From Saccharothrix saharensis (lineage in GTDB: Bacteria > Actinomycetota > Actinomycetes > Mycobacteriales > Pseudonocardiaceae), in contig NZ_VFPP01000001.1 in the NCBI RefSeq assembly GCF_006716745.1, positions 7,327,386-7,391,385 of the forward strand: 64,000 bases of DNA. The letters are read 5' to 3'. How positions within the stretch are numbered: the stretch's first letter is position 1; every line of letters starts with the position of its first letter. Positions 1-64,000 of this stretch are shown one piece after another. Below the pieces are notes generated by a model. The model searched no databases, was not told the origin of the DNA, and was given only the letters and a program-made list of their open reading frames with translations. The position numbers were made by a program, and so were the translations under genes.

Positions 1-933
1 GACCGGTACGGGGACCGCGACGGCGACGGGTTCGTGGAGTACCGCCGCGCCACCGACCGCGGCCTGGCCAACCAGGGCTGGAAGGACAGCTTCGACGGCA
101 TCAACGACGCGTCCGGCCGGCAGGCCGTCCCGGCCATCGCCTTGTGCGAGGTCCAGGGCTACGTGTACGCGGCGCTGCTGGCCCGTGCGGACCTCGCGGA
201 GGGGTTCGGCGACGAGGCGGTGGCGGCGCGCCTGCGCGCCCGTGCCGGAGAGCTGCGGCAGCGGTTCGCCGAGGCGTTCTGGCTGCCGGACCGGGGCTGG
301 TACGCGGTGGCGCTCGACGGGCACAAGCAGCCGGTGGACGCGCTGACCAGCAACACCGCCCACTGCCTGTGGACCGGGATCGCCACCGACGAGCACGCGG
401 CCGCGCTGATCCGGCGGCTGGCCGAGCCGGACATGGACACCGGCTACGGCCTGCGCACGCTCGCGTCCTCGATGGGCGCGTACAACCCGATGAGCTACCA
501 CAACGGGTCGGTGTGGCCGCACGACACGGCCATCGCGGTGGCCGGGCTGCTGCGCTACGCCCACCTGCCCGGCGCGGTCGACCTGGCGCACCGCCTGGCG
601 GACGGCCTGCTCGACGCCGCCGCCGCGTTCGGCGGTCGCCTGCCCGAGCTGTACTGCGGCTTCGCCCGGGACGACTTCAGCCCGCCGGTGCCGTACCCGA
701 CGTCGTGCTCCCCGCAGGCGTGGGCCAGCGCCTCACCGCTGCTGCTGGTCCGCGCGTGCCTCGGGCTGGAGCCGCACGTGCCGCGCAGGACGCTGACCAC
801 CACACCGCACCTGCCGCCGCGCTGGGGCGAGCTCACCCTGTCCGACCTGCGGCTCGGCGACGAGACCGCGCACATCAGCGCCACCGGCGAGAAGGTCGCG
901 GTGTCCGGCCTGTCGGCCGGCTGGACCACCTGA
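1..933 (+). CDS. Amylo-alpha-1,6-glucosidase family protein, 3' part
   Basis: This is the C-terminal 310 residues of a glycogen-debranching-type (alpha/alpha)6 glucosidase; the frame is open at base 1, so the start lies outside the window. Visible family hallmarks are a GLANQGWKDSFDGI segment about 20 residues in, the YNPMSYHNGSVWPHDTA segment at about residues 160-176, and a final all-beta stretch. In this family these regions line the barrel active site, with acidic residues in the WKDS and WPHD motifs. The protein would trim alpha-1,6 or related glucosyl linkages in the cytoplasm, probably during glycogen or trehalose turnover. The exact substrate cannot be read from the sequence. The next gene is a small unrelated acidic protein on the same strand. 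Confidence 0.85.
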   Translation, partial: DRYGDRDGDGFVEYRRATDRGLANQGWKDSFDGINDASGRQAVPAIALCEVQGYVYAALLARADLAEGFGDEAVAARLRARAGELRQRFAEAFWLPDRGWYAVALDGHKQPVDALTSNTAHCLWTGIATDEHAAALIRRLAEPDMDTGYGLRTLASSMGAYNPMSYHNGSVWPHDTAIAVAGLLRYAHLPGAVDLAHRLADGLLDAAAAFGGRLPELYCGFARDDFSPPVPYPTSCSPQAWASASPLLLVRACLGLEPHVPRRTLTTTPHLPPRWGELTLSDLRLGDETAHISATGEKVAVSGLSAGWTT

Positions 934-1041
934 CGGGGCGATCGGGTGGCCATCGGGGGTTTGAGCCCCCGGTGGTGCGTGAATCCACTTCCGAACGTCG
1001 TGTCCGTCGCCCTGTCCGCGCCGTTGTGGAGGATCACCCTG

Positions 1042-1254
1042 ATGAGCCTGGAGAAGCCGTGGAACGACGTGGCCGACCAGCAGGCGCCCGTCGAGCCCGA
1101 GTCCGACGCGGGGATCGTGGACGAGGAGGCCGCCGTGGGCCGGGCCCGACCGGCCCCGGTGCCGCCGGAGGTGCCCGAGGCCGACCCGGCGGACGTCGCC
1201 GACCAGAACCGCGTCGTGCCGCTGCCCGACGACGGCCCGGACGACACCTACTAG
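1042..1254 (+). CDS. Small acidic hypothetical protein
   Basis: This 70-residue protein is very acidic and proline-rich, with no membrane segment or recognisable domain. The ATG is preceded by GGAGG about 9 bases upstream, which decides the start. It lies about 100 bp after the glucosidase and ends two bases before the convergent hydrolase stop codon. Similar small acidic proteins are frequent in actinomycetes without known function. I do not recognise a family. Expression is likely, given the good ribosome binding site and the coding-like composition. Confidence 0.6.
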   Translation: MSLEKPWNDVADQQAPVEPESDAGIVDEEAAVGRARPAPVPPEVPEADPADVADQNRVVPLPDDGPDDTY

Positions 1255-1255
1255 G

Positions 1256-2059
1256 TCACGGCGCCAGGTCGGTGATCGCGTCGACCAGCCGCGTGCCGTC
1301 CAGCAGCACGGGGTCGTTGTGGTCGGCCCCCGCCACCACCACGGTGGACGCGCCCGCCGCGGCGGCCACCGCGCGGCTCTGCCCGGGCGGCACGATCGAG
1401 TCCGCCGAGCCGTAGACGACGGTGACGGGCGCCGCCACCCGCGCCACGTGCCGCTCGGTGGCGAACTCGTCCAGCAGCAGCCACCGCACCGGCAGGAACG
1501 GGTAGTGGCGGGCACCGACCGAGGCGAGGTCGGTGAACGGCGACCGCAGCACCAGCCCGGCGGGCGGGTGCTCGACGGCGAGTTCCGCCGCCACCGCCGC
1601 GCCCAGGCTCTCGCCGAAGTAGAGCAGCCGCTCCGGCCGCACCCCGGCGTCGCCGACCAGGAACTCCCGGGCCGCGCGCACGTCCAGCGCCAGCCCGGCC
1701 TCGGTCGGGGCGCCGGGGTTGCCGCCGTAGCCCCGGTAGTCGACCAGCAGCACCGACAGCCCGCGCGCGGTGAGCGCACGGGCCAGCGGCACGCGCATCC
1801 GGCGGTTCCCGGCGTTGCCGGGCGCGACCAGCACGGTCGCCCGCGTCGAGTCCACCGGGAAGTACCAGGCCGCCAACCGCAGCCCGTCCCCGGTGGTCAG
1901 CGTGACGTCACGGCCGCCGGGCAGCACGTCACCCGCGGGCGGCAACGGACCGCCGGTCGGCAGGAACACCAGTTTCCGCTGGAACGCGAACGCGCCGCCG
2001 AACACCACGGCCACCATGATGACGACGGCCACCACCACCCGCTTGCGCACCCCGTTCAC
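1256..2059 (-). CDS. Membrane-anchored alpha/beta hydrolase
   Basis: A 267-residue protein with an N-terminal hydrophobic segment (about residues 6-26) followed by an alpha/beta-hydrolase domain facing outward. Visible features are a nucleophile elbow GESLG in ...LLYFGESLGAAVA, a DYRGYG oxyanion-side motif, an acidic residue in YGSADSIVPP and a late His in GADHNDP. This matches the YqkD/Bem46-like serine hydrolase group; the substrate is unknown. The GTG start overlaps the stop of the upstream lipoprotein gene (GTGA), so the two are translationally coupled with the sensor kinase in front. That suggests an envelope function under the same control. Confidence 0.8.
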   Translation of the reverse strand: MNGVRKRVVVAVVIMVAVVFGGAFAFQRKLVFLPTGGPLPPAGDVLPGGRDVTLTTGDGLRLAAWYFPVDSTRATVLVAPGNAGNRRMRVPLARALTARGLSVLLVDYRGYGGNPGAPTEAGLALDVRAAREFLVGDAGVRPERLLYFGESLGAAVAAELAVEHPPAGLVLRSPFTDLASVGARHYPFLPVRWLLLDEFATERHVARVAAPVTVVYGSADSIVPPGQSRAVAAAAGASTVVVAGADHNDPVLLDGTRLVDAITDLAP

Positions 2060-2247
2060 CCCGAGGTGGTGCTCGGGGTCGTCGTCGGCGCGGACGACGA
2101 GGTGGTCGGGTCCGGGCGCTGCGTCAGCGTGGGCGTGGGCACCGGGTTCGCGGTGGACGTGACCAGCGGCTGCGGTTCGTCCTGCGTGGTCACGCCGCAC
2201 GCGCCGATCAGCGCGCACAGGGCGAGCAGCACCACCGCGACCTTCAT
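2056..2247 (-). CDS. Small lipoprotein
   Basis: This 63-residue protein is a signal peptide ending in the lipobox LIGAC (Cys17), followed by a low-complexity Thr/Ser/Pro tail. It should be lipidated at the outer face of the membrane. It overlaps both neighbours by four bases: the kinase stop with its ATG (ATGA), and its own stop with the hydrolase GTG. This tight coupling implies a fixed stoichiometry with the kinase. In other actinomycete systems, such as MtrAB-LpqB, a lipoprotein next to a histidine kinase modulates the kinase. A similar sensor-accessory role here is inference only. Confidence 0.75.
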   Translation of the reverse strand: MKVAVVLLALCALIGACGVTTQDEPQPLVTSTANPVPTPTLTQRPDPTTSSSAPTTTPSTTSG

Positions 2248-3605
2248 CGTTCCGCCTCCGGCAGCTCGACCACGAACCGCGCGCCGCCACCGGGCCGGTC
2301 CTCCACCCGCACCGTGCCGCCGTGCCGCTGGACGTGCTGCGCGACCAGCGCCAACCCGAGCCCGCTGCCGGTGTCCGCGCCGCGCCGCCCCGCCCGCGCG
2401 CCCCGGTCGAACCGGTCGAAGATCCGGTCGCGCAGCTCCGGCGGCACGCCCGGTCCGGCGTCGTCCACCTCGACCCGCGCCTTCCCCCCGTGCGAGCGCA
2501 CCCCCACGCGCACCACGCCGCCCGCGTGCCGTTCGGCGTTGTCCAGCAGGTTGTCGACGGCCCGGTCCAGCCGGCGGCGGTCGCCGAACACCTGCGGCGG
2601 CGGCGAGCCGGCGTCCAGCGGCACCGGGCCGCCCGGCCGGGCCGCGACCACGTTGGCCACCAGGGAGGCCAGGTCGATCGTCTCCAGCGTGGGGTCCTCG
2701 GCCTGCTGGTCGGCCCGGGAGATCTCCAGCAGGTCCACCACCATCCGCGCGAACCGGTCCACTTCGGACGTCAGCAGGTCCAGCGCCTTGCCCGCCGTGC
2801 CGGGCACCTGCACCCGGCGTCGGCGCAGCACCTCGGCGGCGTTGACCATGGTCGTCAACGGCGACCGCAGCTCGTGGCTGACGTCGCCCGCGAACCGGGC
2901 GTCCCGCCGCACCCGCTGCTCCAGCGCCTCGGCGGTGGCGTTGAACGTGGTCGCCAGCGAGGTCAGGTCCGGGTCGGTCTGGGTGGGCAGCCGGGCCCGG
3001 AGGTCGCCGCCCGCGATCCGGGACGCGGCCTCGGTCAGCTCGGTCAGCGGTCGCAGCGCCCGCCGCCCGGCCCACGACCCCAGCGCCACCCCCAGCAGCC
3101 CGCTGACCACCGTGACGGCGACCAGCAGGGCGCTGAGGAACCGGAACGTGCGGTCCAGCTGCACGAGCGGCGCGAGCTCCACGTAAGCACCGTCGGTCGA
3201 CTCGATGGGCAGCGTCACGGCCAGCACCGGGATGCCGTCGACCAGGAGCCGCTGGGCCGCGGGCGTGCCCCGCCGGCCCAGGTCGACCAGCCCGGGCGGC
3301 AGCAGCCGCGCGTCCACCTGCCTGCCGCTGGTCAGCACCTGCCCGTCGTGGAACAGCAGCACGGTCGAGTCCGGCCCGGTGGTCAGCCCGGTGAGCAGGC
3401 CGGTCAGCCCGTCGGAACCGCTGCTCAGGGCCGCGTCGACCAGCCGGACGTTGACCTCGGCCTGGCGCACCGCGCTCTGCTCGCGCTGGCGCAGCATGTA
3501 CCCGGAGGTGAGGTTCCAGATCGCCACGGCGACCGCGCTGGTCAGCAGCACCGAGCCGAGCCCCATGGCCAGCGCGACGCGCCACCGCAACGAGAACCTC
3601 GGCAT
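2244..3605 (-). CDS. HAMP-domain sensor histidine kinase
   Basis: A 453-residue transmembrane histidine kinase. TM1 spans about residues 10-30, an extracytoplasmic sensor region lies between 31 and 154, and TM2 spans about 155-177, followed by HAMP. The H-box DVSHELRSPL has the phosphoacceptor His244. The N box is DRAVDNLLDNAERHA and the glycine boxes are DAGPGVP and GSGLGL, so all catalytic elements are intact. No response regulator is encoded next to it: upstream is the divergent copper region and downstream are the coupled lipoprotein and hydrolase. It is therefore an orphan kinase, or its partner is elsewhere. ATG at 3605 is the first in-frame start before TM1. Confidence 0.9.
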   Translation of the reverse strand: MPRFSLRWRVALAMGLGSVLLTSAVAVAIWNLTSGYMLRQREQSAVRQAEVNVRLVDAALSSGSDGLTGLLTGLTTGPDSTVLLFHDGQVLTSGRQVDARLLPPGLVDLGRRGTPAAQRLLVDGIPVLAVTLPIESTDGAYVELAPLVQLDRTFRFLSALLVAVTVVSGLLGVALGSWAGRRALRPLTELTEAASRIAGGDLRARLPTQTDPDLTSLATTFNATAEALEQRVRRDARFAGDVSHELRSPLTTMVNAAEVLRRRRVQVPGTAGKALDLLTSEVDRFARMVVDLLEISRADQQAEDPTLETIDLASLVANVVAARPGGPVPLDAGSPPPQVFGDRRRLDRAVDNLLDNAERHAGGVVRVGVRSHGGKARVEVDDAGPGVPPELRDRIFDRFDRGARAGRRGADTGSGLGLALVAQHVQRHGGTVRVEDRPGGGARFVVELPEAER

Positions 3606-3824
3606 CGACCCACCCCACCACACCGCCGGGCCCGCCACCGGCCGGACACCGGGCCGCGGCCGATCGCAAGCTGATCGCAAGGTCGGGCGCGAGCGTTGTC
3701 GCACCTCACGGTACCCGCACCACCTCCGCGGGGTCGCGCCGTCCGGCCGTCGATACAGTACGGGGGTAGGGTGCCGAGATCGCGTGACGCCGGTCACCGG
3801 AGCCGACCCCCGAGTTGACTCGGG

Positions 3825-3839
3825 TACCCCCTGGGGGTA
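3825..3839. promoter_or_regulatory. CsoR operator (perfect palindrome)
   Basis: TACCCCCTGGGGGTA is a perfect 15-bp palindrome around a central base, 48 bp upstream of csoR. It matches the known G/C-flanked CsoR site style (ATACCCC...GGGGTAT). A further half-site, TACGGGGGTA, lies upstream at about 3759-3768. Cu(I) binding to CsoR should release the site and open the csoR-copZ-copA unit. Confidence 0.8.
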
Positions 3840-3887
3840 TGAATGGTCCTGACGGGGACGCACCGAGCGGCCGAAGGGAGTCCGGGC

Positions 3888-4169
3888 ATGCGGGGTTACA
3901 CCTCCGACAAGGACGCCGTGCTCAAGCGCCTGCGCCGGGTCGAGGGGCAGGTACGCGGGTTGCAGCGGATGGTGGAGGGCGACGAGTACTGCATCGACGT
4001 CCTGACCCAGATCGCGGCGGCGACCAAGGCCCTCCAGGCGGTCTCCCTCAACCTGCTCGACGAGCACCTGAAGCACTGCGTGGCCGACGCGCTCGCCGAG
4101 GGCGGCGAGGGCGCGGACGCCAAGGTCCGCGAGGCGAGCGAGGCCATCGCCCGCCTGGTGCGGTCCTGA
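3888..4169 (+). CDS. csoR: Copper-sensing repressor CsoR
   Basis: A 93-residue all-helical DUF156-family repressor. The Cu(I) ligands are all present: Cys35 (DEYCID), His60 and Cys64 (EHLKHC). The conserved RRVEGQVRG motif at residues 16-24 belongs to the DNA-facing helix. Binding of Cu(I) lowers operator affinity. The ATG follows GGGAG at good spacing. It is the first gene of the copper module and has the palindromic operator just upstream, so it is autoregulated. Confidence 0.95.
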   Translation: MRGYTSDKDAVLKRLRRVEGQVRGLQRMVEGDEYCIDVLTQIAAATKALQAVSLNLLDEHLKHCVADALAEGGEGADAKVREASEAIARLVRS

Positions 4170-4208
4170 CCTGTACCGACCGACACGATCGACAACCGGG
4201 AGCACACC

Positions 4209-4415
4209 ATGGCCGAGTCCACCTACACCGTCACCGGCATGACCTGCGGCCACTGCGTGGCGTCCGTGACCGAGGAGGTCACCAAGATCGACGGCGTGAC
4301 CGGCGTGGACGTCGACCTGCCGACCGGCGCGGTCAAGGTGACCAGCACCGCGCCGCTCGCCGAGGCGGACGTGCGCGCGGCCGTCGAAGAGGCGGGTTAC
4401 GCGCTCGCCGGCTGA
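4209..4415 (+). CDS. copZ: Copper chaperone CopZ (HMA domain)
   Basis: A 68-residue single heavy-metal-associated domain with the Cu(I)-binding motif GMTCGHC (Cys13, Cys16) in the expected beta1-alpha1 loop. It would buffer cytosolic Cu(I) and deliver it to the P-type ATPase CopA or to CsoR. It lies 39 bp after csoR in the same orientation and the size is normal for the family. Confidence 0.93.
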   Translation: MAESTYTVTGMTCGHCVASVTEEVTKIDGVTGVDVDLPTGAVKVTSTAPLAEADVRAAVEEAGYALAG

Positions 4416-4534
4416 CCCGCGTGACCGGTGGGTAACCGACGAGGGCGCCCACCACGACCCGATCGACCACGGCACAGCAGCCGACCGGAGCCCGCCACCG
4501 AGGGCGGGCTCCACCAGTCTCGAGGACTGACCGA

Positions 4535-5476
4535 ATGAACACAGCAGCGAAGCTCTCCGCCTACGGTGCGGTACTCGCCCTGGTCGCCGGTGGCGCCTGG
4601 GCGGCCGGTAGCGCTGTCGGTCCCTTCGCCGTCGAAGCCGCGCCGAGCGGCCACGACGGCACGTCCGGTGCCGAGGGCGCCGGCCACGGGGACGACCACG
4701 GCGGCACCGTCGCGGAGACCGCGCAGGACCAGCCCGCGGGGCTGGCGTCGTCCAGGGGCGGTTACACCCTCGCGCCCACCGACACGACGCTGACCACGGG
4801 AACCGACTCCTTCTCCTTCCGCGTCCTGGGGCCCGACGGCGCGGCGGTCACCGCCTTCGACGTCGAGCACGACCAGCGGATGCACCTCATCGCGGTCCGG
4901 CGCGACACCTCCGGCTTCCGGCACGTCCACCCCGAGATGGCACCGGACGGCACGTGGACCGTGCCGCTGGACGTCCCGGAGGCGGGCTCCTACCGCGTCT
5001 TCGCCGACTTCAAGCCGACCGGTGGCGAAGCGACCACGCTCGGTGTCGACGTGGACGCGGCGGGTGTCTACGAGCCCCGCGCCCACGAACCGTCCCGGGT
5101 GGCCGAAGTCGACGGCTACCGGGTCCGCCTGGACGGCGACCTCGTGCCGGGCGAGGCCTCGCCCGTGCGGCTGACCGTCACCAAGGACGGTGCGCCGGTC
5201 ACCGATCTGCAACCGTACCTGGCGGCGTACGGTCACCTGGTGGCGTTGCGCGAAGGCGACCTGGCCTACCTGCACGTGCACCCGGAGGGCGCGCCCGGCG
5301 ACGGGAAGACGCCCGCCGGCCCGGAGATCGCGTTCGTGGCCGAGGTGCCGTCCGCGGGCGGGTACCGGCTGTTCCTGGACTTCCGGCACGGCGGTGTCGT
5401 GCGCACGGCCGAGTTCACCGTGGACACCGCCCGCACGGACGCCCACGCCGAAGAGGAGGAGCACGGCCATGGCTGA
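4535..5476 (+). CDS. Membrane-anchored His-rich copper-module protein
   Basis: A 313-residue protein with an N-terminal signal or anchor (about residues 7-27), then a His/Asp/Glu-rich linker, and two beta-rich repeats each containing an HVHP motif (HVHPEM near residue 130, LHVHPEG near residue 248). It ends in a His/Glu-rich tail. Proteins of this type sit between copZ and copA in many actinomycetes, but the biochemical role is not established. The histidine clusters suggest periplasmic copper binding or hand-off to CopA, which is inference. Its last 8 bases overlap the copA start, so the two are translationally coupled. Confidence 0.75.
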
Positions 5477-7754
5477 CGCGCGGATCGAACTGGCGATCAC
5501 CGGCATGACCTGCGCCTCGTGCGCGGCCCGCATCGAGCGCAAGCTGAACAAGCTCGACGGCGTGACCGCGACGGTGAACTACGCGACCGAGAAGGCGCGC
5601 GTCACGTTCCCGGCCGACGTCGACCCGCTGACCCTGGTCGCGCAGGTCGAGGCGGCCGGCTACCAGGCCGCGCTGCCCGTCGTGGAGACCGAGCGGGTCG
5701 AGGCGGTCGAGGAGGACCCGACGGCGGCGCTGCGGCAGCGGCTGGTCGTGTCCGCGGTGCTGGCGGTGCCGGTGGTCCTGCTGGCGATGGTGCCGGCGTT
5801 GCAGTTCACGTACTGGCAGTGGATCTCGCTGACGTTGGCGGCTCCGGTGCTGGTGTGGGGCGCGTGGCCGTTCCACCGGGCGGCGTGGGCGAACCTGCGC
5901 CACGGCGCGGCGACGATGGACACGTTGATCTCGATGGGCACGATCGCGGCGTTCGCGTGGTCGCTGTACGCGCTGCTGTTCGGCACGGCGGGCGTGGCGG
6001 GCATGACGCACCCGTTCGAGCTGACGGTGCAGCGCACCGACGGTGCGGGTTCGATCTACCTCGAGGTGGCCGCCGGCGTCACGGTGTTCATCCTGGCCGG
6101 GCGGTACTTCGAGGCGCGGTCCAAGTGGCGGGCGGGTGCGGCGCTGCGGGCGTTGCTGGAGATGGGCGCGAAGGACGTCGCCGTGCTGCGCGACGGCCGT
6201 GAAGTGCGCGTCCCGGTCGGCGAGCTGGCCGTCGGCGACCGGTTCGTGGTGCGACCGGGCGAGAAGATCGCCACCGACGGCGTGGTGGCCGAGGGCAGCT
6301 CGGCGGTCGACGCGAGCATGCTGACCGGCGAGTCGGTGCCGGTCGAGGTCGGTCCCGGTGACGCGGTGGTGGGTGCGACGGTCAACGCGGGCGGTCGGCT
6401 GGTGGTCCGCGCGACGCGGGTCGGCGGCGACACCCAGCTGGCGCAGATGGCCAGGCTCGTCGAGGACGCCCAGAACGGCAAGGCCGAGGCGCAGCGCCTG
6501 GCCGACCGGATCTCGGCGGTCTTCGTGCCGGTCGTGATCGCGTTGTCGGTGGGCACGCTGGCGTTCTGGCTGGGCGCGGGTGGCGGCGTGTCGGCGGCGT
6601 TCACGGCGGCGGTGGCGGTGCTGATCATCGCGTGCCCGTGCGCCCTGGGGCTGGCGACGCCGACGGCGTTGCTGGTCGGCACGGGGCGGGGCGCGCAGCT
6701 CGGCATCCTGATCAAGGGGCCGGAGGTGCTGGAGTCGACCCGGCGGGTGGACACGGTGGTGCTGGACAAGACCGGCACCGTCACCACCGGGCGGATGAGC
6801 CTGGTGTCCGTGCACGTCGCGTCCGGTGTGGACGAGGACGAGGTGCTGCGGTTGGCGGGCGCCCTGGAGCACGCGTCCGAGCACCCGGTCGCCCGGGCGA
6901 TCGCCGCGGGCGCGGCCGAGCGGGTCGGCGACCTGCCGGAGGTCGGGGGTTTCCAGAACCTCGAAGGGCTGGGCGTGCAGGGCGTGGTCGACGGGCACGC
7001 GCTGATCGTCGGCCGGGAGCGGCTGCTGGCCGAGTGGAGCGTGCACCTGGACGGCCCGCTGGTCGAGGCCAAGCGCGCCGCCGAGGAGAAGGGGCGCACG
7101 GCGGTCCTGGTCGCGTGGGACGGCGAGGCGCGGGCGGTGCTGGTCGTCGCGGACACCGTGAAGCCGACGTCGGTCGAGGCGGTGCGGCAGTTGCGCGCGC
7201 TCGGCCTGACGCCCGTGCTGCTGACCGGGGACAACGAGGCGGCGGCCCGCGCGGTGGCGGCGGAGGTCGGCATCACCGAGGTCATCGCCGAGGTGCTGCC
7301 GAAGGACAAGGTGGACGTCGTCGCCCGGTTGCAGGGCGAGGGCAAGGTCGTGGCGATGGTCGGTGACGGCGTGAACGACGCCGCCGCGCTCGCCAAGGCC
7401 GACCTGGGGCTGGCCATGGGCACCGGCACGGACGCGGCCATCGAGGCCGGTGACCTGACGCTCGTGCGGGGCGACCTGCGTGCGGCGGCGGACGCGATCC
7501 GGTTGTCGCGGCGCACGTTGGCCACGATCAAGGGCAACCTGTTCTGGGCGTTCGCGTACAACGTCGCGGCGCTGCCGCTGGCGGCGGCCGGGTTGCTCAA
7601 CCCGATGATCGCGGGTGCGGCGATGGCGCTCTCGTCGGTGTTCGTGGTGTCGAACAGCCTGCGGCTGCGGGGTTTCCGGAGCACGGCCACCGGGCGGCCG
7701 CACGCGGGCCGTTCCGCGGAGTCCGCTCAGGACAAGCTGCCCGCCCGCGTCTGA
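5469..7754 (+). CDS. copA: Copper-exporting P-type ATPase CopA
   Basis: A 761-residue P1B-type ATPase. In order: an N-terminal HMA domain with TCASC (Cys15, Cys18); paired membrane helices; the actuator TGES loop; the transmembrane metal motif CPC (Cys389 first); the phosphorylation motif DKTGT (Asp433); an HP motif (SEHPVA); and the [10 protein letters not shown] hinge. CPC with a single HMA is diagnostic for Cu(I) export. The ATG at 5469 is inside the 3' end of the preceding gene. A strong hairpin follows the stop. The full csoR-copZ-His-rich-copA set looks like one CsoR-controlled unit. Confidence 0.95.
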
Positions 7755-7767
7755 CGATCCCGCTCGT

Positions 7768-7793
7768 GGCCCGGAGCCGATCGGTTCCGGGCC
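7768..7793 (+). terminator. Hairpin after copA
   Basis: A 26-bp near-perfect inverted repeat (GGCCCGGA ... TCCGGGCC, with CCGATCGG at the centre) starts 14 bp after the copA stop. It fits a G/C-rich, T-tract-poor actinomycete terminator. Confidence 0.6.
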
Positions 7794-7801
7794 GCGGCGC
7801 T

Positions 7802-7867
7802 GTCCTGAGCGTTGAATTCAGGGGTCCTGGGCGTTCGACTCTCGAGTCCTGGGCGTTCGACTCTCGG
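7802..7867. repeat. 22-bp tandem repeat, three units
   Basis: Three head-to-tail 22-bp units begin at 7802, 7824 and 7846. Units two and three (GTCCTGGGCGTTCGACTCTC core) differ only at the last base. Unit one has diverged in its second half. No reading frame of note is present. It lies between the copA terminator and the end of the convergent M15-like gene. Confidence 0.7.
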
Positions 7868-7968
7868 GTGCTGGGCAGCGGCGCGCGGTGGACGGGATAC
7901 CGGCTGAGGTGGGGCGGGGAACGGGGGACCGGCCGCGCGGGCCGGTCCCCCGTTCGCGTGCGACGGTG

Positions 7969-8514
7969 TCAGCAGCCGCCGCAGTTGTAGTAAGTGACGT
8001 CCCAGTGGTTGCTCTCCAGGTAGTAGACGTTCCCGGAACCGGACCGCCACTTGTTGCCGCCGATGGAGGTGAAGGTGCCGCGGATGTAGTTGCCCAGGCA
8101 CGTGGAGAGGCTGAAGTCGAGCTTGTAGCCGTTCCAGTGGCTGTAGGTGCCGCTGGCGTGGCCGACCTCGGTGCCGCCGGTGACGTTGAGCGCGCAGCCG
8201 GTGGCCCGCTTGAGGGTCTCGGCGCCCTGGACGGTGGTGAGGTTGATCTGCTCGAACGACGTGCAGGTGGAGGTGTAGCGGTCGCTGCACCCGCCGCTGG
8301 ACGACCACGTGATGCCCGCGGTGCGGAAGCGGGACGTGGCCTGGGAGTGGGTCAGCTTCGTGACCAGCGCGGTGACGGGGGTGTCGGCGGCGGGGGCGAA
8401 GACGGTGTCCTCGACGGGCTGGGCGGGTGCGGCGGAAGCCGCGGTCGCGCCGGTGATGGTGAGCAGTGCCGTGGCGGCGGCCACGACGGCGGCGCGGACT
8501 CGACCGGTACGCAT
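7969..8514 (-). CDS. Secreted M15-like (D-Ala-D-Ala peptidase-type) protein
   Basis: A 181-residue protein with a clear signal peptide (cleavage near ASAAPA, residue 29) and six cysteines in the mature part, likely paired. The segment GTYSHWNGYKLDFS places His126 and Asp133 in the spacing of the SxHxxGxAxD zinc motif of VanX/M15 peptidases. A later ESNHWDV (His170) could supply the third ligand. I therefore read it as a small extracellular zinc amidase or carboxypeptidase-like protein. Sequence divergence makes the activity uncertain, and it might instead be a non-enzymatic wall binder. It is monocistronic and convergent to copA. Confidence 0.55.
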   Translation of the reverse strand: MRTGRVRAAVVAAATALLTITGATAASAAPAQPVEDTVFAPAADTPVTALVTKLTHSQATSRFRTAGITWSSSGGCSDRYTSTCTSFEQINLTTVQGAETLKRATGCALNVTGGTEVGHASGTYSHWNGYKLDFSLSTCLGNYIRGTFTSIGGNKWRSGSGNVYYLESNHWDVTYYNCGGC

Positions 8515-9100
8515 GGGGGACTGTCCTTTCGACGGACACCCCTCGTCGCCCTGGGGACCGGGTCGGCGCAGGGGTGTTGCAGGGGTCGTCGGACAGCAGC
8601 CTAGGGGCCGGCGACTTACCGCACAGCAGCCAAGTGGGAGATTTTCCGACTAGGTAGATCATGGTATGCGCCCCCCGACACTGTCTGGATTGTCCGAATC
8701 ATTCCTTGCCGGATCCCGGCAAGGAAGCCGCCGCCGGGCGGCCGGGAAGCGACGTTGCCCGGGCAGGTCTTGGTGACCATTATTGGTGCAGGTCAGGAGG
8801 CGTACGACGGGGGTCGACGAGGGGCCTGGCCGGGGGGGTGCGGGGGAACGGGGGACAGGGGGAACAGGGGGGAAACGGGGAAGCGGTTCACGCCCGTCGG
8901 GGAGCGGGAACCGGTCGGCGCGCCGGCGCACGGGCAGCACTGCGGCCCGCGCTTCGGTGCGCCGACCTGTTTCGCCCCCCCGGCCGCTCCGGCGGCCCCG
9001 GTGCCGCCGAAATCGGCCGGCGCGATCCGGGCGTCCGCCCTACGGTGTCCGGCGACGGGTGTTCGGTCTGCGAGGAGGAGTGGGATGCGGCGACTCGACG
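8515..9100. other. Intergenic/leader region with hairpin and G-runs
   Basis: These 586 bp contain no convincing gene upstream of the ribosome-protection gene. They hold an 11-bp perfect stem with a 3-base loop (TTCCTTGCCGG / CCGGCAAGGAA, 8702-8726) and a run of six G-tracts of 4-7 G at 8832-8880 that could form a G-quadruplex. AGGAGGAG lies at 9073-9080. The region carries the divergent promoters of the M15-like and GTPase genes and may act as a regulatory leader for the latter. Confidence 0.5.
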
Positions 9101-9198
9101 GTGTCTTCCGTTCCGGTGCCCCTTCCCACACCCGCGAGGACCGCCATTCCCACCCGAACCCTCAACCTGGGCGTGCTCGCGCACGTCGACGCCGGTAA
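9085..9198 (+). CDS. Possible 37-residue leader ORF overlapping the GTPase start
   Basis: This ATG has the best ribosome binding site in the area (AGGAGGAG, 4 bases upstream). It opens a 37-codon frame (MRRLDGVFRSG..., ending in an Arg-rich run) that overlaps the beginning of the GTPase gene in another frame. Leader peptides control tet(M)-type genes by attenuation, so it could tune translation of the GTPase. It could equally be an accident of a mis-assigned start. No homologue is recognised. Confidence 0.3.
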   Translation: MRRLDGVFRSGAPSHTREDRHSHPNPQPGRARARRRR

Positions 9199-11143
9199 GA
9201 CCAGCCTCACCGAGCGGCTGCTGTTCGAGCACGGGACGATCCCGCGGCTCGGCAGCGTCGACGGCGGTGACACGCAGACCGACAGCGGCGAGCTGGAACG
9301 CCGCCGCGGCATCACGATCCGCTCCGCCGTCGCCTGGTTCGCCGTCGGCGACCTCCAGGTGAACCTGGTCGACACGCCGGGCCACCCGGACTTCATCGCC
9401 GAGGTGGAACGCGCCCTGTCCGTGCTCGACGGCGCGGTGCTGGTGCTCTCGGCGGTCGAGGGCGTGCAGGCGCAGACCAAGGTGCTGATGAGGTCGTTGC
9501 GGCGGCTGCGGCTGCCCACGCTCGTCTTCGTCAACAAGGTCGACCGCGCCGGTGCGCGGTACGACGACCTGCTCGCCGAGATCCGCCGCACGCTCACGCC
9601 CGCCGTCGTGCCGGTGGCGCGGGTCGACCGGCTCGGCACCCGGGACGCGCGGGTCGTGGCCCGCTCGTTCACGGACCGGTCGTTCGCGGCGGAGGTGGCC
9701 GAGGTGCTGGCCGAGCACGACCTCTCGGTGCTGGCCCGGGTGGTCGACGGCGAGGTGCCCGACGACGTCGCCGGGCCGTTGCGCGACCAGACGTGCCGCG
9801 GCCTGGTCCACCCGGTGTTCTTCGGCTCGGCGGTGTCGGGCGCGGGGACGGCCGAGCTGACCGACGGGGTGCGGCGGTTCCTCGCGCCGCGCCCGGTGGT
9901 GGCGGCGGACGAGCCGCGCGGCACGGTGTTCGCCGTCGAGCGCACCGCCCAGGGCGAGAAGGTCGCCTACCTGCGGCTGTTCTCCGGCACGGTGCGCGGT
10001 CGGCAGCGGCTGGTGTTGCGGCGGCGTGGTCCCTCGGGCGCGGTCGAGGAGCACCGGGGCCGGGTGGCCGGGCTGGAGGTCGTCGGCCGGGGCGCCGGCC
10101 CGTTGACCGCGGGGGACATCGGCAGGGTGCGCGGTCTGCCGCGGGTGCGGGTGGGCGACCGGTTGGGCGCGGACGACGACGGGCCGCGGGTGCGCTTCTC
10201 GCCACCGATCCTGGAGTCCGTGGTGCGGCCGGCGGAGCCGGGCCGGGAGGTCGCCCTGCACGCCGCGCTCACCCGGCTGGCCGACGAGGACCCGTTGATC
10301 CGGACCCGGGTGGCCGGTGGTGGTGCGACGTCGGTGCTGCTCTACGGGGCCGTGCAGCGGGAGGTGATCGCGGAGCGGTTGCAGCGCGAGTTCGGCGTGG
10401 AGGCGGTGTTCGAGCAGGCGCGGCCGGTGTACTTCGAACGACCGGTCGGACCGGGCGAGGCCGTGCACGAGTTCACCCCGCGCGGACCGAACGACTTCTG
10501 GCAGACGGTCGGCGTGCGCGTCGAGCCGTTGCCGCCGGGCGCGGGCGTCACGGTCACCCGCCAGGCCCAGCTCGGCCTGCTGCCGAAGTCCTACCACCGC
10601 GCGATCGAGGAGGCGGTGGCGGCGACGCTCCGGCAGGGCTTGTACGGGTGGGAGGTGACCGACTGCGCGGTGACCGTCACGCGGGTCGGCTACCAGGCGC
10701 CGAACACGGTCGCCGCCGACTTCCGCCACCTCACGCCCGTGGTGGTGCTGCGGGCGTTGCGGGACGCGGGCAGCGCCGTGCACGAGCCGGGGTACCGGGT
10801 CGAGGTGGAGGTGCCGGACGACGCGCTGAGCGCGGTGACCGGGCTGCTGCTCTCGCTGGGCGCCGACCTGCGGCCGGCGGTGGAGTCCGGCGCGGGGTGG
10901 CTGGTGCCGGGTGACCTGCCGGCCCGGTCGCTGCACGACCTGGCCGCCGCCCTGCCCGGCCTGACCCGCGGCGAGGGGAGCGTGCGGCACGAACCGGGCC
11001 CGGCCCGTCGCGTGCGCGGACCGGCGCCGACCCGGCCGAGGACCGACGGCAACCCGCTCGACCACGACGAGTACCTGCGGTTCCTGTCCGACCGGAACCT
11101 GGCCGTCGGCGTGACCGGCCAGGTGGGGAACCCGGCTAGGTGA
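9101..11143 (+). CDS. Tet(M)/Otr(A)-type ribosome protection GTPase
   Basis: About 680 residues of an EF-G-like translational GTPase. The G motifs are complete: AHVDAGKTS (G1), RGIT (G2), DTPGH (G3), NKVD (G4). Domains II-V follow as in Otr(A)/Tet(M), with the conserved PKSYHRAIEEAV and YEPGY-like C-terminal elements. It would bind the ribosome and displace tetracycline-class or similar A-site inhibitors. The start is uncertain: homology begins a few residues before TLNLGVLAHVDAGKT. GTG at 9080, 9101 and 9116 are in frame but badly placed relative to AGGAGG, and even ATT at 9149 sits at good distance from GAGGA. I use 9101. The 3' end overlaps the convergent TetR gene by 8 bp. Confidence 0.85.
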   Translation: MSSVPVPLPTPARTAIPTRTLNLGVLAHVDAGKTSLTERLLFEHGTIPRLGSVDGGDTQTDSGELERRRGITIRSAVAWFAVGDLQVNLVDTPGHPDFIAEVERALSVLDGAVLVLSAVEGVQAQTKVLMRSLRRLRLPTLVFVNKVDRAGARYDDLLAEIRRTLTPAVVPVARVDRLGTRDARVVARSFTDRSFAAEVAEVLAEHDLSVLARVVDGEVPDDVAGPLRDQTCRGLVHPVFFGSAVSGAGTAELTDGVRRFLAPRPVVAADEPRGTVFAVERTAQGEKVAYLRLFSGTVRGRQRLVLRRRGPSGAVEEHRGRVAGLEVVGRGAGPLTAGDIGRVRGLPRVRVGDRLGADDDGPRVRFSPPILESVVRPAEPGREVALHAALTRLADEDPLIRTRVAGGGATSVLLYGAVQREVIAERLQREFGVEAVFEQARPVYFERPVGPGEAVHEFTPRGPNDFWQTVGVRVEPLPPGAGVTVTRQAQLGLLPKSYHRAIEEAVAATLRQGLYGWEVTDCAVTVTRVGYQAPNTVAADFRHLTPVVVLRALRDAGSAVHEPGYRVEVEVPDDALSAVTGLLLSLGADLRPAVESGAGWLVPGDLPARSLHDLAAALPGLTRGEGSVRHEPGPARRVRGPAPTRPRTDGNPLDHDEYLRFLSDRNLAVGVTGQVGNPAR

Positions 11144-11687
11144 GGAACATCGAGCCCGCGAACGCCCGCACCATCGCCACCGGGTCGCGGTCGGCGTGCG
11201 ACAGCGCGCCGGTGTTCCACAGCGTCGCGAAGCCGTGCACGAGCGACCACGCCGCGACCCGGGCCAGCTCGGGGTCGGGCCGGTCGGCGACGCCGCCCGC
11301 CAGCGCCGCGCCGGCCCGGTCGCGCGCCTCGACCAGCGCCGGGTCGTCCCCGCGGTAGAGGTCGGGTCGGAACATCACCTCGAAGTGCGCCCGGTGGTCG
11401 ACCGCGAAGCGCACGTAGGCCGCGCCGAGCTCGACCATGTCGCCACCCAACGCCACGGTGGCGTCCAGCGCGTCGGCCAGCAGGCCGAAGCCCTCGGCGG
11501 CGAGCGCGGTGAGCACGCCGGCCTTGTCCTTGAAGTGGTGCACCGGGCCGGCGTGCGACACGCCCACCCGCCGGGCCAGGTCGCGCAGGCCGACGCCGGC
11601 CGGGCCGTGCTCGGTGATCGCGTCCACGGCCGCGTCGAGGACGGCGCGGCGCAGGTCGCCGTGGTGGTAGGGGCGCGGTGTGGTCAC
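11136..11687 (-). CDS. TetR-family regulator
   Basis: A 183-residue TetR protein. The N-terminal HTH reads ...VGLRDLARRVGVSHAGPVHHFKDKAGVLTAL, followed by a helical ligand domain of the WHG type (AAWSLVHGFATLW). A GTG at 11687 gives the usual short N-terminus (VTTPRPYHHGDLRRAVL); longer starts would run through the operator. It is divergent from the DoxX-like gene, with an inverted-repeat operator between them, so it probably represses that gene and itself. Confidence 0.85.
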   Translation of the reverse strand: MTTPRPYHHGDLRRAVLDAAVDAITEHGPAGVGLRDLARRVGVSHAGPVHHFKDKAGVLTALAAEGFGLLADALDATVALGGDMVELGAAYVRFAVDHRAHFEVMFRPDLYRGDDPALVEARDRAGAALAGGVADRPDPELARVAAWSLVHGFATLWNTGALSHADRDPVAMVRAFAGSMFLT

Positions 11688-11713
11688 CCCGGCAGCGTAC
11701 CGCGATCTAGTCA

Positions 11714-11755
11714 TTGACAAGTTGCCCGGTCGGGGGGGATCTTGTCAGTGTCAAG
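11714..11755. promoter_or_regulatory. TetR operator region between tetR and doxX-like gene
   Basis: TTGACAAG (11714-11721) is mirrored by CTTGTCA (11741-11747). The latter belongs to a second near-palindrome, CTTGTCAGTGTCAAG (11741-11755). Both lie in the divergent promoter region and resemble the 15-20-bp palindromes bound by TetR dimers. Confidence 0.6.
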
Positions 11756-11778
11756 TTCGCGTTGTCGAAGGAGTCGCC

Positions 11779-12258
11779 GTGGCGCCGCTCGTGATCCTCG
11801 TCCTCGTCACCCTCGCGCTGGTCGGCCTGCGCGCCGCCGGCGTCACCCGAGTCCCGCCGTGGCCGTTCGCCGTCCGGTGCGGTGTCGCGGCGATGTTCGT
11901 GGCGACCGGCCTGGCGCACTTCATCGGCATGCGCGAGGAGCTGATCGCGATGGTGCCGCCCGCCGTGCCCGCGCCCGGGCTGGTCGTCACGGTGACCGGC
12001 GTGCTCGAACTCGCGGGCGCGGTGGGCGTGCTGTGGGACCGGACCGCGCTGTGGGCGGCGGCCGGGCTCACCGCGATGCTGGTCGGCATGTTCCCGGCGA
12101 ACGTCCACGCCGCCCGGCAGGGCATCTCACCCTCGTTCGGTGACGCGCTGCTGCCGCGCACGATCATGCAGGTCGTGTTCCTCGCGGCCACGGTGACGAT
12201 CGTCGTGCACTTCGCGCGCGCCCGGTCCTCGCGCGCGGCGGTGACCGCGGCGAGGTGA
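11779..12258 (+). CDS. DoxX-like membrane protein
   Basis: A 159-residue protein with four hydrophobic helices, a DoxX/DUF4267-like pattern (GxxHFIGMREEL after helix 2) and a short basic tail. GTG at 11779 follows AAGGAG with 6-base spacing. DoxX-like proteins of actinomycetes are linked to thiol or redox stress but have no firm reaction. The adjacent divergent TetR and operator indicate induction by a small ligand. Confidence 0.7.
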   Translation: MAPLVILVLVTLALVGLRAAGVTRVPPWPFAVRCGVAAMFVATGLAHFIGMREELIAMVPPAVPAPGLVVTVTGVLELAGAVGVLWDRTALWAAAGLTAMLVGMFPANVHAARQGISPSFGDALLPRTIMQVVFLAATVTIVVHFARARSSRAAVTAAR

Positions 12259-12290
12259 CCGCGTCAGGCGGCTCCGGCGGGGGAGTCCGG

Positions 12291-12650
12291 TCAGCTCGCG
12301 ATCACCTGGTCGAGCGTGGGGACCACGGTGAGCAGTCGGTCCACCTCGGTGAGCCGCAACGGTCGGACCACCGAGCGCCGGCTCGCCACGACCGCGAACT
12401 CGACGCCGGCCGCCGCCGCGTGGTGGTGCGCCTCCAGCAGGGCCGCGATGCCGAGCGAACCCAGGATGGTCACGTCGGTCAGGTCCACCACGAGCACCGG
12501 CGGCCGCAGCTCCAGCCGGGCGCCCAGCTCGGCGCGGATCAGGTCCACCCCGGTCAGGTCGACCTCGCCCACGACCCGCGTGACCGCGAGACCGTCCACC
12601 TCGCTCGTGCCGACGGCGAGGTCCTCTGCCCGCCACTGCCGATCGGTCAT
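12291..12650 (-). CDS. STAS-domain anti-sigma factor antagonist
   Basis: A 119-residue single STAS domain of the SpoIIAA/RsbV class. The phosphorylatable serine region is DLTDVTILGSLGIAALLEAH, where Ser follows LG rather than the usual DSSG context, so its phosphorylation state is uncertain. It would release a sigma-B-type factor from its anti-sigma kinase in stress. No partner kinase lies next to it. Confidence 0.85.
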   Translation of the reverse strand: MTDRQWRAEDLAVGTSEVDGLAVTRVVGEVDLTGVDLIRAELGARLELRPPVLVVDLTDVTILGSLGIAALLEAHHHAAAAGVEFAVVASRRSVVRPLRLTEVDRLLTVVPTLDQVIAS

Positions 12651-12711
12651 GGACGACGCCCCCTCGGTGGTCCGTTCGTGTGCCCGTGGCGTCGTCCCGG
12701 CCACGCGCGGC

Positions 12712-12736
12712 GTTACGCCACAAGTGCGCGGGGTAC
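12712..12736 (+). promoter_or_regulatory. Possible SigB/SigH-type stress promoter
   Basis: GTTA, 15 bases, then GGGTAC resembles the actinomycete stress sigma consensus GTTT-N14/15-GGGTAT. It points toward the proline-rich ORF and terC and lies just upstream of them. A STAS gene on the other side makes the coincidence notable but proves nothing. Confidence 0.35.
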
Positions 12737-12767
12737 CCCGAGGCCGTGACGTGATGAGGAGGGCCGC

Positions 12768-12914
12768 GTGAACGCGCAGTTCGGGGACCACGAGCCGGAC
12801 CCGCCGGACCCGTCGACGCCGGATCCCGTCCCGCGCCGGCCGCAACCGCCCGGCCCCGACCCGGTGCCGCCCCGGCCCCTGCCCCCGCCGACGCCGCCGA
12901 CGTCCGGCCGCTGA
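12768..12914 (+). CDS. Proline-rich 48-residue protein upstream of terC
   Basis: A GTG with GAGGAGG at good spacing opens a 48-codon frame rich in Pro/Asp/Arg (N-terminus VNAQFGDHEPDPPDPSTPD). Its stop is 5 bases before the terC GTG. terC itself has no visible ribosome binding site, so this ORF probably exists at least to couple translation into terC. No domain is recognised, and the composition suggests a disordered peptide. Confidence 0.45.
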   Translation: MNAQFGDHEPDPPDPSTPDPVPRRPQPPGPDPVPPRPLPPPTPPTSGR

Positions 12915-12919
12915 CCGCC

Positions 12920-13927
12920 GTGGCCATCGGCTGGCTCACCTGGGCGCTCACCATCGGCCTGGTCCTGCTGCTGCTCGCGGTGGACCTGGTCCTGGCCGTC
13001 GTGCGCCCGCACCGCGTGAAGATCGGCGAGGCCACCGCGTGGTCGGTGTTCTACGTGCTGGTCGCCCTGCTGTTCGGCGTGTGGTTCACCTTGTCGCACG
13101 GCAGCCAGGCCGGCGTGGAGTACTTCGTCGGCTACCTCGTCGAGAAGAGCCTGTCGGTCGACAACCTGTTCGTGTTCGTGATCATCATGTCCACCTTCGC
13201 CGTGCCGGAGGCGCACCAGCACAAGGTGCTGACGTTCGGCATCGTGCTGGCGCTGGCGCTGCGCGGGGTGTTCATCGCGGTGGGCGCGACGCTGCTGTCG
13301 TTGTTCTCGTTCGTGTTCCTGCTGTTCGGGCTGCTGCTGCTCTACACGGCCGTGCAGCTGTACCGGCACCGCGACGAGGACCCGGACGTCGAGGACAACG
13401 TCGTGGTGAAGACCGCGCGGCGGGTGCTGCCGATCGCCGACGACTACGAGAACGGGAAGCTGTTCACCCGGTCGGGTGGTCGGCGGATGGCCACGCCGCT
13501 GTTCGTGGTGCTGCTCGCGATCGGCAGCATCGACGTGCTGTTCGCGCTGGACTCGATCCCGGCGGTCTTCGGCATCACGTCCGAGCCGTACGTCGTGTTC
13601 GCCGCCAACGCGTTCGCGCTGCTCGGGCTGCGGGCGCTGTTCTTCCTGGTCAAGGGTCTGCTGGATCGGCTGGTGTACCTGTCGACGGGCCTGGCGCTGA
13701 TCCTGGCGTTCATCGGGGTGAAGCTGGTCCTGCACTGGGCGCACGAGTCGGTGGACCCCCGCGTGCCGGAGGTGCCGACGCTGCTGAGCCTGGCCGTCAT
13801 CGCGGTCGTGCTGACCGTCGTCACGATCGCCAGCCTGGCCAAGACCCGCCGCGACCCGTCCGTGAAGGCCCGGCCCGGCACCCTGCGCACCCGTCGCCGC
13901 GCCGAATCGTCCCCCGACCGCTCCTGA
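12920..13927 (+). CDS. TerC-family integral membrane protein
   Basis: A 335-residue polytopic protein with about eight to nine helices and the TerC signatures KSLSVDNLFVF (about residues 74-84) and ALDSIPAVFGIT (about 210-221). The conserved acidic residues are thought to bind metal. TerC proteins act in tellurite resistance and in manganese export or metalation of secreted proteins. The GTG start lacks its own ribosome binding site and is probably coupled to the upstream small ORF. A hairpin follows at 14042-14071. Confidence 0.9.
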   Translation: MAIGWLTWALTIGLVLLLLAVDLVLAVVRPHRVKIGEATAWSVFYVLVALLFGVWFTLSHGSQAGVEYFVGYLVEKSLSVDNLFVFVIIMSTFAVPEAHQHKVLTFGIVLALALRGVFIAVGATLLSLFSFVFLLFGLLLLYTAVQLYRHRDEDPDVEDNVVVKTARRVLPIADDYENGKLFTRSGGRRMATPLFVVLLAIGSIDVLFALDSIPAVFGITSEPYVVFAANAFALLGLRALFFLVKGLLDRLVYLSTGLALILAFIGVKLVLHWAHESVDPRVPEVPTLLSLAVIAVVLTVVTIASLAKTRRDPSVKARPGTLRTRRRAESSPDRS

Positions 13928-14041
13928 CCCGCGGTGCAGGTTTCGTGCAAGTTTTCCCGCAGGGTCGCGGGGCACGCTTGAGGAGCCGCGCCGCTCCCGG
14001 CTGGGGGGACGGGAGACCGCGGCACAGGGGGGACCGGCGAG

Positions 14042-14071
14042 CGGGCGCGGGGTCGGCAGACCCGGCGCCCG
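14042..14071. terminator. Bidirectional hairpin between terC and hydrolase
   Basis: CGGGCGCGGGGTC / GACCCGGCGCCCG pairs over 13 positions with one mismatch and a 4-base loop (GGCA). It sits between two convergent genes, about 115 bp after terC and 10 bp after the hydrolase stop, so it could end both transcripts. Confidence 0.6.
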
Positions 14072-14080
14072 CCGCACGGC

Positions 14081-14947
14081 CTACCGGGCGAGCAGGTCGC
14101 GCAGCGCCTTCACGACCTCGCCGGGCGCCTCCTCGGCCATGAAGTGGCCGCACGACACGGTCCGGTGCTCCAGGTCCGGGGCCCACGCCCGCCACCGGGC
14201 GGCGGCGTCGAAGCCCAGCGCCGCGCCCCAGTCCTGCTGCAGCACGGTCACCGGCATGCGCAGCCGGTTCCCGGCGTCACGGTCGGCCAGGTCGTCCGAG
14301 ACGTCCGCGGTCGCGGACGCGCGGTAGTCGGCGACGATCGACGGGACGGCCTCCCGCGAAGCCTTCAGGTACGCCGCGCGCACGTCGGCCGGGATGGACG
14401 CCGGGTCGTTGGTCCACACGTCGAGGAAGTGGCCGAAGAACGCGTCCGCCGAAGCCCCGATCACCGCCTCGGGCAGGCCGGGCGGCTGGGCCATCAGGTA
14501 CAGGTGGAAGCCGACGGCCGCCGTGACGCCGTGCATCACGTCCCACATGTCCAGCGTCGGCAGCACGTCCAGCGACGCCAGGTGCGTGACCGCGTCCGGG
14601 TGGTCCAGCCCGGCGCGGATCGCCACCAGCGCGCCCCGGTCGTGCCCCGCCAGCGCGAACCGGTTGTGCCCGAGCGCGCGGGCCAGGGCGACGACGTCGG
14701 CGGCCATCGTGCGCTTGGCGTAGGTCCGCCCGTCGTCGGCCGGCTTGTCGCTGTCGCCGTACCCGCGCAGGTCGGGGCAGATGACGGTGTGGTCGGCGGC
14801 CAGGTCGGCGGCGACGTGCCGCCACATCAGGTGCGTCTGCGGGAAGCCGTGCAGCAGCACGACGGGGCTGCCCGAGCCGCCCACGGCGACGTTGAGCGCC
14901 ACACCGTCGGCGACGGTGACGCGCTGCTGCGTGAACGAGGTGATCAT
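14081..14947 (-). CDS. Alpha/beta hydrolase, haloacetate dehalogenase/epoxide hydrolase type
   Basis: A 288-residue soluble hydrolase. The HGFPQTHLMW oxyanion motif is followed by the nucleophile elbow AGHDRGA, in which the nucleophile is Asp, not Ser. That favours fluoroacetate or haloacetate dehalogenase or epoxide hydrolase chemistry. The charge-relay His is in SCGHFMAEEAP near the C-terminus. ATG at 14947 follows GGAGCAGGA. It is divergent from the large AfsR-like gene, with only 123 bp between them, so the regulator may act here. Confidence 0.8.
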   Translation of the reverse strand: MITSFTQQRVTVADGVALNVAVGGSGSPVVLLHGFPQTHLMWRHVAADLAADHTVICPDLRGYGDSDKPADDGRTYAKRTMAADVVALARALGHNRFALAGHDRGALVAIRAGLDHPDAVTHLASLDVLPTLDMWDVMHGVTAAVGFHLYLMAQPPGLPEAVIGASADAFFGHFLDVWTNDPASIPADVRAAYLKASREAVPSIVADYRASATADVSDDLADRDAGNRLRMPVTVLQQDWGAALGFDAAARWRAWAPDLEHRTVSCGHFMAEEAPGEVVKALRDLLAR

Positions 14948-15070
14948 GTCCTGCTCCGGTGTCTCGGCGGTGGTGCGCCACCCACCCTCGGCCACCCCGA
15001 TCAGCGTTCGATCAGCACCGGCCCACCGCCCGCGAGGTGGCCCCGGACCAGGTCGGATACGTTGTCGGCG

Positions 15071-18000
15071 ATGGTGAGCTTCACAGTGCTCGGCCCGGTG
15101 GAGGCCGTGGGCGAACGCGGTCCGGCCGACCTCAAGGGCCCGCGGCACCGGGCCGTGCTGGCCCGGCTGCTGGTCGCCGGCGGACGCGTGGTGCCGGTCA
15201 CCCGGCTCGTGGACGACCTCTGGGACGGCGACGCCCCCGAGGGTGCGGTCGGCGCGGTCCAGACGTTCGTGGGCGCGCTGCGCAAGGCCCTCGAACCGGA
15301 CCGCCCGCCCCGGACGCCCTCACGGCTGCTGGTGACCGTGCCGCCGGGCTACGCGCTGCGGACGGAGGACGTCGACGCCCGGCGGTTCGAGGCCGCGGTC
15401 GCCGGGTCGGCCCCGCTGCTGGCGGGCGGCCGCGCCCGGGACGCCCTGGCGCTGCTGGACGAAGCGCTCGAACTCTGGCACGGCCCCGCCTACGCGGAGT
15501 TCGCCGACCGGCCCTGGGCGCACGGCGAGGCCGCCAGGCTGGACGAGGTGCGGCTGCTGGCCGTCGAACGGCGGGCCGAGGCCGCGTTGGCACTGGGTGA
15601 CGCGGCGGCCGCGGTGCCGGACCTGCGGGCGCACGTCGCCGCCCACCCGTGGCGCGAGGACGGCCGCCGCCTGCTCGCCCTGGCCCTCTACCGCACCGGC
15701 CGCCAGGGCGAGGCGCTGGCCGTGCTGCGCCAATCCCGCGAGGTGCTGCGCGCCGAACTCGGCGTCGACCCCGGCCACGCCCTGCGCCGGCTCGAAGCCG
15801 ACATCCTCACCCACGCGCCGACCCTCGTCCCGCACCCGCCGCCACCGATCGGGCCGACCACCCCGTTCCTCGGCCGCGCCGACGAACTGGCCGAGCTGGC
15901 GGACGCGGCCCGGACGGGTCGGCGACTGGCGTTGATCTCCGGCACGGCCGGCGCGGGCAAGACCGCGCTGGCCCGCGAGCTCACCCGACGGCTCGCCGCC
16001 GCGGGCTGGACGACCGCCTGGGGCGACTGCCCCGAGGACGCGCCCGCCGCCTGGCCGTGGACGCGGATCGCCGATGCCCTCGCCGCCGCCGGCCACCCGC
16101 CACCGGCACCGCTCGCGGACCGGTTCCGGTGGCACCGGGCGATCGGCGCGCACCTGGCCCGGATGCCGCACCCCGTCCTGCTGGTCTTCGACGACGTCCA
16201 CTGGGCCGACGAGGACACGCTCGCCCTCGTGACGGCGCTGGCCGCCGACCACGACGCCGGACGCGTGCTCATCGTCGCCACCTACCGCTCCACCGAGATC
16301 CCCGCCGCCCTGACCGCCGCGCTCGGCCGCGCCGCCCGCACCGAGCCGACCCGCGTCCACCTCGGCGGCCTGACCGGACCCCAGGTGCGGGACCTGGTCG
16401 AGGCCACCACCGACCGCACGCCCACCGACGCCGACGTCCGCGCGATCCACGCCCGCAGCGGCGGCAACCCGTTCTTCGTCCGCGAGCTGACCCGCCTGTG
16501 GGAAACCGACCCGGCCCTGCGCACCGTGCCCGCGGGCGTCCGCGACGTCCTGCGCCACCGCCTCGACCGGCTCACCCCGACCGCGCGGACCCACCTGCGC
16601 CAGGCGTCGGTGCTCGGCCGGGACGTCGACCTGGACGTGCTGATCCCGCTGGCCGGCGCCGAGGACGAGGTGCTGGACTCGGTGGAATCGGCGCTGCTCG
16701 CCGGTTTCCTGGTCGAACCGGACGCCGAACGGCTGCGGTTCGCGCACGCGCTCGTGCACGAGACGCTGTACGACGACATCCCGCACGCCCGCCGGGCCCG
16801 CTGGCACGCGGCGGCCGCCGACGTGATCGAACGGCTGCGCCCCGACGACGTGGAAGCCGTCGCACACCACCTCCTGCGGGCCGGAACCCGGGCCGACCCC
16901 GACCGCACCGCGCGCCGCACCCGGGCCGCCGCCGAACGGGCCGAACGCCGCTTCGCACCGCACCAGGCAGCCGCGCTGTGGCGGGAAGCGCTGGCACGGT
17001 CACCCCACGACCCGGAAGCCGTGGCAGGACTGGTCCGGGCGCTGGCCGTGACCGGCGAACTGGAGCAGTCCCGCCGGCTCCGCGCCGAAGCGGTCACCGG
17101 GGCGGGCGGCGACCCGGTGCTGACCGCCCGCGCGGTCGGCGCGTTCGACGTACCCGCCCTGTGGACCACCAACGACGACGAAGCCCTGTCCGCCCGCCTC
17201 GCCGCCGCCGCCGAAGACGCGCTGGACGCCCTCCCTCCCGGCCACGACGCCGAACGCGCACGCCTGCTGATCACCATCGCCATGGAACGGCGTGCCGACA
17301 CCGGGCCACGAGGCCGTGCCGCGGCACGGGAAGCGGAAACCATCGCCCGCGACCTGGACGACCCGTCGTTGCTGGCGCCGGCGCTCAACGGCCGGTTCCT
17401 GCACACGTGCTACCGGGCCGGACTGGCACCGGACCGGGCCCGGATCGGCGCGGAACTGCTCGACCTCGCCACCCGCCACGGCCTGGTGCCGTTCGAGGTG
17501 CTCGCCCACCTGATCCTCAACCAAGCCCGCACCGCGCTCGCCGACCTGCCCGCCGCCGACCACCACGCCGCCGCGGCCGAAGCCCTCGCCGAACGCCACG
17601 ACCTGCCGCTGGTCGCCGTGTTCACCAGCTGGTACCGGGCACTGCGGCTCGCCGTGACCGGGCGACGGGACGAGGCCGGGGCCGCCTACCGCGCCGCCGC
17701 GTCCCGGCTCGCGGGCGCCGGGATGCCGGGCGTGGAACGCGGCCTCCTGCCGCTGGCCCGGCTGAGCCTCGGTGAGGCGCCGGACGTCGACTACGGGCCG
17801 CACGAGCCGTGGGCGCGGCCGATCGTCCTGCTGTCCCGGGGACAACGCGCCGAAGCCCTCTCGACGACCATCCCCGACCCGCCGCACGACCTGCTGTTCG
17901 AGGCGCGAACGTGCCTGCACGCCGTGATCGCGGTCGAAGCGGGCGACCGGCCGACCGCGGCACGCCTCTACACCGCACTGCTCCCGGCGGCCGGGGAACT

Positions 18001-18169
18001 GGCCGGCGCGGGCAGCGGCCTGGTCTCGTTCGGCCCCACCGCGCACCACCTGGCGAACCTCGCCACCGCGCTCGGACGTCCCGAGCGGGCCGCCGAGCAC
18101 CACCGCCAGGCACGAGAACTGTCCGCGCGCCTGGGCGCTCCACAGTGGACCGGGTGGACCTTCACCTAG
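15071..18169 (+). CDS. AfsR/SARP-like regulator with BTAD and AAA ATPase domains
   Basis: A 1032-residue regulator. Residues 1-95 form an OmpR-type winged helix (starts MVSFTVLGPVEAVGERGP). Residues about 96-245 are the BTAD tetratricopeptide domain (ELWHGPAYAEFADRPWA). A STAND/AAA-type ATPase follows, with Walker A GTAGAGKT (about residue 300) and Walker B VLLVFDDVHWAD. The rest is TPR-like helices to the end. Large SARPs activate secondary-metabolite clusters by binding direct repeats. No biosynthetic cluster is adjacent, and whether it touches the enediyne genes 22 kb away is unknown. Its divergent neighbour is a hydrolase. Confidence 0.85.
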   Translation: MVSFTVLGPVEAVGERGPADLKGPRHRAVLARLLVAGGRVVPVTRLVDDLWDGDAPEGAVGAVQTFVGALRKALEPDRPPRTPSRLLVTVPPGYALRTEDVDARRFEAAVAGSAPLLAGGRARDALALLDEALELWHGPAYAEFADRPWAHGEAARLDEVRLLAVERRAEAALALGDAAAAVPDLRAHVAAHPWREDGRRLLALALYRTGRQGEALAVLRQSREVLRAELGVDPGHALRRLEADILTHAPTLVPHPPPPIGPTTPFLGRADELAELADAARTGRRLALISGTAGAGKTALARELTRRLAAAGWTTAWGDCPEDAPAAWPWTRIADALAAAGHPPPAPLADRFRWHRAIGAHLARMPHPVLLVFDDVHWADEDTLALVTALAADHDAGRVLIVATYRSTEIPAALTAALGRAARTEPTRVHLGGLTGPQVRDLVEATTDRTPTDADVRAIHARSGGNPFFVRELTRLWETDPALRTVPAGVRDVLRHRLDRLTPTARTHLRQASVLGRDVDLDVLIPLAGAEDEVLDSVESALLAGFLVEPDAERLRFAHALVHETLYDDIPHARRARWHAAAADVIERLRPDDVEAVAHHLLRAGTRADPDRTARRTRAAAERAERRFAPHQAAALWREALARSPHDPEAVAGLVRALAVTGELEQSRRLRAEAVTGAGGDPVLTARAVGAFDVPALWTTNDDEALSARLAAAAEDALDALPPGHDAERARLLITIAMERRADTGPRGRAAAREAETIARDLDDPSLLAPALNGRFLHTCYRAGLAPDRARIGAELLDLATRHGLVPFEVLAHLILNQARTALADLPAADHHAAAAEALAERHDLPLVAVFTSWYRALRLAVTGRRDEAGAAYRAAASRLAGAGMPGVERGLLPLARLSLGEAPDVDYGPHEPWARPIVLLSRGQRAEALSTTIPDPPHDLLFEARTCLHAVIAVEAGDRPTAARLYTALLPAAGELAGAGSGLVSFGPTAHHLANLATALGRPERAAEHHRQARELSARLGAPQWTGWTFT

Positions 18170-18239
18170 TGGTCATGCCAGGGTGCCGTTGGGTGATCAC
18201 CCCGATCCCGCCCGCACCCCGCCGCCATAGGTTCACCCC

Positions 18240-19424
18240 GTGACTGGAAAACGCTTGCTCCTGCCCGTCCTGATCGCCGGCGCGACACTCGCGGCCGCCG
18301 CGCCCGCGACGGCCGCCGTGACGTTCGAACTGCCCGCACCCACCGGCCCCCACCGGGTCGGCGTCACCGACCTGCACCTGGTCGACCACACCCGCCCCGA
18401 CCCCTGGCGGCCGGACACCGCCCGGGAACTGATGGTCACCATCCGCTACCCCGCGACACCGAGCCCGGCCGGCGAAGCGCCGTTCATGCCGCCCGCCGTC
18501 GCCGAAGCGGTCGCCGCGAGCGACGCCCGCGCGCTGCGCCTCGACCCCGCCGACCTGGACTACGGCTTCCCCACCCACTCCGTCCCCGACGCGCCCGCCG
18601 TGCCCGGCCGACGGCCCGTCGTGCTCTACTCACCCGGCCGCGGCAACCCCCGCGCCCTCGGCACCAGCCTCTTGGAGCAGTTGGCGAGCAAGGGCTACGT
18701 GGTCGTCGCGATCGACCACACCCACGAACCGCTCGCCGTGCAGTTCCCCGACGGCCGGGTCGCACCGCGCTCCATCCCGCCCATCACGATCGACGTCTCC
18801 AAGCAGATGATGGCGACCCGCGCGCAGGACACCGGTTTCGTCCTGGACCAACTGGACGTACTGGCCGCCGGCGGCAACCCGGACGCGGGCCGCCGCGACC
18901 TGCCCCGGAACCTCGGCCGGTCGCTCGACCTGTCCCGGGTCGGCATGGTCGGGCACTCGGCCGGCGGCTTCACCACCGGCGAGGCCATGCTGACCGACCG
19001 GCGGATCGACGCGGGCGCCAACCTCGACGGCAGCATGGCCTACAACCAGTCCACCGGGGACTTCGGCCGCGTCGCCGACGAAGGCCTGGACCGACCGTTC
19101 CTGCTGATGAGCGCGGGCGACCACAGCGCGGCGTCCGACCTGTCGTGGCAGCGGTTCCTGGCACACCACCGCGGCTGGGTGCGGCAACTGCACCTGCCCG
19201 ACGGCGAGCACTCCTCGTTCACCGACCACCAGTCGCTCGTGCCGCACCTGCGCCTCGACCCGACCGTCACCGCACCCATCGTCGGCACCGTCGACCCCGA
19301 CCGCAGCACCGCCGCCCAACGCGCCTACCTGACCGCGTTCTTCGACCAGCACCTGCGCCACCGACCGCAACGCCTCCTGGAGGGACCGTCCGACCGGCAC
19401 CCCGACGTGCGCTTCCTCGGCTGA
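18240..19424 (+). CDS. Secreted PAF-acetylhydrolase-like lipase/esterase
   Basis: A 394-residue protein with a signal peptide (about residues 1-26, cut after TAA) and an alpha/beta-hydrolase fold resembling bacterial platelet-activating-factor acetylhydrolase-like esterases. The nucleophile elbow is GHSAGG (about residue 240), a downstream Asp is in SAGDHSAASD, and a His is in DGEHSSFTD. It would hydrolyse short-chain esters or phospholipids outside the cell. A GTG start is used. It is convergent with the MFS gene. Confidence 0.8.
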   Translation: MTGKRLLLPVLIAGATLAAAAPATAAVTFELPAPTGPHRVGVTDLHLVDHTRPDPWRPDTARELMVTIRYPATPSPAGEAPFMPPAVAEAVAASDARALRLDPADLDYGFPTHSVPDAPAVPGRRPVVLYSPGRGNPRALGTSLLEQLASKGYVVVAIDHTHEPLAVQFPDGRVAPRSIPPITIDVSKQMMATRAQDTGFVLDQLDVLAAGGNPDAGRRDLPRNLGRSLDLSRVGMVGHSAGGFTTGEAMLTDRRIDAGANLDGSMAYNQSTGDFGRVADEGLDRPFLLMSAGDHSAASDLSWQRFLAHHRGWVRQLHLPDGEHSSFTDHQSLVPHLRLDPTVTAPIVGTVDPDRSTAAQRAYLTAFFDQHLRHRPQRLLEGPSDRHPDVRFLG

Positions 19425-19441
19425 ACCGTCAGCCCCGACCG

Positions 19442-20596
19442 TCAGCCCCGACCGGCGGGCGCCGACCCGACCGGGCGCACGGCCGGAACCAGGGCGAGCG
19501 CCGGGACGAGCAGCAGCGGCACGACGAGCAGGGCGCGCAGGACACCGACGTGGTCACCGAGCAGCCCGACCGCGGGCGGCCCGGCCAGGAACGCGGTGTA
19601 CCCGATGACCGCGACGACACCGACCCGTGCGGCCGCGCGTTCCTCCTCGTCGGCCGCGGCGCTCATGCCGACCGGGAAGCCGAGCGCCGTGCCCAACCCC
19701 CACAACGCCACCCCGCCCACCGCGACCACCGGCTCACCGGACCACACCGCCAGGGCCGTGCCGACGATCGCCGACACCATCGACCCCACCAGCACCGGCG
19801 AGCGCCCCCACCGGTCGAGCGCGACCGTGCCCACCACCCGACCGATGGTCATCGACGTCACGAACACCCCGAACACCACCGCGCCCGCCGCCGCCCCGAA
19901 CGCGTACCCGTCCACGAACGCCACCGCGACCCAGTCGTTCGCCGTGCCCTCCGTGAACGCCAGCACCAGCACCAGCAACCCGATCAGCAACGTGCGCGGT
20001 TCCCGCCAAGCTGCCAGCACACCGCTCTTCGCCGTGCCGGCCGTGCCGTGGCGGAAGGAGCGCGCGGCGACGAACGTGCCGACCACCGTGACGACCGCGA
20101 CACCGGTCAAGTGCACCACCACCGGCAACCGGACCGCCACCGCCGCCGCCACCCCGGCCGCCACCACCGTGCCCGAACTCCAGACCGCGTGGAAGCGCGG
20201 CATGATCGTGCGGCCGATCAGTCGTTCGACGGCGGCGGCTTCGACGTTCATCGCGACGTTGCACGTGCCCGAGCCGTAGCCGAGGAGGAACAAACCGATC
20301 CCCGTCGCCCGCACCGAAGGCCAGACCCCGATCCCCGCACCGACCACCGCCAACCCCGCGGCCACACCGACCGCCGCCCCGCGGACCGCCCGCCGAGCAC
20401 CGAGCCTGTGCGTCACCTCCCCGGCCGTGACCATCGCCAGCACCGCTCCCGCCGACATGGCCAGCAGGAGGAGCCCCAACGCGCCGGCGTCGAGCGCGAG
20501 CGCGTCCTTGGCGGCGGGGACGCGGGCGAACCACGACGCCACCGCCACCCCGTTGAGCCCGAACGTCACCGCGACGCCGATGATCCCCGCCCTCAT
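19442..20596 (-). CDS. MFS transporter
   Basis: A 384-residue major-facilitator protein with about 12 helices. The GTCNVAMNVEA segment after helix 4 and the layout resemble the YbjJ/FucP-like subgroup. The substrate is unknown. It is divergent from a LacI-type regulator, and a perfect LacI-type palindrome lies 66 bp upstream of its ATG, so it is probably controlled by that repressor and may import or export a sugar-like compound. Confidence 0.85.
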   Translation of the reverse strand: MRAGIIGVAVTFGLNGVAVASWFARVPAAKDALALDAGALGLLLLAMSAGAVLAMVTAGEVTHRLGARRAVRGAAVGVAAGLAVVGAGIGVWPSVRATGIGLFLLGYGSGTCNVAMNVEAAAVERLIGRTIMPRFHAVWSSGTVVAAGVAAAVAVRLPVVVHLTGVAVVTVVGTFVAARSFRHGTAGTAKSGVLAAWREPRTLLIGLLVLVLAFTEGTANDWVAVAFVDGYAFGAAAGAVVFGVFVTSMTIGRVVGTVALDRWGRSPVLVGSMVSAIVGTALAVWSGEPVVAVGGVALWGLGTALGFPVGMSAAADEEERAAARVGVVAVIGYTAFLAGPPAVGLLGDHVGVLRALLVVPLLLVPALALVPAVRPVGSAPAGRG

Positions 20597-20661
20597 GACC
20601 CCACCCCTCCCCGTCCCCGTCGCCACCGTGCCGCGACCTCACCACCAACCCGACCTCAAAC

Positions 20662-20677
20662 GTGGAAGCGCTTCCAC
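20662..20677. promoter_or_regulatory. LacI-family operator
   Basis: GTGGAAGCGCTTCCAC is a perfect 16-bp palindrome centred on GC, the normal form of a LacI/GalR-family site. It lies between the divergent MFS gene and lacI-type gene, nearer the MFS gene. Confidence 0.75.
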
Positions 20678-20806
20678 CACAAGCCCGAACCCGGCCCTCG
20701 TTCTGCGATCGAACCCGTTCCCCCCAGCGCCGTCCCCCAGCACCCGGCCTTCGCCCCAGTGCCGAACCGACCCCTGTCCGACCGCGAGGATCGAGTTGAC
20801 TCTCAT

Positions 20807-20842
20807 CCGTGCCCGTGCCCGTGCCCGTGCCCGTGCCCGTGC
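20807..20842. repeat. Hexanucleotide tandem repeat (CCGTGC)6
   Basis: Six exact head-to-tail copies of CCGTGC lie upstream of the lacI-type gene. Such short repeats can change copy number by slippage and alter promoter spacing. Confidence 0.85.
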
Positions 20843-20860
20843 GTGAAGGGCCTCCGCGTA

Positions 20861-20890
20861 CGACACCGACTCCTGCCCCAGTCGGTGTCG
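20861..20890. other. Perfect 11-bp hairpin upstream of lacI-type gene
   Basis: CGACACCGACT and AGTCGGTGTCG pair perfectly around an 8-base loop, about 50 bp before the start codon. There is no T-tract. It may be a regulatory stem or a second operator. Confidence 0.5.
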
Positions 20891-20940
20891 GCTGGCCTGA
20901 TCCGGGCTGATCCGGAAACGGAGCCGGCACACTTGCCACC

Positions 20941-21927
20941 GTGGTCGAACAGCGCCGCGAGGCAACCTTGGCCGACGTCGCCCGCCGGGCCGGCGTCTCC
21001 ATCGCCACCGCATCCCGTGCCCTGACCTCCCGCGGCCCGGCCTCACCCTCCACCCGGGACAAGGTCACCGCCGCCGCCCACGCCCTGGGCTACCTGCCCA
21101 ACCCCGCCGCCCGCGCCCTGGCCACCCGCAGCGGCACCCGGATCGCCATAGCCGTCGCCGGCCACACCGCCCACGTCCTGAACGACCCCTACGTCGCCCG
21201 CGTCACCGCCGCCACCGCCACCGCCGCCGCGTCACGCGAGGTCGGCGTGTCCCTGCACTGGCTGCCCCTGCACGACCCGGCCGAACTGGCCCGCCTGACC
21301 GGGAACCGCGGCATCGGCGGCATCCTCGTGGTCAACCCGACCCCGACGGCCCTGGCCACCACCCCCCACTCCGCCCGCCACCGGATCGCCGCCATCGGCA
21401 ACGGCTCCCGCCACATCGCATCCTTCGACGTCGACAACGCCACCGGCACCACCAACGTCATCCACCACCTGCTCAGCACCGGCCGCCGCCGAATCGCCAT
21501 GATCACGGGCCCCGAGTGGCTCCCCTGCACCCACCGCGCCCTAACCGCCTACCACCACGCGACCACCGAAGCCGGCATCCCACCACGCCACGTCCCCGGC
21601 GACTTCACCGCAGCCCGAGGCGACGCCGTCGCAACCCACATCATGACCCGCTGGCCGGACACCGACGCGATCTTCGCGCTCGGCGACCTGTCAGCGCTGG
21701 GCGCCCTGGACGCCCTCCGCCGCACCGGCGTGCACGTCCCCGGCGACGTCGCGGTGGCGGGCTTCGACGACATCACCTTCGCCGCCCTGAGCCACCCGGC
21801 CCTCACCACGACCACCAACCCGGTCGAATCCATCGCGACCGCTGCCACCACCACACTCCTGGACCGCCGCCCCACAGTCCCGCTGACCTTCTTCCCCTCC
21901 ACGCTGGTGCCGCGGGACAGCACCTGA
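20941..21927 (+). CDS. LacI-family transcriptional regulator
   Basis: A 328-residue repressor. The N-terminal HTH is ATLADVARRAGVSIATASRAL, followed by the hinge helix (NPAARALATR) and a periplasmic-binding-protein-like ligand domain (GTTNVIHHLL, GFDDITFAALSHPALTT). GTG at 20941 gives the standard short lead before the HTH. The operator GTGGAAGCGCTTCCAC in the divergent region is the obvious target. It could also act on the related GGAAAGCGCTTTCC site at 26.2 kb, although the half-sites differ by one base. Confidence 0.9.
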   Translation: MVEQRREATLADVARRAGVSIATASRALTSRGPASPSTRDKVTAAAHALGYLPNPAARALATRSGTRIAIAVAGHTAHVLNDPYVARVTAATATAAASREVGVSLHWLPLHDPAELARLTGNRGIGGILVVNPTPTALATTPHSARHRIAAIGNGSRHIASFDVDNATGTTNVIHHLLSTGRRRIAMITGPEWLPCTHRALTAYHHATTEAGIPPRHVPGDFTAARGDAVATHIMTRWPDTDAIFALGDLSALGALDALRRTGVHVPGDVAVAGFDDITFAALSHPALTTTTNPVESIATAATTTLLDRRPTVPLTFFPSTLVPRDST

Positions 21928-22542
21928 CCGGCTGCGGCGAAGGTTCCGATCGGCCGCTCGTGCCGGGTGGCGGGTGACCCCGGATGACCGGCGACCCCGG
22001 ATGACCGGCGACCCCGGATGGCGGGCAGCCCTGGGTGACGGCCGATCCCCGATGACAGGCGCCCGGTGACAGGCGGCTGGGTGGCGGATGGCTGGCGGTG
22101 ATCGGTTCGGACGGCGCCTCGCCTCGCCTCGGCTCCGCGCTCGCGCTGACCCCTGGTCTGCCCGGCCCCAGGGCCTGCTGGTTCCAGGCCTGCCCGACTC
22201 CCGGTTCGGCGCCGGCATCCTGCTTCGGCGGGTCCGGCTCCAGCCTTCAAGTGAGGTGCCGGCGTCAGCCTTGAGGTGAGGTCTCGGCGTCACGCTCGAA
22301 CCGGAGGTTCGGGGTGCTTGGTCCCCTCCACGCTCGGCCTCAAGGGCACGCCGGGTTTGGCGGTCCCGCCGGGGGTGGAGAAGACGGCAGTGGGGAGGAG
22401 ACGGCGTCGGGGGTTGGGTGCCGGCCTCGTTGTTTCAACCGACGTTCCAGAGTTTCGGTAACGGCGTTTCTGGCGATGGCTCCTTCCGGATTCACCCGTT
22501 CGTGGCCAGGTGAGGAACGATCAGCGCTGGTCAGAGGGCATG
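21928..22542. other. Non-coding stretch with short tandem repeats
   Basis: These 615 bp hold no supported gene. Two exact copies of the 17-mer GGATGACCGGCGACCCC (21982-22015) are flanked by decayed versions on both sides. Around 22245-22290 imperfect GGTGAGGT-type repeats appear. The region separates the lacI gene from the end of the sugar-import operon. Confidence 0.6.
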
Positions 22543-23112
22543 CTAACGAGAGATCGGGTTTTCGGCGAATGTCCGGTTCCGTCGGTCCACCGCGACGGCG
22601 GACATCAGGACGCAGCCGACCATCGGCAGCAGGAGCGGTGGGTGTTGCCAGGTCACGACCAGCAGGACCGCCAGGGACATGACCAGGAGCAGGGAGCCCG
22701 CGAAGTCACGAGCCGCTCGGCGTGCGCCCTCACGCATGACCGAAGGCCACGAGGCCCCCGGCGACCACGAAGCCGCCGCACGGAGAACGACGACCGCCAG
22801 GCCGACCCCCGCCACCGAGCACACCGCGGCCACGTACCCGCCACCCACCACCCGCGTCCGCAGGAACACCACGTCCACCACCAGCACGGCGAACCCGGCG
22901 ACCACCCCGACCGACACCACCCACCCGCCCGGCGACGCCGCCCGCACCCGGCCGAAGAACGACCGCACCGACGTGGTCTCCCCGTCGACGTGCGCCTTGA
23001 TGTGCGCGCACCCGGCCGCCAGGGCCGGCACCAGGGTCACCACCGGCAGGGCCGCCAGCAGCACCAGCAGCCCCGCCATCAGGCACTCGCCGAACAGCGC
23101 GAACCGCCTCAT
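22543..23112 (-). CDS. DUF624 (YesL-like) membrane protein
   Basis: A 189-residue protein with four to five hydrophobic segments. The N-terminus FGECLMAGLLVLLAALP and the AGCAHIKAHVDGETTSVRSF motif are typical of DUF624/YesL. These proteins accompany carbohydrate ABC importers and have no defined biochemical role. Its ATG overlaps the stop of the upstream permease by four bases (ATGA), so it is the last gene of the import operon. Confidence 0.8.
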   Translation of the reverse strand: MRRFALFGECLMAGLLVLLAALPVVTLVPALAAGCAHIKAHVDGETTSVRSFFGRVRAASPGGWVVSVGVVAGFAVLVVDVVFLRTRVVGGGYVAAVCSVAGVGLAVVVLRAAASWSPGASWPSVMREGARRAARDFAGSLLLVMSLAVLLVVTWQHPPLLLPMVGCVLMSAVAVDRRNRTFAENPISR

Positions 23113-23945
23113 CCCTTCAACCCCGACGTCGACACGCCCTCCACCAGGAACCGCTGGAAGAACAGGAAGAACAGGATCACCGGCACCAGCGCCAGCATCG
23201 ACATCGCCATCAACGCCCCGAAGTCCGAACCCGTCGTCTCGTCGATGAACAACTGCAACGCCAACGGCAGCGGGTACTTGTCCGGGGTGCTCAGGTAGAT
23301 CAACGGCCCGAAGAAGTCGTTCCAGCTCCAGATGAACGTGAAGATCGCCGTCGTGATCAGCGCCGGCCGGCACAGCGGCAGGATGATGTGCCAGAACACC
23401 GTCCAGTGCCCGGCCCCGTCGATCTTGGCCGACTCGTCCAGCTCACGCGGCAGCTGCCGGATGAACTGCACGATCAGGAACACGAAGAACGCCTCCGACG
23501 CCAGGAACTTGCCCGCCAGCAGCGGCACGTAGGTGTCGATCAGGTCCAGGTTCTGGAACACCACGTACTGCGGGATGATCAGCACGTGGAACGGCAGCAG
23601 CAGCGTCGCGATCATGATCGCGAACAGCACCGTCCGACCGCGGAACCGCAGGCGGGCGAACGCGTAGGCCGCCAGCGCCGACGACGCGACCGTGCCCACC
23701 ACCGACAGCACCGCCAGCACGGCCGAGTTCCAGAAGAACCGGCCGACGCCGACACCGACCACGCCCTCGAACACCCGCTCGTAGTTCGCGAGCGTCGGCG
23801 CGGTCGGCAACAGCTGCAGGCTGCCCACGATCGCCTCGGACGGTTTGAACGTCGCCGCCGCCACCCACACGATCGGGTACAGCACGATCGCGAGCAGCGC
23901 CAGCACGCCGACGTGCCACGCCACCCTGCCCCACGGCCGCCTCAT
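23109..23945 (-). CDS. Carbohydrate ABC transporter permease (MalG-like)
   Basis: A 278-residue inner-membrane permease with six helices. The EAA loop reads ELDESAKIDGAGHWTVFWHIILPLCRPAL, the contact site for the ATPase. It starts with ATG overlapping the stop of the MalF-like gene (ATGA). Together with the upstream permease and binding protein it forms a CUT1 importer. The family takes up oligosaccharides; the neighbouring GH43 genes suggest arabino-oligosaccharides. Confidence 0.9.
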   Translation of the reverse strand: MRRPWGRVAWHVGVLALLAIVLYPIVWVAAATFKPSEAIVGSLQLLPTAPTLANYERVFEGVVGVGVGRFFWNSAVLAVLSVVGTVASSALAAYAFARLRFRGRTVLFAIMIATLLLPFHVLIIPQYVVFQNLDLIDTYVPLLAGKFLASEAFFVFLIVQFIRQLPRELDESAKIDGAGHWTVFWHIILPLCRPALITTAIFTFIWSWNDFFGPLIYLSTPDKYPLPLALQLFIDETTGSDFGALMAMSMLALVPVILFFLFFQRFLVEGVSTSGLKG

Positions 23946-24913
23946 CGCTTGTCCCCCGAGTCGCCGGAGTAGAAGACCCACCCGCGTGCCGTGCGGAACA
24001 GGAACACGGTGACCAGGCCGACGCCCAGCAGCAGCATCCACGCCATGGCCGACGCGTAGCCCATCCGGTAGTCGCCGAAGCCCCGGTCGAACAGGTAGAT
24101 CGTGTAGAACAGCGTGCTGCCCGCCGGCTGCCCGTTCGGCCCGCCCACGACGTACGCCGACGTGAACACCTGGAAGGCGTTGATCGTCTCCAGCAGCAGG
24201 TTGAAGAACAGCACCGGCGAGATCATCGGCAGCGTGATCGACCAGAACCGCCGCGCCCGACCGGCGCCGTCGACCTCGGCCGCCTCGTACAGCTCCCGGG
24301 GCACCTGCTTCAACCCGGCCAGGAAGATCACCATCGGCGCGCCGAGCTGCCACGTCGCCAGCAGCACCAGCATCATCAGCGAGAAGTCCGGGTTGCCCGC
24401 CCAGCCGCCGGTGTCGATGCCGAACCGCAGCAACAGCTGGTCGACCACCGAGTCGTCGCTGAACATCATCTTCCACACGATCGCGACGCCGACGCTGCCG
24501 CCGATGAGCGACGGCCCGTAGAACGCCGCCCGGTAGAAGCCCTGGCCCGCCCGCTTGCTGTTGAGCAGCATGGCCACGGCCAGCGCCGCGACCAGCTTGA
24601 TCGGCACGGCCAGCGCCACGTAGATGGCCGTCACCTGGACCGACCGCAGCCACCGCGCGTCGGTGAACATCCGCTGGTAGTTCTCCAGGCCGATCCACGT
24701 CGGCGTGTTGAACAGGTCGTAGTCGGTGAACGAGAGGTACAGCGAGGTCGCCATCGGCCCGAGGGTCAGCAGGACGATCCCGATGATCCACGGCGACAGG
24801 AACAGGTACCCCGCCAGGCCGTCACCGGGCAGGCGGGTCCGCCTGCGCGGACCCGGCCCCCGGTCGACGGCGACCTCGGCGCGCCGGTCCGGCGCGATCG
24901 TCGCCCGGCTCAC
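23942..24913 (-). CDS. Carbohydrate ABC transporter permease (MalF-like)
   Basis: A 323-residue permease with a basic N-terminal tail, six helices and the EAA motif ELYEAAEVDGAGRARRFWSITLP. The GTG start overlaps the stop of the binding-protein gene (GTGA). It pairs with the MalG-like protein. No ATPase gene lies in the operon; actinomycete CUT1 systems commonly share the ATPase MsiK encoded elsewhere. Confidence 0.9.
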   Translation of the reverse strand: MSRATIAPDRRAEVAVDRGPGPRRRTRLPGDGLAGYLFLSPWIIGIVLLTLGPMATSLYLSFTDYDLFNTPTWIGLENYQRMFTDARWLRSVQVTAIYVALAVPIKLVAALAVAMLLNSKRAGQGFYRAAFYGPSLIGGSVGVAIVWKMMFSDDSVVDQLLLRFGIDTGGWAGNPDFSLMMLVLLATWQLGAPMVIFLAGLKQVPRELYEAAEVDGAGRARRFWSITLPMISPVLFFNLLLETINAFQVFTSAYVVGGPNGQPAGSTLFYTIYLFDRGFGDYRMGYASAMAWMLLLGVGLVTVFLFRTARGWVFYSGDSGDKR

Positions 24914-26178
24914 GACCCGAGGGTCTCTTCGGCCTCGGTGAAGAACTGCTCGACCGCCTCGTCCACGGAGATGCGGCCGTACTGCAGTTCCTCGGTGATG
25001 CGGATGAACGCCTGCTCCAACGTGCCGGCGCCCTTCGGCGGCGCGGGAGGCGTCTTCCCGAACTCGTCCTTCAGCTCGTCCTCGTACGCCGCCACGGCGG
25101 CCAGCGGCCCTTCGAGCTGCGCCGCGGCGCGCTGCGCGTTCGTCGGCGGCAGACCCCGGTTCGCGCCGAAGATCTTGCCGACCTCCGGGTCGTTGACCAT
25201 GAACGACACGAGCTTCGCCGCCGCCGCCGGGTGCTCGCTCTTCTGCGACACGCTCAGCAGCATCGACGGCTTGAGGTACTGCCCGGAGGTGCCCGACTCG
25301 TCGGTCGGCACCGGGCCCAGCTTCAAGCCCGGGTTCCCCTTGGCGTAGCGGGCCATGAAGTTGTCCCAGCCGAGGTCGCCGGCGACCAGGTTCTGCTCGA
25401 GCGCGTGCGCGGGCTTGATCTGCACGCCCTTCTCGATCGGCAGCACGGTCTTGGCGTCCGCGAGGTCCTTGCCCTCCTGCATGAACTCCTTCAACCGCGC
25501 CTTGTCGAAGCCGAGCTCGCCGTCCTCGGTGTAGAGCAGCTTGCCCTCCTGGCGCAGCTGGAGCTCCAGGTTGTAGTAGCTGCCGACGTAGTTGCCGCCG
25601 CCGGACACCCCGGTCTTCTCCGCGATCGCCTTGACGGCGGCGCGGTAGTCGTCCCAGGTCCAGCCCTCCTTCGGTTCCTCGACGCCGGCCTGCGCGAACA
25701 GCGCGGGGCTGTAGATGTAGCCCCAGGTGTTGCCGCCGGTGGGCACGCCGTACAGCTTGCCGTCGATCTCGCCCGCGCCCTTGAGACCGGTCAGCAGGTC
25801 CCCGAGTTCGAGGTTCTTGCCTTCCTGCTTCTTCAGGTCGTAGAGCGCGTTGCGGTCGGCGTACTCGCGGATGTAGGCGAAGTCCATCTGGAGCACGTCC
25901 GGTGCGTTGCCGCCCGCCGTCTCGGTGGCCATCTTCTGCCAGTACGCCTCGAACTCCTGGAAGCTCGGCGTGACCTTGATGTCGGGGTTCTTGCTCTGGA
26001 AGAGGTCGATCGCCTTCTGCATCAACTCGGCGCGCTCGGCGTTCCCCCACCACGAGAACCGCAGCGTGGCGGGACCGGCCTGGGTCTCGTCGCCGCCGCC
26101 ACCGCCGCTGCCGCACGCGACGGCCAGCAGCGCGACCAACGACGTCGCCAGGACTCTGAAACGTTTCAGGGCACCCAT
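24910..26178 (-). CDS. Sugar-binding lipoprotein of ABC importer
   Basis: A 422-residue extracellular solute-binding protein (family 1). The signal peptide ends in the lipobox LLAVAC, with a glycine-rich linker after the lipid-modified Cys. The body shows the usual ...LRFSWWGNAERAELMQKAIDLFQ start and GVPTGGNTWGYIYSPALF ligand-loop region. ATG at 26178 follows GGAGGA. It is the first gene of a four-gene operon in which every junction overlaps by four bases. A LacI-type palindrome lies 51 bp upstream and another inside codons 4-8. Confidence 0.92.
   Translation of the reverse strand: MGALKRFRVLATSLVALLAVACGSGGGGGDETQAGPATLRFSWWGNAERAELMQKAIDLFQSKNPDIKVTPSFQEFEAYWQKMATETAGGNAPDVLQMDFAYIREYADRNALYDLKKQEGKNLELGDLLTGLKGAGEIDGKLYGVPTGGNTWGYIYSPALFAQAGVEEPKEGWTWDDYRAAVKAIAEKTGVSGGGNYVGSYYNLELQLRQEGKLLYTEDGELGFDKARLKEFMQEGKDLADAKTVLPIEKGVQIKPAHALEQNLVAGDLGWDNFMARYAKGNPGLKLGPVPTDESGTSGQYLKPSMLLSVSQKSEHPAAAAKLVSFMVNDPEVGKIFGANRGLPPTNAQRAAAQLEGPLAAVAAYEDELKDEFGKTPPAPPKGAGTLEQAFIRITEELQYGRISVDEAVEQFFTEAEETLGS
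26156..26169. promoter_or_regulatory. Intragenic palindrome CTGAAACGTTTCAG
   Basis: A perfect 14-bp palindrome with the CG centre of LacI-family operators falls within codons 4-8 of the binding-protein gene. The LKRF codons there are used in other lipoprotein signal peptides too, so the fit may be partly forced by coding. As a roadblock site it would complement the upstream operator. Confidence 0.45.
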
Positions 26179-26228
26179 TCGGTTCCTCCGGTTCCGACCG
26201 CTTCGTGACGGGACGCGCGGTGCAGAGG

Positions 26229-26242
26229 GGAAAGCGCTTTCC
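26229..26242. promoter_or_regulatory. LacI-type operator of the sugar importer operon
   Basis: GGAAAGCGCTTTCC is a perfect palindrome with the GC-centred LacI core, 51 bp upstream of the binding-protein ATG. It is where a repressor would block the importer promoter. Confidence 0.75.
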
Positions 26243-26365
26243 GGGAGGCTACGAGCAGGTTGCGCCAACGTCAATGCCCACTTTGGCGGCCGTGCGGTTG
26301 CGGGTCTGCCGCCGTCCCCGCCCGCCGCTGCCCTCGGCGGACGGGGACGGACGACCGGTCGGCGC

Positions 26366-27337
26366 TCAGTGCACGTACGGCCAGCCCGCGGAATCGAGCG
26401 CGAGCAGGTTGATGCCCAATCGGGACGCACCGTCATCACCGTAGTAGTGGTAGACCAGGATGTCGCTGTCGACATCGCCGAACACGTCCTGGTGGCCCGG
26501 ACCGTGGATGCTGCCCTGGCCCGCCAGGATCTCGGTGCCGCCGCCGGAGGTCATGGCCGTGCCGTTGCGGGCCACGTACGGGCCGGTGACGCTGGTCGAG
26601 CGGCCCACCATGACGCGGTAGGTGCTCGCGGCGCCCTGGCAGCAGCGGTCGAACGAGACGAACAGGTAGTAGTAGTTGCCGCGCTTGACGATGTTCGGCG
26701 CCTCGATGGCGCCGCCGTTGCGGCCGGCGATGGCGCGGATCGTGGAGTCCGAGCGCAGCCCGGTGGACGGGTTGAGCGCGACCATCTTGATGCCGGACCA
26801 GAACGAGCCGAAGCTCAGCCACCAGCGGCCCTGGTCGTCCACGACGAGGTCGGGGTCGATGGCGTTGAAGTTGTCGCCGGTGCGCGACTCGATGACCAGG
26901 CCGCGGTGGGTCCACGTGCCGGCGTTGCCGCTGGAGCTGGTGGCCAGGAAGATCGCCGACCGGTTGGAGCCGAACGTGGAGGCCGAGTAGTACATCCAGT
27001 ACTGGCCGTTGCGGTAGGAGATGTCCGGCGCCCACAGGTTGCGGCTGCCGTTGGTGTAGGTGGTGGTCCAGGAGGCGCCGTTGGGGAAGGCCGCCCCCGC
27101 GTTGCGGAACGCGGTGCGGTCGGTGGAGGTCTTCAGGCCGATGCCGTCCGCGGTGTGCGCGACCAGGTAACTGCCATCCGGTCGCTTGACGACGCTGGGG
27201 TCGTGCACCCGGATGTCGCCGGTGACGACGCCCGGACCCGGGTAGGCCGACGCCTGGGGCGCGGCCACCGCGGACGCACCGGTCATGGCCAGTGCGGCGA
27301 ACAGGGTGGCGAGAGCGCGTTTCCTCGATGCAGCCAC
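26366..27337 (-). CDS. GH43 endo-alpha-1,5-L-arabinanase, secreted
   Basis: A 323-residue protein with a signal peptide (to about residue 31) and a complete five-bladed GH43 (subfamily 5-like) catalytic domain. Asp46 in VHDPSVV is the likely base, Asp161 in NAIDPDLV the pKa modulator and Glu212 in GAIEAPNI the acid. HGPGHQDVF near the end is the conserved metal and substrate His region. It cuts the alpha-1,5-arabinan backbone outside the cell. GTG at 27337 has GAGGAAACC before it. Two TGTTA-type palindromes lie 240-300 bp upstream. The importer next door likely takes up the products. Confidence 0.9.
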   Translation of the reverse strand: MAASRKRALATLFAALAMTGASAVAAPQASAYPGPGVVTGDIRVHDPSVVKRPDGSYLVAHTADGIGLKTSTDRTAFRNAGAAFPNGASWTTTYTNGSRNLWAPDISYRNGQYWMYYSASTFGSNRSAIFLATSSSGNAGTWTHRGLVIESRTGDNFNAIDPDLVVDDQGRWWLSFGSFWSGIKMVALNPSTGLRSDSTIRAIAGRNGGAIEAPNIVKRGNYYYLFVSFDRCCQGAASTYRVMVGRSTSVTGPYVARNGTAMTSGGGTEILAGQGSIHGPGHQDVFGDVDSDILVYHYYGDDGASRLGINLLALDSAGWPYVH

Positions 27338-27580
27338 GGTTTCCTCGATGATCTCTCGGGGTGGACTGGACGCGGCGGCGTGGGTGTCCTGAGTGGACTG
27401 GCGGCACAACGGGGAGCGGAGGCTTCGGCGTCGCGACCCGGCAGCGGACGCGCTGCGCGGACCCTTGCCTCGCCTCCTTGCGAGCAGGAATCGTGACGCG
27501 CCTCCGGTCCTGTGCCGGCGGGCCGGACTGGGAGCGCTCCACGGCACCGTAGCGCAGGCCGGCGAAGGGGGGCAAGGCCT

Positions 27581-27598
27581 GCCTGTTATCGCTAACAG
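27581..27598. promoter_or_regulatory. Arabinan regulon operator 1
   Basis: CCTGTTATCGCTAACAGG is an 18-bp palindrome with one mismatched pair at the TCGC core. It shares the TGTTAnCGnTAACA form with sites at 27627, 30241 and 30383. Confidence 0.75.
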
Positions 27599-27626
27599 GC
27601 TGGCCGGAAAGCTGGTGCGGCGCTGC

Positions 27627-27642
27627 CTGTTAGCGCTCACAG
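27627..27642. promoter_or_regulatory. Arabinan regulon operator 2
   Basis: CTGTTAGCGCTCACAG is a near-perfect palindrome (one mismatch) of the same family as operator 1, spaced 46 bp start to start (44.5 bp centre to centre). That suits cooperative binding or looping. Confidence 0.65.
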
Positions 27643-27651
27643 CTTCGCTGA

Positions 27652-28509
27652 TCAGCCCAGGACGCGTCCGAGGAAGCCGCGGGTGTAGCCCGTGATGGTG
27701 TCGAGTCGGTCCTCCAGCGCGAAGTGGCCCGCGTCGAGCAGGTGGATCTCCGCGTCGGGCAGGTCGCGCCGGTAGGCCAGCGCGCCGTCCGGGCCGAAGA
27801 TCTCGTCGTTCCTGCCCCACACCGCGAGCAGCGGCACGCGCGTCTCGCGGAAGTACCGCTGGAACACCGGGTACGCGTCGAGGTTGTGGCGGTAGTCGCG
27901 GAACAGGGCCAGTTGCACCTCGGCGTTGCCGGGCCGGTCGAGCAGGGCCTGGTCGTGCGCCCAGGTGTCCGGGCTGATCCGGCTCGGGTCTTGGACGCCG
28001 TGGGTGTACTGCCAGCGCGTCGCGTCGGGGGTGAGCAGCGCGCGCACCGCCGGTTCGGTGTCGGGGCCCGGGTTCGTCGCGTAGGCGAACAGCGGTTCCC
28101 AGAACGGTGTGAAGCCCTCGGTGTAGGCGTTGCCGGACTGCGTGATGATCGCCGTGACGCGTTCGGGGTGGCGTGACGCGATCTTCAGGCCGATGGGTGC
28201 GCCGTAGTCCTGGATGTACAACGCGTGCCGCCGCACGCCGAGGTGGTCCAGCAAGCCGAGCGTGATGTCGGTGAGCGCGTCGAACGTGTAGTCGAACTCG
28301 TCCACCGACGGCGCGGCGCTGTGGCCGAAGCCGACGTGGTCCGGCGCGATCACGCGGTAGCGGTCGGCGAGGCGGGGGATCAGCTCGCGGAACATGTGCG
28401 AGCTGGTGGGGAAACCGTGCAGCAGCACCAGGACCGGCGCGTCGGCGTGGCCCGCCTCCCGGTAGAAGACGCGCTGCCCGTGGATGTCGGCGTACCGGAA
28501 CGAGGTCAT
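27652..28509 (-). CDS. Haloalkane-dehalogenase-like alpha/beta hydrolase
   Basis: A 285-residue hydrolase. HGFPTSSHMFR is the oxyanion motif and YIQDYGAPIG places Asp as nucleophile, as in haloalkane dehalogenases and epoxide hydrolases. The terminal catalytic His is in DAGHFALED. It would be cytoplasmic. The ATG at 28509 starts right beside a divergent promoter region that holds a 10-bp inverted repeat. Its divergent neighbour is a CGNR zinc-finger regulator, which may control it. Confidence 0.82.
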   Translation of the reverse strand: MTSFRYADIHGQRVFYREAGHADAPVLVLLHGFPTSSHMFRELIPRLADRYRVIAPDHVGFGHSAAPSVDEFDYTFDALTDITLGLLDHLGVRRHALYIQDYGAPIGLKIASRHPERVTAIITQSGNAYTEGFTPFWEPLFAYATNPGPDTEPAVRALLTPDATRWQYTHGVQDPSRISPDTWAHDQALLDRPGNAEVQLALFRDYRHNLDAYPVFQRYFRETRVPLLAVWGRNDEIFGPDGALAYRRDLPDAEIHLLDAGHFALEDRLDTITGYTRGFLGRVLG

Positions 28510-28531
28510 CGACTGCTCCCGACTCGGAGTG

Positions 28532-28622
28532 TCTAACCGTTCTAAGTCATTTGAAAGGTTAGTTGGCGGACAAAGGTAAGCAGGTCGCGTGTTAACCTGT
28601 CAAGCGACTCTCAACGGTTAGA
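28532..28622. promoter_or_regulatory. Inverted repeats in hydrolase/CGNR divergent promoter
   Basis: TCTAACCGTT (28532-28541) and AACGGTTAGA (28613-28622) are exact inverted copies flanking the whole divergent promoter region. GGTTAG (28557) and GTTAACC (28591) lie between them. The arrangement suggests two operator sites for one regulator, probably the adjacent CGNR protein. Confidence 0.55.
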
Positions 28623-28636
28623 AGTGGAGGTGGGCG

Positions 28637-29203
28637 GTGCTGGGTGCCGATGACGCCGTGACGGGCGCGTTGCTGGCCCGCGGCTGGCCCGGGCGCCCGC
28701 TGGCCGACCAGCCCTTGGGCATCGACCTGCTGAACACGCGGTGGATCACCGCCGGCGTCGCCTACGACCTGTTCGACCACGACGACCTGACCGGCGCGTG
28801 GCTCACCGACCGCGAACTCCCCACCGCCCGACCCGTGCCGCGGCAGCCGCTGCGCGAGGCCCGTGCCGCCGTGGCCGCGGTGATCGCCGACCCGGCGGAC
28901 CACGCCGCGCTCAACGCCCTGCTGGACCACGGGCGGGTGCGGTTGGCGGTCGACGCGCGCGGCCGGGTCGAGCACGACGACGTCGCCGACCCGCGGTGGC
29001 GTGCGGCCTGGGCGTGCCTGCGGGACTTCGCGGCCCTGCGCGAGGCGACCCCGGACCGCCTCCGCAAGTGCGCGAACCCGGAGTGCGTCCTGCACTTCCA
29101 GGACGTCTCGCGCACGGGCAGGCGGCTGTGGTGCTCGATGACCGCCTGCGGCAACCGGCTCAAGGCCCGCCGGCACCACGACCGGGCCCGCGCCACCCCC
29201 TGA
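28637..29203 (+). CDS. CGNR zinc-finger (ABATE-domain) regulator
   Basis: A 188-residue protein. The N-terminal ABATE-type helical domain starts near LGIDLLNTRW. The C-terminal zinc finger has CANPECVLHFQD ... LWCSMTACGNRLKARRH, with the CGNR signature. This family is thought to bind DNA as stress-linked regulators in actinomycetes. GTG at 28637 follows GGAGGTGGG. It is divergent from the dehalogenase-like hydrolase, making it the likely regulator of that gene. Confidence 0.88.
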   Translation: MLGADDAVTGALLARGWPGRPLADQPLGIDLLNTRWITAGVAYDLFDHDDLTGAWLTDRELPTARPVPRQPLREARAAVAAVIADPADHAALNALLDHGRVRLAVDARGRVEHDDVADPRWRAAWACLRDFAALREATPDRLRKCANPECVLHFQDVSRTGRRLWCSMTACGNRLKARRHHDRARATP

Positions 29204-29244
29204 CCTCACGCGTCAACCGGCGGCCGACGGGGTATGGCACACCC

Positions 29245-29532
29245 ATGACGCATGAGGAACCGCTGGACCTCGGCGCGACCGGGCTGTCGGCCGCCGAGGA
29301 GGAGCGCATCAGGCGCGAGCACGACCTCGACCGGCCGGAGGTGTTCGACCGGCGCAACGACGTCGACCGCCGGGCGCGGACCAGGGCGAACCTGCTGCCC
29401 GAGGAGCAGGGGACGGGCAGTGCCGACCCCGAGGCGCAGGCGCGGGAGGTGTTGCGCGACTCCGACGTGCGCACCGAGATCCCGGAGTCCGCGCCCGACA
29501 CCGTGGCGGAACGGCGTGAGTCCGGCACCTGA
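29245..29532 (+). CDS. Small hydrophilic hypothetical protein
   Basis: A 95-residue protein, highly charged and probably largely disordered (ERIRREHDLDRPEVFDRRNDVDRR). It has no membrane segment, cysteines or known motif. The start is an ATG 41 bp after the CGNR gene and the ribosome binding site is weak. I do not recognise the family. Confidence 0.55.
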   Translation: MTHEEPLDLGATGLSAAEEERIRREHDLDRPEVFDRRNDVDRRARTRANLLPEEQGTGSADPEAQAREVLRDSDVRTEIPESAPDTVAERRESGT

Positions 29533-29578
29533 GCGAAGTGCTCACACGGTGCGCACTTTCGCACCGCACCATGGGGAC

Positions 29579-30142
29579 ATGGACGAACCGACAGGCACCC
29601 CGGTCCTCGACTTCGCCGACGCCGCCGAGTGGGAGTCGTGGCTGGCCGACCACCACGGCACCAGCGGCGGGGTGTGGCTCAGGATCGCCAAGAAGGGGTC
29701 GGCGGCGACGTCGGTCACCATCGCGGAAGCCCTCGACGTCGCCCTCTGCCACGGGTGGATCGACAGCCACCGCAGGGGTTTCGACGCCGACCACTACCTC
29801 CAGCGGTACTCGCCGCGGCGGCCGGGCGGGTCGTGGTCGCGGGTCAACGTCGAGAAGGCCGAGGCGCTGATCGCCGCCGGGCGGATGCGGGCCGCCGGCT
29901 TCGCCGCGATCGAGGCCGCCCGGGCCGACGGCCGCTGGGACGCGGCCTACGAGCGGCAGCGCGACGCCACCGTGCCGCCCGACCTGGCCGAGGCGCTGGC
30001 GGGGGACGACCGCGCGCGGGCCCGGTTCGAGCGGTTGGACCGGACGCGGCGGTACGCGCTGCTCCTGCGGCTGATGAAGGCGAGGACGCCGGCTGCGCGC
30101 GCCGTCCAGCTCGGCCGGATCGTCGACGAGCTGCGGGACTGA
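29579..30142 (+). CDS. YdeI/OmpD-associated-like protein
   Basis: A 187-residue protein with the pattern of YdhG/YdeI-type proteins: FADAAEWESWLADHHGTSGGVWLRIAKKG, ALCHGWIDSHRRGFD and QRYSPRRPGGSWSRVN. These are widespread small soluble proteins of unknown reaction, induced by stress in some bacteria. The C-terminal helical part (ARFERLDRTRRYALLLRLMKARTPAAR) is normal for the family. Confidence 0.8.
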   Translation: MDEPTGTPVLDFADAAEWESWLADHHGTSGGVWLRIAKKGSAATSVTIAEALDVALCHGWIDSHRRGFDADHYLQRYSPRRPGGSWSRVNVEKAEALIAAGRMRAAGFAAIEAARADGRWDAAYERQRDATVPPDLAEALAGDDRARARFERLDRTRRYALLLRLMKARTPAARAVQLGRIVDELRD

Positions 30143-30240
30143 CCACCGGCCGGGTGGAGGCCGGGTGCGCGGACGGGGGAGAGTCGCGTCCGCCCACCCG
30201 GCGAGCGTCGGGGCGGCGTGTGTCGGAGAAGCTAACGCAT

Positions 30241-30254
30241 TGTTATCGCTAACA
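30241..30254. promoter_or_regulatory. Arabinan regulon operator 3
   Basis: TGTTATCGCTAACA has the same 14-bp core as operator 1 at 27.6 kb. It lies 182 bp before the GH43-CBM42 start. Confidence 0.75.
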
Positions 30255-30382
30255 CCAGTACCGTTCGGCGATTGCGCCTGCCGCCGGTCGGTCTTCCGGT
30301 ACGACCGCGATGCGGAACGTGGTTCGCCGACAAGCGACCTCGAATCGTCTCGCAACTGGGTATTGAGGCGGGCCGACCTGCG

Positions 30383-30398
30383 CTGTTAGCGTTAACAG
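30383..30398. promoter_or_regulatory. Arabinan regulon operator 4
   Basis: CTGTTAGCGTTAACAG is a near-perfect palindrome of the same operator family, 38 bp before the ATG of the arabinofuranosidase gene, in the position of a repressor site overlapping the promoter or 5' leader. Confidence 0.75.
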
Positions 30399-30435
30399 TC
30401 GCCGCATACCCCGACGCCACGATGGAGTGGAACCG

Positions 30436-31896
30436 ATGGACAGTGCCGTTCTCCGGTGGATGCCCCGCAGGTTGGCGGTGGTCGCGGTGGCCGCCGTGAC
30501 CGCGCTCGCGGGCCTGGTGGTGACGCCGACCGCGCAGGCCTCACCCGCCGCGCAGTACACGAACCCGCTGGCGAACCAGCGGGCGGACCCGCACATCTTC
30601 AAGCACACCGACGGCTACTACTACTTCACCGCGACCGCGCCGGAGTACGACCGGATCGTGCTGCGCCGCGCCACCACGATCCAGGGCCTGGCCGGCGCCG
30701 CGGAGTCGGTGATCTGGCGCAAGCACTCGTCGGGGGAGATGGGCGCGCACATCTGGGCGCCGGAGATCCACTTCGTCAACGGCAAGTGGTACGTCTACTT
30801 CGCCGCCGGGCGGACCGACGACGTCTGGCGGATCCGCCCGTACGTGCTGGAGAACAGCAGCGCCAACCCGCTGACCGGCACGTGGACCGAGCGGGGCAAG
30901 GTCAACGTCCCGTGGGACACCTTCTCCCTGGACATGTCGACCTTCGTGGTCAACGGCACGCGCTACCTGACGTGGGCGCAGGCCGAGCCCGGCATCTCGA
31001 CCAACTCCAACCTCTACCTCGCCCGCATGGGTTCCACCCCGTGGAGCATCACGGGCACGGTGGCCAGGCTGACCGTGCCGACGCTGGCGTGGGAGACGCG
31101 CGGCGGCGTGAAGGTCGCCGAGGGGCCGACGGTGATCCAGCGCAACGGCCGGGTGTTCCTCACCTACTCGGCCAGCGCCACCGACGCGAACTACTGCCTC
31201 GGCATGCTGACCGCGTCGGCGTCGGCCGACCTGCTCAACCCGTCGTCGTGGACGAAGGGCGCCAACCCGGTGTTCGAGAGCAACGCGGCCACCGGGCAGT
31301 ACGGTCCGGGCCACAACTCGTTCACCGTGTCCGAGGACGGTCAGAGCGACATCCTCGTCTACCACGACCGCAACTACCGCGACATCTCCGGTGACCCGCT
31401 GCGCGACCCGAACCGGCGCACCCGCGTGCAGAAGGTCTACTGGAACGCCGACGGCACGCCGAACTTCGGCATCCCGGTCGCCGACGGCGTCACGCCCGTG
31501 CGGCTCAAGTCCTACAACTACCCGGACCGGTTCGTCCGGCACTGGGAGTACCGCGGCCGGATCGAGGCGAACGTCGCCCCCCTGGCCGACTCGCAGTTCC
31601 GCGTCGTCACGGGCCTGAACGGCAGCGGCACGGTGTCGTTGGAGTCGACCAACTTCCCGGGTTACTACCTGCGGCACCGCAACTACGAGATGTGGGTGGA
31701 GCGCAACGACGGCAGCGCCACGTTCCGCGCCGACGCGTCGTTCTTCCGGCGCGCCGGACTGGCGTCGGGTTCCGGCGTGTCGTTCGAGTCCACCAACTTC
31801 CCCGGCCAGTACGTCCGCCACAACGGCACCCACATCAACCTGACCACCACGCCCGATTCCGTCGCACGAGCCGACGCCACGTTCATCCTGGAGTGA
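30436..31896 (+). CDS. Secreted GH43 alpha-L-arabinofuranosidase with CBM42 (AbfB)
   Basis: A 486-residue secreted enzyme. The signal peptide runs to about residue 36. The GH43 domain covers about 38-345, with Asp51 (RADPHIF), Asp166 (SLDMSTF) and Glu229 (VAEGPTV) as the likely triad. The AbfB/CBM42 domain covers about 350-486, with repeats such as RLKSYNYPDRFVRHWEY and SFESTNFPGQYVRHNG that bind arabinofuranose side chains. It would release arabinose from arabinan or arabinoxylan. An in-frame GTG nine bases earlier is possible, but GGAG spacing favours ATG at 30436. Operators 3 and 4 lie upstream. The mutarotase gene follows after four bases. Confidence 0.9.
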   Translation: MDSAVLRWMPRRLAVVAVAAVTALAGLVVTPTAQASPAAQYTNPLANQRADPHIFKHTDGYYYFTATAPEYDRIVLRRATTIQGLAGAAESVIWRKHSSGEMGAHIWAPEIHFVNGKWYVYFAAGRTDDVWRIRPYVLENSSANPLTGTWTERGKVNVPWDTFSLDMSTFVVNGTRYLTWAQAEPGISTNSNLYLARMGSTPWSITGTVARLTVPTLAWETRGGVKVAEGPTVIQRNGRVFLTYSASATDANYCLGMLTASASADLLNPSSWTKGANPVFESNAATGQYGPGHNSFTVSEDGQSDILVYHDRNYRDISGDPLRDPNRRTRVQKVYWNADGTPNFGIPVADGVTPVRLKSYNYPDRFVRHWEYRGRIEANVAPLADSQFRVVTGLNGSGTVSLESTNFPGYYLRHRNYEMWVERNDGSATFRADASFFRRAGLASGSGVSFESTNFPGQYVRHNGTHINLTTTPDSVARADATFILE

Positions 31897-31900
31897 CCCA

Positions 31901-32317
31901 GTGCTGCGCTTCCCCCTGATCCACCCGCCGCTGCTGCACGCCCTGGCCGTGGCGGGCCACGGGTCGAAGGTCCTGATCGCGGACTCCAACTACGCGCACC
32001 GGACCAACGTCCACCACCGGGCCGAGGTGATCCACCTCAACCTGCGCCCCGGCCTCGTCACGGTCGACGAGGTGCTGGAGCCGGTGCTGTCGGCGATCCC
32101 GGTGGAGGCCGTGCACACCATGCGGCCCGACGAGTCGGGCACGCCGGAGGCGTGGGCCGACTACGAACGCCTGCTCGGCCCGGACCTGCCGCTGCAGCCG
32201 CTGGCGCGGCAGGACTTCTACGCGGCGTGCCGCGCGCCGGAGCTGGCGGTGTGCGTGGCCACCGGCGACGGCCGGCTCTACGCGAACGTGCTGCTGACCG
32301 TCGGTTTCGTCGCCTGA
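31901..32317 (+). CDS. RbsD/FucU-family sugar mutarotase
   Basis: A 138-residue cytoplasmic protein matching the FucU branch: IHPPLLHALAVAGHGSKVLIADSNY at residues 7-31, with conserved His near residue 20, and an acidic C-terminal part. It interconverts pyranose/furanose or alpha/beta anomers of a sugar. Being four bases behind a secreted arabinofuranosidase, it most plausibly acts on imported L-arabinose or a related pentose. That assignment is inference. A 15-bp hairpin ends the unit. Confidence 0.85.
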   Translation: MLRFPLIHPPLLHALAVAGHGSKVLIADSNYAHRTNVHHRAEVIHLNLRPGLVTVDEVLEPVLSAIPVEAVHTMRPDESGTPEAWADYERLLGPDLPLQPLARQDFYAACRAPELAVCVATGDGRLYANVLLTVGFVA

Positions 32318-32325
32318 TCCCCGGT

Positions 32326-32363
32326 CTCCGACCCGCACGCGCCGGCGTGCGTGCGGGTCGGAG
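32326..32363 (+). terminator. Perfect 15-bp hairpin after mutarotase
   Basis: CTCCGACCCGCACGC pairs perfectly with GCGTGCGGGTCGGAG around an 8-base loop, 9 bp after the mutarotase stop. It is a strong intrinsic-type terminator for the arabinofuranosidase-mutarotase unit. Confidence 0.75.
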
Positions 32364-32635
32364 CCGGACCTGACGGCCGGCGTCCGGTGTGGACAGCCGC
32401 TCCGCCACCGGGTCGCCGGCGGCACGCCGTCGCGCACGTCGTGGCCCCGATCAGCACCGCGACCGCGGCCGGCCGGCACGCCACCACGTCCGTGTCGACC
32501 GCTGCCGGACCCGCGGCGGATGGCGGCGCACCGGGTCGCGAGGGGCAGGCACGGCGGCGGCCCGGATGCCGCCGCGCGCTCACGCCCGAGCGCCGGCCCG
32601 CGCGGTCGTCAGCCCGCCGCGGTGACGCGCGCACG
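32364..32635. other. Non-coding gap before VOC gene
   Basis: With the hairpin this makes a 318-bp gap between convergent genes. Nothing else is evident. Confidence 0.6.
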
Positions 32636-32974
32636 TCACCGCAGCGGGCTGTGCAGGATCGCCGCGTACCCGTCCGGGCCGACCGCGACGCAACGCCGCT
32701 CGTGCGGTCCCGTGGTGATCTCGCCGACCTCGAAACCGAGCGCCCCGGCGCGTGACCGGGCCTCGTCCAGGTCGGGCACCTTCACCAGCACCGCCGGGCC
32801 GTCGTGCACGCGGTCCGCGCCGGACAGGGCCAACCGCCCGCCCGCCACGTCGAACTGCGCCCAGCGGTCGCCGTCGACGAACGTCGGCGCCACGCCGAGC
32901 AGCGCGGACCACCGGTCGACCGCGCCGGCGAGGTCATCTGTCGGGACAACGGGGGCGATGCGTTCAGCAGTCAC
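32636..32974 (-). CDS. VOC (glyoxalase/bleomycin-resistance-like) protein
   Basis: A 112-residue single VOC domain: VPTDDLAGAVDRWSALLGV start, DGDRWAQFDVAGGRLAL, and a VGPDGYAAIL end. It is the size of half a glyoxalase fold and so would dimerise. VOC proteins include lyases, dioxygenases and binders of antibiotics; no metal site can be assigned here. A GTG start is used. Confidence 0.8.
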   Translation of the reverse strand: MTAERIAPVVPTDDLAGAVDRWSALLGVAPTFVDGDRWAQFDVAGGRLALSGADRVHDGPAVLVKVPDLDEARSRAGALGFEVGEITTGPHERRCVAVGPDGYAAILHSPLR

Positions 32975-33090
32975 GCGATCGACGCTAACGACGCCTCACC
33001 CGACGGTCAACGAACCGGCCGCCGCACCGGCGGATTCAGCAACAACGAACAAGGTCCGGAACTGTCCACACCGGACAGGGCGGCCTCGGC

Positions 33091-33258
33091 TCACCGGGGT
33101 TCGTCGATGCCGGGCGCGGTCACGTCGTCGTCCGCCGGCGGCTCGGGGTCGCGCCACTCCTCGGCCCGGTTCGGGCGGTTGCCGCGCAGCGCGCCTTCCA
33201 GCTCGTGCTTGAGCTCGTCGTCCTTGACCGGGCCGTGCTTGTCGCTCTCGCGGTGCAT
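33091..33258 (-). CDS. Small conserved actinobacterial hypothetical protein
   Basis: A 55-residue hydrophilic protein (MHRESDKHGPVKDDELKHE...EEWRDPEPP). The ATG is preceded by GGAGGAGG. Proteins with the same HGP..DDE.KHE.EG plus EEWRDPE layout occur widely in actinomycetes without known function. It is too short for most automatic length cut-offs but has a strong ribosome binding site. Confidence 0.65.
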   Translation of the reverse strand: MHRESDKHGPVKDDELKHELEGALRGNRPNRAEEWRDPEPPADDDVTAPGIDEPR

Positions 33259-33445
33259 GGGCACGTCCTCCTCCACGCTCCTGGGATTGGGACACCGGTG
33301 GAGTACCCGCGCGCGTTCGGCCGAATCACGGCCGCCGCCCACGTCGTCACCCAGCGGCATGGGTTCACCCGATCGACCGAGCATGGACATCCCTCGACCC
33401 GGGTAATTCCCTGAACGACAGGCGAGCAAACGAAGAGGCGGCGTC

Positions 33446-33871
33446 GTGGTCGAGCGGTTGACAGTCCGGCGCCGGGACCCCGGCGCGGACCCCAGGCCGG
33501 GCGCGGACCCGGTGCGGGAGATGGACGTGTGGTGGGAGCGGATCGGCCGCAACCTGGGCCGGGACTGGGACTTGGCGACGGCGGACGAGCGACCCGTGCT
33601 GGTCGACGTCGCGGTGACCGAGCAGGCCTACTTCTTCGCCACGCTGATCGAGGACGTGCGTCCGCGCGACGTGCGGGTGGAGATCCGGGACCTGGACCTG
33701 CGGCCGGACGGCACGCCGATCCGGCGCGACCGGGTCGGGATCACCGTGCGGCCGGCCGATCACCCGTGCACCTACTACTACTGCGCGACGGTGCCCGCCG
33801 TGGTGGACGTGGAGCGGATCGACGCGTGGCTGTCGGACGGCATGGTGGTCGTGCGCGTGCCGACCCGGTAG
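33446..33871 (+). CDS. Hsp20/alpha-crystallin-like protein
   Basis: A 141-residue protein. An N-terminal helical segment (EMDVWWERIGRNLGRDWDL) is followed by a beta-sandwich pattern ending in ...VDVERIDAWLSDGMVVVRVPTR. The last part is the hallmark G-hV-h-hP edge strand of small heat-shock proteins. The central part is diverged (ADHPCTYYYCATVPA), so the chaperone role is inferred. A GTG start lies after GAGG. Confidence 0.65.
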   Translation: MVERLTVRRRDPGADPRPGADPVREMDVWWERIGRNLGRDWDLATADERPVLVDVAVTEQAYFFATLIEDVRPRDVRVEIRDLDLRPDGTPIRRDRVGITVRPADHPCTYYYCATVPAVVDVERIDAWLSDGMVVVRVPTR

Positions 33872-33907
33872 GGGAGGTGTTCCACGCGGTCGGGTCCGGC
33901 GACGACC

Positions 33908-35128
33908 TCAACCCGACCAGGCGGCGAGACCCGAGCGGGACGGCGTCGCACCGGGGAAGGCGGCCGACAGGGTCTCCGCGTACCGGCGTGCCCCGGGCGT
34001 CGTGAGATCGGGCGGGACGAGCCACGGCGCGGGGTGGTGCCGCGCGCCCGGTGGCGGGGTTCCGCCCAACACCAGGACTTCCGACGAACCGGGCGTGACG
34101 GCGTGGCCGAGCCGCGTGGCCTCCGCGCGCACGACCTCCATCGCCTCGGCCGCGCGTCGCGAGCCGTCCGCGACGACCGAGAACGGCCCGCCGATCGCCG
34201 CGACCTCGGCGCGCAGCGCCGCCGCGTCGGCCTCGGTCAGCGCGGGCCACGGCAGGTCGCCGCGCCTGCCGGTCAACTTCGCCGCCAGCACGGCCGACGC
34301 GTAGTCGGGACCTTCCGGCCCGCGGACGTCCGGTCCGGTCCACGCCACGTCGCCGGTGTCCACCGGGACGGTGGTGCGCGCGCCGCCCCGGTCCAGCCAC
34401 AGGTCGCCGCGGCCCTCGGGCAGCCACACCAACGCCCACCGGCCGGTCGTGCCGTCCCGCGGCAGCGCGGGCACGAGCGCGTTCGGCGCGTTGCCCACCG
34501 ACAGCGGGACGTCGGTGGTGTGCACGATGTTCCAGCCGGGCATGTGCGGCACCACGAGCAGGTCGACCGGACCGCCGCCCAGCGCCACGCGGGTCAGCAG
34601 CGGGTCGCCCGCGGCCGGGGTGGTGAGCTGCCCGGTGACGGTGACCTGGCCCAGCCCCGCCAACAGGGCCACGCCCAGCGCCGCGCCGACGACGCGCACC
34701 AGCGCGGTCGGCGGGCACAGCGCCAGCCACGACACCCCGACGAACGCCGCCATCAGCGCGATGTAGGCGAACGAGGACGGCGGCCCGGAGAACCACGCGC
34801 CGGCGGCCACCGTCGCGAGGACGGCGGCCGCCACCACGAGCGCGGCCACCACCGGGCGATCGCGGCGCAGCGCCGGGGGCACGGCCAGCAGGCCGATCAA
34901 CGCCACCGCGGCGAGCGACGGCATCCACGTCGCCTCCGCGATGAGCAGCACCACGACACCGCCGACGCCGGCCGCCCCGGTGACCACCCGGCGGGTCACC
35001 GCCCCGGACGCGGCGGGGGCGAACGGCCGGACCAGCGCCCAGCCCGCCGCCACGGTCACCGCGCCGAGCAGGATCAGCCGGAGGAGGGTGAAGCCGAGGG
35101 GCAGGCCGACGGCGCCGTGGTTGTGCAC
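33908..35128 (-). CDS. Polytopic membrane protein with extracytoplasmic domain
   Basis: A 406-residue protein. The first about 190 residues form five to six transmembrane helices. The C-terminal about 200 residues are hydrophilic and probably outside. A PVDLLVVPHMPGWNIVHTTD segment just after the helices looks like a CopC/YtkA-type beta-strand start with His residues. It starts four bases after the stop of the next membrane protein, so the two form an operon. The family is not securely recognised. It lies at the left border of the enediyne region and may or may not belong to it. Confidence 0.6.
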   Translation of the reverse strand: MHNHGAVGLPLGFTLLRLILLGAVTVAAGWALVRPFAPAASGAVTRRVVTGAAGVGGVVVLLIAEATWMPSLAAVALIGLLAVPPALRRDRPVVAALVVAAAVLATVAAGAWFSGPPSSFAYIALMAAFVGVSWLALCPPTALVRVVGAALGVALLAGLGQVTVTGQLTTPAAGDPLLTRVALGGGPVDLLVVPHMPGWNIVHTTDVPLSVGNAPNALVPALPRDGTTGRWALVWLPEGRGDLWLDRGGARTTVPVDTGDVAWTGPDVRGPEGPDYASAVLAAKLTGRRGDLPWPALTEADAAALRAEVAAIGGPFSVVADGSRRAAEAMEVVRAEATRLGHAVTPGSSEVLVLGGTPPPGARHHPAPWLVPPDLTTPGARRYAETLSAAFPGATPSRSGLAAWSG

Positions 35129-35132
35129 GTCC

Positions 35133-35690
35133 TCAGGCCGACGCGCCGACCGCGCACGTGCACTGCATCTCCGCGCGCTCCTGCGCCGTGGGACGCATGT
35201 GCAGCACCATCGCGATGACCATCGGGATGAACACCACCGTGTTGTAGAACAGGTGCAGCTCCACCCGCGGGATGATCAGCTGGATGATGCTCGTCGGCGC
35301 CGGCTTGCCGAGCAGGTTCGTCCCCGCCGACGCCTGGATGATCAGCAGCAGGTGCTCGATGTGGTGCCAGAACTGCAGGCCGAGCGCGATCGTCCACCAG
35401 GTCTTCGACCGGCCGACGAACCCCTTGCGCAATGCGAACAGGAAGACGAGCATGACCAGCGCGTAGCCGTAGTGCATGATCTCGGACGTGACCAACCACG
35501 GGAACCACAGGCCTAACGCTCCCTTGGCCTGGGGCACCGGCCAGCCCAGGGCGTAGATCTGCACGGCCTGGGTGATGTGCTCGGCCCAGTGCGCGAGGAC
35601 GATCAACGTGAACGCGAACAGGGCCGGCTTGTGCCGAACGGTGTTGAGCGGTCCGCCCACCGAGTGGGTGTGGGCATGGGTGTCGACCAT
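35133..35690 (-). CDS. Membrane protein with paired His motifs
   Basis: A 185-residue protein with five hydrophobic segments and two histidine clusters at helix ends: LAHWAEHITQ (about residues 33-42) and FWHHIEHLLLI (about 104-114). The His spacing is reminiscent of metal- or haem-binding membrane proteins, but I cannot assign a family. A C-terminal CTC motif is present. The ATG has AGGAGGA upstream. It is the first gene of a two-gene minus-strand operon with the 406-residue protein. Confidence 0.6.
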   Translation of the reverse strand: MVDTHAHTHSVGGPLNTVRHKPALFAFTLIVLAHWAEHITQAVQIYALGWPVPQAKGALGLWFPWLVTSEIMHYGYALVMLVFLFALRKGFVGRSKTWWTIALGLQFWHHIEHLLLIIQASAGTNLLGKPAPTSIIQLIIPRVELHLFYNTVVFIPMVIAMVLHMRPTAQERAEMQCTCAVGASA

Positions 35691-36080
35691 GGTTCCTCCT
35701 GCTGCGCCGGCCTCGTTCGGGCGATTTCCCGTGACCGGCGACGATATCGGGTTTCGGGCGCGCCAAGTACGCCGCGGTGCGGAAACGCAATCATGGAGAA
35801 GGGGCACTGGTCCACGCGTCGGTACGGTGTTCGCCGCCGCCCGCCGTACGGGCGCCCGCACGGTCGACCGTATAGCGCTCCGATGCGTTTTTCCTCTTCC
35901 CCCTTGCGGTCGGGGGAATGTCGCCCGACGGCCTTCTTGATCGAAACCGAAAAAGGCGCATTCCGGAAGATATGGACATCGTGCCGCCGCGACGGGGACG
36001 TCCGGGAAATGATCAAGAAACCGATCGGGTGACTCGGTGGCGATTGCGACCGGAGCGGGATCCCGTAGTGGCCCGCGGCG
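35691..36080. other. Intergenic region before membrane operon
   Basis: 390 bp, with several more A/T-containing patches than usual here (for example around 35885-35990). It carries the promoter of the minus-strand membrane operon and the 3' end region of the HxlR gene. No gene is supported. Confidence 0.5.
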
Positions 36081-36740
36081 TCACGCCACCGGCTCGGGGA
36101 AGGGGAACAGCGTCAGGAACCGCATCGCCACGGCCTCGTCGCCGTCCACGACCAGGTCCTCGGCGGCGAGGACCTCCTCCTTCGTGCGCCGACCGCAGAT
36201 GACGCTGTTCAGCGTCGCCGTGTCGGTGTGGATCACCACGTCCGGCCGGTCGACCGGTTCCCGGGCCAACCGCAGGCCGTCCGGCGTGACGGTGGCGCGG
36301 AACCCGTCCTCGCCCAGGCTCACCACGACGTCGGCGGCCAGGCCGGCGGCCCGCTCCGGGTCGTACAGCGACCGCAGCGCCAGCATCATCGAGTCGACGC
36401 TGATCGGGCCCCCACCGCGGGCTCCGGGCGCCTGCGCGCCCCACCGGCCCAGTGCGGCGACGACCGGTTCGAGCTCGTGGCCCCACGGCGTCAGCTCGTA
36501 CACCCACGCGGCGGCGGGCGGCGGGATCCGCCGGCGGCGCAGGATGCCCGCCTCGTCCAGCTCGCGCAGGCGCTGCGACAGCACGTTGGGGCTCGCGCCC
36601 GGCAGCCCGGTGCGCAGGTCGGTGAACCGCTTCGGGCCGAACAGCAGCTCGCGGACGACCAGCAGCGCCCACCGCTCGCCGATGAGGTCGAGCGCGTAGG
36701 CCGTGGCGCACCCGTCGTCGTACCTCCGCCTGGTCGTCAC
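36081..36740 (-). CDS. HxlR-type regulator with C-terminal sterol-carrier-like domain
   Basis: A 219-residue protein. The N-terminal winged helix of the HxlR class is CATAYALDLIGERWALLVVRELLFGPKRFTDLRTGL. The C-terminal about 100 residues (SLYDPERAAGLAADVVVSLGEDGFRATVTPDG...) resemble an SCP2-like ligand-binding fold, an arrangement known in actinomycete HxlR proteins. It starts at GTG 36740 and is divergent from the region leading into the enediyne genes. Confidence 0.88.
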   Translation of the reverse strand: MTTRRRYDDGCATAYALDLIGERWALLVVRELLFGPKRFTDLRTGLPGASPNVLSQRLRELDEAGILRRRRIPPPAAAWVYELTPWGHELEPVVAALGRWGAQAPGARGGGPISVDSMMLALRSLYDPERAAGLAADVVVSLGEDGFRATVTPDGLRLAREPVDRPDVVIHTDTATLNSVICGRRTKEEVLAAEDLVVDGDEAVAMRFLTLFPFPEPVA

Positions 36741-36860
36741 GACCTCCAGTCTAAGTCGGACTTGATACGGATTTCACACTGGTTGGTTGCTTGTTAGGAC
36801 CAAGGACCGGTAGCTTGGGAGGCCGGACGTCGACGCGGACCGAGATCCCGGGGGGTGCCG

Positions 36861-37004
36861 GTGACCGCGACCTGCCAGGCCACGCCGCCGCGCGCCGTCG
36901 CGGGGGCCGTGCTCCGCGCCGAAGCCGCGCTCCGACTCCGCGGCGGGACCCCCAGCCCGCTCGAGCGGAACGCGCAGGCGGCCCGCACGTCCTCCGCGGA
37001 CTGA
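36861..37004 (+). CDS. Possible 47-residue protein
   Basis: A GTG after a GGGGGG run opens a frame of 47 codons (VTATCQATPPRAVAGAVLRAEAALR...). Composition is compatible with coding, but no family is recognised and the start signal is not convincing. Kept only as a weak candidate. Confidence 0.2.
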   Translation: MTATCQATPPRAVAGAVLRAEAALRLRGGTPSPLERNAQAARTSSAD

Positions 37005-37660
37005 GCGACCGCCTCCCCGCGCGGGTGGGCCGGCGCCGGCCCACCCGCGCGGCTCCACGTCGCCCGGAGGGTCGCCGCCCCGCCGGGCGCGTCGTGCTGC
37101 CCGGTCCACATCGGACGCGCCGGCTCGCGGTGCGTTGCCGTGCCACGACTTCCGTCGGTGACCGACGGGTTCCCGTCCCGAATGGGCGGACGGCGCCCCG
37201 GCGCGTGGTGTCGTCCGCCATTCTTCGGGTGAATGGTCGGGCACGGTCGTCGGGTGGGGTTTCGGGGTGTCCGGAATAGCTCGTCGTCGTGCTGTGCCGG
37301 GTCGGTCCAGTGTCCCGCGCGGCGGCCGGCGGGGCATCTTCGTGATTGCCTTAAACCGGTGGAAAACGGACTCGTGGCGCGGGTCGATAAGGCGACCGCG
37401 GCCACCGCGGCCCCACGTCCCCGGCCCGTACCGGCGCTGACCTGCGCCGGGTCGGTCGTGGTCGATATCACCCGAAAGGCGCATCAATAACTTCCCCGGG
37501 TGACCGAATATGTGTTCCATGGCCACCGGAAATGGTGGCCGAGGACCGCGCGCAAGATCATCGGAAGGAGGTGGACGTGATCATGGGATGTGTGCCCGGA
37601 GGTCATCCGCGCTTCTTGCGGAGGTTGTTGCGGCCCTGGTAGCTTGCAAAAATCGGGTGT

Positions 37661-37688
37661 ACTGGGGGCACTGGGGTTTCACTGGGGG
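37661..37688 (+). repeat. Direct repeats ACTGGGG x3 before AraC regulator 1
   Basis: ACTGGGG occurs at 37661, 37670 and 37681, that is with 9- and 11-bp steps, one helical turn apart. Direct repeats with this phasing are typical of AraC- or SARP-type activator sites. Confidence 0.5.
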
Positions 37689-37790
37689 TCGCGGCGCGAC
37701 GACGCGCCGGTTTCATCACCGCTCGATGAGCCGTCCGGCGTGCCGGTCGGCCGGTTGAAGCTTTCATTACATCTGCGAATGGGGGTCGTA

Positions 37791-38564
37791 GTGGAGGACG
37801 TAATAGAACGGGCGGTCGGCCGGGTCATCGACTTCATGCACGAGAATCTCGGTGAACAGTTCACGATAGATGACATGGCCCGGACAGCCATGTACAGCAA
37901 GTTCCACTTCTCGCGGGCTTTCCAACGGGTTACCGGTGTGTCACCGGGTCGATTCCTGGCCGCCATCCGACTACAAGAGGCCAAACGGCTGCTCGTGTGC
38001 ACCTCGTTGGCGGTCACGGACATCAGCCACCGGGTCGGGTACACGAGCGTCGGCACGTTCAGCTCGAGGTTTCGCAGCAGCGTCGGCGTCTCGCCGACGA
38101 CGTACCGCCAACTGGGAGGATTGACCCCGCCGATCCCGCTGGCCCGGCGGAGTTCCGACCTGCGCACGTCCACCGTGCAGGGAGAGATCTACGCACCTCT
38201 GGGGGGTGCGCCCGGCATCATCTTCCTGGGTCTGTTCCCGGACCGGATCCCGCAGGGGGAACCGGTCCGCTGCTCCATGCTCCACCGGCCGGGACCGTAC
38301 GTGCTCACGAACGTGCCGCCCGGCACGTGGCACCTGCTGGCTCACTCCGTGGCACTGGGGCGGGAGTCGATGCTCGGCGGGGGACCGTTCGCGCAGGACC
38401 AGGAGCTCAACGTGGCGGCGTTCGGACCGGTGTCGGTGCGGGCGGGCGCCCAGGTCAAGGACGTCGACCTGAGCCTGCGCCCGATCGGCACGCTGGACCC
38501 GCCGGTGCTGCTCGCGCTGCCGTACATCCGCACCGTGGCACTGGACGCCGGCGCGGCCAGCTGA
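37791..38564 (+). CDS. AraC-type regulator 1, N-terminal HTH
   Basis: A 257-residue regulator. The double HTH is at the N-terminus (residues about 15-103: FTIDDMARTAMYSKFHFSRAFQRV...VTDISHRVGYTSVGTFSSRFRS). The C-terminal about 140 residues form a beta-rich domain (GIIFLGLFPDRIPQGEPVRCSML, then PGTWHLLAHSVALG) like a transthyretin/CnaB-type sandwich. GTG at 37791 follows GGGGG; an upstream ATG at 37779 has no ribosome binding site. Paralogues at 47.0 and 48.7 kb share the same layout. It is probably a pathway regulator of the enediyne cluster. A hairpin ends the gene. Confidence 0.85.
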   Translation: MEDVIERAVGRVIDFMHENLGEQFTIDDMARTAMYSKFHFSRAFQRVTGVSPGRFLAAIRLQEAKRLLVCTSLAVTDISHRVGYTSVGTFSSRFRSSVGVSPTTYRQLGGLTPPIPLARRSSDLRTSTVQGEIYAPLGGAPGIIFLGLFPDRIPQGEPVRCSMLHRPGPYVLTNVPPGTWHLLAHSVALGRESMLGGGPFAQDQELNVAAFGPVSVRAGAQVKDVDLSLRPIGTLDPPVLLALPYIRTVALDAGAAS

Positions 38565-38580
38565 CCACCGGCGCCACCAG

Positions 38581-38615
38581 GAGGACCCGCCGTCCCGGCC
38601 GGACGGCGGGTCCTC
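38581..38615 (+). terminator. Perfect 15-bp hairpin after AraC regulator 1
   Basis: GAGGACCCGCCGTCC / GGACGGCGGGTCCTC with a 5-base loop, 17 bp after the stop codon. Confidence 0.75.
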
Positions 38616-38935
38616 TGCCGTGTGGGCCCACGAACCACTCCACTTCGGCACGCCGTACCCGTCCGCCACGGCGGGGGAGGGCACGACCGGCGAACCGGGA
38701 CGCCTCGCACCGCCCGGGAGGACCCGGCACGCCACCGGTCCACCCCGGAGCCCGCAGCGCCCCGCTCCGCGATCGGCAGCCCGCCCGCCGCATCCCGCGG
38801 ACGCCTCTCCGCCTGCCTGCGACCCCTGTCACCGCGCGGTGTCCCGTAGCGCTGTGGTCCCGCCGGGCCCGCTCCCGGACAGACGCCGTGCCGGGTCCGG
38901 TTGCCCGGGAACCGGCTCCCACACCCGTCGAACAC
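38616..38935. other. Gap between two terminators
   Basis: These 320 bp lie between the regulator 1 terminator and the unbU terminator. No gene or structured element is seen. Confidence 0.55.
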
Positions 38936-38974
38936 GCCGGCAGCCCGTCACCACCGGGGTGACGGGCTGCCGGC
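38936..38974 (-). terminator. Perfect 17-bp hairpin after unbU
   Basis: GCCGGCAGCCCGTCACC / GGTGACGGGCTGCCGGC around a 5-base loop, about 35 bp after the unbU stop. It marks the end of the unbV-unbU operon. Confidence 0.75.
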
Positions 38975-39008
38975 CGTGCTCGCCCGCGTGCGGGCCGCAC
39001 GGTCCCGA

Positions 39009-40019
39009 TCAGGTCGCGACCACCGCGCCCTGCTTCGGCGCGCCGTTGAGCGCCGGGTCCACAGCGGACGGTTCGACGGTGATGGCCGCCGCGGCCGCCT
39101 TCTTCTGCCGCTCCACCTCCAGGCGGTTCTTCTCGATGAAGTGCAGCGCCCAGTGGAAACCGCCGCGGATCAGGCAGACGATCGCCGTGGCGAAGAACAG
39201 GCCATAGGGGATGCTCATGCCCATCAGGACGCCGTACACCGCCGCCACACCGCCGCCGAACGCGATCTGCGCGGCCGGTTTGGACGGTGATGTGCCCGGG
39301 TCGGTCACCATGTAGTTGGTGTAGAGCACGAACGCGATGCCGGTCATCATGCCGAGACCGGAAGGGATGGAGACGTCCAGGATCATGCCGCGGATGATCG
39401 CCTGGAGCGCGAACCCGATCAGCCAGGCCATGATCAGCCACAGCCGGCCGGTCAGCATGCCGTTCAGCATGGTGCCCGCGGTGATGATGATCAGCGGGAT
39501 CAGCCAGTCGAAGAGCGTGCCCACGTGCTCGCTGAAGTGGTACGGCGGTGCGACCGAAGCCCAGGGGAACACCAGCAGCACCACGGCGATGCCGAAGTTC
39601 GACGGGTTCATGTAGTGCCGCATCCGGCCCTTCACCGGTGCGCGCAGCACCCACTTCGCGCCGACCGCCACGACCACGCCGAAGATCATCACCCAGATCT
39701 GGTCGTTGACGTAGGTCAGCATGTTGACCGCGAGCGCGGTGATGTGGGCGGGGTAGAGGAACTCCATCAAGCCGCGGAACCCGTTGCCCGCGTACCGGGG
39801 CGCGCGACCCTCCTGCCGGGCGCCGATCCACTCCAGCCCGATCTCGACCGCGTAGGCGGTGGCGAGGGCGATGAACGGCCACAGCCACGCCTGCTCGAAC
39901 CCGAGGACGGTGTAACCGAAGATGTTGAAGATGGAGATGGAGATCGCGAAGCGCCTGAGCGCGGTGATGACCTTGGGGTCGTGCCGCGGCGGGCTGGGTG
40001 CCGTCGTGGTCTCGGCCAT
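39009..40019 (-). CDS. unbU: Enediyne accessory membrane protein UnbU (E5)
   Basis: A 336-residue polytopic protein with about eight to nine helices and RnfD/NqrB-like patches (VGAKWVLRAPVKGRMRHYMNPSNFGI, GMMTGIAFVLYTNYMVTDPGTSPSKP). This is the signature of UnbU/E5, one of the conserved genes that travel with pksE in enediyne clusters. Its role is unassigned, and membrane redox is suggested by the RnfD similarity. ATG at 40019 has AGGAGA upstream and lies 5 bases after the unbV stop. An unusual Ala/Lys-rich C-terminal tail of about 35 residues is cytoplasmic. Confidence 0.92.
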   Translation of the reverse strand: MAETTTAPSPPRHDPKVITALRRFAISISIFNIFGYTVLGFEQAWLWPFIALATAYAVEIGLEWIGARQEGRAPRYAGNGFRGLMEFLYPAHITALAVNMLTYVNDQIWVMIFGVVVAVGAKWVLRAPVKGRMRHYMNPSNFGIAVVLLVFPWASVAPPYHFSEHVGTLFDWLIPLIIITAGTMLNGMLTGRLWLIMAWLIGFALQAIIRGMILDVSIPSGLGMMTGIAFVLYTNYMVTDPGTSPSKPAAQIAFGGGVAAVYGVLMGMSIPYGLFFATAIVCLIRGGFHWALHFIEKNRLEVERQKKAAAAAITVEPSAVDPALNGAPKQGAVVAT

Positions 40020-40024
40020 GTCCG

Positions 40025-41983
40025 TCACTTCTCCTTGGCCTGGTCGCCGAGCTGGATGTCGTGCCAGCCGGGGTTCAGTGTCATGTCCTGTTCGTGGATC
40101 TCGCCGTCGCGGTCGCGCCACTTGATGTGCGCCTGCACGGCCCGGTCCTCGGACCCGAGGCCGAAGTGGACCTCGTGGCTGCGCTTGCCGGAGTGACCGC
40201 TGCCGCCGTCCACCCGGTTGACGAACTTCTTGCCCGACGCCGTGGTGATGGTGACCTGCGCGCCGACCACGGGGGACCCCGCGCCGGCGAACGAGCCGTC
40301 GCTGACGGCCTCGTCACGGGTCAGGCGCAGGCCGACGAAGCCGTTGCCGGAACCACCGGTGTTGCGGTAGAAGATCGGGTCCGACCACTGCCGCGAGATC
40401 GCCATGTCCAGCCGGCCGTCGCCGTCGATGTCACCGGTGGCGATGCCCCGCGTCGGGATCTGGGCGGCCATGCCGAGCTGCGGTGACAGGTCGGAGTAGA
40501 AGTCGCGCTGGTTCTTGGCGAAGAAGTGGAAGTGCTGGTTGCCGCCGACGTCGTCGCCGGGACCCACGATCGGCCACCACACGGGGTTGTCCAGCAGCGC
40601 GTCGTTCGCCGTGGCGAGCTCCTGCAGCTGGGGCCAGCGGTTCACGTCGCCCTTCACGAACCCGGTGGCCTGCAGGACCTCCGACTCGCTGTTGTTGTCC
40701 AGGTCGGCGATCTTCACGTCCCAGCCCCAACCGGACCAGGCGAGCTGGAGCGGCGCGCTCTCGTCCTCCCACACCGCTTCGCCGTCCTCCAGGCTGGAGG
40801 TGATCCGGCTCAGGTTGTTCTCGGTGCTCATGAAGGCGAAGTGCGACTCCTCGATGCCGAATGACGTGGTGATGTTGCTGACGTACATGTCGTAGACCTG
40901 GTCGCCGTTCAGGTCGCCGAAGTCGACGCCCATGCCCTTGAACGAGTCGATGCCGACGTTCTTGGACTTCGGCTCCATCGGGCCCTTCGAGCCCTCCACC
41001 ACCTCGAACTTGAGGTTGCCGGGCGTGGACTGGTTGAACAGGAAGCGGTCGGGGCCGAAGTCGTTGCCCACGTACAGCTCGGGCAGCAGGTCGCCGTTGA
41101 CGTCGTTCGCGCTGGACGCCAGGGCCCAGCCCTTCGAGACGTCCTTCTCGAACGGGTCGACCTTCTCCCACTCGGTGCTCGGCTCGTCGCCGGCCGTGCC
41201 GCCCTTCCACAGGAAGATGTAGTCCTCGCCGCCGTTGAAGCCCTGCGACATCGAGTGGTTCATCTCCACGCCGGTGCTCTTGGACGGGTCCAGCACCGGG
41301 CCCTCGGGGAAGTAGTTGCCGATGAAGATGTCGTCGTGGCCGTCGCCGTCGAAGTCGGCCACGGTCGCCGAGTTGGCGTTCCACTGCGGGCCGTCGTAGG
41401 TGCCCGACGACTTGCCCGGCACCAGCTCGGTCGCCAGGTAGGCGTCGTCGTTCAGGCCCGTCGCGTCGGCCTTGGCCAGGTGCAGGATCGGGGTGCGACC
41501 CCACATGTAGATGAGCAGGTCGATCCGGCCGTCCTCGTTGAAGTCGCCGGGCACGCAGCCCATCGGCGCCATCACGTCGTTGACCGGCAGCGACCCGGAC
41601 GACAGGGCGAACGGCTCGTAGCGCGCCGCCTTGCCCGACTCCGGCGCCGGCGTCACGATCACCTGGTCGATGCGCACGTCGACGTAGCACAGGTCGTTGG
41701 ACAGCCCGTCGCCGTCGAGGTCGTTCAGCGCGACCGCGGAACCGACCGAGGAGATCCAGGCGTTGATGTGGGCGTAGCGCTGGTTCACCTGCCGGATGGA
41801 CTGGTGGGTGTAGCCGCCGGGCAGGGCGATCGACTCGGGTGTGAAGCCGAACTGGGCCGCGACCTGCTGCTTCTCCTCGGCCGACACCTCCGGCAGCCGG
41901 GCCACCAAGAACGTGGCCGCGACGAGCACGAGTGCCATGACGCCGGGTAGTTGCCTGCGCAGCCAACTGGCTGTGGAGGTCAC
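40025..41983 (-). CDS. unbV: Enediyne accessory FG-GAP/ASPIC protein UnbV (E4)
   Basis: A 652-residue exported protein. The N-terminal signal anchor covers residues about 10-30. Four or more FG-GAP/VCBS calcium-binding repeats follow (LNDLDGDGLSNDL, PGDFNEDGRIDLL, VADFDGDGHDDIFIGN, GDLNGDQVYDMYVSN, TGDIDGDGRLDMA). A C-terminal ASPIC/UnbV domain ends the protein (GAGSPVVGAQVTITTASGKK ... VHFGLGSEDRAVQAHIKWRDG-like). This is the canonical E4 architecture. The GTG start, with AAGGAG upstream, overlaps by four bases the stop of a degenerate unbL remnant. It is cotranscribed with unbU. Confidence 0.93.
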   Translation of the reverse strand: MTSTASWLRRQLPGVMALVLVAATFLVARLPEVSAEEKQQVAAQFGFTPESIALPGGYTHQSIRQVNQRYAHINAWISSVGSAVALNDLDGDGLSNDLCYVDVRIDQVIVTPAPESGKAARYEPFALSSGSLPVNDVMAPMGCVPGDFNEDGRIDLLIYMWGRTPILHLAKADATGLNDDAYLATELVPGKSSGTYDGPQWNANSATVADFDGDGHDDIFIGNYFPEGPVLDPSKSTGVEMNHSMSQGFNGGEDYIFLWKGGTAGDEPSTEWEKVDPFEKDVSKGWALASSANDVNGDLLPELYVGNDFGPDRFLFNQSTPGNLKFEVVEGSKGPMEPKSKNVGIDSFKGMGVDFGDLNGDQVYDMYVSNITTSFGIEESHFAFMSTENNLSRITSSLEDGEAVWEDESAPLQLAWSGWGWDVKIADLDNNSESEVLQATGFVKGDVNRWPQLQELATANDALLDNPVWWPIVGPGDDVGGNQHFHFFAKNQRDFYSDLSPQLGMAAQIPTRGIATGDIDGDGRLDMAISRQWSDPIFYRNTGGSGNGFVGLRLTRDEAVSDGSFAGAGSPVVGAQVTITTASGKKFVNRVDGGSGHSGKRSHEVHFGLGSEDRAVQAHIKWRDRDGEIHEQDMTLNPGWHDIQLGDQAKEK

Positions 41984-42226
41984 AAGCTGACTCCTTCCTG
42001 GTGGACGAACTCCTCGGCGATGCGTCGCCGCCACGTTCCGAACGGGGGCGTGAACTGCTCGATCACGTCGGCGACGCGCTGGGCGTCGGACCAGCCGACG
42101 AGCCACGTGACGCGGCCGATGTCCCGGTGGTCCGGGGCGCGGGAGCCGTGCCGGCCGCCCTTTCCCGTGCCACGGCATGCGGGCCATCGCCCACCCGATG
42201 CCGCGACCCGTGCCGAATCCCATTCC
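41980..42226 (-). pseudogene. Decayed unbL (E3, DUF1702) remnant
   Basis: Fragments of UnbL survive in two frames. GMGFGTGRGIGWAMARMP (about 42226-42173) matches GMGF... and GVGWAMARVP of the intact copy, with the intervening residues missing. After a frameshift, DIGRVTWLVGWSDAQRVADVIEQF (42123-42052) matches GIGRALWFVGGADPKVVVDLIESF. The frame then jumps to WRRRIAEEF (42033-42007), matching the C-terminal WRRRITAAF, with about 80 residues lost. Its stop overlaps the unbV GTG (GTGA), the junction expected of an ancestral E3-E4-E5 operon. It cannot encode a functional protein. Confidence 0.8.
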
Positions 42227-42966
42227 GGGGTGATCGTGCCGACCGCAAAGGCGGAGTCGGTGTGGAACTGCCGGCCCGCGTTCCCGGGCGAATTGCTCCG
42301 CCCGGCGCCCACTGCACTCAACCTCGTCCCCCCAGCTCGGGTGACCCGTCACCGGACAAGCGAACGAGGAAAAGCGTTGCAGAGGCTTCGCGAGCACTGC
42401 TACTTCAGGCTTGCTCACCGGACACCCGTCGTGACCAGGCATTTGTGACAGTGTTTCCGCAGGTCAGTGAGGTTCTAGGTGGGTTCGGTCAGCGGTTCCG
42501 GCCTACTTCGCACACGGTGCGGGTTGTATTTGGCTACCGACTTTCAGGCACTTGCCGCAGTACGCCGTCCGGTGCTCCGCAGTCCGTTCCGTAACATTTC
42601 CGCCCGCTCGCCGACGGTCATCCCGGCCACATTGGGGCGATCGAATGACCGGGGTCACGGGGCCCCGGCATTGTCCGTGGAACCGGTGTCCGAGCGATTC
42701 TCCCGGCTTGCCTGAGGTGAGCACGATCCCGGATGCGCGCCGCCCGTCCGGCACCCATGCTGGACAGTCCGGCCCTCGGGGCCGCGTGCGGTCCGCGCCC
42801 ACGTCCGGCGCACCGGGAAGACGTCAACCTCGAAGAAGTGCCGTCACGCCGAGCCGCCATAGCCTGACGAGGGACAGTCCCCGGCCGGAACCGGGTGGCA
42901 CCCCCCTCGTCATCCGTCGTGTCGGGTCTCGGTGGAGTCGTTCCCGACAGTCCTCAAGGAGATCTG
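42227..42966. other. Divergent upstream region of unbV and DUF899 gene
   Basis: These 740 bp hold no intact gene. The part next to the remnant may contain further eroded unbL sequence. The A/T-richer stretch 42430-42560 probably contains promoters. Confidence 0.5.
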
Positions 42967-43671
42967 ATGACCCAGCCGAAAGTCGTCTCGCGTGCGGAGT
43001 GGTTGGAGGCGCGCAAAGCGCTGCTGGAGAAGGAGAAAGAGGTCACGCGCGCCCGCGACATGATCGCGGAGGAACGCCGGAAGCTGCCGATGGTCAAGGT
43101 GGAGAAGGACTACACCTTCGAAGGGCCCGGCGGCAGCCGGCTCACGCTGCTCGACCTGTTCGAGGGCCGCCGCCAGCTGATCGTCCGGCACTACATGTTC
43201 AGCCCCGGCGCCAAGGAGGGCTGCATCGGCTGCTCGATGCAGGCGGACAGCGTCGGCGAGCTCGCCCACATGTGGGCCCGCGACACCACGTTCGTCATGA
43301 TCTCGCGCGCGCCGGTGGCCGACTTCGAGCCGTTCAAGCAGCGCATGGGCTGGAACATCCCGTGGTACTCGTCGTTCGGCAGCGACTTCAACTACGACTA
43401 CGAGGTCTCCACCGAGATGGGCGAGTCGCCGGGGGTCAGCGCGTTCTACCGCGAGGGCGACGACGTCTTCTTCACCTACTCGATCTTCGACCGCGGCGGG
43501 GACATCTTCAAGAGCTTCTACAACTACCTCGACATCACCCACCTCGGTCGGCAGGAGGAGCAGCTCGACCACCCGTGGGACTGGTGGCGCTTCAAGGACA
43601 CCTACGACGCCGAGGAGTCGCACGGGCCGGGCGACAACTGGTGGAACGGCACCAGGTACCAGCAGGCGTAG
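42967..43671 (+). CDS. DUF899 thioredoxin-like protein
   Basis: A 234-residue protein of the DUF899 family, a thioredoxin-fold branch. The characteristic start is VVSRAEWLEARKALLEKEKEVTRARD. A GCIGCSM motif (CxxC, about residues 79-82) sits where thioredoxins carry their active site. The DWWRFKDTYD region near the end is typical. ATG has AAGGAG upstream. In an enediyne region a CxxC protein could take part in thiol chemistry or protection from the activated product, but this is inference. DUF899 proteins also occur outside such clusters. Confidence 0.85.
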   Translation: MTQPKVVSRAEWLEARKALLEKEKEVTRARDMIAEERRKLPMVKVEKDYTFEGPGGSRLTLLDLFEGRRQLIVRHYMFSPGAKEGCIGCSMQADSVGELAHMWARDTTFVMISRAPVADFEPFKQRMGWNIPWYSSFGSDFNYDYEVSTEMGESPGVSAFYREGDDVFFTYSIFDRGGDIFKSFYNYLDITHLGRQEEQLDHPWDWWRFKDTYDAEESHGPGDNWWNGTRYQQA

Positions 43672-43816
43672 CCGCGGGCGGCCGGGCCGACCCGATCGAC
43701 GTCTTGTGAGCGCGGGAGCAGGGCCGGCGCACGGCCCGGCACCCGCGCTCGCGTCGTACCCGCCCGGGCGGGGCGTGACGTCCTCCGCACCCCCACGACG
43801 ACGAGGAGCACGGCCG

Positions 43817-44509
43817 ATGCCGGGAACGAGCCGGGTGCGGGTCACCGACGACATCGCCTACCGCACCGTCCGGGAGAACTTCGCGGCACTGCTGGCCGAA
43901 CCGGGGGCCCGCGCGGACGTCCGGCTCCCGGCGTGTCCGGAGTGGACGGTCCGCGACGTCGTGGCGCACATGGTGGACAACGTGCTGACGGCGTTGCGCC
44001 GGGCGTCCGTCGCACCGCCGGAAGTCCCCGCCGCCGACGCGTCACCCGGGGAGCTGCTCGACGCCTGGCTGCGGCTGGGCGAGGGCCTGGACGTGCACCT
44101 GCACGCCAACGACGGCGAACGCGGACCCGCGGTGCTGGTGATGGACGCGTTCACCCACGAGGTCGACCTGCGGTACGCGCTCGGCGCGCCCGTGCCCGCC
44201 GAGCACGTCGCCTACCGGCGCTCGCTCGGCCTGCTGACCGCCGGGTTCGGCGAGTCGGTGCGCGCGCACGGCCTGCCGTCGGTCCGCGTGCTGTGCGACG
44301 GCGCCGAGTGGGTCTGCGGCGCGGGCGCGCCCGCGGTGACGCTCGTCGCGTCGCGGCACGACGCGCACCGCGCGCTGGCCGGGCGTCGCAGCCACGTCCA
44401 GCTCACCGCGATGGACTGGAGCGACGACCCGCGACGGTGGCTGCCCGCGTTCACGTGGGGCCCGTTCACCCCGCCCGCCGAGCCGGGTGACGCGCTCAGC
44501 GCGGGCTAG
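43817..44509 (+). CDS. Putative mycothiol-dependent maleylpyruvate isomerase-like protein
   Basis: A 230-residue protein with the MDMPI N-terminal DinB-like bundle: PACPEWTVRDVVAHMVDN (residues about 40-57), a metal-binding His, and the second conserved motif VMDAFTHEVDLRYALG. The C-terminal part is a small alpha/beta domain. Family members use mycothiol as cofactor or substrate for isomerisation or detoxification. In this setting it might handle an electrophilic or reactive product. Its last 14 bases overlap the convergent TetR gene. Confidence 0.82.
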   Translation: MPGTSRVRVTDDIAYRTVRENFAALLAEPGARADVRLPACPEWTVRDVVAHMVDNVLTALRRASVAPPEVPAADASPGELLDAWLRLGEGLDVHLHANDGERGPAVLVMDAFTHEVDLRYALGAPVPAEHVAYRRSLGLLTAGFGESVRAHGLPSVRVLCDGAEWVCGAGAPAVTLVASRHDAHRALAGRRSHVQLTAMDWSDDPRRWLPAFTWGPFTPPAEPGDALSAG

Positions 44510-45188
44510 CGACCGCCTCGGCCGGCTCCGGGTCGGCCTCCACCTCGCGCCGCCTGCGCTTCCGGGAGGCCGTCATCGAGGCCGACACCGACCGGGGGTC
44601 GTCGCCGACGCCGAGCAGCAGGCTGTTCAGGATCGTGTCGTAGCAGCGGTCTGCGTCGACCGGGTCGATCAGGTAGCCGCCGAGCTCGAGGTTGACCAGG
44701 CCGTGCGTGGCGATCCACATCTCGTGCGCGATCAGGATCGGGTCGTCGCGGCGGAACCGGCCCGCCTCGATGCAGCGGGTGGCGCAGTCCACGACGGTGA
44801 GCAGCGTGTACCGGCCGAACTGGCGGTCGGACTCGGTGAGCGAGAACCCGGCCAGCGACTGCCCGCCGAACATCACCGCGTACAGGTGGGAGTTCGCCTT
44901 GGCGTTCTGCCGGTAGGCGTAGCCGAGCACGGCCATGTCCGCGACCGGGTCGTCGGTCCGGCGCACCTGCGCGAACTGGCGCTCCAGCCGGGAGAAGCCC
45001 TCGTGCACCATCTCCCGGACCAGGCCGCTCATGCTGCCGAAGTGCGTGTAGACGGCCATCGTCGACGTGCCGGCCTCGGCCGCGATCTTCCTGGTGGACA
45101 GCGCCTCGGCGCCGTGCTCGGCCAGCAGCCTCGCGGCGATGTCGACGAGCGCGGCACGGGTTTCGGGATCCAGCTTGCGAGGACTCAC
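44496..45188 (-). CDS. TetR-family regulator
   Basis: A 230-residue protein. The HTH is ALSTRKIAAEAGTSTMAVYTHFGSMSGLVREMV and the ligand domain is of the TetR_C WHG type (EMWIATHGLVNLELGG). A basic RKRRRREVEADPEPAE tail is unusual. GTG at 45188 is the natural start; a TTG 18 bases earlier would put the N-terminus nearly leaderless. A palindromic operator lies just upstream. It may control the neighbouring mycothiol-type enzyme or cluster efflux. Confidence 0.87.
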   Translation of the reverse strand: MSPRKLDPETRAALVDIAARLLAEHGAEALSTRKIAAEAGTSTMAVYTHFGSMSGLVREMVHEGFSRLERQFAQVRRTDDPVADMAVLGYAYRQNAKANSHLYAVMFGGQSLAGFSLTESDRQFGRYTLLTVVDCATRCIEAGRFRRDDPILIAHEMWIATHGLVNLELGGYLIDPVDADRCYDTILNSLLLGVGDDPRSVSASMTASRKRRRREVEADPEPAEAVASPR

Positions 45189-45663
45189 CTTGACAGTGTT
45201 GCACAACGCCGTTATTCTTAGTGTAACGTTGTTATGCTAAAAGTGTGGCAATCGTGTGATACGTGTGCCCCGATCGGAGGTCGGCGACCACGTCGCCGTG
45301 GTCGTGATCGCGTTCGGACTCGCCCTCGGATCGCCCGGAACGGCCGAGTCGCCGCGGGTGGATGGCAGGGGGTTCGGGGACGTGTCCGCGCTGACGGGCT
45401 TCGCGGCTGGGCGGGTGCACGGCGACCGCCGCGGCACGGCGTCCACGGCATCCCCGCGCGCGGTGACGCAGCGCAGCGGTCGCGCGCGACCGTCCGGGTC
45501 GGGCTCGTCGGGCCGTTCGGCTTGCCGAACCGGCACGCGGTCGGTTCTTGCGCACCGGCCGGTCGGCTCGGCGGGAAACCGTGATGTGACAGGCACAACG
45601 CTGCGCAGTCCGTCCACTCCGGACCCTCGCGGTGGTGCGTCGGCGTCGGTGGCCGGCCGGGTG
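45189..45663. other. TetR upstream region
   Basis: This stretch holds the operator-like palindrome 45210-45228 and, next to it, AACGTTGTTATGCTAAAAG. The remaining about 420 bp show no gene. The terminator of the 65-residue gene begins at 45664. Confidence 0.5.
45210..45228. promoter_or_regulatory. Putative TetR operator
   Basis: CGTTATTCTTAGTGTAACG is an imperfect 19-bp palindrome 22 bp upstream of the regulator start. The DNA here is much richer in A/T than the surroundings, as expected for a promoter. Confidence 0.5.
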
Positions 45664-45702
45664 GGGCGAGGCAGCGGTCGGGGGATTGCCGCTGCCTCGC
45701 CC
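45664..45702 (-). terminator. Perfect 14-bp hairpin after the 65-residue gene
   Basis: GGGCGAGGCAGCGG / CCGCTGCCTCGCCC with an 11-base loop, 17 bp beyond the stop of the small minus-strand gene. It is well placed to end that transcript. Confidence 0.75.
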
Positions 45703-45719
45703 GTGGTGGAGCAGACGAC

Positions 45720-45917
45720 TCAGTTCGCCGACTTCTCCTCCACCACCGCGGGCGCCATCGTCGAGCCGGCCTGGGGTGCCGACTCCGCGATGGGCTTGAG
45801 GACGCGGATCAGCCCGGCGGCCGCGGTGAGGGCCGGCCGGGTGGGCGACGACGGGGGTGCGGGGTCGGCGGAGCCGCGGGCGACCGCCAGGCCGCCGCTG
45901 CGCGCGTCTGCACTCAT
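45720..45917 (-). CDS. 65-residue peptide of unknown function, monocistronic
   Basis: MSADARSGGLAVARG..., a 65-residue peptide with a Pro/Ser/Ala-rich middle, a short hydrophobic stretch (LTAAAGLIRVLKPIAES) and a C-terminal VVEEKSAN. The ATG is preceded by GGAAGG at 6-base spacing. A possible promoter (TTAGTG, 17 bases, TAGGGA) lies about 120 bp upstream near 46030-46060. A perfect hairpin follows the stop. These signals together argue that it is a real gene. No family is recognised. It has no Cys and no clear signal peptide. A precursor peptide, a small regulator or a resistance-type binder are all possible. Confidence 0.55.
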   Translation of the reverse strand: MSADARSGGLAVARGSADPAPPSSPTRPALTAAAGLIRVLKPIAESAPQAGSTMAPAVVEEKSAN

Positions 45918-47007
45918 TCCTGCCTTCCCCGGTGTCGGCGTCGAGCCGGTCTGGTGGCTTCGGCGCGCCCGGTTCGATGTGGGGCGCGCTCGCGGCTCCG
46001 GCCGGTCGCGGGGATGTAAGGGAACCATCCCTAGCGTCTTGTCGGCCACACTAATGCAGGCGCATCGGACGGGCAAGGTCGGCACCAGCGCGGTCTCCCC
46101 GCGGCAAATGGATGAGGTGGCTCGGGGAAGTCGCGCATCGCACCGGGTAGTCGGCTCGGTGATGCCGGTGTTCGTCCGGCGTGGTCGTCGTTCCGGTCCG
46201 CGCCGACGCCTGCGGGATCCCGATGTGGAAGCCGGTTCCCGTCCTCCGATTGCGCCGGGCGCGAGCAGATCAGGCTGGTGGGGTAATGGTGTCGTTCGGA
46301 TGCGCTGAATGGCGTCGGATCGGACACGGTGTGCGTCTTCGGGGGAATTGCCGTTGCGCATTGCAGGTGACGGTTCGTCCTGTTCGGCGCGGATGCGGTC
46401 GCGGCGGGTGGTGGTCACGCGTCGCGATGGCGCGGAGGGGGCCGGTTCCGGCGCGGTCGGCAGGTGTGCGGGTGGCCGGTGGCGGGTACGGGGTGGGGTG
46501 ACGGCCGCATCACCGCGATCGACCTGCGGGCACGGTCGACGGGAGCGGCGAAGGGCGCCCCGGGTCGCGATCGGGCGCCCGGCGTGCGGTCGCGCCCGCC
46601 GTTCCCGGCGGTACACCCCGGGCGGTCACGCTCCGTGGTGGACGATGGGCCACCTCGGCGATCGGGTGCCGTCGCGCTGGACTGCGCGGTCGTACCGGTT
46701 GCCCGCAACGGCTGATAGCCGTCTCACAGATTGCGGTACTGGTTCCGGGTAATTACCTGTGGCCCGACGCCCTGATAGCGTCCTTCTCGCTGCGGAGTTA
46801 TGGGGGCTCCGCACAAAGGCCATCTGGGGTGGTGGAGATCGGCAAAAGAGCAGTATCCGCCGTATTCACGAAAAAGCGGGAAGACGTGTTCGCGCCGCGT
46901 CGTCGCGGCTTTCTTCCGGACCGCGACCAGCCGGTACGCCTTTGTCCGGCCGTGGTGGCGCCGTGCCGCGAACCGTCCGACCGCGATTCAGGCCGAAAGG
47001 AACGACC
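45918..47007. other. Long region without genes before AraC regulator 2
   Basis: About 1.09 kb. The left end holds the promoter of the 65-residue gene, with an AGGGATGGTTCCCTT inverted repeat near 46020-46035. The right end (46700-47000) is the regulator 2 upstream region with GAGTTATGGGG near 46794. No coding frame with actinomycete codon bias is seen. Confidence 0.5.
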
Positions 47008-47754
47008 GTGCACGATGCCGTCCAGCGCGCCATCACCATGATGCGTGCGAACTACTATGAACCACTCACGTTGCGCGATGTCGCGGGCGCCGCACTGGTC
47101 AGTCCCTTCCACTTCTCCCGCCTGTTCCACGCGGCGGTCGGCGTGCCGCCGGGCCGGTACCTGACGGCGGTCCGATTATTCGAGGCCAAACGGTTGCTGC
47201 TGACCACGTGGATGAACGTCGCCGACATCGTCGCCACCATCGGGTACAGCAGCGTGGGCACCTTCACGACCAGGTTCACCCGTGCGGTCGGCCTCTCGCC
47301 GACCCAGTACCGCAACCCGGAGGTCAGCGGCCTGCTCGCGGCCGTCGCGCTGCCCGACTTCGACAACCCGCTGGAGACCGGCTCGCCGGTCTTCGACGCG
47401 ATGCCGGTGCCCCGCTTCGGCGGCAGCGGCTCCCCGGTCGGCACGCTGGAGGTGGCGGCGGCGGACGACGCGTCCGAGGTCACCGTCGGTGTCATCGACG
47501 ACCTGATCCCGCGCAGCGCGCCGGCGGCGAGCACCCTCGTCGACGGGCCGCGCGGGCCCGAGCTCGTCGTCGGGGCCGCGGCCACCCGATGCGTCGCGGT
47601 CGCGCTGCGCGGCCCGAACCCGCCGGCCGGCCTGGCGTTCGCGGGCGGGGTGAGCCACGCGATCACCGTCGGCGCGGGACAGCACCTGCGGGTCGGCGTC
47701 CGGATGCGCGACCGGGCACCGGCGCCGGTCCCGGTCGGCACAGGTCGGCGGTGA
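47008..47754 (+). CDS. AraC-type regulator 2, N-terminal HTH
   Basis: A 248-residue paralogue of regulator 1. The HTH pair is at residues about 15-100 (LTLRDVAGAALVSPFHFSRLFHAAVGVPPGRYLTAVRLFEAKRLLLTTW... VADIVATIGYSSVGTFTTRFTRAVG). The C-terminal domain is the most diverged of the three: it is beta-rich but lacks the FPD/QGEP core seen in regulators 1 and 3. GTG at 47008 follows AAAGGAA. It precedes the short unbL copy by 105 bp and may be in its operon. Confidence 0.83.
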   Translation: MHDAVQRAITMMRANYYEPLTLRDVAGAALVSPFHFSRLFHAAVGVPPGRYLTAVRLFEAKRLLLTTWMNVADIVATIGYSSVGTFTTRFTRAVGLSPTQYRNPEVSGLLAAVALPDFDNPLETGSPVFDAMPVPRFGGSGSPVGTLEVAAADDASEVTVGVIDDLIPRSAPAASTLVDGPRGPELVVGAAATRCVAVALRGPNPPAGLAFAGGVSHAITVGAGQHLRVGVRMRDRAPAPVPVGTGRR

Positions 47755-47859
47755 CGTGCGCGGACCGGCGCGCAAGCGTGGAGCAGACCGGGTCGGACCG
47801 CCGGGGCATCCTCGGACGAACTGCCACCCGCCGTGGCCGGAGCGTGACGGGAGAACGAG

Positions 47860-48666
47860 TTGACCACCCTCTACCGGTCGCTGCGCGTGCTGACCCCGGC
47901 GATGTCGGAGACGAAGCCCTCGGTGCGCGGGTTCCACGGGAAGACGTCCGCGTCGACGGACCTGCTGGAAACCGTCGGCCGGGTGTTCCTCACCGGCCGG
48001 GCCCGCGCGCACGACTACATGGTGCACGTGGGCATCGGCTGGGCGCCGGCCCGGGTGCCGGGGTTCCGCTGGAGCGCGGTCACCGCGAACGTGACCGACG
48101 AGCTGGTCCAGTGGCTCGTGCTCGACGGCTACGGGTTCCACCAGGCGTACTTCCACCCGGACCGGTACGTGCGCGGGCAGTACCGGGAGCGGCGGTTCCC
48201 GTGGCCCGCGGGCGGTCCCGGGTGGTACGTCGACCGGGCCATCGACCAGGGGATCGGCCGCGCGCTGTGGTTCGTCGCGGGCACGGACCCGGCGGTCGCG
48301 GCCGACCTGATCGACGGGTTCGCGCCGGACCGGCGGGCCGACCTCTACAGCGGTGCCGGGCTCGCCGCCACCTACGCCGGCGGCGTCGAGCGGCACGAGC
48401 TGGAGCTGTTGTGGGCACGGGCGGGCGAGCACCGGCCGCTGGTCGCCCAGGCGGCGGCGTTCGCGGCCACCGCGCGGGTCCGGGCCGGTCTCGCCGTGCC
48501 GCACAACGAACTGGCGACCCGGGTGTTCTGCGGCATGTCCGTGGCGGAGGCCTCGGAGGTCAGCGTGCGCACCCGGCCGAGCGGGCCGGTCGGCGGCGAC
48601 GTGCCGGCGTACGAGGTGTGGCGGCAGCGGATCGCGGACGAGTTCCGCGCGTCGGGCCGGGCTTGA
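47860..48666 (+). CDS. Shortened UnbL/E3-like (DUF1702) protein
   Basis: A 268-residue DUF1702 protein clearly related to the intact UnbL at 52.5 kb. Against it, about 56 residues are missing between FLEG and a second FLEG: the copy reads VFLTGRARAHDYMVHVGIGWAPARVP. The loss is in frame and the rest is well conserved (DGYGFHQAYFH, IDQGIGRALWF, YAGGVE, YEVWRQRIADEF). A TTG start with GGGAG upstream is needed. It may retain function or be a decaying paralogue. UnbL/E3 is an enediyne core-cassette protein whose reaction is unknown. Confidence 0.82.
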   Translation: MTTLYRSLRVLTPAMSETKPSVRGFHGKTSASTDLLETVGRVFLTGRARAHDYMVHVGIGWAPARVPGFRWSAVTANVTDELVQWLVLDGYGFHQAYFHPDRYVRGQYRERRFPWPAGGPGWYVDRAIDQGIGRALWFVAGTDPAVAADLIDGFAPDRRADLYSGAGLAATYAGGVERHELELLWARAGEHRPLVAQAAAFAATARVRAGLAVPHNELATRVFCGMSVAEASEVSVRTRPSGPVGGDVPAYEVWRQRIADEFRASGRA

Positions 48667-48742
48667 CGGACCGTCGGCGCGCGTCGGGGGAGTCGGGGTC
48701 CTCGCCGCGACCGCTTGGAGCGAGTAAACTGGAGGGACTGTT

Positions 48743-49510
48743 GTGCAGACTGCGGTAGAGCGGGCGATCGACACGATGTGGAGCCGCTACCACGAGCCGC
48801 TTTCACTGGCCGACATGGCGGACACCGCGATATTGAGCAAGTTCTACTTCTCCCGGGTGTTCCGGACGCTGACCGGCACCTCGCCCGGCCGGTTCCTCAC
48901 CGCGATCCGGCTCACCAAGGCCAAGCAGCTGCTGCTGGAGACGTCGTCGAGCGTCACCGAGATCTCGTACATGGTGGGCTACAACAGCCTCGGCACGTTC
49001 ACCAGCCGCTTCACCCGCAGCGTCGGCGTGCCGCCCGCGCGGTACCGCGCCCTGTCGCGCGGCGGCGTCCTGCCGCCGTCCTCGTTGTCCGGGCCCGCGC
49101 GGGGCACGCCGGCCGGGTCGGTGGCCGGGTGGGTCGGCGTGCCGGAGACCGGGACGCCGGTGCGCGTGTACGTGGGTGCGTTCAAGGACCCGATCGCGCA
49201 GGGCATGCCGGTGGCGTGCGACATCCGCGACGGCGCGGGACCGTACCGGCTGGAGGCGATGCCGGAGGGCCGCTTCTACCTCCGGGCGGCCGTGGTCGCG
49301 CTCGACGACCTGGACCCGAACCCGTCGAAGCGGCGGCCGCTGTTCGTCGGCGGGGCCGAGGCGGCGTCCGTGCGGGCGGGCCGGACGGCGGAGGCGGACA
49401 TCGAGACCAGGTCGGCGTGCGCGCTGGACCTGCCGATCCTGCTCGCGCTGCCCGAACTGGACACCCGCGCTCCGTCCGACGTCGGACTGGCCGTGCCGGC
49501 GCCCCGCTAG
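48743..49510 (+). CDS. AraC-type regulator 3, N-terminal HTH
   Basis: A 255-residue paralogue of regulators 1 and 2. The HTH is at residues about 15-100 (LSLADMADTAILSKFYFSRVFRTLTGTSPGRFLTAIRLTKAKQLLLETSSSVTEISYMVGYNSLGTFTSRFTRS). The C-terminal domain (VYVGAFKDPIAQGMPVACDI, then PEGRFYLRAAVVAL) matches regulator 1. GTG at 48743 follows GGAGGG. It is transcribed with the short unbL copy upstream and the small membrane protein downstream. Confidence 0.85.
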   Translation: MQTAVERAIDTMWSRYHEPLSLADMADTAILSKFYFSRVFRTLTGTSPGRFLTAIRLTKAKQLLLETSSSVTEISYMVGYNSLGTFTSRFTRSVGVPPARYRALSRGGVLPPSSLSGPARGTPAGSVAGWVGVPETGTPVRVYVGAFKDPIAQGMPVACDIRDGAGPYRLEAMPEGRFYLRAAVVALDDLDPNPSKRRPLFVGGAEAASVRAGRTAEADIETRSACALDLPILLALPELDTRAPSDVGLAVPAPR

Positions 49511-49540
49511 TCGCGCCGTTCCCACACCTGGAGGTGGTCG

Positions 49541-49756
49541 GTGCACCGCGCCGGTTCCGGTAAGTGGCCGCGCCAACCCGCCGCCCTCGCCGCGCTGCTC
49601 ACCCTCGTGGGGGCGGGCGGCGTGCTCGGGTGGCGGATCGGCGCGTGGGTCGGGGTGGCCGTCGGCGCGGGCGTGGGGCTGGTGGTCGCGGCGCTGCTGG
49701 GGATCGCGGTCGACCGGCTGGTCTCGCCACCCGGGCGGCGGCGCGTGCGGGACTGA
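49541..49756 (+). CDS. Small two-helix membrane protein
   Basis: A 71-residue protein with two hydrophobic, Gly/Ala/Val-rich segments (about 13-31 and 34-58) and basic ends. GTG at 49541 has GGAGGTGG upstream, 5 bases away. No family is recognised. Its position 30 bp after regulator 3 suggests the same transcript. Confidence 0.6.
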   Translation: MHRAGSGKWPRQPAALAALLTLVGAGGVLGWRIGAWVGVAVGAGVGLVVAALLGIAVDRLVSPPGRRRVRD

Positions 49757-49942
49757 CGGGATCGTTCGCGGCACGGGGTTTCGGGCCGAGTGCCGAGATC
49801 GCGGCCGGGTGCGGGAGTGACGAGAACGCTTGCGGGTCGGCGGTTCCGGCCGAACGACCGGAGCGCGCGCCCGCCGCACCCGCCGGTCCGGCTCGTGCGA
49901 GCGGCTCCGATCGTCGCCGACCGGAGCCACCGGCGCGTTCCG

Positions 49943-51028
49943 TCACTCGGGCGTGGTGCTCGCCGCGGGCGGTCGTGGTGCGTCCTCGGGGCGGAACCTC
50001 ATCCAGCTCCCCACCCGGCGTGCGGCGGCCAGGCTGGACCACGAGGTCAGGTCGATCAGGGACCGGTCGTCAGGGCTGCCCGCGCGGAAGCGGTCCAGGA
50101 CGGACTGGTCGATCTGGTACGACGCCAGCGCCGTGAGCAGGGCCAGGCGCCCGGCGTCCCGCTGGTCCGCCGCGAGCCCGGCGACGGCGTCCTCGACCCA
50201 CGCGCGGCTCACGCCCATCGGCCTGCCGTCCCAGTGCTCCAGGTGCTCCAGCACCAGCGAGCGCACCTCGGCCGGCACCGAACGCCGACCCGCACCCTCG
50301 ATGGCGGCGGCCCCGCGCGCGTACGCGCCGGCGATGGCGGCGTGCCCCTCGGCCCACTTCATGTCCTCGGGCAGCGGCGCGTCCGGCAGCAGGTCGAGCG
50401 ACGCGCCCGGGCGCGGGCCCTGGCGCTCGGCCGACTTGATCAGCCACACCAGGACCCGGCGCACGACGGTCATCGACGCGGCCGGCGCACCCGGTGGCAG
50501 TGGCAGCTCGCCCAGGAAGATGTTCACCATCCGGTTGAGGTACTGCAGCACGACCGCCGTGCCGACCATCTCCGCCGCCTGCTCCACCGGGAACGGCACG
50601 GGGTGCCCGGCCCCCTCGTCCGGCGTGGCGTTCGCGGTCGCCCACGCGGCGGCGGCCCGCGCCTCCGGTTCCCGCAGCGCGCCGTCGTGGTAGCCCACCA
50701 GGTCGATCAGCATCGACGAGTGCATCGAGATGCAGAACGGGCAGTTGTTGGTCTCCGACACCGCGGTGGACACCGCTTCCTTCTGCGCGCGCGGCGCCGT
50801 GCCGGGCACGAGCAGCGTCTCCCGCAGCATCAACCACGCGCCCGCCAGCACGTCCGGTGACGGCGCGTGCAGGGCGATCGGCGGTGCGAGCACGCCGAAG
50901 TCCCGCTCCAGCTCCCGGTACACCCGGGCCACCTTCTCGTCGGCCGCGCCGTACCTCACCGCGCGCACCTGCCGGACCTGCGCGGTGGAGAGACCGCGCA
51001 AGCCGGCCTGTACCAATGTCGCTCGCAT
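49943..51028 (-). CDS. AhpD/carboxymuconolactone-decarboxylase-like CxxC protein
   Basis: A 361-residue protein, longer than ordinary AhpD (about 170-200). The N-terminal half has the AhpD-fold active site NNCPFCISMH (Cys96, Cys99, His103), where the thiol pair reduces peroxides in AhpD. The C-terminal half is helical and may be a second, degenerate AhpD-fold repeat. ATG at 51028 follows GGAGGA. It is the last gene of the unbL-P450 operon, 129 bp after the P450. A role in thiol redox or in tailoring of the enediyne is inferred. Confidence 0.8.
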   Translation of the reverse strand: MRATLVQAGLRGLSTAQVRQVRAVRYGAADEKVARVYRELERDFGVLAPPIALHAPSPDVLAGAWLMLRETLLVPGTAPRAQKEAVSTAVSETNNCPFCISMHSSMLIDLVGYHDGALREPEARAAAAWATANATPDEGAGHPVPFPVEQAAEMVGTAVVLQYLNRMVNIFLGELPLPPGAPAASMTVVRRVLVWLIKSAERQGPRPGASLDLLPDAPLPEDMKWAEGHAAIAGAYARGAAAIEGAGRRSVPAEVRSLVLEHLEHWDGRPMGVSRAWVEDAVAGLAADQRDAGRLALLTALASYQIDQSVLDRFRAGSPDDRSLIDLTSWSSLAAARRVGSWMRFRPEDAPRPPAASTTPE

Positions 51029-51157
51029 CGAAATCGGTTCCTCCGCCGGCGCTTCAGGGATCAGGAAGAATCACAGCGTAATGGCTTCCGGGGTCGGTCC
51101 GTGAGGTTTCGCGCCCGGGTTCGGCCGTCCGGCGCTTCGGTGCCGCAGCCCGGGGGG

Positions 51158-52525
51158 TCACGCCGCGGACCGGACCGTCATCGGCAGCCCGCCGCGCACG
51201 CGCAGCGTCAGCATCGGCTCGCCGCGCACCTCGTAACCGGGCACTGTGGACAATCGCAGCTCGCGCACCACGCTGGCCGCCACGATGGTGGCCTCCATCA
51301 TCCCGAGCCCGCTGCCGACGCACACGCGCGGACCGGCGCCGAACGGGATGTAGGCGTACCGCGAGCGCCCGGACGACCGCCCCGGCGAGAACCGGTCCGG
51401 GTCGAACCGGTCCGGCTCCTCCCAGAACCCGGGGTGCCGGTGCAGGGTGTACGGGCAGATCAGCACGTCGGCGCCGGCCGGCACGTGGTAGCCGCCGATC
51501 TCGTCCTCCTCGCGGGTCACCCGCGGCAGGATCCACACCGGCGGGTAGAGCCGCATGACCTCCTGGATCACCTGCGTGATGTACCGCAACCGCGGGATGT
51601 CGGAGAACGTCGGCTGCCGGTCGCCCAGCACCTCGACGGCCTCGGCGTGCATCCGCTCCCACACCTCGGGGTGCGCGTCGGCCAGGTGGAACGTCCAGCT
51701 GAGCGTGCTCGCGGTGGTCTCGTGGCCGGCCAGCAGCAAGGTCACCATCTCATCGCGCATCCGCTGGTGCGCGACCGCCGGGTCGGGCTCGTTCCTCGTC
51801 GCCTCGACCAGCCGGGACAGGATGTCGTCGCCGTCGGGGGTCGGGTTGGCGCGGCGCTCGTCGGCCAACCGGGCGACGATGCGGTCCAGGTCGGCGCGGG
51901 CGCGGTGGAACCGCCGCTGGATGGGCAGCGGCACCCAGTGCGGCACCGTGCTCAGCGACATCATCTCGAACATCGCCTGGTTCTGCACCGCTTCGAACGA
52001 GTGCCCGATGGACTCGAACGCGCCGAGGTCGGCGTCGAGCAGGGCGCGGCCGAGCACGCCGAGCGTCAGCCCGGTCATCTCCTCGCTGATGTCGATCGGC
52101 TCGCCGCCGCGGTGGGCGCGCAGCTTCGCGACCAGCCCCGCGGCCTCCTGCGCGATCACGTCGGCCTTGGCCGCGATCCGCTTGGCCTGGAACACCGGCT
52201 GGATCGTCTTGCGCTGCGCCTTCCACAGCTCGCCCTCGCTGGTCAGCAGGCCGTCGCCGAGCGCGCGGCGGGCGTGCACCAGGCCGATGCCCTTGACGAA
52301 GTTGCCGGGGTTGTCGGCCAGCACGTACTTGGCGTGGTCGGGGTGGTTGAAGAAGTACATCGACTTCGGTCCGAGCCGCAGCCGGACCGCGTCGCCGTAC
52401 TGCTGGGACACCGAGGTCATCACGGTGAGGCGGTCGCGCGCCATCCTGGCCAGCAGGCTCAGCGTCTCGCTGCGCGGCGGGCCCGGGACGGCGCGCCGCG
52501 CTCCGGTCAGGTCGATCGTGGTCAT
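51158..52525 (-). CDS. Cytochrome P450 (enediyne cluster)
   Basis: A 455-residue soluble P450. The I-helix is LLAGHETTAST, the K-helix ExxR is EVMRLYPPVW, the PERF region is EPDRFDPDRF, and the haem loop is FGAGPRVCVG (Cys402). The class resembles the CYP4/CYP102-like bacterial P450s, which occur as E7-type proteins in enediyne clusters. It could hydroxylate or epoxidise the core. ATG at 52525 overlaps the unbL stop (ATGA). No ferredoxin is adjacent, so electron partners are elsewhere. Confidence 0.9.
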   Translation of the reverse strand: MTTIDLTGARRAVPGPPRSETLSLLARMARDRLTVMTSVSQQYGDAVRLRLGPKSMYFFNHPDHAKYVLADNPGNFVKGIGLVHARRALGDGLLTSEGELWKAQRKTIQPVFQAKRIAAKADVIAQEAAGLVAKLRAHRGGEPIDISEEMTGLTLGVLGRALLDADLGAFESIGHSFEAVQNQAMFEMMSLSTVPHWVPLPIQRRFHRARADLDRIVARLADERRANPTPDGDDILSRLVEATRNEPDPAVAHQRMRDEMVTLLLAGHETTASTLSWTFHLADAHPEVWERMHAEAVEVLGDRQPTFSDIPRLRYITQVIQEVMRLYPPVWILPRVTREEDEIGGYHVPAGADVLICPYTLHRHPGFWEEPDRFDPDRFSPGRSSGRSRYAYIPFGAGPRVCVGSGLGMMEATIVAASVVRELRLSTVPGYEVRGEPMLTLRVRGGLPMTVRSAA

Positions 52526-53517
52526 GCCGTCACATCCGCATCGGTCGTGAACGCCGCGGTGATGCGCCTGCGCCACACCTCGAAGGCCGGGATGCCGGGG
52601 TGCTCGGGCAGCTCGGCGACCGCGGGCGGTCGCGTGTCGTGGCACAGTCGCGCCGCCTCGTCGGGCGTCATGTCGCAGAAGATCCGGGTGGCCACCCCGG
52701 TGTGCTCCACCACCAGGCCCTGGTCGACCCGCGCGGTGGCGGCGAAAGCGCTGCCCTGCGCGACGTTGGGCAGGTAGGGGCCGACCCGGTCGGCGTACCA
52801 CCGCAGCTCGTCCGCGGGCAGGCCGCCCGCGTAGGTCGCGGCCAGGCCCGAGCCCGCGTACAGGTCGGCGTGGCGCTCCTCGTCGAACGACTCGATCAGG
52901 TCGACCACGACCTTCGGGTCGGCGCCGCCGACGAACCACAGCGCCCGGCCGATGCCCTGGTCGATGCCGCGGGGCGAGTACTCGCGGTGGCCGTCGACCG
53001 GCCACGGGAACGCGGGTTCGCGGTACTGGTCCCGCACGTACTTCTCGGTGTGGAAGAACGCCTGGTGGAAGCCGTACCCGTCGAGCGCGAGCCAGCGCAG
53101 CAGCGGGTCCTCGTCGAGCCCGAGCCTGGACCACCGCGACCGCGGCACCCGGGCCATCGCCCAGCCGACGCCCACGATCACCATGTAGTCGTGCGCCCTG
53201 GCCTTGCCCTCCAGGAACCTCAGGGTCCGCCCGCCCCGGCCGAACGGGAGCGCGTCGCGCACCGCGAACCCCATCCCCGCGCCCTCGTAGGCGAAGCCGC
53301 GGAACTTGTGGGGCATCTCCTCCAGCTTGCGCTCCGCCTCGACCGGCGTGCGCGACTCGGCCGCGAAACCGTAACCCTCCAGGAACGACCGGCCGACTGT
53401 TTCCAGCAGTTCCCGGGCGGTCTCGTCCTTGTAGTGGAAACCGCGCACCGACAATTTCGTCGCGGAAATGTTGGGAGTCAGGACGCGACGCCTGAGCGCA
53501 CCCCACGGGCTGGACAT
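52522..53517 (-). CDS. unbL: Enediyne accessory protein UnbL (E3, DUF1702)
   Basis: A 331-residue DUF1702 protein, the intact E3 of the cluster. Conserved segments are VRGFHYKDETARELLETVG, RGFAYEGAGMGFA, IVGVGWAMARVP, DGYGFHQAFFH, GIDQGIGRALWFVGG, LYAGSGLAATYAGG and the C-terminal EVWRRRI. E3 always travels with pksE in enediyne clusters, but its reaction is unassigned. Unlike the standard order E3-E4-E5, it sits here apart from E4/E5, coupled to the P450 by a four-base overlap. The ATG follows GGAGGGAGC. Confidence 0.93.
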   Translation of the reverse strand: MSSPWGALRRRVLTPNISATKLSVRGFHYKDETARELLETVGRSFLEGYGFAAESRTPVEAERKLEEMPHKFRGFAYEGAGMGFAVRDALPFGRGGRTLRFLEGKARAHDYMVIVGVGWAMARVPRSRWSRLGLDEDPLLRWLALDGYGFHQAFFHTEKYVRDQYREPAFPWPVDGHREYSPRGIDQGIGRALWFVGGADPKVVVDLIESFDEERHADLYAGSGLAATYAGGLPADELRWYADRVGPYLPNVAQGSAFAATARVDQGLVVEHTGVATRIFCDMTPDEAARLCHDTRPPAVAELPEHPGIPAFEVWRRRITAAFTTDADVTA

Positions 53518-53812
53518 TGTTCGCTCCCTCCGTCCCGCTACGGGAGACCGCAGCGATGGGGACTGAATGAAATGGTCGGTGCCACCACGACCGGATGCCT
53601 ACTCCCAGCGTGCCCACCGGGAGCACGTCACGGCACGGCCGGCCGGTGAAGTCGGCATGATCGGAGAAGGGGTCGCGGACCGCGTTGTCCGGGCCGGCGG
53701 GCAATCCCGGCGGGGCAACGCGCGAGTAGCAAGGTCATCGCGGCCGGTGCGACGCTCGGCGGGTGGGTCGCAGAACCCTGCGCCCGAAGCGCCCAATCTT
53801 CGAGGACTGCTT
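53518..53812. other. Divergent promoter region unbL/GMC
   Basis: These 295 bp separate the divergent unbL and GMC genes and must carry both promoters. No gene or strong palindrome is evident. Confidence 0.5.
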
Positions 53813-55360
53813 ATGACGGCTCAATATGACGACATCATCGTCGGCGCCGGATCGGCCGGTGCGGCGCTCGCGGCCCGGCTGACCGAGGACCCCGCGCGGC
53901 GCGTGCTGCTCTTGGAAGGCGGCCCGGACTACGCCGAGCCGGAAGAGCTGCCGGAGGAGATCTTCTACGGTCGCGCGATGTCGTTCGAGGGCAACGACTG
54001 GACCTTCCGGGCGGACGTGCACGACGGCCGCCGGATCCGCTTCCCCCGCGGCAAGCTCGCCGGCGGCTCGTCGGCGGTCGGCGCGACGGTGGGCCTGCGC
54101 GGTGTCGCGGAGGACTACGACGACTGGGCCGCCGCCGGGAACCCGGGGTGGTCCTACGAGGAGGTGCTGCCCTACTTCCGCAAGCTGGAGAACGACTACG
54201 ACTTCGGCGAGAGCGAGTTCCACGGCGGCGGCGGCCCGATGCCGATCCGCCGGTGGAAGCCGGAGGAGCTGTCGCCGGGGCAGACGGCGTTCGTCGAGGC
54301 CTGCCTGGACGCGGGTTTCCCGGAGGTGAAGGACCACAACCACCCGGAGGCGACCGGCGTCGGTTCGATCCCGTCCACCCGGCACGACCTCGTGCACCGG
54401 GCCACGACGGGCACGACCTACCTGCGGCTGATCCGGCAGCGGCCCAACCTGGAGATCAGGAGCCGCACCACGGTCGACCGGGTGGTGTTCGACGGCGCGA
54501 AGGCCGTCGGCGTGATGGCGGCGGCGGAAGGCGGCTCCTACGAGCTCGTCGAGGGCCGCCGGATCATCCTGGCCACCGGCGCGGTCGCGTCACCGATGAT
54601 CCTGCTGCGCTCCGGCATCGGCCCGGCCGAGGACCTGCGCCGGCTCGGCATCGACGTCCGCGCGGACCTGCCCGGTGTCGGCGGAAACCTGGTCGACCAC
54701 CAGCGCACCGGGGCGTTCCTGGTGCCGCAGCCGGGGGTGATCGACCCGACCGAGGCGTTCCTCCAGCAGATCCTGCGCACCACCTCGCCGGTCACCGGCG
54801 AGTTCAACGACCTCCAGTACTACATGGTCAACCACTTCTCGCTGTCGCACTTCCCGGAGCTGCAGATGCTCGCCGGCGCCACCGAGATCCTCGGCGTGAT
54901 GGTGGTGTCGCAGCGCCCCGGTTCCCGCGGTCGGATCACGCTGCCCTCCGCGGACCCGGCGGCCCAGCCCACGATCGTGCTGAACTTCCTCGACGACGAG
55001 CGCGAGATGGAGATCCTCGTCGACGGCGTCCGCACGGCGTGGCAGCTGGCCCACCACCCGGACATCATGAAGCTCGGCCAGGGCTTCGTGGTGCTGCGGG
55101 ACGCCATGATCGACAACGACGACATGGTGCGGCAGTACGTCAAGACCAGCCTGGACAGCGCTTACCACCCGGTCGGCACGGTCCGGATGGGCCCGGCCTC
55201 GGACCCGGACGCGGTCGTGGACGAGCGGGGCGCGGTGCACGGCACCGAGTCGCTGTACGTCGCCGACTCGTCCATCATGCCGAGCACGGTGCGCGCCAAC
55301 ACCAACCTCACCTCGATCATGATCGGGGAGCGGATGGCGGCCTGGCTGCGCGAGGACTGA
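53813..55360 (+). CDS. GMC-family FAD oxidoreductase
   Basis: A 515-residue flavoprotein of the glucose-methanol-choline family. The FAD motif is DIIVGAGSAG (Gly11, Gly13, Gly16). PRGKLAGGSSAVGATVGLRG is the first GMC signature and ATGAVASPMILLRSGIGP the second. The catalytic pair is His452 (SAYHPVGTVRMG) and Asn498 (ANTNLTS). It would oxidise an alcohol with O2 or another acceptor and is a plausible enediyne tailoring step. ATG at 53813 follows GAGGA. It is monocistronic and ends at a 26-bp perfect hairpin. Confidence 0.92.
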   Translation: MTAQYDDIIVGAGSAGAALAARLTEDPARRVLLLEGGPDYAEPEELPEEIFYGRAMSFEGNDWTFRADVHDGRRIRFPRGKLAGGSSAVGATVGLRGVAEDYDDWAAAGNPGWSYEEVLPYFRKLENDYDFGESEFHGGGGPMPIRRWKPEELSPGQTAFVEACLDAGFPEVKDHNHPEATGVGSIPSTRHDLVHRATTGTTYLRLIRQRPNLEIRSRTTVDRVVFDGAKAVGVMAAAEGGSYELVEGRRIILATGAVASPMILLRSGIGPAEDLRRLGIDVRADLPGVGGNLVDHQRTGAFLVPQPGVIDPTEAFLQQILRTTSPVTGEFNDLQYYMVNHFSLSHFPELQMLAGATEILGVMVVSQRPGSRGRITLPSADPAAQPTIVLNFLDDEREMEILVDGVRTAWQLAHHPDIMKLGQGFVVLRDAMIDNDDMVRQYVKTSLDSAYHPVGTVRMGPASDPDAVVDERGAVHGTESLYVADSSIMPSTVRANTNLTSIMIGERMAAWLRED

Positions 55361-55365
55361 CGGCA

Positions 55366-55422
55366 CCGCCACGACGAAGCGGCTCCGGACCGAGGAGGTC
55401 CGGAGCCGCTTCGTCGTGGCGG
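55366..55422. terminator. 26-bp perfect bidirectional hairpin
   Basis: The left arm (55366-55391, starting CCGCCACGACGAAGCGG) and right arm (55397-55422) pair with no mismatch around the loop GAGGA. It lies between the convergent GMC and SDR genes, 6 bp and 8 bp from their stops, and should terminate both. Confidence 0.85.
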
Positions 55423-55429
55423 GGAACCG

Positions 55430-56299
55430 TTACGGCTGCGGGAAGAACTTGGTGACGAACACCTCCCACGCGCGGTCGCCGAAGATCGCGCGCTGCGGCT
55501 TGAGCAGGTGGGTCGGGAGGCCGAGCCGGTAGCGGATCCGCGGGTTGGGGTCCGTGATGGCCTTCTCGATGGTCTCGGCGACCTTGCCGGAGCGCACCGC
55601 CGTGCGGCCGCGGCCCTTGGGCTTGTCGACCTCGCGGTAGGCGCCGTGCCAGACGACGAAGCGCTCCCAGAAGTCGGCGTACAGGTCGCTGTCGGTGGCC
55701 AGGCCCAGGTCGCCGACGGTGGTCGGCACGAACGAGCCCAGGATCGGCGACGGCTCGATGATGGACACCTTGATGTCCCACGGCTTCACCTCGAGCCGCA
55801 GCGAGTCGCTGATGGCCTCCAGGGCGTGCTTGGTGGCCTGGTAGTAGCCGCGGCCGGGCGTGGCGAACAAGCCGAAGATCGACGACATCATGATGATCCG
55901 CCCGGACCGCTGCTCGCGCATGCCCGGCAGCACGAGTTGCGTCATCCGGGACAGGCCGAAGAAGTTCGTCTCGAACTGCCGGCGCACCTGCTCCATCGGC
56001 GTCTCGCCGATCGTGCCGTTGAGGCTGTAGGCGGCGTTGTTCACCAGGACGCCGACCGCGCCGTGGTCCTCGGTGATCCGCTCCACGGCGGCGACCATCG
56101 ACTCCTCGTCGGTGACGTCCACCTGGAGCGTGGTGATGCCCTCGTCCGCGAGGTCCTTCAGGCCGCGCAGGTCGCGCCCGGTGGCGTACACCGGCCAGCC
56201 GGCGCGGTGCAGGCGCAGCGCGGTGGCGCGGCCGGTGCCGGAGGACAGGCCGCCCGAGGAGTTGACGCCGGTGATCAGGACCGCGCGCGAACCGGTCAC
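55430..56299 (-). CDS. Short-chain dehydrogenase/reductase with extended nucleotide loop
   Basis: A 289-residue SDR. The nucleotide loop reads TGVNSSGGLSSGTGRATA (residues 10-27), about six residues longer than the usual TGxxxGIG. NNAA is at 87-90. The catalytic residues are Ser139 or Ser140 (IMMSSIFG), Tyr153 and Lys157 (YYQATK). The C-terminal extension ends in ...KFFPQP. It would reduce a ketone or oxidise an alcohol with NAD(P). The ATG overlaps the stop of the AhpD-like gene (ATGA), and it is the last gene of that operon. Confidence 0.9.
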   Translation of the reverse strand: MTGSRAVLITGVNSSGGLSSGTGRATALRLHRAGWPVYATGRDLRGLKDLADEGITTLQVDVTDEESMVAAVERITEDHGAVGVLVNNAAYSLNGTIGETPMEQVRRQFETNFFGLSRMTQLVLPGMREQRSGRIIMMSSIFGLFATPGRGYYQATKHALEAISDSLRLEVKPWDIKVSIIEPSPILGSFVPTTVGDLGLATDSDLYADFWERFVVWHGAYREVDKPKGRGRTAVRSGKVAETIEKAITDPNPRIRYRLGLPTHLLKPQRAIFGDRAWEVFVTKFFPQP

Positions 56300-56901
56300 A
56301 CCTCACCTCCCGTCGGGACCTCCTGCTGCGACACCCGGCTCGCGGCCACGGAGAAGCCCAGGCCGAGGCCGTCCACCATCCGGGTGATGAAGTTGAACAT
56401 GCCGGCGATGAAGAAGCCCTCCAGCAGTTCCTCGGACGTCCAGCCGGCGTCCGTGGCGACCTTCCAGTCCGCGTCGGTGATCTTGTACGCCTCCTTGCTC
56501 AGCTTGGTCAGCAGGCGCAGCAGGACCTTGGTGCGCTCGTCGACCGGCAGGTCCTCCACGCTCTCCGCGGACTCGACGGCCTGCGCCGTCTCCTGCGGGC
56601 CGCCGAACGCCTGGAAGAAGAAGTTGTGCGTCCCGACGCAGTACGGGCACTGGTTCACCTTCGACGTCCACGCGGCGATCAGCTCGCGCGTGGCCCGCGG
56701 CATGATGCCGGTGATGAACATGCCCTTGTAACCGGCCACCACGCCCTCGAGCAGGTCCGGCCGCGTGGACAGCAGGCGGAACATGTCCGGCACGAACGGC
56801 AGGTTGGTGTTGCTCTTGATGTCGGCGTACAGCTCGGCGAGGCGGCCTTCGGCCTGACCCTCCTCGACCAGCGGAACCCGGACGTGGGTGGTTGCGTCCA
56901 T
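56296..56901 (-). CDS. Peroxidase-related AhpD-like CxxC protein
   Basis: A 201-residue protein of the carboxymuconolactone-decarboxylase/AhpD clan. The active-site motif is NQCPYCVGTHNFF (Cys85, Cys88, His92), followed by the usual long helix region. The start is set at the ATG following AAAGGTGAG rather than the in-frame upstream codons. It would use the thiol pair against peroxides or reactive intermediates. It is coupled to the SDR downstream and lies 7 bp after the UbiB-family gene. It is the second CxxC AhpD-fold protein in the region. Confidence 0.85.
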   Translation of the reverse strand: MDATTHVRVPLVEEGQAEGRLAELYADIKSNTNLPFVPDMFRLLSTRPDLLEGVVAGYKGMFITGIMPRATRELIAAWTSKVNQCPYCVGTHNFFFQAFGGPQETAQAVESAESVEDLPVDERTKVLLRLLTKLSKEAYKITDADWKVATDAGWTSEELLEGFFIAGMFNFITRMVDGLGLGFSVAASRVSQQEVPTGGEV

Positions 56902-56908
56902 GCTCGAC

Positions 56909-58228
56909 TCACCTTTCAACAGCGGGTTGGGCGTCACGGGGGATGTTGCGGCGACGCAGGACCGGGATGGCCTCGGCCTGGAAGTCGAGGTCGGAGTCGA
57001 AGCCCTTGATCATGCCCTCGATGACCAGCAGCGAGAGCAGGGGGAAGGCGAACTCCGGGGCGGGGAACAGGCCGAACCGGCGTTGCAGGTCGAACAGCCT
57101 GCCCGCGAACCGGGCCAGGTCGAACTCGCCGGACTTCGCGCCCGACGTCTCCGACACCAGCTCGCCGAGCGCGGCCCGGAAGCCCTCCAGGTCGCAGTCG
57201 TCGGCGATCTCGGCAGCGCTCTCGATGACGATCTGGGCGCACATCCAGCCGTCGCCCATCGCCATGTTGATGAAGAAGTCGGCGAACGACCGGCGCACCG
57301 GGTCGGGCAGCTTGATGACGAAGCCCGCGTCCAGCATCACCAGGTCGGCGTTGAGGTCGAAGTACAGGTTGCCGGGGTGCAGGTCGCAGTGGACGAAGCC
57401 GTCGATGAACAGCATCTCGTAGACCGTGCCCAGCACCGCCCGCTGCACCGAACGCCGGGTGTCGAGGTCCAGCTCGCCCGGCTCGAAGCGCCGCAGGTCG
57501 CCGATGAACTCCATGACCACGGTCTCGGGCGTGCACAGCTCCGGCAGCGGCGCGGGGATCGTCACGGTGCGGGTGCCGCCTTCCAGGTTGTCCCGCAGCG
57601 CGCGCAGCGACGCGGCCTCGGCGGCGAAGTCGAGCTGGCGCAGGATCGCGCCGCCGACCTGGGCGTGCATCAGCTTGAACGGCATCTTGCGCAGCCTGGG
57701 CAGCATGCCCATGAGGCTCATCGCCGAGGCGGTCAGGGTGAAGTCCTGCCACATCACGCGCTCGATGCCGGGCCGGCGCACCTTGACCGCCACGCGCCGA
57801 CCGTCCAGCGTCACGGCCTCGTGCACGGTCGCGATGCTGCCGGAGGCGACCGGTTCCCAGTCGAATTCCCGGAACGGCCACGGCCGGTCGCGGTAGGCCT
57901 CGCGCACGGCGCGCTCGATCCGGCGCCGGCGCGGCGGCGCGGCGCCGTCCGTGAGGCGGGCCAGGGGCGTGGTCACCTCTTCGGGCAGCAGGTCGCGCCG
58001 GGTGCTCAGCAGCTGGCCGATCTTGATGTAGGACGGTCCGAGGCGGGTGAGCATCCGGACCCAGCGGTCGCCGTCGCGCACGCCTCGGCCGCCGGTCGAG
58101 CGCCGCAAGCGCGCGCCGGCCGCGGAGCCCGCGATGACCACGCCGTAGCAGGCCACGATGAGGCCGACCCACGCGCAGCGCAGCACCAGTCCGGGCAGCC
58201 GCACCAGGCGGCCAGTGGTCTTGGTCAT
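56909..58228 (-). CDS. ABC1/UbiB-family kinase-like protein
   Basis: A 439-residue protein with an N-terminal hydrophobic segment (about residues 12-38). The UbiB hallmark GPSYIKIGQLLSTRRDLLPEE is followed by the atypical A-rich nucleotide loop ASGSIATVHEA, Lys in VAVKVRRPG, the catalytic HCDLHPGN and the metal-binding LDAGFV (the family usually has LDFG). These atypical kinases/ATPases support quinone or lipid biosynthesis at membranes. A role in an enediyne operon is unexplained. ATG at 58228 is preferred over a GTG 36 bases earlier. Confidence 0.88.
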   Translation of the reverse strand: MTKTTGRLVRLPGLVLRCAWVGLIVACYGVVIAGSAAGARLRRSTGGRGVRDGDRWVRMLTRLGPSYIKIGQLLSTRRDLLPEEVTTPLARLTDGAAPPRRRRIERAVREAYRDRPWPFREFDWEPVASGSIATVHEAVTLDGRRVAVKVRRPGIERVMWQDFTLTASAMSLMGMLPRLRKMPFKLMHAQVGGAILRQLDFAAEAASLRALRDNLEGGTRTVTIPAPLPELCTPETVVMEFIGDLRRFEPGELDLDTRRSVQRAVLGTVYEMLFIDGFVHCDLHPGNLYFDLNADLVMLDAGFVIKLPDPVRRSFADFFINMAMGDGWMCAQIVIESAAEIADDCDLEGFRAALGELVSETSGAKSGEFDLARFAGRLFDLQRRFGLFPAPEFAFPLLSLLVIEGMIKGFDSDLDFQAEAIPVLRRRNIPRDAQPAVER

Positions 58229-58470
58229 CCTCGCCCCCTGTCGTGCGATTGGGCTGTCGTGCACCGGTCGGGCGGCACGGCGCCGCCCGCCTGCGATGGT
58301 GTCGGCGCGGGTCTCCCGCCGCCTACTCCCTCCGTGCCTTGCGAGCGTGCGGGGGATTCCACTGATGCATTACAGCGTTACGTGTCGGTGTTCCTCTTCT
58401 CGCACGTTGCTGTTCCGCTCCCGGTCACCGACGGGTCCGGTGTGGACGGTTCGAGGGGTGCGCACGCGAA
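58229..58470. other. Promoter region of UbiB operon
   Basis: This 242-bp stretch between the UbiB-family start and the upstream terminator contains an A/T-richer patch (ATTACAGCGTTACGTG near 58368-58383) where a minus-strand promoter would lie. No gene is seen. Confidence 0.5.
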
Positions 58471-58513
58471 ACGACGCCGGGACCACCGCGCGTGGCGGTG
58501 GTCCCGGCGTCGT
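58471..58513 (-). terminator. Perfect 19-bp hairpin after MetE-like gene
   Basis: The arm 58471-58489 (ACGACGCCGGGACCACCGC) pairs perfectly with 58495-58513 around a 5-base loop. It starts 11 bp beyond the MetE-like stop and separates that unit from the UbiB operon. Confidence 0.85.
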
Positions 58514-58524
58514 GGGATCGCGGA

Positions 58525-59589
58525 TCAGAGGCCCAGTGCGGCCTCGGCCAGCCTGGTGCCCTCGACGCGCGCGGCGATCTTGGCGAACGCCGTGTCGCGC
58601 GAGGTGGAGGTGTCGTCGGCGAACGGCGCGAACCCGCAGTCGTCGCACGTGCCGAGCCGCTCGACCGGGATGAACTCCGCCGCTTCCAGCACCCGGTCGC
58701 GCACCTCTTCGGCCGTCTCGATCCGGGGGTCGATGGGGTCGGTGACGCCGACGAAGACCCGTGCGTCGGCGGGCAGGTGCTCGGCGATGATCCCGAGCAC
58801 CCGGCGGCGGTCGGGCTCGCCGGCCAGCTGCACGTAGAACCGGCCCGCCTTGATCCGGAAGAGGTCCGGCAGCAGGTCGGCGTAGTCGACGTCCGCGCTG
58901 TGCGTGGAGTCCTGGTCGCCGCCGGGGCAGGTGTGCACGCCGATCCTGGCCCGCTCCTCGGCGGAGAACCGCTCCAGCACCGCGTTGTTCAGCGCCACGA
59001 AGTCGCGCAGCAGCCCGCCCGACGGGTCGAGCTTGAGCGACAGCCGTCCTTCGGTGAAGTCCAGCTGCACCACCTCCGCGCCCTCGTCCAGGCAGGCGCG
59101 GATGTCGGCCTCGGTCTCGTCGACGAGGTCGGCGAGGAACTCGTCGCGCGGGTAGCCGTCGATGCCGCCCGCCGGGTAGAGCAGGCTCAGCGCCGACGGC
59201 GCGATCACCGGCTGCTTCACCGGCAGCGACGTGAGCCGCCGCGTGGCGCGCAGCAGGTCGACGGCGTGCGCGGTGTAGCGGAACGGCCCGCTGGTCAGCA
59301 CGGGCAGCTCCCGGGTGTGCCCGTCGGCGAACGGCACGACCGCGCCGCCCGCCGCCAGGTCGGGTATGCCCGCCACCGGGTAGGTCAGGAAGCTCGGCTT
59401 GTCCTGCTCGCCGTCGGTGACCACCGGCGAGCCGGTGGCCTCGAACCGGCTGACCGTGTCCGCCAGCGCCTTGTCGGTCAGCTCCCGCAGCCCGGCGGCG
59501 TCGAGCCGGCCCTCCGCGTGGTCCTGGAAGCCCCGCAGGAGCTCCGCGGGACGCGGGACGCTGCCGATCGGCTCGGTCGGAATGCCCAT
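58525..59589 (-). CDS. Cobalamin-independent methionine synthase-like protein (MetE C-terminal domain only)
   Basis: A 354-residue TIM-barrel protein matching only the catalytic half of MetE (full MetE is about 750). The zinc ligands are visible: His219 and Cys221 (GVHTCPGG), with Cys315 or Cys318 (GTCDDCGF) as the third. A catalytic Glu/Asp region lies at VQLDFTEGRL. Such short core-MetE-like proteins could transfer a methyl group to homocysteine or another thiol from an unknown donor. Within the enediyne region it might regenerate methionine/SAM, or act on a thiol. ATG at 59589 is 25 bp downstream of the membrane-protein gene. Confidence 0.82.
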   Translation of the reverse strand: MGIPTEPIGSVPRPAELLRGFQDHAEGRLDAAGLRELTDKALADTVSRFEATGSPVVTDGEQDKPSFLTYPVAGIPDLAAGGAVVPFADGHTRELPVLTSGPFRYTAHAVDLLRATRRLTSLPVKQPVIAPSALSLLYPAGGIDGYPRDEFLADLVDETEADIRACLDEGAEVVQLDFTEGRLSLKLDPSGGLLRDFVALNNAVLERFSAEERARIGVHTCPGGDQDSTHSADVDYADLLPDLFRIKAGRFYVQLAGEPDRRRVLGIIAEHLPADARVFVGVTDPIDPRIETAEEVRDRVLEAAEFIPVERLGTCDDCGFAPFADDTSTSRDTAFAKIAARVEGTRLAEAALGL

Positions 59590-59614
59590 GGTGTCGTTGT
59601 TCCCCTCGACGCGA

Positions 59615-60592
59615 TCAGGCCCACGGGGCCGTCGGGTACCACGGGATGATCTCCCGGCGGGCCAGCAACCTGATGTCCCAGTACAGGAAGGTGAAGACGC
59701 CGGCGACGATCAGCGCGACCGCCGTCACGGCGGCGATCCGGCCCGGCTTGGCCATGAGCCACCGCTGCAAGCGGCCGCCGGTGAAGTACGCCAGCACGAG
59801 GAACAGTAGGGCCATGATGACGATGTTGCCGACCGACTGGAGGGTGAACGCCGCTGCGCCGTACAGGGGGTTGTGGCTCTCCGCCGCGTCACGGAACATC
59901 TGCCGGAATAACCCGAACGGGCGACCGATGAGGAACCCGCCGATGAGCACGCCCATGAACACCATCGGGGCGTTCGGGAACCGCTGGGAGATCTTGCGGA
60001 ACGGGTCGCGCACCAGGCCGAGGGCGGCCAGCCCCAGGTAGAACATGACCAGGCCGATGACGCCGAACACGACCAACGACTGGATGCTGCGGCTGCTCAG
60101 CGTGCCCGGCGCGTTCGCGGCGGTGGAGAACTGCGGCATCCGGGTGCCGATGATCCCGACCAGCACGCCGTACAGCGCCGACACCGGGATCATGCCGACG
60201 GCCAGCCACCCGATCGGCTTGAGCGTGGCGACCAGCTTCGCCCAGCGCGTCCCGGTGGAACCGAGCATCGGCGCGACGGCGCCGAACGCGGCGATGTTGC
60301 ACGCGGTGAACGTGCCCGCGATGCCGCTGACGAACGCGAACGCGATGCCCGCCGCGATGCCCTGGATCGGGGTCTCCTTGGCGTCGTGGCCGAGCAGCGT
60401 GTTGGCCACGTTGTCACCGATCACCGAGTCGACGAAGTGCGCCGACCACACCACGGTCAGCAGGAAGCCCGCGATCGAGCTGAGCAGGACGATGAGCCCG
60501 CGCCTGCGCGGGAAGTCCCCCGTGACGAACGTCGAGGTGCCGGGGGTTCCGGACCCCGGTCGGTCGAGCTGCCTGGTGCCGGTGCGCGCCAT
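59615..60592 (-). CDS. Polytopic membrane protein of enediyne operon
   Basis: A 325-residue protein with about seven to eight helices. The segment GIAGTFTACNIAAFGAVAPML (about residues 90-110), with a Cys inside a Gly/Ala-rich helix, resembles the CcdA/DsbD-like redox transmembrane family, but a second paired Cys in a partner helix is not obvious. ATG at 60592 has GGAGAGG upstream. It is first in the minus-strand unit with the MetE-like gene and divergent from pksE. It could be an exporter or a membrane redox partner; neither is proven. Confidence 0.65.
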   Translation of the reverse strand: MARTGTRQLDRPGSGTPGTSTFVTGDFPRRRGLIVLLSSIAGFLLTVVWSAHFVDSVIGDNVANTLLGHDAKETPIQGIAAGIAFAFVSGIAGTFTACNIAAFGAVAPMLGSTGTRWAKLVATLKPIGWLAVGMIPVSALYGVLVGIIGTRMPQFSTAANAPGTLSSRSIQSLVVFGVIGLVMFYLGLAALGLVRDPFRKISQRFPNAPMVFMGVLIGGFLIGRPFGLFRQMFRDAAESHNPLYGAAAFTLQSVGNIVIMALLFLVLAYFTGGRLQRWLMAKPGRIAAVTAVALIVAGVFTFLYWDIRLLARREIIPWYPTAPWA

Positions 60593-60961
60593 GTGATCCC
60601 TCTCCGGAGCAGTGCGGGGTCGGCCGGTGTGCGCCCCCTCCGGCGAGCGCACTCGGGGGCCGACAAAGCATCCCAGTGTTATGGCTCGGGTGCTTCTTCC
60701 GCTGTGCGCACCCGCTGGGCCGAACGGTCCCCGGTCGCTGCGCCGGCCGCCGCGCGCCGCCCCGGTCGGCTGTAAATGGAAATCACGCTGTTATGGAAAA
60801 AGGCCGGGTCAGCTCGGCAAAATCGGAGAAGCAGGCCCGTCGGGTGGTCGTGCAGGCTTACGTTGCACACATTTTTCGAAGTGCCGTGTGTTTGTTTTCC
60901 TGATCGCACGGTGTTTTTCCGTCCTCGTCAAACCCCCGATGTCCTCAAAGACGGTGAAAGC
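60593..60961. promoter_or_regulatory. Divergent control region of pksE
   Basis: These 369 bp carry the promoters of pksE and of the divergent membrane-protein operon. The A/T-rich parts (60770-60800 and 60860-60930) are the lowest-GC DNA in the cluster. TGTTATGG occurs twice (60678-60685 and about 60789-60796), and GAGTTATGG recurs before AraC regulator 2. These may be activator sites. No gene is present. Confidence 0.55.
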
Positions 60962-63900
60962 ATGAGCAGTGAGCGGATCGCAATCGTCGGCATCGGCCTG
61001 CGCTACCCCGATGCCGGTTCCACCGGGGAACTGTGGGAAAACGTCCTGGCCGGTCGTCGGGCCTTCCGCAGGCTGCCCGACGAACGGATGAACCAGGCGG
61101 ACTACTACGACCCCAATCCCGAAGCACCGGACCGCTTCTACTCGAAGATGGCGGCCGTGCTGCGCGACTTCGAGTTCGACCGGGTCCGCTACCGCGTGGC
61201 CGGCAGCACGTTCCGCTCCACGGACATGACGCACTGGCTGGCGCTCGACGTCACCTCCCAGGCGCTGGCCGACGCGGGTTTCCCGGAGGCCGAGGGCCTG
61301 CCGAAGCAGAGCACCGGCGTGGTGCTGGGCAACAGCCTCACCGGTGAGTTCTCCCGCGCGAACGTGATGCGGCTGCGCTGGCCCTACGTGCGGCGCACGG
61401 TCGCCGCGGCGCTGGCCGGCAAGGGGTGGCCCGAGGACGAGATCGCGGGCTTCCTGCGCGAGCTGGAAGTGGACTACAAGGCACCGTTCCCGGAGATCAA
61501 CGAGGACACCCTCGCGGGTGGCCTGGCGAACACGATCGCGGGCCGCATCTGCAACTACTTCGACCTGCGCGGCGGCGGCTACACCGTCGACGGCGCCTGC
61601 TCCTCGTCGCTGCTGTCGGTCGCCACGGCGGCCAAGTCGCTGGTCGAGGGCGACATGGACGTGGCCATCGCGGGCGGTGTCGACCTGTCGATCGACCCGT
61701 TCGAGGTCATCGGCTTCGCCAAGACCGGCGCGCTGGCCAAGCGCGTGATGAAGGTCTACGACAAGGACTCCAACGGCTTCTGGCCGGGCGAGGGCGCCGG
61801 GTCGCTCGTGCTGGTGCGCGAGGCCGACGCGCTGGCCAAGAACATGCGCATCTACGCCACCATCGCGGGCTGGGGCGTCTCGTCGGACGGCAAGGGCGGC
61901 ATCACCCGCCCCGAGGCCGACGGCCACCGCCTGGCCCTGCACCGCGCCTACGGCCGCGCGGGCTACGGCCTGGAGACCGTGTCCTACTTCGAGGGCCACG
62001 GCACCGGCACGGCGCTGGGTGACGAGACGGAGATCGAGGCGCTGTCCTCGGCCCGCCGCGCCGCCGACCCGGACGCCCGGCCGGCCGCGCTGAGCACCGT
62101 CAAGGGCAACTTCGGGCACACCAAGGCCGCGGCGGGGGTCGCCGGACTGATCAAGGCGGCCCTCGCCGTGCACCACCAGGTCATCCCGCCGGGCACCGGG
62201 CACTTCGACCCGCACCCGAAGCTGACCGCGGACGACGCGGTGATGTACGTGCCGCTGGAGGCCGAGCTGTGGCCGGAGGACCGCCCGGTGCGCGCCGGCG
62301 TGTCGGCCATGGGCTTCGGCGGCATCAACACCCACATCGCGCTGGAGGCCGCGCCCGACGCGCCCCGCCGCGAGCAGCTCGACGTGCGGACCAAGGCGGT
62401 CGTCTCCGGCCGCCAGGACGCCGAGGTGCTGCTGTTCGACGCGCCCGACCGCACGGCGCTGAAGGACAAGCTGGCCGAGGTCTCCGCGCTGCTGCCGAAG
62501 CTCGCGCTGGCCGAGCTGGGCGACCTGGCGGCGGCGCTGGCGGACCGGCTCACCGGCGCGCCCCTGCGCGGCGCGGTCGTGGCCCGCACCCCGGAGGAGG
62601 CCGAGCGCAAGGTCGCCAAGCTGGTCGCCGCGGTCGCCGAGGGCGTCACCACCTTCGACGTCGCCGACGGCGTGTTCCTCGACGAGTGGACCGCGCCACC
62701 GCGCCTGGCGTTCCTGTTCCCGGGCCAGGGCTCGGGCCGGGGCGCGGTCGGCGCGCTGCGCCGTCGGTTCCCCGTCGCCGAGGAGGTCTTCCGGTCCGCG
62801 AACCTGCCCACCGACGGCGACCAGGTCGCCACGGAGGTCGCGCAGCCGCGGATCGTGGCGGGCTCGCTCGCCGCGCTGAAGGTGCTGCGCGAGCTGGGCA
62901 TCGACGCGAACACGGCGGTCGGGCACAGCCTCGGCGAGCTGACCGCCCTGCACTGGGGTGGCGCGATCAACGCCAACCGGGTGCTGTCGCTGGCCGCGGA
63001 ACGCGGTCGGGTGATGGCGAGCGCCAGCCAGGGCGGCGGCGCGATGGCGGGCCTGGGCACCACGCCCGAGCGGGCGCTGGAGCTGGCCGCGGGCGAGGAC
63101 GTGGTGATCGCGGGCTACAACGGCCCGGCGCAGACCGTGCTGTCCGGCCCGGCCGAGGCCGTCGACCGGGTGATCTCGGTGGCACGCGCCGCGGGCGTGC
63201 AGGCCACCCGCATCAACGTCTCCCACGCGTTCCACTCGCCGCTGGTGTCCCCGGCGGCCGAGGCCATGCGGGAGCGGCTGACCGAGTTCGACTTCGGTCG
63301 GGTGATCCGGCCGGTGCTGTCCACCGTCACCGGCGGGGTGCTGGAGGCGGACACGGACGTGCGCACGCTGCTGCGCGACCAGATCACCCTCCCGGTCCGG
63401 TTCCACGAGGCCGCCGCCAAGGCCGCCGCGGTCGCGGACCTCGTCGTCGAGGTCGGCCCCGGCCGGGTCCTCGGCGGACTGCTGGAGGAGATCGCCCCCG
63501 ACAAGCCCGTGCTCTCGGTCGACACCGACAGCGCGTCGCTCACCTCGCTGCTGACCGTCGTCGCCGCCACCCACGCGCTGGGCGGCGAGGTCCGCACCGA
63601 CGTGCTGTTCGCCGACCGGGTCATCCGCGACCTGCCGCTGGACGGCTCGATGACCTTCCTGGCCAGCCCCTGCGAGACGGCCCCCGCCCTCGACTCGAAC
63701 CTGCTCGCGGCGGAGCTCGACGCGCCGGCCGCGGCCAAGTCGGCCCAGCCGGCGGCGGGCTCGGACGGCGAGTCCACGCTGGAGCTGCTGCGCCGGCTGG
63801 CCGCGCAACGCGTCGAGCTGCCGCTGGAGGCCATCACCGCGCAGACCCACCCGCTGGACGACCTGCACCTGAGCTCCATCACGGTCGGCCAGCTGGTCAA

Positions 63901-64000
63901 CGAGGTCACCCGCACCCTGGGCCGCCCGGCCCTGGAGGGCACGACCAACTTCGCCACCGTGCGGATGGGCGAGCTGGCCGACCTGATCGACAACCTGGCC
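60962..64000 (+). CDS. pksE: Enediyne polyketide synthase PksE, 5' part
   Basis: The first 1013 codons of an iterative type I enediyne PKS, open at the right edge. KS domain, residues about 4-465: active-site Cys213 (VDGACSSSL), His346 (EGHGTGT), His386 (NFGHTKAAAG). AT domain, about 580-890: FPGQGS from residue 586, Ser656 in GHSLGE, SHAFHSPL at 754-761. The ACP, about 925-1013, has the enediyne-type HLSSITVGQLV with Ser971 or Ser972 as the phosphopantetheine site. KR, DH and PPTase domains should follow beyond the window. The start RIAIVGIGLRYPDAGS and GRRAFRRLPDERM are PksE signatures. It makes the linear polyene precursor of the enediyne core. Confidence 0.96.
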   Translation, partial: MSSERIAIVGIGLRYPDAGSTGELWENVLAGRRAFRRLPDERMNQADYYDPNPEAPDRFYSKMAAVLRDFEFDRVRYRVAGSTFRSTDMTHWLALDVTSQALADAGFPEAEGLPKQSTGVVLGNSLTGEFSRANVMRLRWPYVRRTVAAALAGKGWPEDEIAGFLRELEVDYKAPFPEINEDTLAGGLANTIAGRICNYFDLRGGGYTVDGACSSSLLSVATAAKSLVEGDMDVAIAGGVDLSIDPFEVIGFAKTGALAKRVMKVYDKDSNGFWPGEGAGSLVLVREADALAKNMRIYATIAGWGVSSDGKGGITRPEADGHRLALHRAYGRAGYGLETVSYFEGHGTGTALGDETEIEALSSARRAADPDARPAALSTVKGNFGHTKAAAGVAGLIKAALAVHHQVIPPGTGHFDPHPKLTADDAVMYVPLEAELWPEDRPVRAGVSAMGFGGINTHIALEAAPDAPRREQLDVRTKAVVSGRQDAEVLLFDAPDRTALKDKLAEVSALLPKLALAELGDLAAALADRLTGAPLRGAVVARTPEEAERKVAKLVAAVAEGVTTFDVADGVFLDEWTAPPRLAFLFPGQGSGRGAVGALRRRFPVAEEVFRSANLPTDGDQVATEVAQPRIVAGSLAALKVLRELGIDANTAVGHSLGELTALHWGGAINANRVLSLAAERGRVMASASQGGGAMAGLGTTPERALELAAGEDVVIAGYNGPAQTVLSGPAEAVDRVISVARAAGVQATRINVSHAFHSPLVSPAAEAMRERLTEFDFGRVIRPVLSTVTGGVLEADTDVRTLLRDQITLPVRFHEAAAKAAAVADLVVEVGPGRVLGGLLEEIAPDKPVLSVDTDSASLTSLLTVVAATHALGGEVRTDVLFADRVIRDLPLDGSMTFLASPCETAPALDSNLLAAELDAPAAAKSAQPAAGSDGESTLELLRRLAAQRVELPLEAITAQTHPLDDLHLSSITVGQLVNEVTRTLGRPALEGTTNFATVRMGELADLIDNLA

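What the first reader, a model, noticed from the sequence alone, without database searches (positions are those of the whole stretch)
37791..64000. Enediyne cluster with the core cassette split over more than 20 kb
PksE, UnbL (E3), UnbV (E4) and UnbU (E5) are all present. In most described clusters E3-E4-E5 are adjacent and close to E/E10. Here E4-E5 (39.0-42.0 kb), E3 (52.5-53.5 kb) and E (from 61 kb) are in three separate operons, mixed with regulators and redox genes. The accessory set (DUF899, MDMPI-like, two AhpD-like proteins, UbiB, MetE-like) is not one I can match to a named enediyne family, so the product may be new.
Basis: partly seen in the sequence, partly recalled or inferred. Interest (0 to 1): 0.85.

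Follow-up and report, generated by a model that had tools for sequence, protein, structure and literature searches.

The report
Mosaic enediyne gene cluster, core split
A soil actinomycete's gene cluster for making an enediyne (a DNA-cutting natural product) appears to be two different enediyne clusters merged into one: a foreign-type block of about 15 kb sits where a normal cluster keeps two core genes, so its product does not fit the published rule for predicting enediyne type.

Summary
E5-E4 (39.0-41.9 kb), E7-E3 (51.2-53.5 kb) and PksE (from 60.96 kb; E10 and E6 follow just past the window) lie in three blocks; E4 and PksE start 19.0 kb apart.

The split is a lineage trait with a visible cause. 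It occurs in 9 of 25 genomes of the genus, own included. Eight others have a compact cluster with E2, E8 and E9. In the window a ~15 kb block (DUF899, MDMPI, AhpD, E7-E3, GMC, SDR, AhpD, UbiB) fills the slot that holds E3-E2 in a compact relative. Most block genes match a separate cluster family, self-contained in G168, that lacks E2 and E9. Five split relatives keep that family's E4-E5 with its PKS cut down to an AT (in one, KS-AT with the KS motif lost); the window keeps an internally deleted E3.

So it looks like a merger of two cluster families. E2, E8 and E9 were not found in this one-contig genome, so the published 9/10-membered rule does not call it 9-membered; R3 could not be tested. 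The origin of E3 is unsettled by tree. Product unknown; of characterised clusters only C-1027 was compared whole. A new variant of a known kind.

The parts
37779..38564 (+). AraC-family regulator 1, canonical-cluster type
   Evidence: Pfam HTH_18; 80% to the six canonical regions, 42% to the block-family regions
39009..40019 (-). E5 (UnbU-like membrane protein), canonical lineage
   Evidence: 79% canonical vs 55% block family; in the Saccharothrix E5 clade, 13 rows, SH-aLRT 99
40025..41938 (-). E4 (UnbV/ASPIC), canonical lineage
   Evidence: Pfam UnbV_ASPIC; 74% vs 47%; Saccharothrix E4 clade, 14 rows, SH-aLRT 100
42967..43671 (+). DUF899 protein, first gene of the foreign-type block
   Evidence: Pfam DUF899; 82% to G168 vs 50% to the canonical regions
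43817..44509 (+). MDMPI-like (TIGR03083) protein
   Evidence: 44% in G168, 46% in L031; no match in the six canonical regions
44496..45188 (-). TetR regulator
   Evidence: Pfam TetR_N; 62% vs 67%, uninformative on origin
47008..47754 (+). AraC regulator 2
   Evidence: Pfam HTH_18; 38% vs 36%, uninformative
47860..48666 (+). second DUF1702 gene (E3b), internally deleted in frame; read as a relic of a second cassette
   Evidence: matches DUF1702 positions 8-45 and 98-319 only; full-length counterpart in G003, 72-73%; the loss lies between two copies of a short repeat seen in G003
48743..49510 (+). AraC regulator 3, block type
   Evidence: 56% to G168 vs 43% to the canonical regions
49943..51028 (-). 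long AhpD/CMD-like protein
   Evidence: Pfam CMD; 50% vs 46%, nearly neutral
51158..52525 (-). E7-type cytochrome P450, block type by tree
   Evidence: Pfam p450; groups with G168 and G082 P450s (93/99), holding it with the canonical E7s rejected, p-AU 0.016; identity neutral, 67% vs 68%
52522..53517 (-). E3 (UnbL, DUF1702), in an E3-E7 pair
   Evidence: Pfam DUF1702; E3-E7 order as in G168 and G082; tree placement unsettled
53813..55360 (+). GMC oxidoreductase, not the E9 type
   Evidence: Pfam GMC; 71% to G082 vs 37% to the canonical regions; the E9 search does not find it at E <= 1e-60
55430..56299 (-). SDR oxidoreductase, block marker
   Evidence: 76% to G082, no match in the canonical regions; at E <= 1e-100 in 6 of 298 genomes of the order sample, three of them this genus
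56296..56901 (-). AhpD-like peroxidase-related protein
   Evidence: TIGR01926 just under its cut-off; 68% to G082, no match in the canonical regions
56909..58228 (-). UbiB/ABC1-like protein, last gene of the block
   Evidence: Pfam ABC1; 61% to G082; not seen in the 60 kb of G168 read
58525..59589 (-). MetE-like protein, canonical flank
   Evidence: Pfam Meth_synt_2; 77% to G018, no match in block-family regions
59615..60592 (-). membrane protein of unknown family, beside PksE in 13 of the 18 congener regions compared
   Evidence: no Pfam/NCBIfam hit; 80% vs 51%
60962..64000 (+). PksE, 5' part; the gene ends 2727 bases past the window (G000:C1:7394112), followed by E10 and E6
   Evidence: domains; residues aligned with SgcE C211, S974, D1827 kept (their roles recalled); clade with the canonical clusters

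Best explanation
It is an enediyne-type biosynthetic cluster formed by the merger of two cluster families. A canonical Saccharothrix cluster (E5-E4 ... MetE-membrane protein-PksE-E10-E6) supplies the synthase half. A ~15 kb block of the kind found in a second cluster family (DUF899, MDMPI, AhpD, E3-E7, GMC, SDR, AhpD, UbiB) sits where a compact relative keeps E3-E2; E2, E8 and E9 are gone and E7 is of the other lineage. The split is the scar of that replacement plus later loss of the incoming E4-E5-PKS. Likely working order (family chemistry, recalled, not shown here): PksE makes an ACP-bound polyene, E10 releases it, E3/E4/E5 with E6/E7 and the block's redox enzymes turn it into an enediyne-type core, and other block genes decorate or detoxify it. 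That one PksE serves a foreign tailoring set is inferred from gene content.
For: Gene-by-gene identity switches along the window (six canonical regions vs four block-family regions): canonical-like at 37.8-41.9 kb (AraC1, E5, E4: 80/79/74% vs 42/55/47%), block-family-like at 43.0-58.2 kb (DUF899 82 vs 50, GMC 71 vs 37; SDR, AhpD, UbiB matched only there), canonical-like again from 58.5 kb (MetE 77 vs none; membrane protein 80 vs 51; PksE 81 vs 71; E10 89 vs 82; E6 80 vs 64; SDR61 80 vs 61; PccB 87 vs 78). In G018 the interval between E4 and MetE holds E3 and E2. The other family stands whole in G168: E4b-E5b-PksE-E10-E6, E3-E7, AraC3, AhpD genes, SDR, TetR, GMC, DUF899 within 32 kb, one DUF1702 gene and no E9 in that genome. 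Intermediates: 5 of 9 split genomes (G003, G020, G013, G002, G011) still carry E4b-E5b, a shrunken PKS and E6b between E4 and E7. Trees: window E4, E5 and PksE sit in the Saccharothrix clades; E7 does not (p-AU 0.016). dN/dS against G015 is 0.12-0.33 for PksE, E3, E4, E5, E7.
Against: E3: monophyly with the canonical E3s was rejected in one sampling (p-AU 0.0104) but not in two later ones with block-family rows (0.083; 0.139), and the window E3 moved in the tree; only its gene order supports block origin. E7 identity alone is neutral (67% vs 68%), and the clades tested were named after quick trees had been seen. E4, E5 and PksE trees are quick ones with SH-aLRT only. TetR and AraC2 are uninformative, long AhpD nearly so. 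UbiB is matched in G082, not in G168. Actinocrispum (L031) has block genes beside a PksE 70-71% identical to the window's, so the two families already mix elsewhere. Both share ancestry, so loss within one ancestral large cluster could mimic a merger. No product or expression is known.
Confidence: 0.72

Rival explanations
1. Ordinary 9-membered enediyne cluster whose genes were merely reshuffled, with E2, E8 and E9 elsewhere in the genome.
For: PksE, E10, E6, E4, E5 are closest to E2/E8/E9-bearing clusters; E10 scores best against chain 4i4j (taken as SgcE10 from recall) at 245 bits, then CalE7 215, DynE7 140. In G004 and G010 an E2-E5/E7-E9 set does lie on another contig.
Against: In the window's one-contig genome neither E8 nor E9 is found (10 of 25 genomes have both, none of the 9 split ones), and its DUF1702 proteins are E3-type, not E2.
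Confidence: 0.08
2. A decaying, non-functional cluster: the split and the losses are pseudogenisation, as seems under way in relative G017.
For: E3b is internally deleted; G017 has no E3-E5 within 40 kb upstream of PksE, its best E4 in the genome is 43%, and its SDR61, PEP66 and FADNAD65 genes are called short or in two pieces.
Against: PksE, E3, E4, E5, E7, GMC, SDR and UbiB are open reading frames of normal length in the window; dN/dS 0.12-0.33 for five of them; GMC, SDR, AhpD and UbiB are kept at 72-98% in the eight other split genomes.
Confidence: 0.15
3. One ancestral large cluster held both gene sets and lineages lost different parts, so no transfer was needed.
For: E3 monophyly is not robustly rejected; some regulators are equally close to both families; L031 already combines block genes with a PksE of this clade.
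Against: Both kinds exist as compact sets with their own PksE; the block sits in the E3-E2 slot; the second E4-E5-PKS pieces in 5 genomes are redundant copies.
Confidence: 0.18

Closest known systems
C-1027 cluster, Streptomyces globisporus plasmid SGLP1 (9-membered enediyne)
   Same: PksE 54-55% identical with aligned catalytic residues kept; E3, E4, E5, E6, E7, E10 homologues present
   Different: C-1027 has E2-E3-E4-E5-E-E6-E7 contiguous plus E8, E9, E11 (E-numbers other than SgcE6 recalled); the window has three separate blocks, no E2/E8/E9, and GMC/SDR/AhpD/UbiB genes instead
Putative enediyne cluster 6 of Saccharothrix espanaensis (PMC3469384, passages seen); G007 is taken to be that strain from its chromosome length, by recall
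   Same: Same PksE clade, 75% identity; same flanking membrane protein, E10, E6, SDR
   Different: Compact, with E2, E8, E9; no foreign-type block
Unnamed self-contained cluster family seen in G168 (same order, other family); partly in G193, G082 and Actinocrispum wychmicini (L031)
   Same: G168 carries most of the window's block genes, with the E3-E7 order
   Different: It has its own E4b-E5b-PksE beside the block and no UbiB in the 60 kb read; the window uses the Saccharothrix PksE and E4-E5
Streptomyces sp. NBC_00523 plasmid cluster (L185)
   Same: E4/E5 of the block family (trees); MDMPI-type, carotenoid oxygenase and TetR genes; E3 downstream of PksE
   Different: Also has an E2-type DUF1702, DUF5987, GMC and TIGR03084 genes, as 9-membered clusters do

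Membership tests
Enediyne PKS cassette (E3/E4/E5/E/E10) | PksE with the enediyne-synthase domain layout and catalytic residues | tested here: met
   KS, AT, ACP (weak), KR, DH matches; GACSS, GHSLG, and residues aligned with SgcE C211, S974, D1827 (the roles of those residues are recalled); no Pfam match for the C-terminal PPTase
Enediyne PKS cassette (E3/E4/E5/E/E10) | E3, E4, E5 and E10 all encoded | tested here: met
Enediyne PKS cassette (E3/E4/E5/E/E10) | genes clustered together | tested here: not met
   E4 and PksE start 19.0 kb apart with a foreign-type block between; clustering is usual but already known not to be universal
9-membered enediyne cluster | E2 gene present (published predictor, PMC5181780 section 8) | tested here: not met
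   DUF1702 search of the whole genome gives E3 and the E3b relic only; neither falls in the E2 clade
9-membered enediyne cluster | E8 and E9 present (seen in all ten E2-bearing genomes of the genus) | tested here: not met
   no hit in G000
10-membered enediyne cluster | R3 gene present (published predictor) | not testable with these tools
   no R3 reference sequence was at hand
Enediyne producer | an enediyne metabolite with DNA-cleaving activity | not testable with these tools
   sequence only

The most novel reading that the evidence does not exclude
The split clusters make a third kind of enediyne-type core, neither classic 9- nor 10-membered, by a natural hybrid pathway: a generic polyene-synthase half (PksE-E10-E6-E4-E5) was taken over by a tailoring half from another family, whose own synthase then shrank to a lone acyltransferase or vanished. 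If so, enediyne core genes are interchangeable modules that need not be neighbours; the bipartite relatives G004 and G010, with PksE and the E2-E5/E7-E9 set on different contigs (by contig positions at least ~215 and ~150 kb apart), would be working examples.
Probability: 0.3. Interest if true: 0.8.

Novelty: new variant of a known kind. Interest (0 to 1): 0.6.

Why it matters
What decides whether an enediyne pathway ends in a 9- or 10-membered core is an old question; a 2010 paper states in its title that PKS chemistry does not (Horsman et al., seen only in a reference list). Here nature appears to have made the swap: a PksE-E10-E4-E5 set akin to E2/E8/E9-bearing clusters sits with a tailoring set that lacks E2, E8 and E9, in nine genomes. 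That gives a natural series in one genus (compact, split with second cassette, split without it, bipartite, decayed) in which the role of each core gene can be tested by deletion and metabolite comparison. It also warns genome miners: scanning for contiguous cassettes can miss or mis-type such clusters, and the E2/R3 rule leaves them unassigned unless R3 is found.

Tried and rejected
Idea that E2/E8/E9 are elsewhere in the genome: rejected for this genome. Idea that three relatives simply lost E3-E5: holds only for G017; G004 and G010 carry a canonical set on another contig. Idea that the accessory set is unique: rejected. Use of the E3 tree as proof of transfer: withdrawn, since the AU result depends on the rows sampled (0.0104, 0.083, 0.139). 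The plasmid DNA search with the window gave 30 records, 27 of them at 60-80% identity and none covering 80% of the query. Structure search with E3 found no solved relative. Paper searches (listings and starts of abstracts seen) showed no title or abstract start about a merged enediyne cluster; only open-licence papers are held, and the 2016 network paper PMC4753101 is not. R3 could not be tested. E11 was looked for only in the fetched regions. Functions of MetE, UbiB and DUF899 were not pursued. On re-checking I corrected contig-distance minima, E5 identities and identity ranges, and lowered confidence from 0.74 to 0.72 because L031 shows mixing elsewhere and UbiB is not in G168.
Full report
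WHAT IS THERE. The window is G000:C1:7327386-7391385 of a one-contig 8.92 Mb genome. Genes were called by codon usage and named by Pfam/NCBIfam and by comparison with the C-1027 record; E-numbers other than SgcE6 are recalled. PksE ends at 66727 in extended coordinates, followed by E10 (66729-67187) and E6 (67184-67690). E5 has no Pfam or NCBIfam hit and is named from its place beside E4 and from relatives. E4 and PksE start 19,024 bases apart. Residues aligned with SgcE C211, S974 and D1827, and the AT motif GHSLG, are kept (roles recalled). In the listed matches this is the only full-length PksE-type hit in G000.

KINSHIP OF PksE. In the genus, 20 of 25 genomes (own included) carry a close PksE (66-100%); the other five do not. 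One scan of named genomes gave 67 loci, mostly Saccharothrix, Amycolatopsis, Actinophytocola and other Pseudonocardiales, partly the same strains. At 33% identity and half the length, 49 of these 67 loci have E4 within the flanks held, at most 10 kb; some of the other 18 are short or cut by contig ends. C-1027 PksE is 54-55% identical. E10 scores best against PDB chain 4i4j (named ACP-polyene thioesterase; SgcE10 by recall), then CalE7, then DynE7. Names for G handles are inferred from equal contig lengths: G015 = NRRL B-16348, G010 = S. luteola, G004 = S. carnea, G017 = Saccharothrix sp. S26, G018 = MAG RH59, G005 = S. deserti, G008 = S. yanglingensis, G013 = A. pretiosum DSM 44132.

FOUR LAYOUTS IN ONE GENUS. 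The 20 genomes fall into: (a) compact, E4-E5 within 9 kb of PksE: 8 (G005, G007, G008, G009, G012, G016, G018, G023); (b) split like the window: 9 (G000, G015, G019, G022, G003, G020, G013, G002, G011), E4 18-44 kb upstream; (c) bipartite: G004 and G010, where PksE-E10-E6 stay at the home site and an E11-E2-E3-E4-E5-E7-E8-E9 set lies on another contig, by contig positions at least about 215 kb (G004) and 150 kb (G010) away; (d) G017, with no E3-E5 within 40 kb upstream, only a 43% E4 in the genome, and neighbours called short or in pieces. E8 and E9 are found in 10 of 25 genomes, exactly those of (a) and (c), and in none of (b). The DUF1702 proteins of the window's genome are E3-type, not E2.

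WHERE THE SPLIT COMES FROM. Each window gene was compared with six canonical regions (G018, G023, G005, G007, and the remote sets of G004 and G010) and with four regions that carry the SDR marker (G168, G193, G082, L031). Identity switches twice: canonical-like to 41.9 kb; block-family-like from 43.0 to 58.2 kb (DUF899 82 vs 50; GMC 71 vs 37; SDR 76, AhpD 68, UbiB 61 with no canonical match); canonical-like again from 58.5 kb (MetE 77 vs none, membrane protein 80 vs 51, PksE 81 vs 71, E10 89 vs 82, E6 80 vs 64). In G018 the interval between E4 and MetE holds only E3 and E2; in the window it holds the block. The other family stands alone in G168: E4b-E5b-PksE-E10-E6, then E3-E7, AraC, AhpD genes, SDR, TetR, GMC and DUF899 within about 32 kb, without UbiB in the 60 kb read, with one DUF1702 gene and no E9 in that genome. 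UbiB is matched in G082, beside the AhpD and SDR genes. At E <= 1e-100 the SDR marker was found in 6 of 298 genomes sampled in the order, three of them in this genus.

INTERMEDIATES AND SCARS. Five split genomes (G003, G020, G013, G002, G011) still carry E4b-E5b, a piece of PksE and E6b between native E4 and E7. In G003 the piece is KS-AT of 810 aa with the KS motif lost (VDDAWSWS where PksE has VDGACSS); in the other four only the AT remains (429-444 aa) with GHSLG intact. Their E4b and E5b group with NBC_00523 and Actinocrispum (SH-aLRT 100 and 99). Of this cassette the window keeps E3b, missing DUF1702 positions 46-97 in frame; the loss lies between two copies of a short repeat still seen in G003. 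A relic search with G003's second cassette found no E4b, E5b, PKS or E6b remnant in the window's gap.

TREES, FOR AND AGAINST. E4, E5 and PksE of the window fall in the Saccharothrix clades with the compact genomes (quick trees). E7 groups with G168 and G082 (93/99), and holding it with the canonical E7s is rejected (p-AU 0.016). For E3 the same test gave 0.0104 on the first set, 0.083 after adding G168, G082 and G193 and 0.139 with G193 removed as a long branch; a few outgroup rows also differed between the first set and the later two. E3's origin is therefore open by tree, though its E3-E7 order matches G168 and G082, while the compact clusters run E2-E3-E4-E5-E7 (G009 places E2 apart). The groups tested were named after quick trees had been seen.

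IS IT ALIVE? Nei-Gojobori dN/dS against G015 is 0.28 PksE, 0.33 E4, 0.28 E5, 0.22 E3, 0.12 E7, which suggests constraint. E3b against G003, over the aligned parts, gives dN 0.19 and dS 0.46 (ratio 0.41).

A THIRD REMNANT. At extended coordinates 100930-105049 lies UbiB2-E4'-E5'. In G003 the same genes are part of a UbiB2-E3'-E4'-E5'-PksE'-E10' set; in the window's genome the PKS of that set is gone, and E4'/E5' show dN/dS 0.29-0.41 against three relatives.

WHAT IT PROBABLY MAKES. The published rule assigns 9-membered products to clusters with E2 and 10-membered ones to clusters with R3 (PMC5181780, section 8 read). E2 is absent; R3 could not be tested. The cassette genes argue for an enediyne-type product; core size and decoration are unknown. 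Characterised clusters other than C-1027 were not compared whole, so a named relative of the block family cannot be excluded.

VERDICT. Its most likely cause is a merger of two enediyne cluster families followed by loss of one synthase. This is a new variant of a known kind.

Noticed in passing
L011:7930-12049 (34-38 kb past PksE): UbiB2-E4'-E5' operon without a PKS, a remnant of a third enediyne cassette that has PksE' and E10' in G003.
   Followed up: partly
L116, L118, L131, L134, L140 (G003, G020, G013, G002, G011): A second PksE reduced to KS-AT with the KS motif lost (G003) or to a stand-alone AT with GHSLG kept (other four), each beside E4b-E5b; a reductive series toward a discrete acyltransferase.
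   Followed up: partly
L164-L167 (G004:C9, G010:C23) versus L105 and L101: Bipartite layout: PksE-E10-E6 at the home site, an E11-E2-E3-E4-E5-E7-E8-E9 set on another contig with no PksE in the 40 kb read there.
   Followed up: partly
L010:4321-4983: LexA gene 10.6 kb past the end of PksE, near it in six congeners too; a DNA-damage regulator beside a likely DNA-damaging pathway may be coincidence.
   Followed up: no
L080 (Haloechinothrix aidingensis): PksE of this clade preceded by E4/E5 that group with the other (about 43%) family in the trees; another mixed core, on a long branch.
   Followed up: no
L041, L059, L095 (Streptomyces and Kitasatospora): E2, E3, E7, E8, E9 lie near PksE but E4 and E5 were not found within the flanks held.
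   Followed up: no
L010:8663-11278: CHAT-domain protein of 871 aa past the cluster.
   Followed up: no
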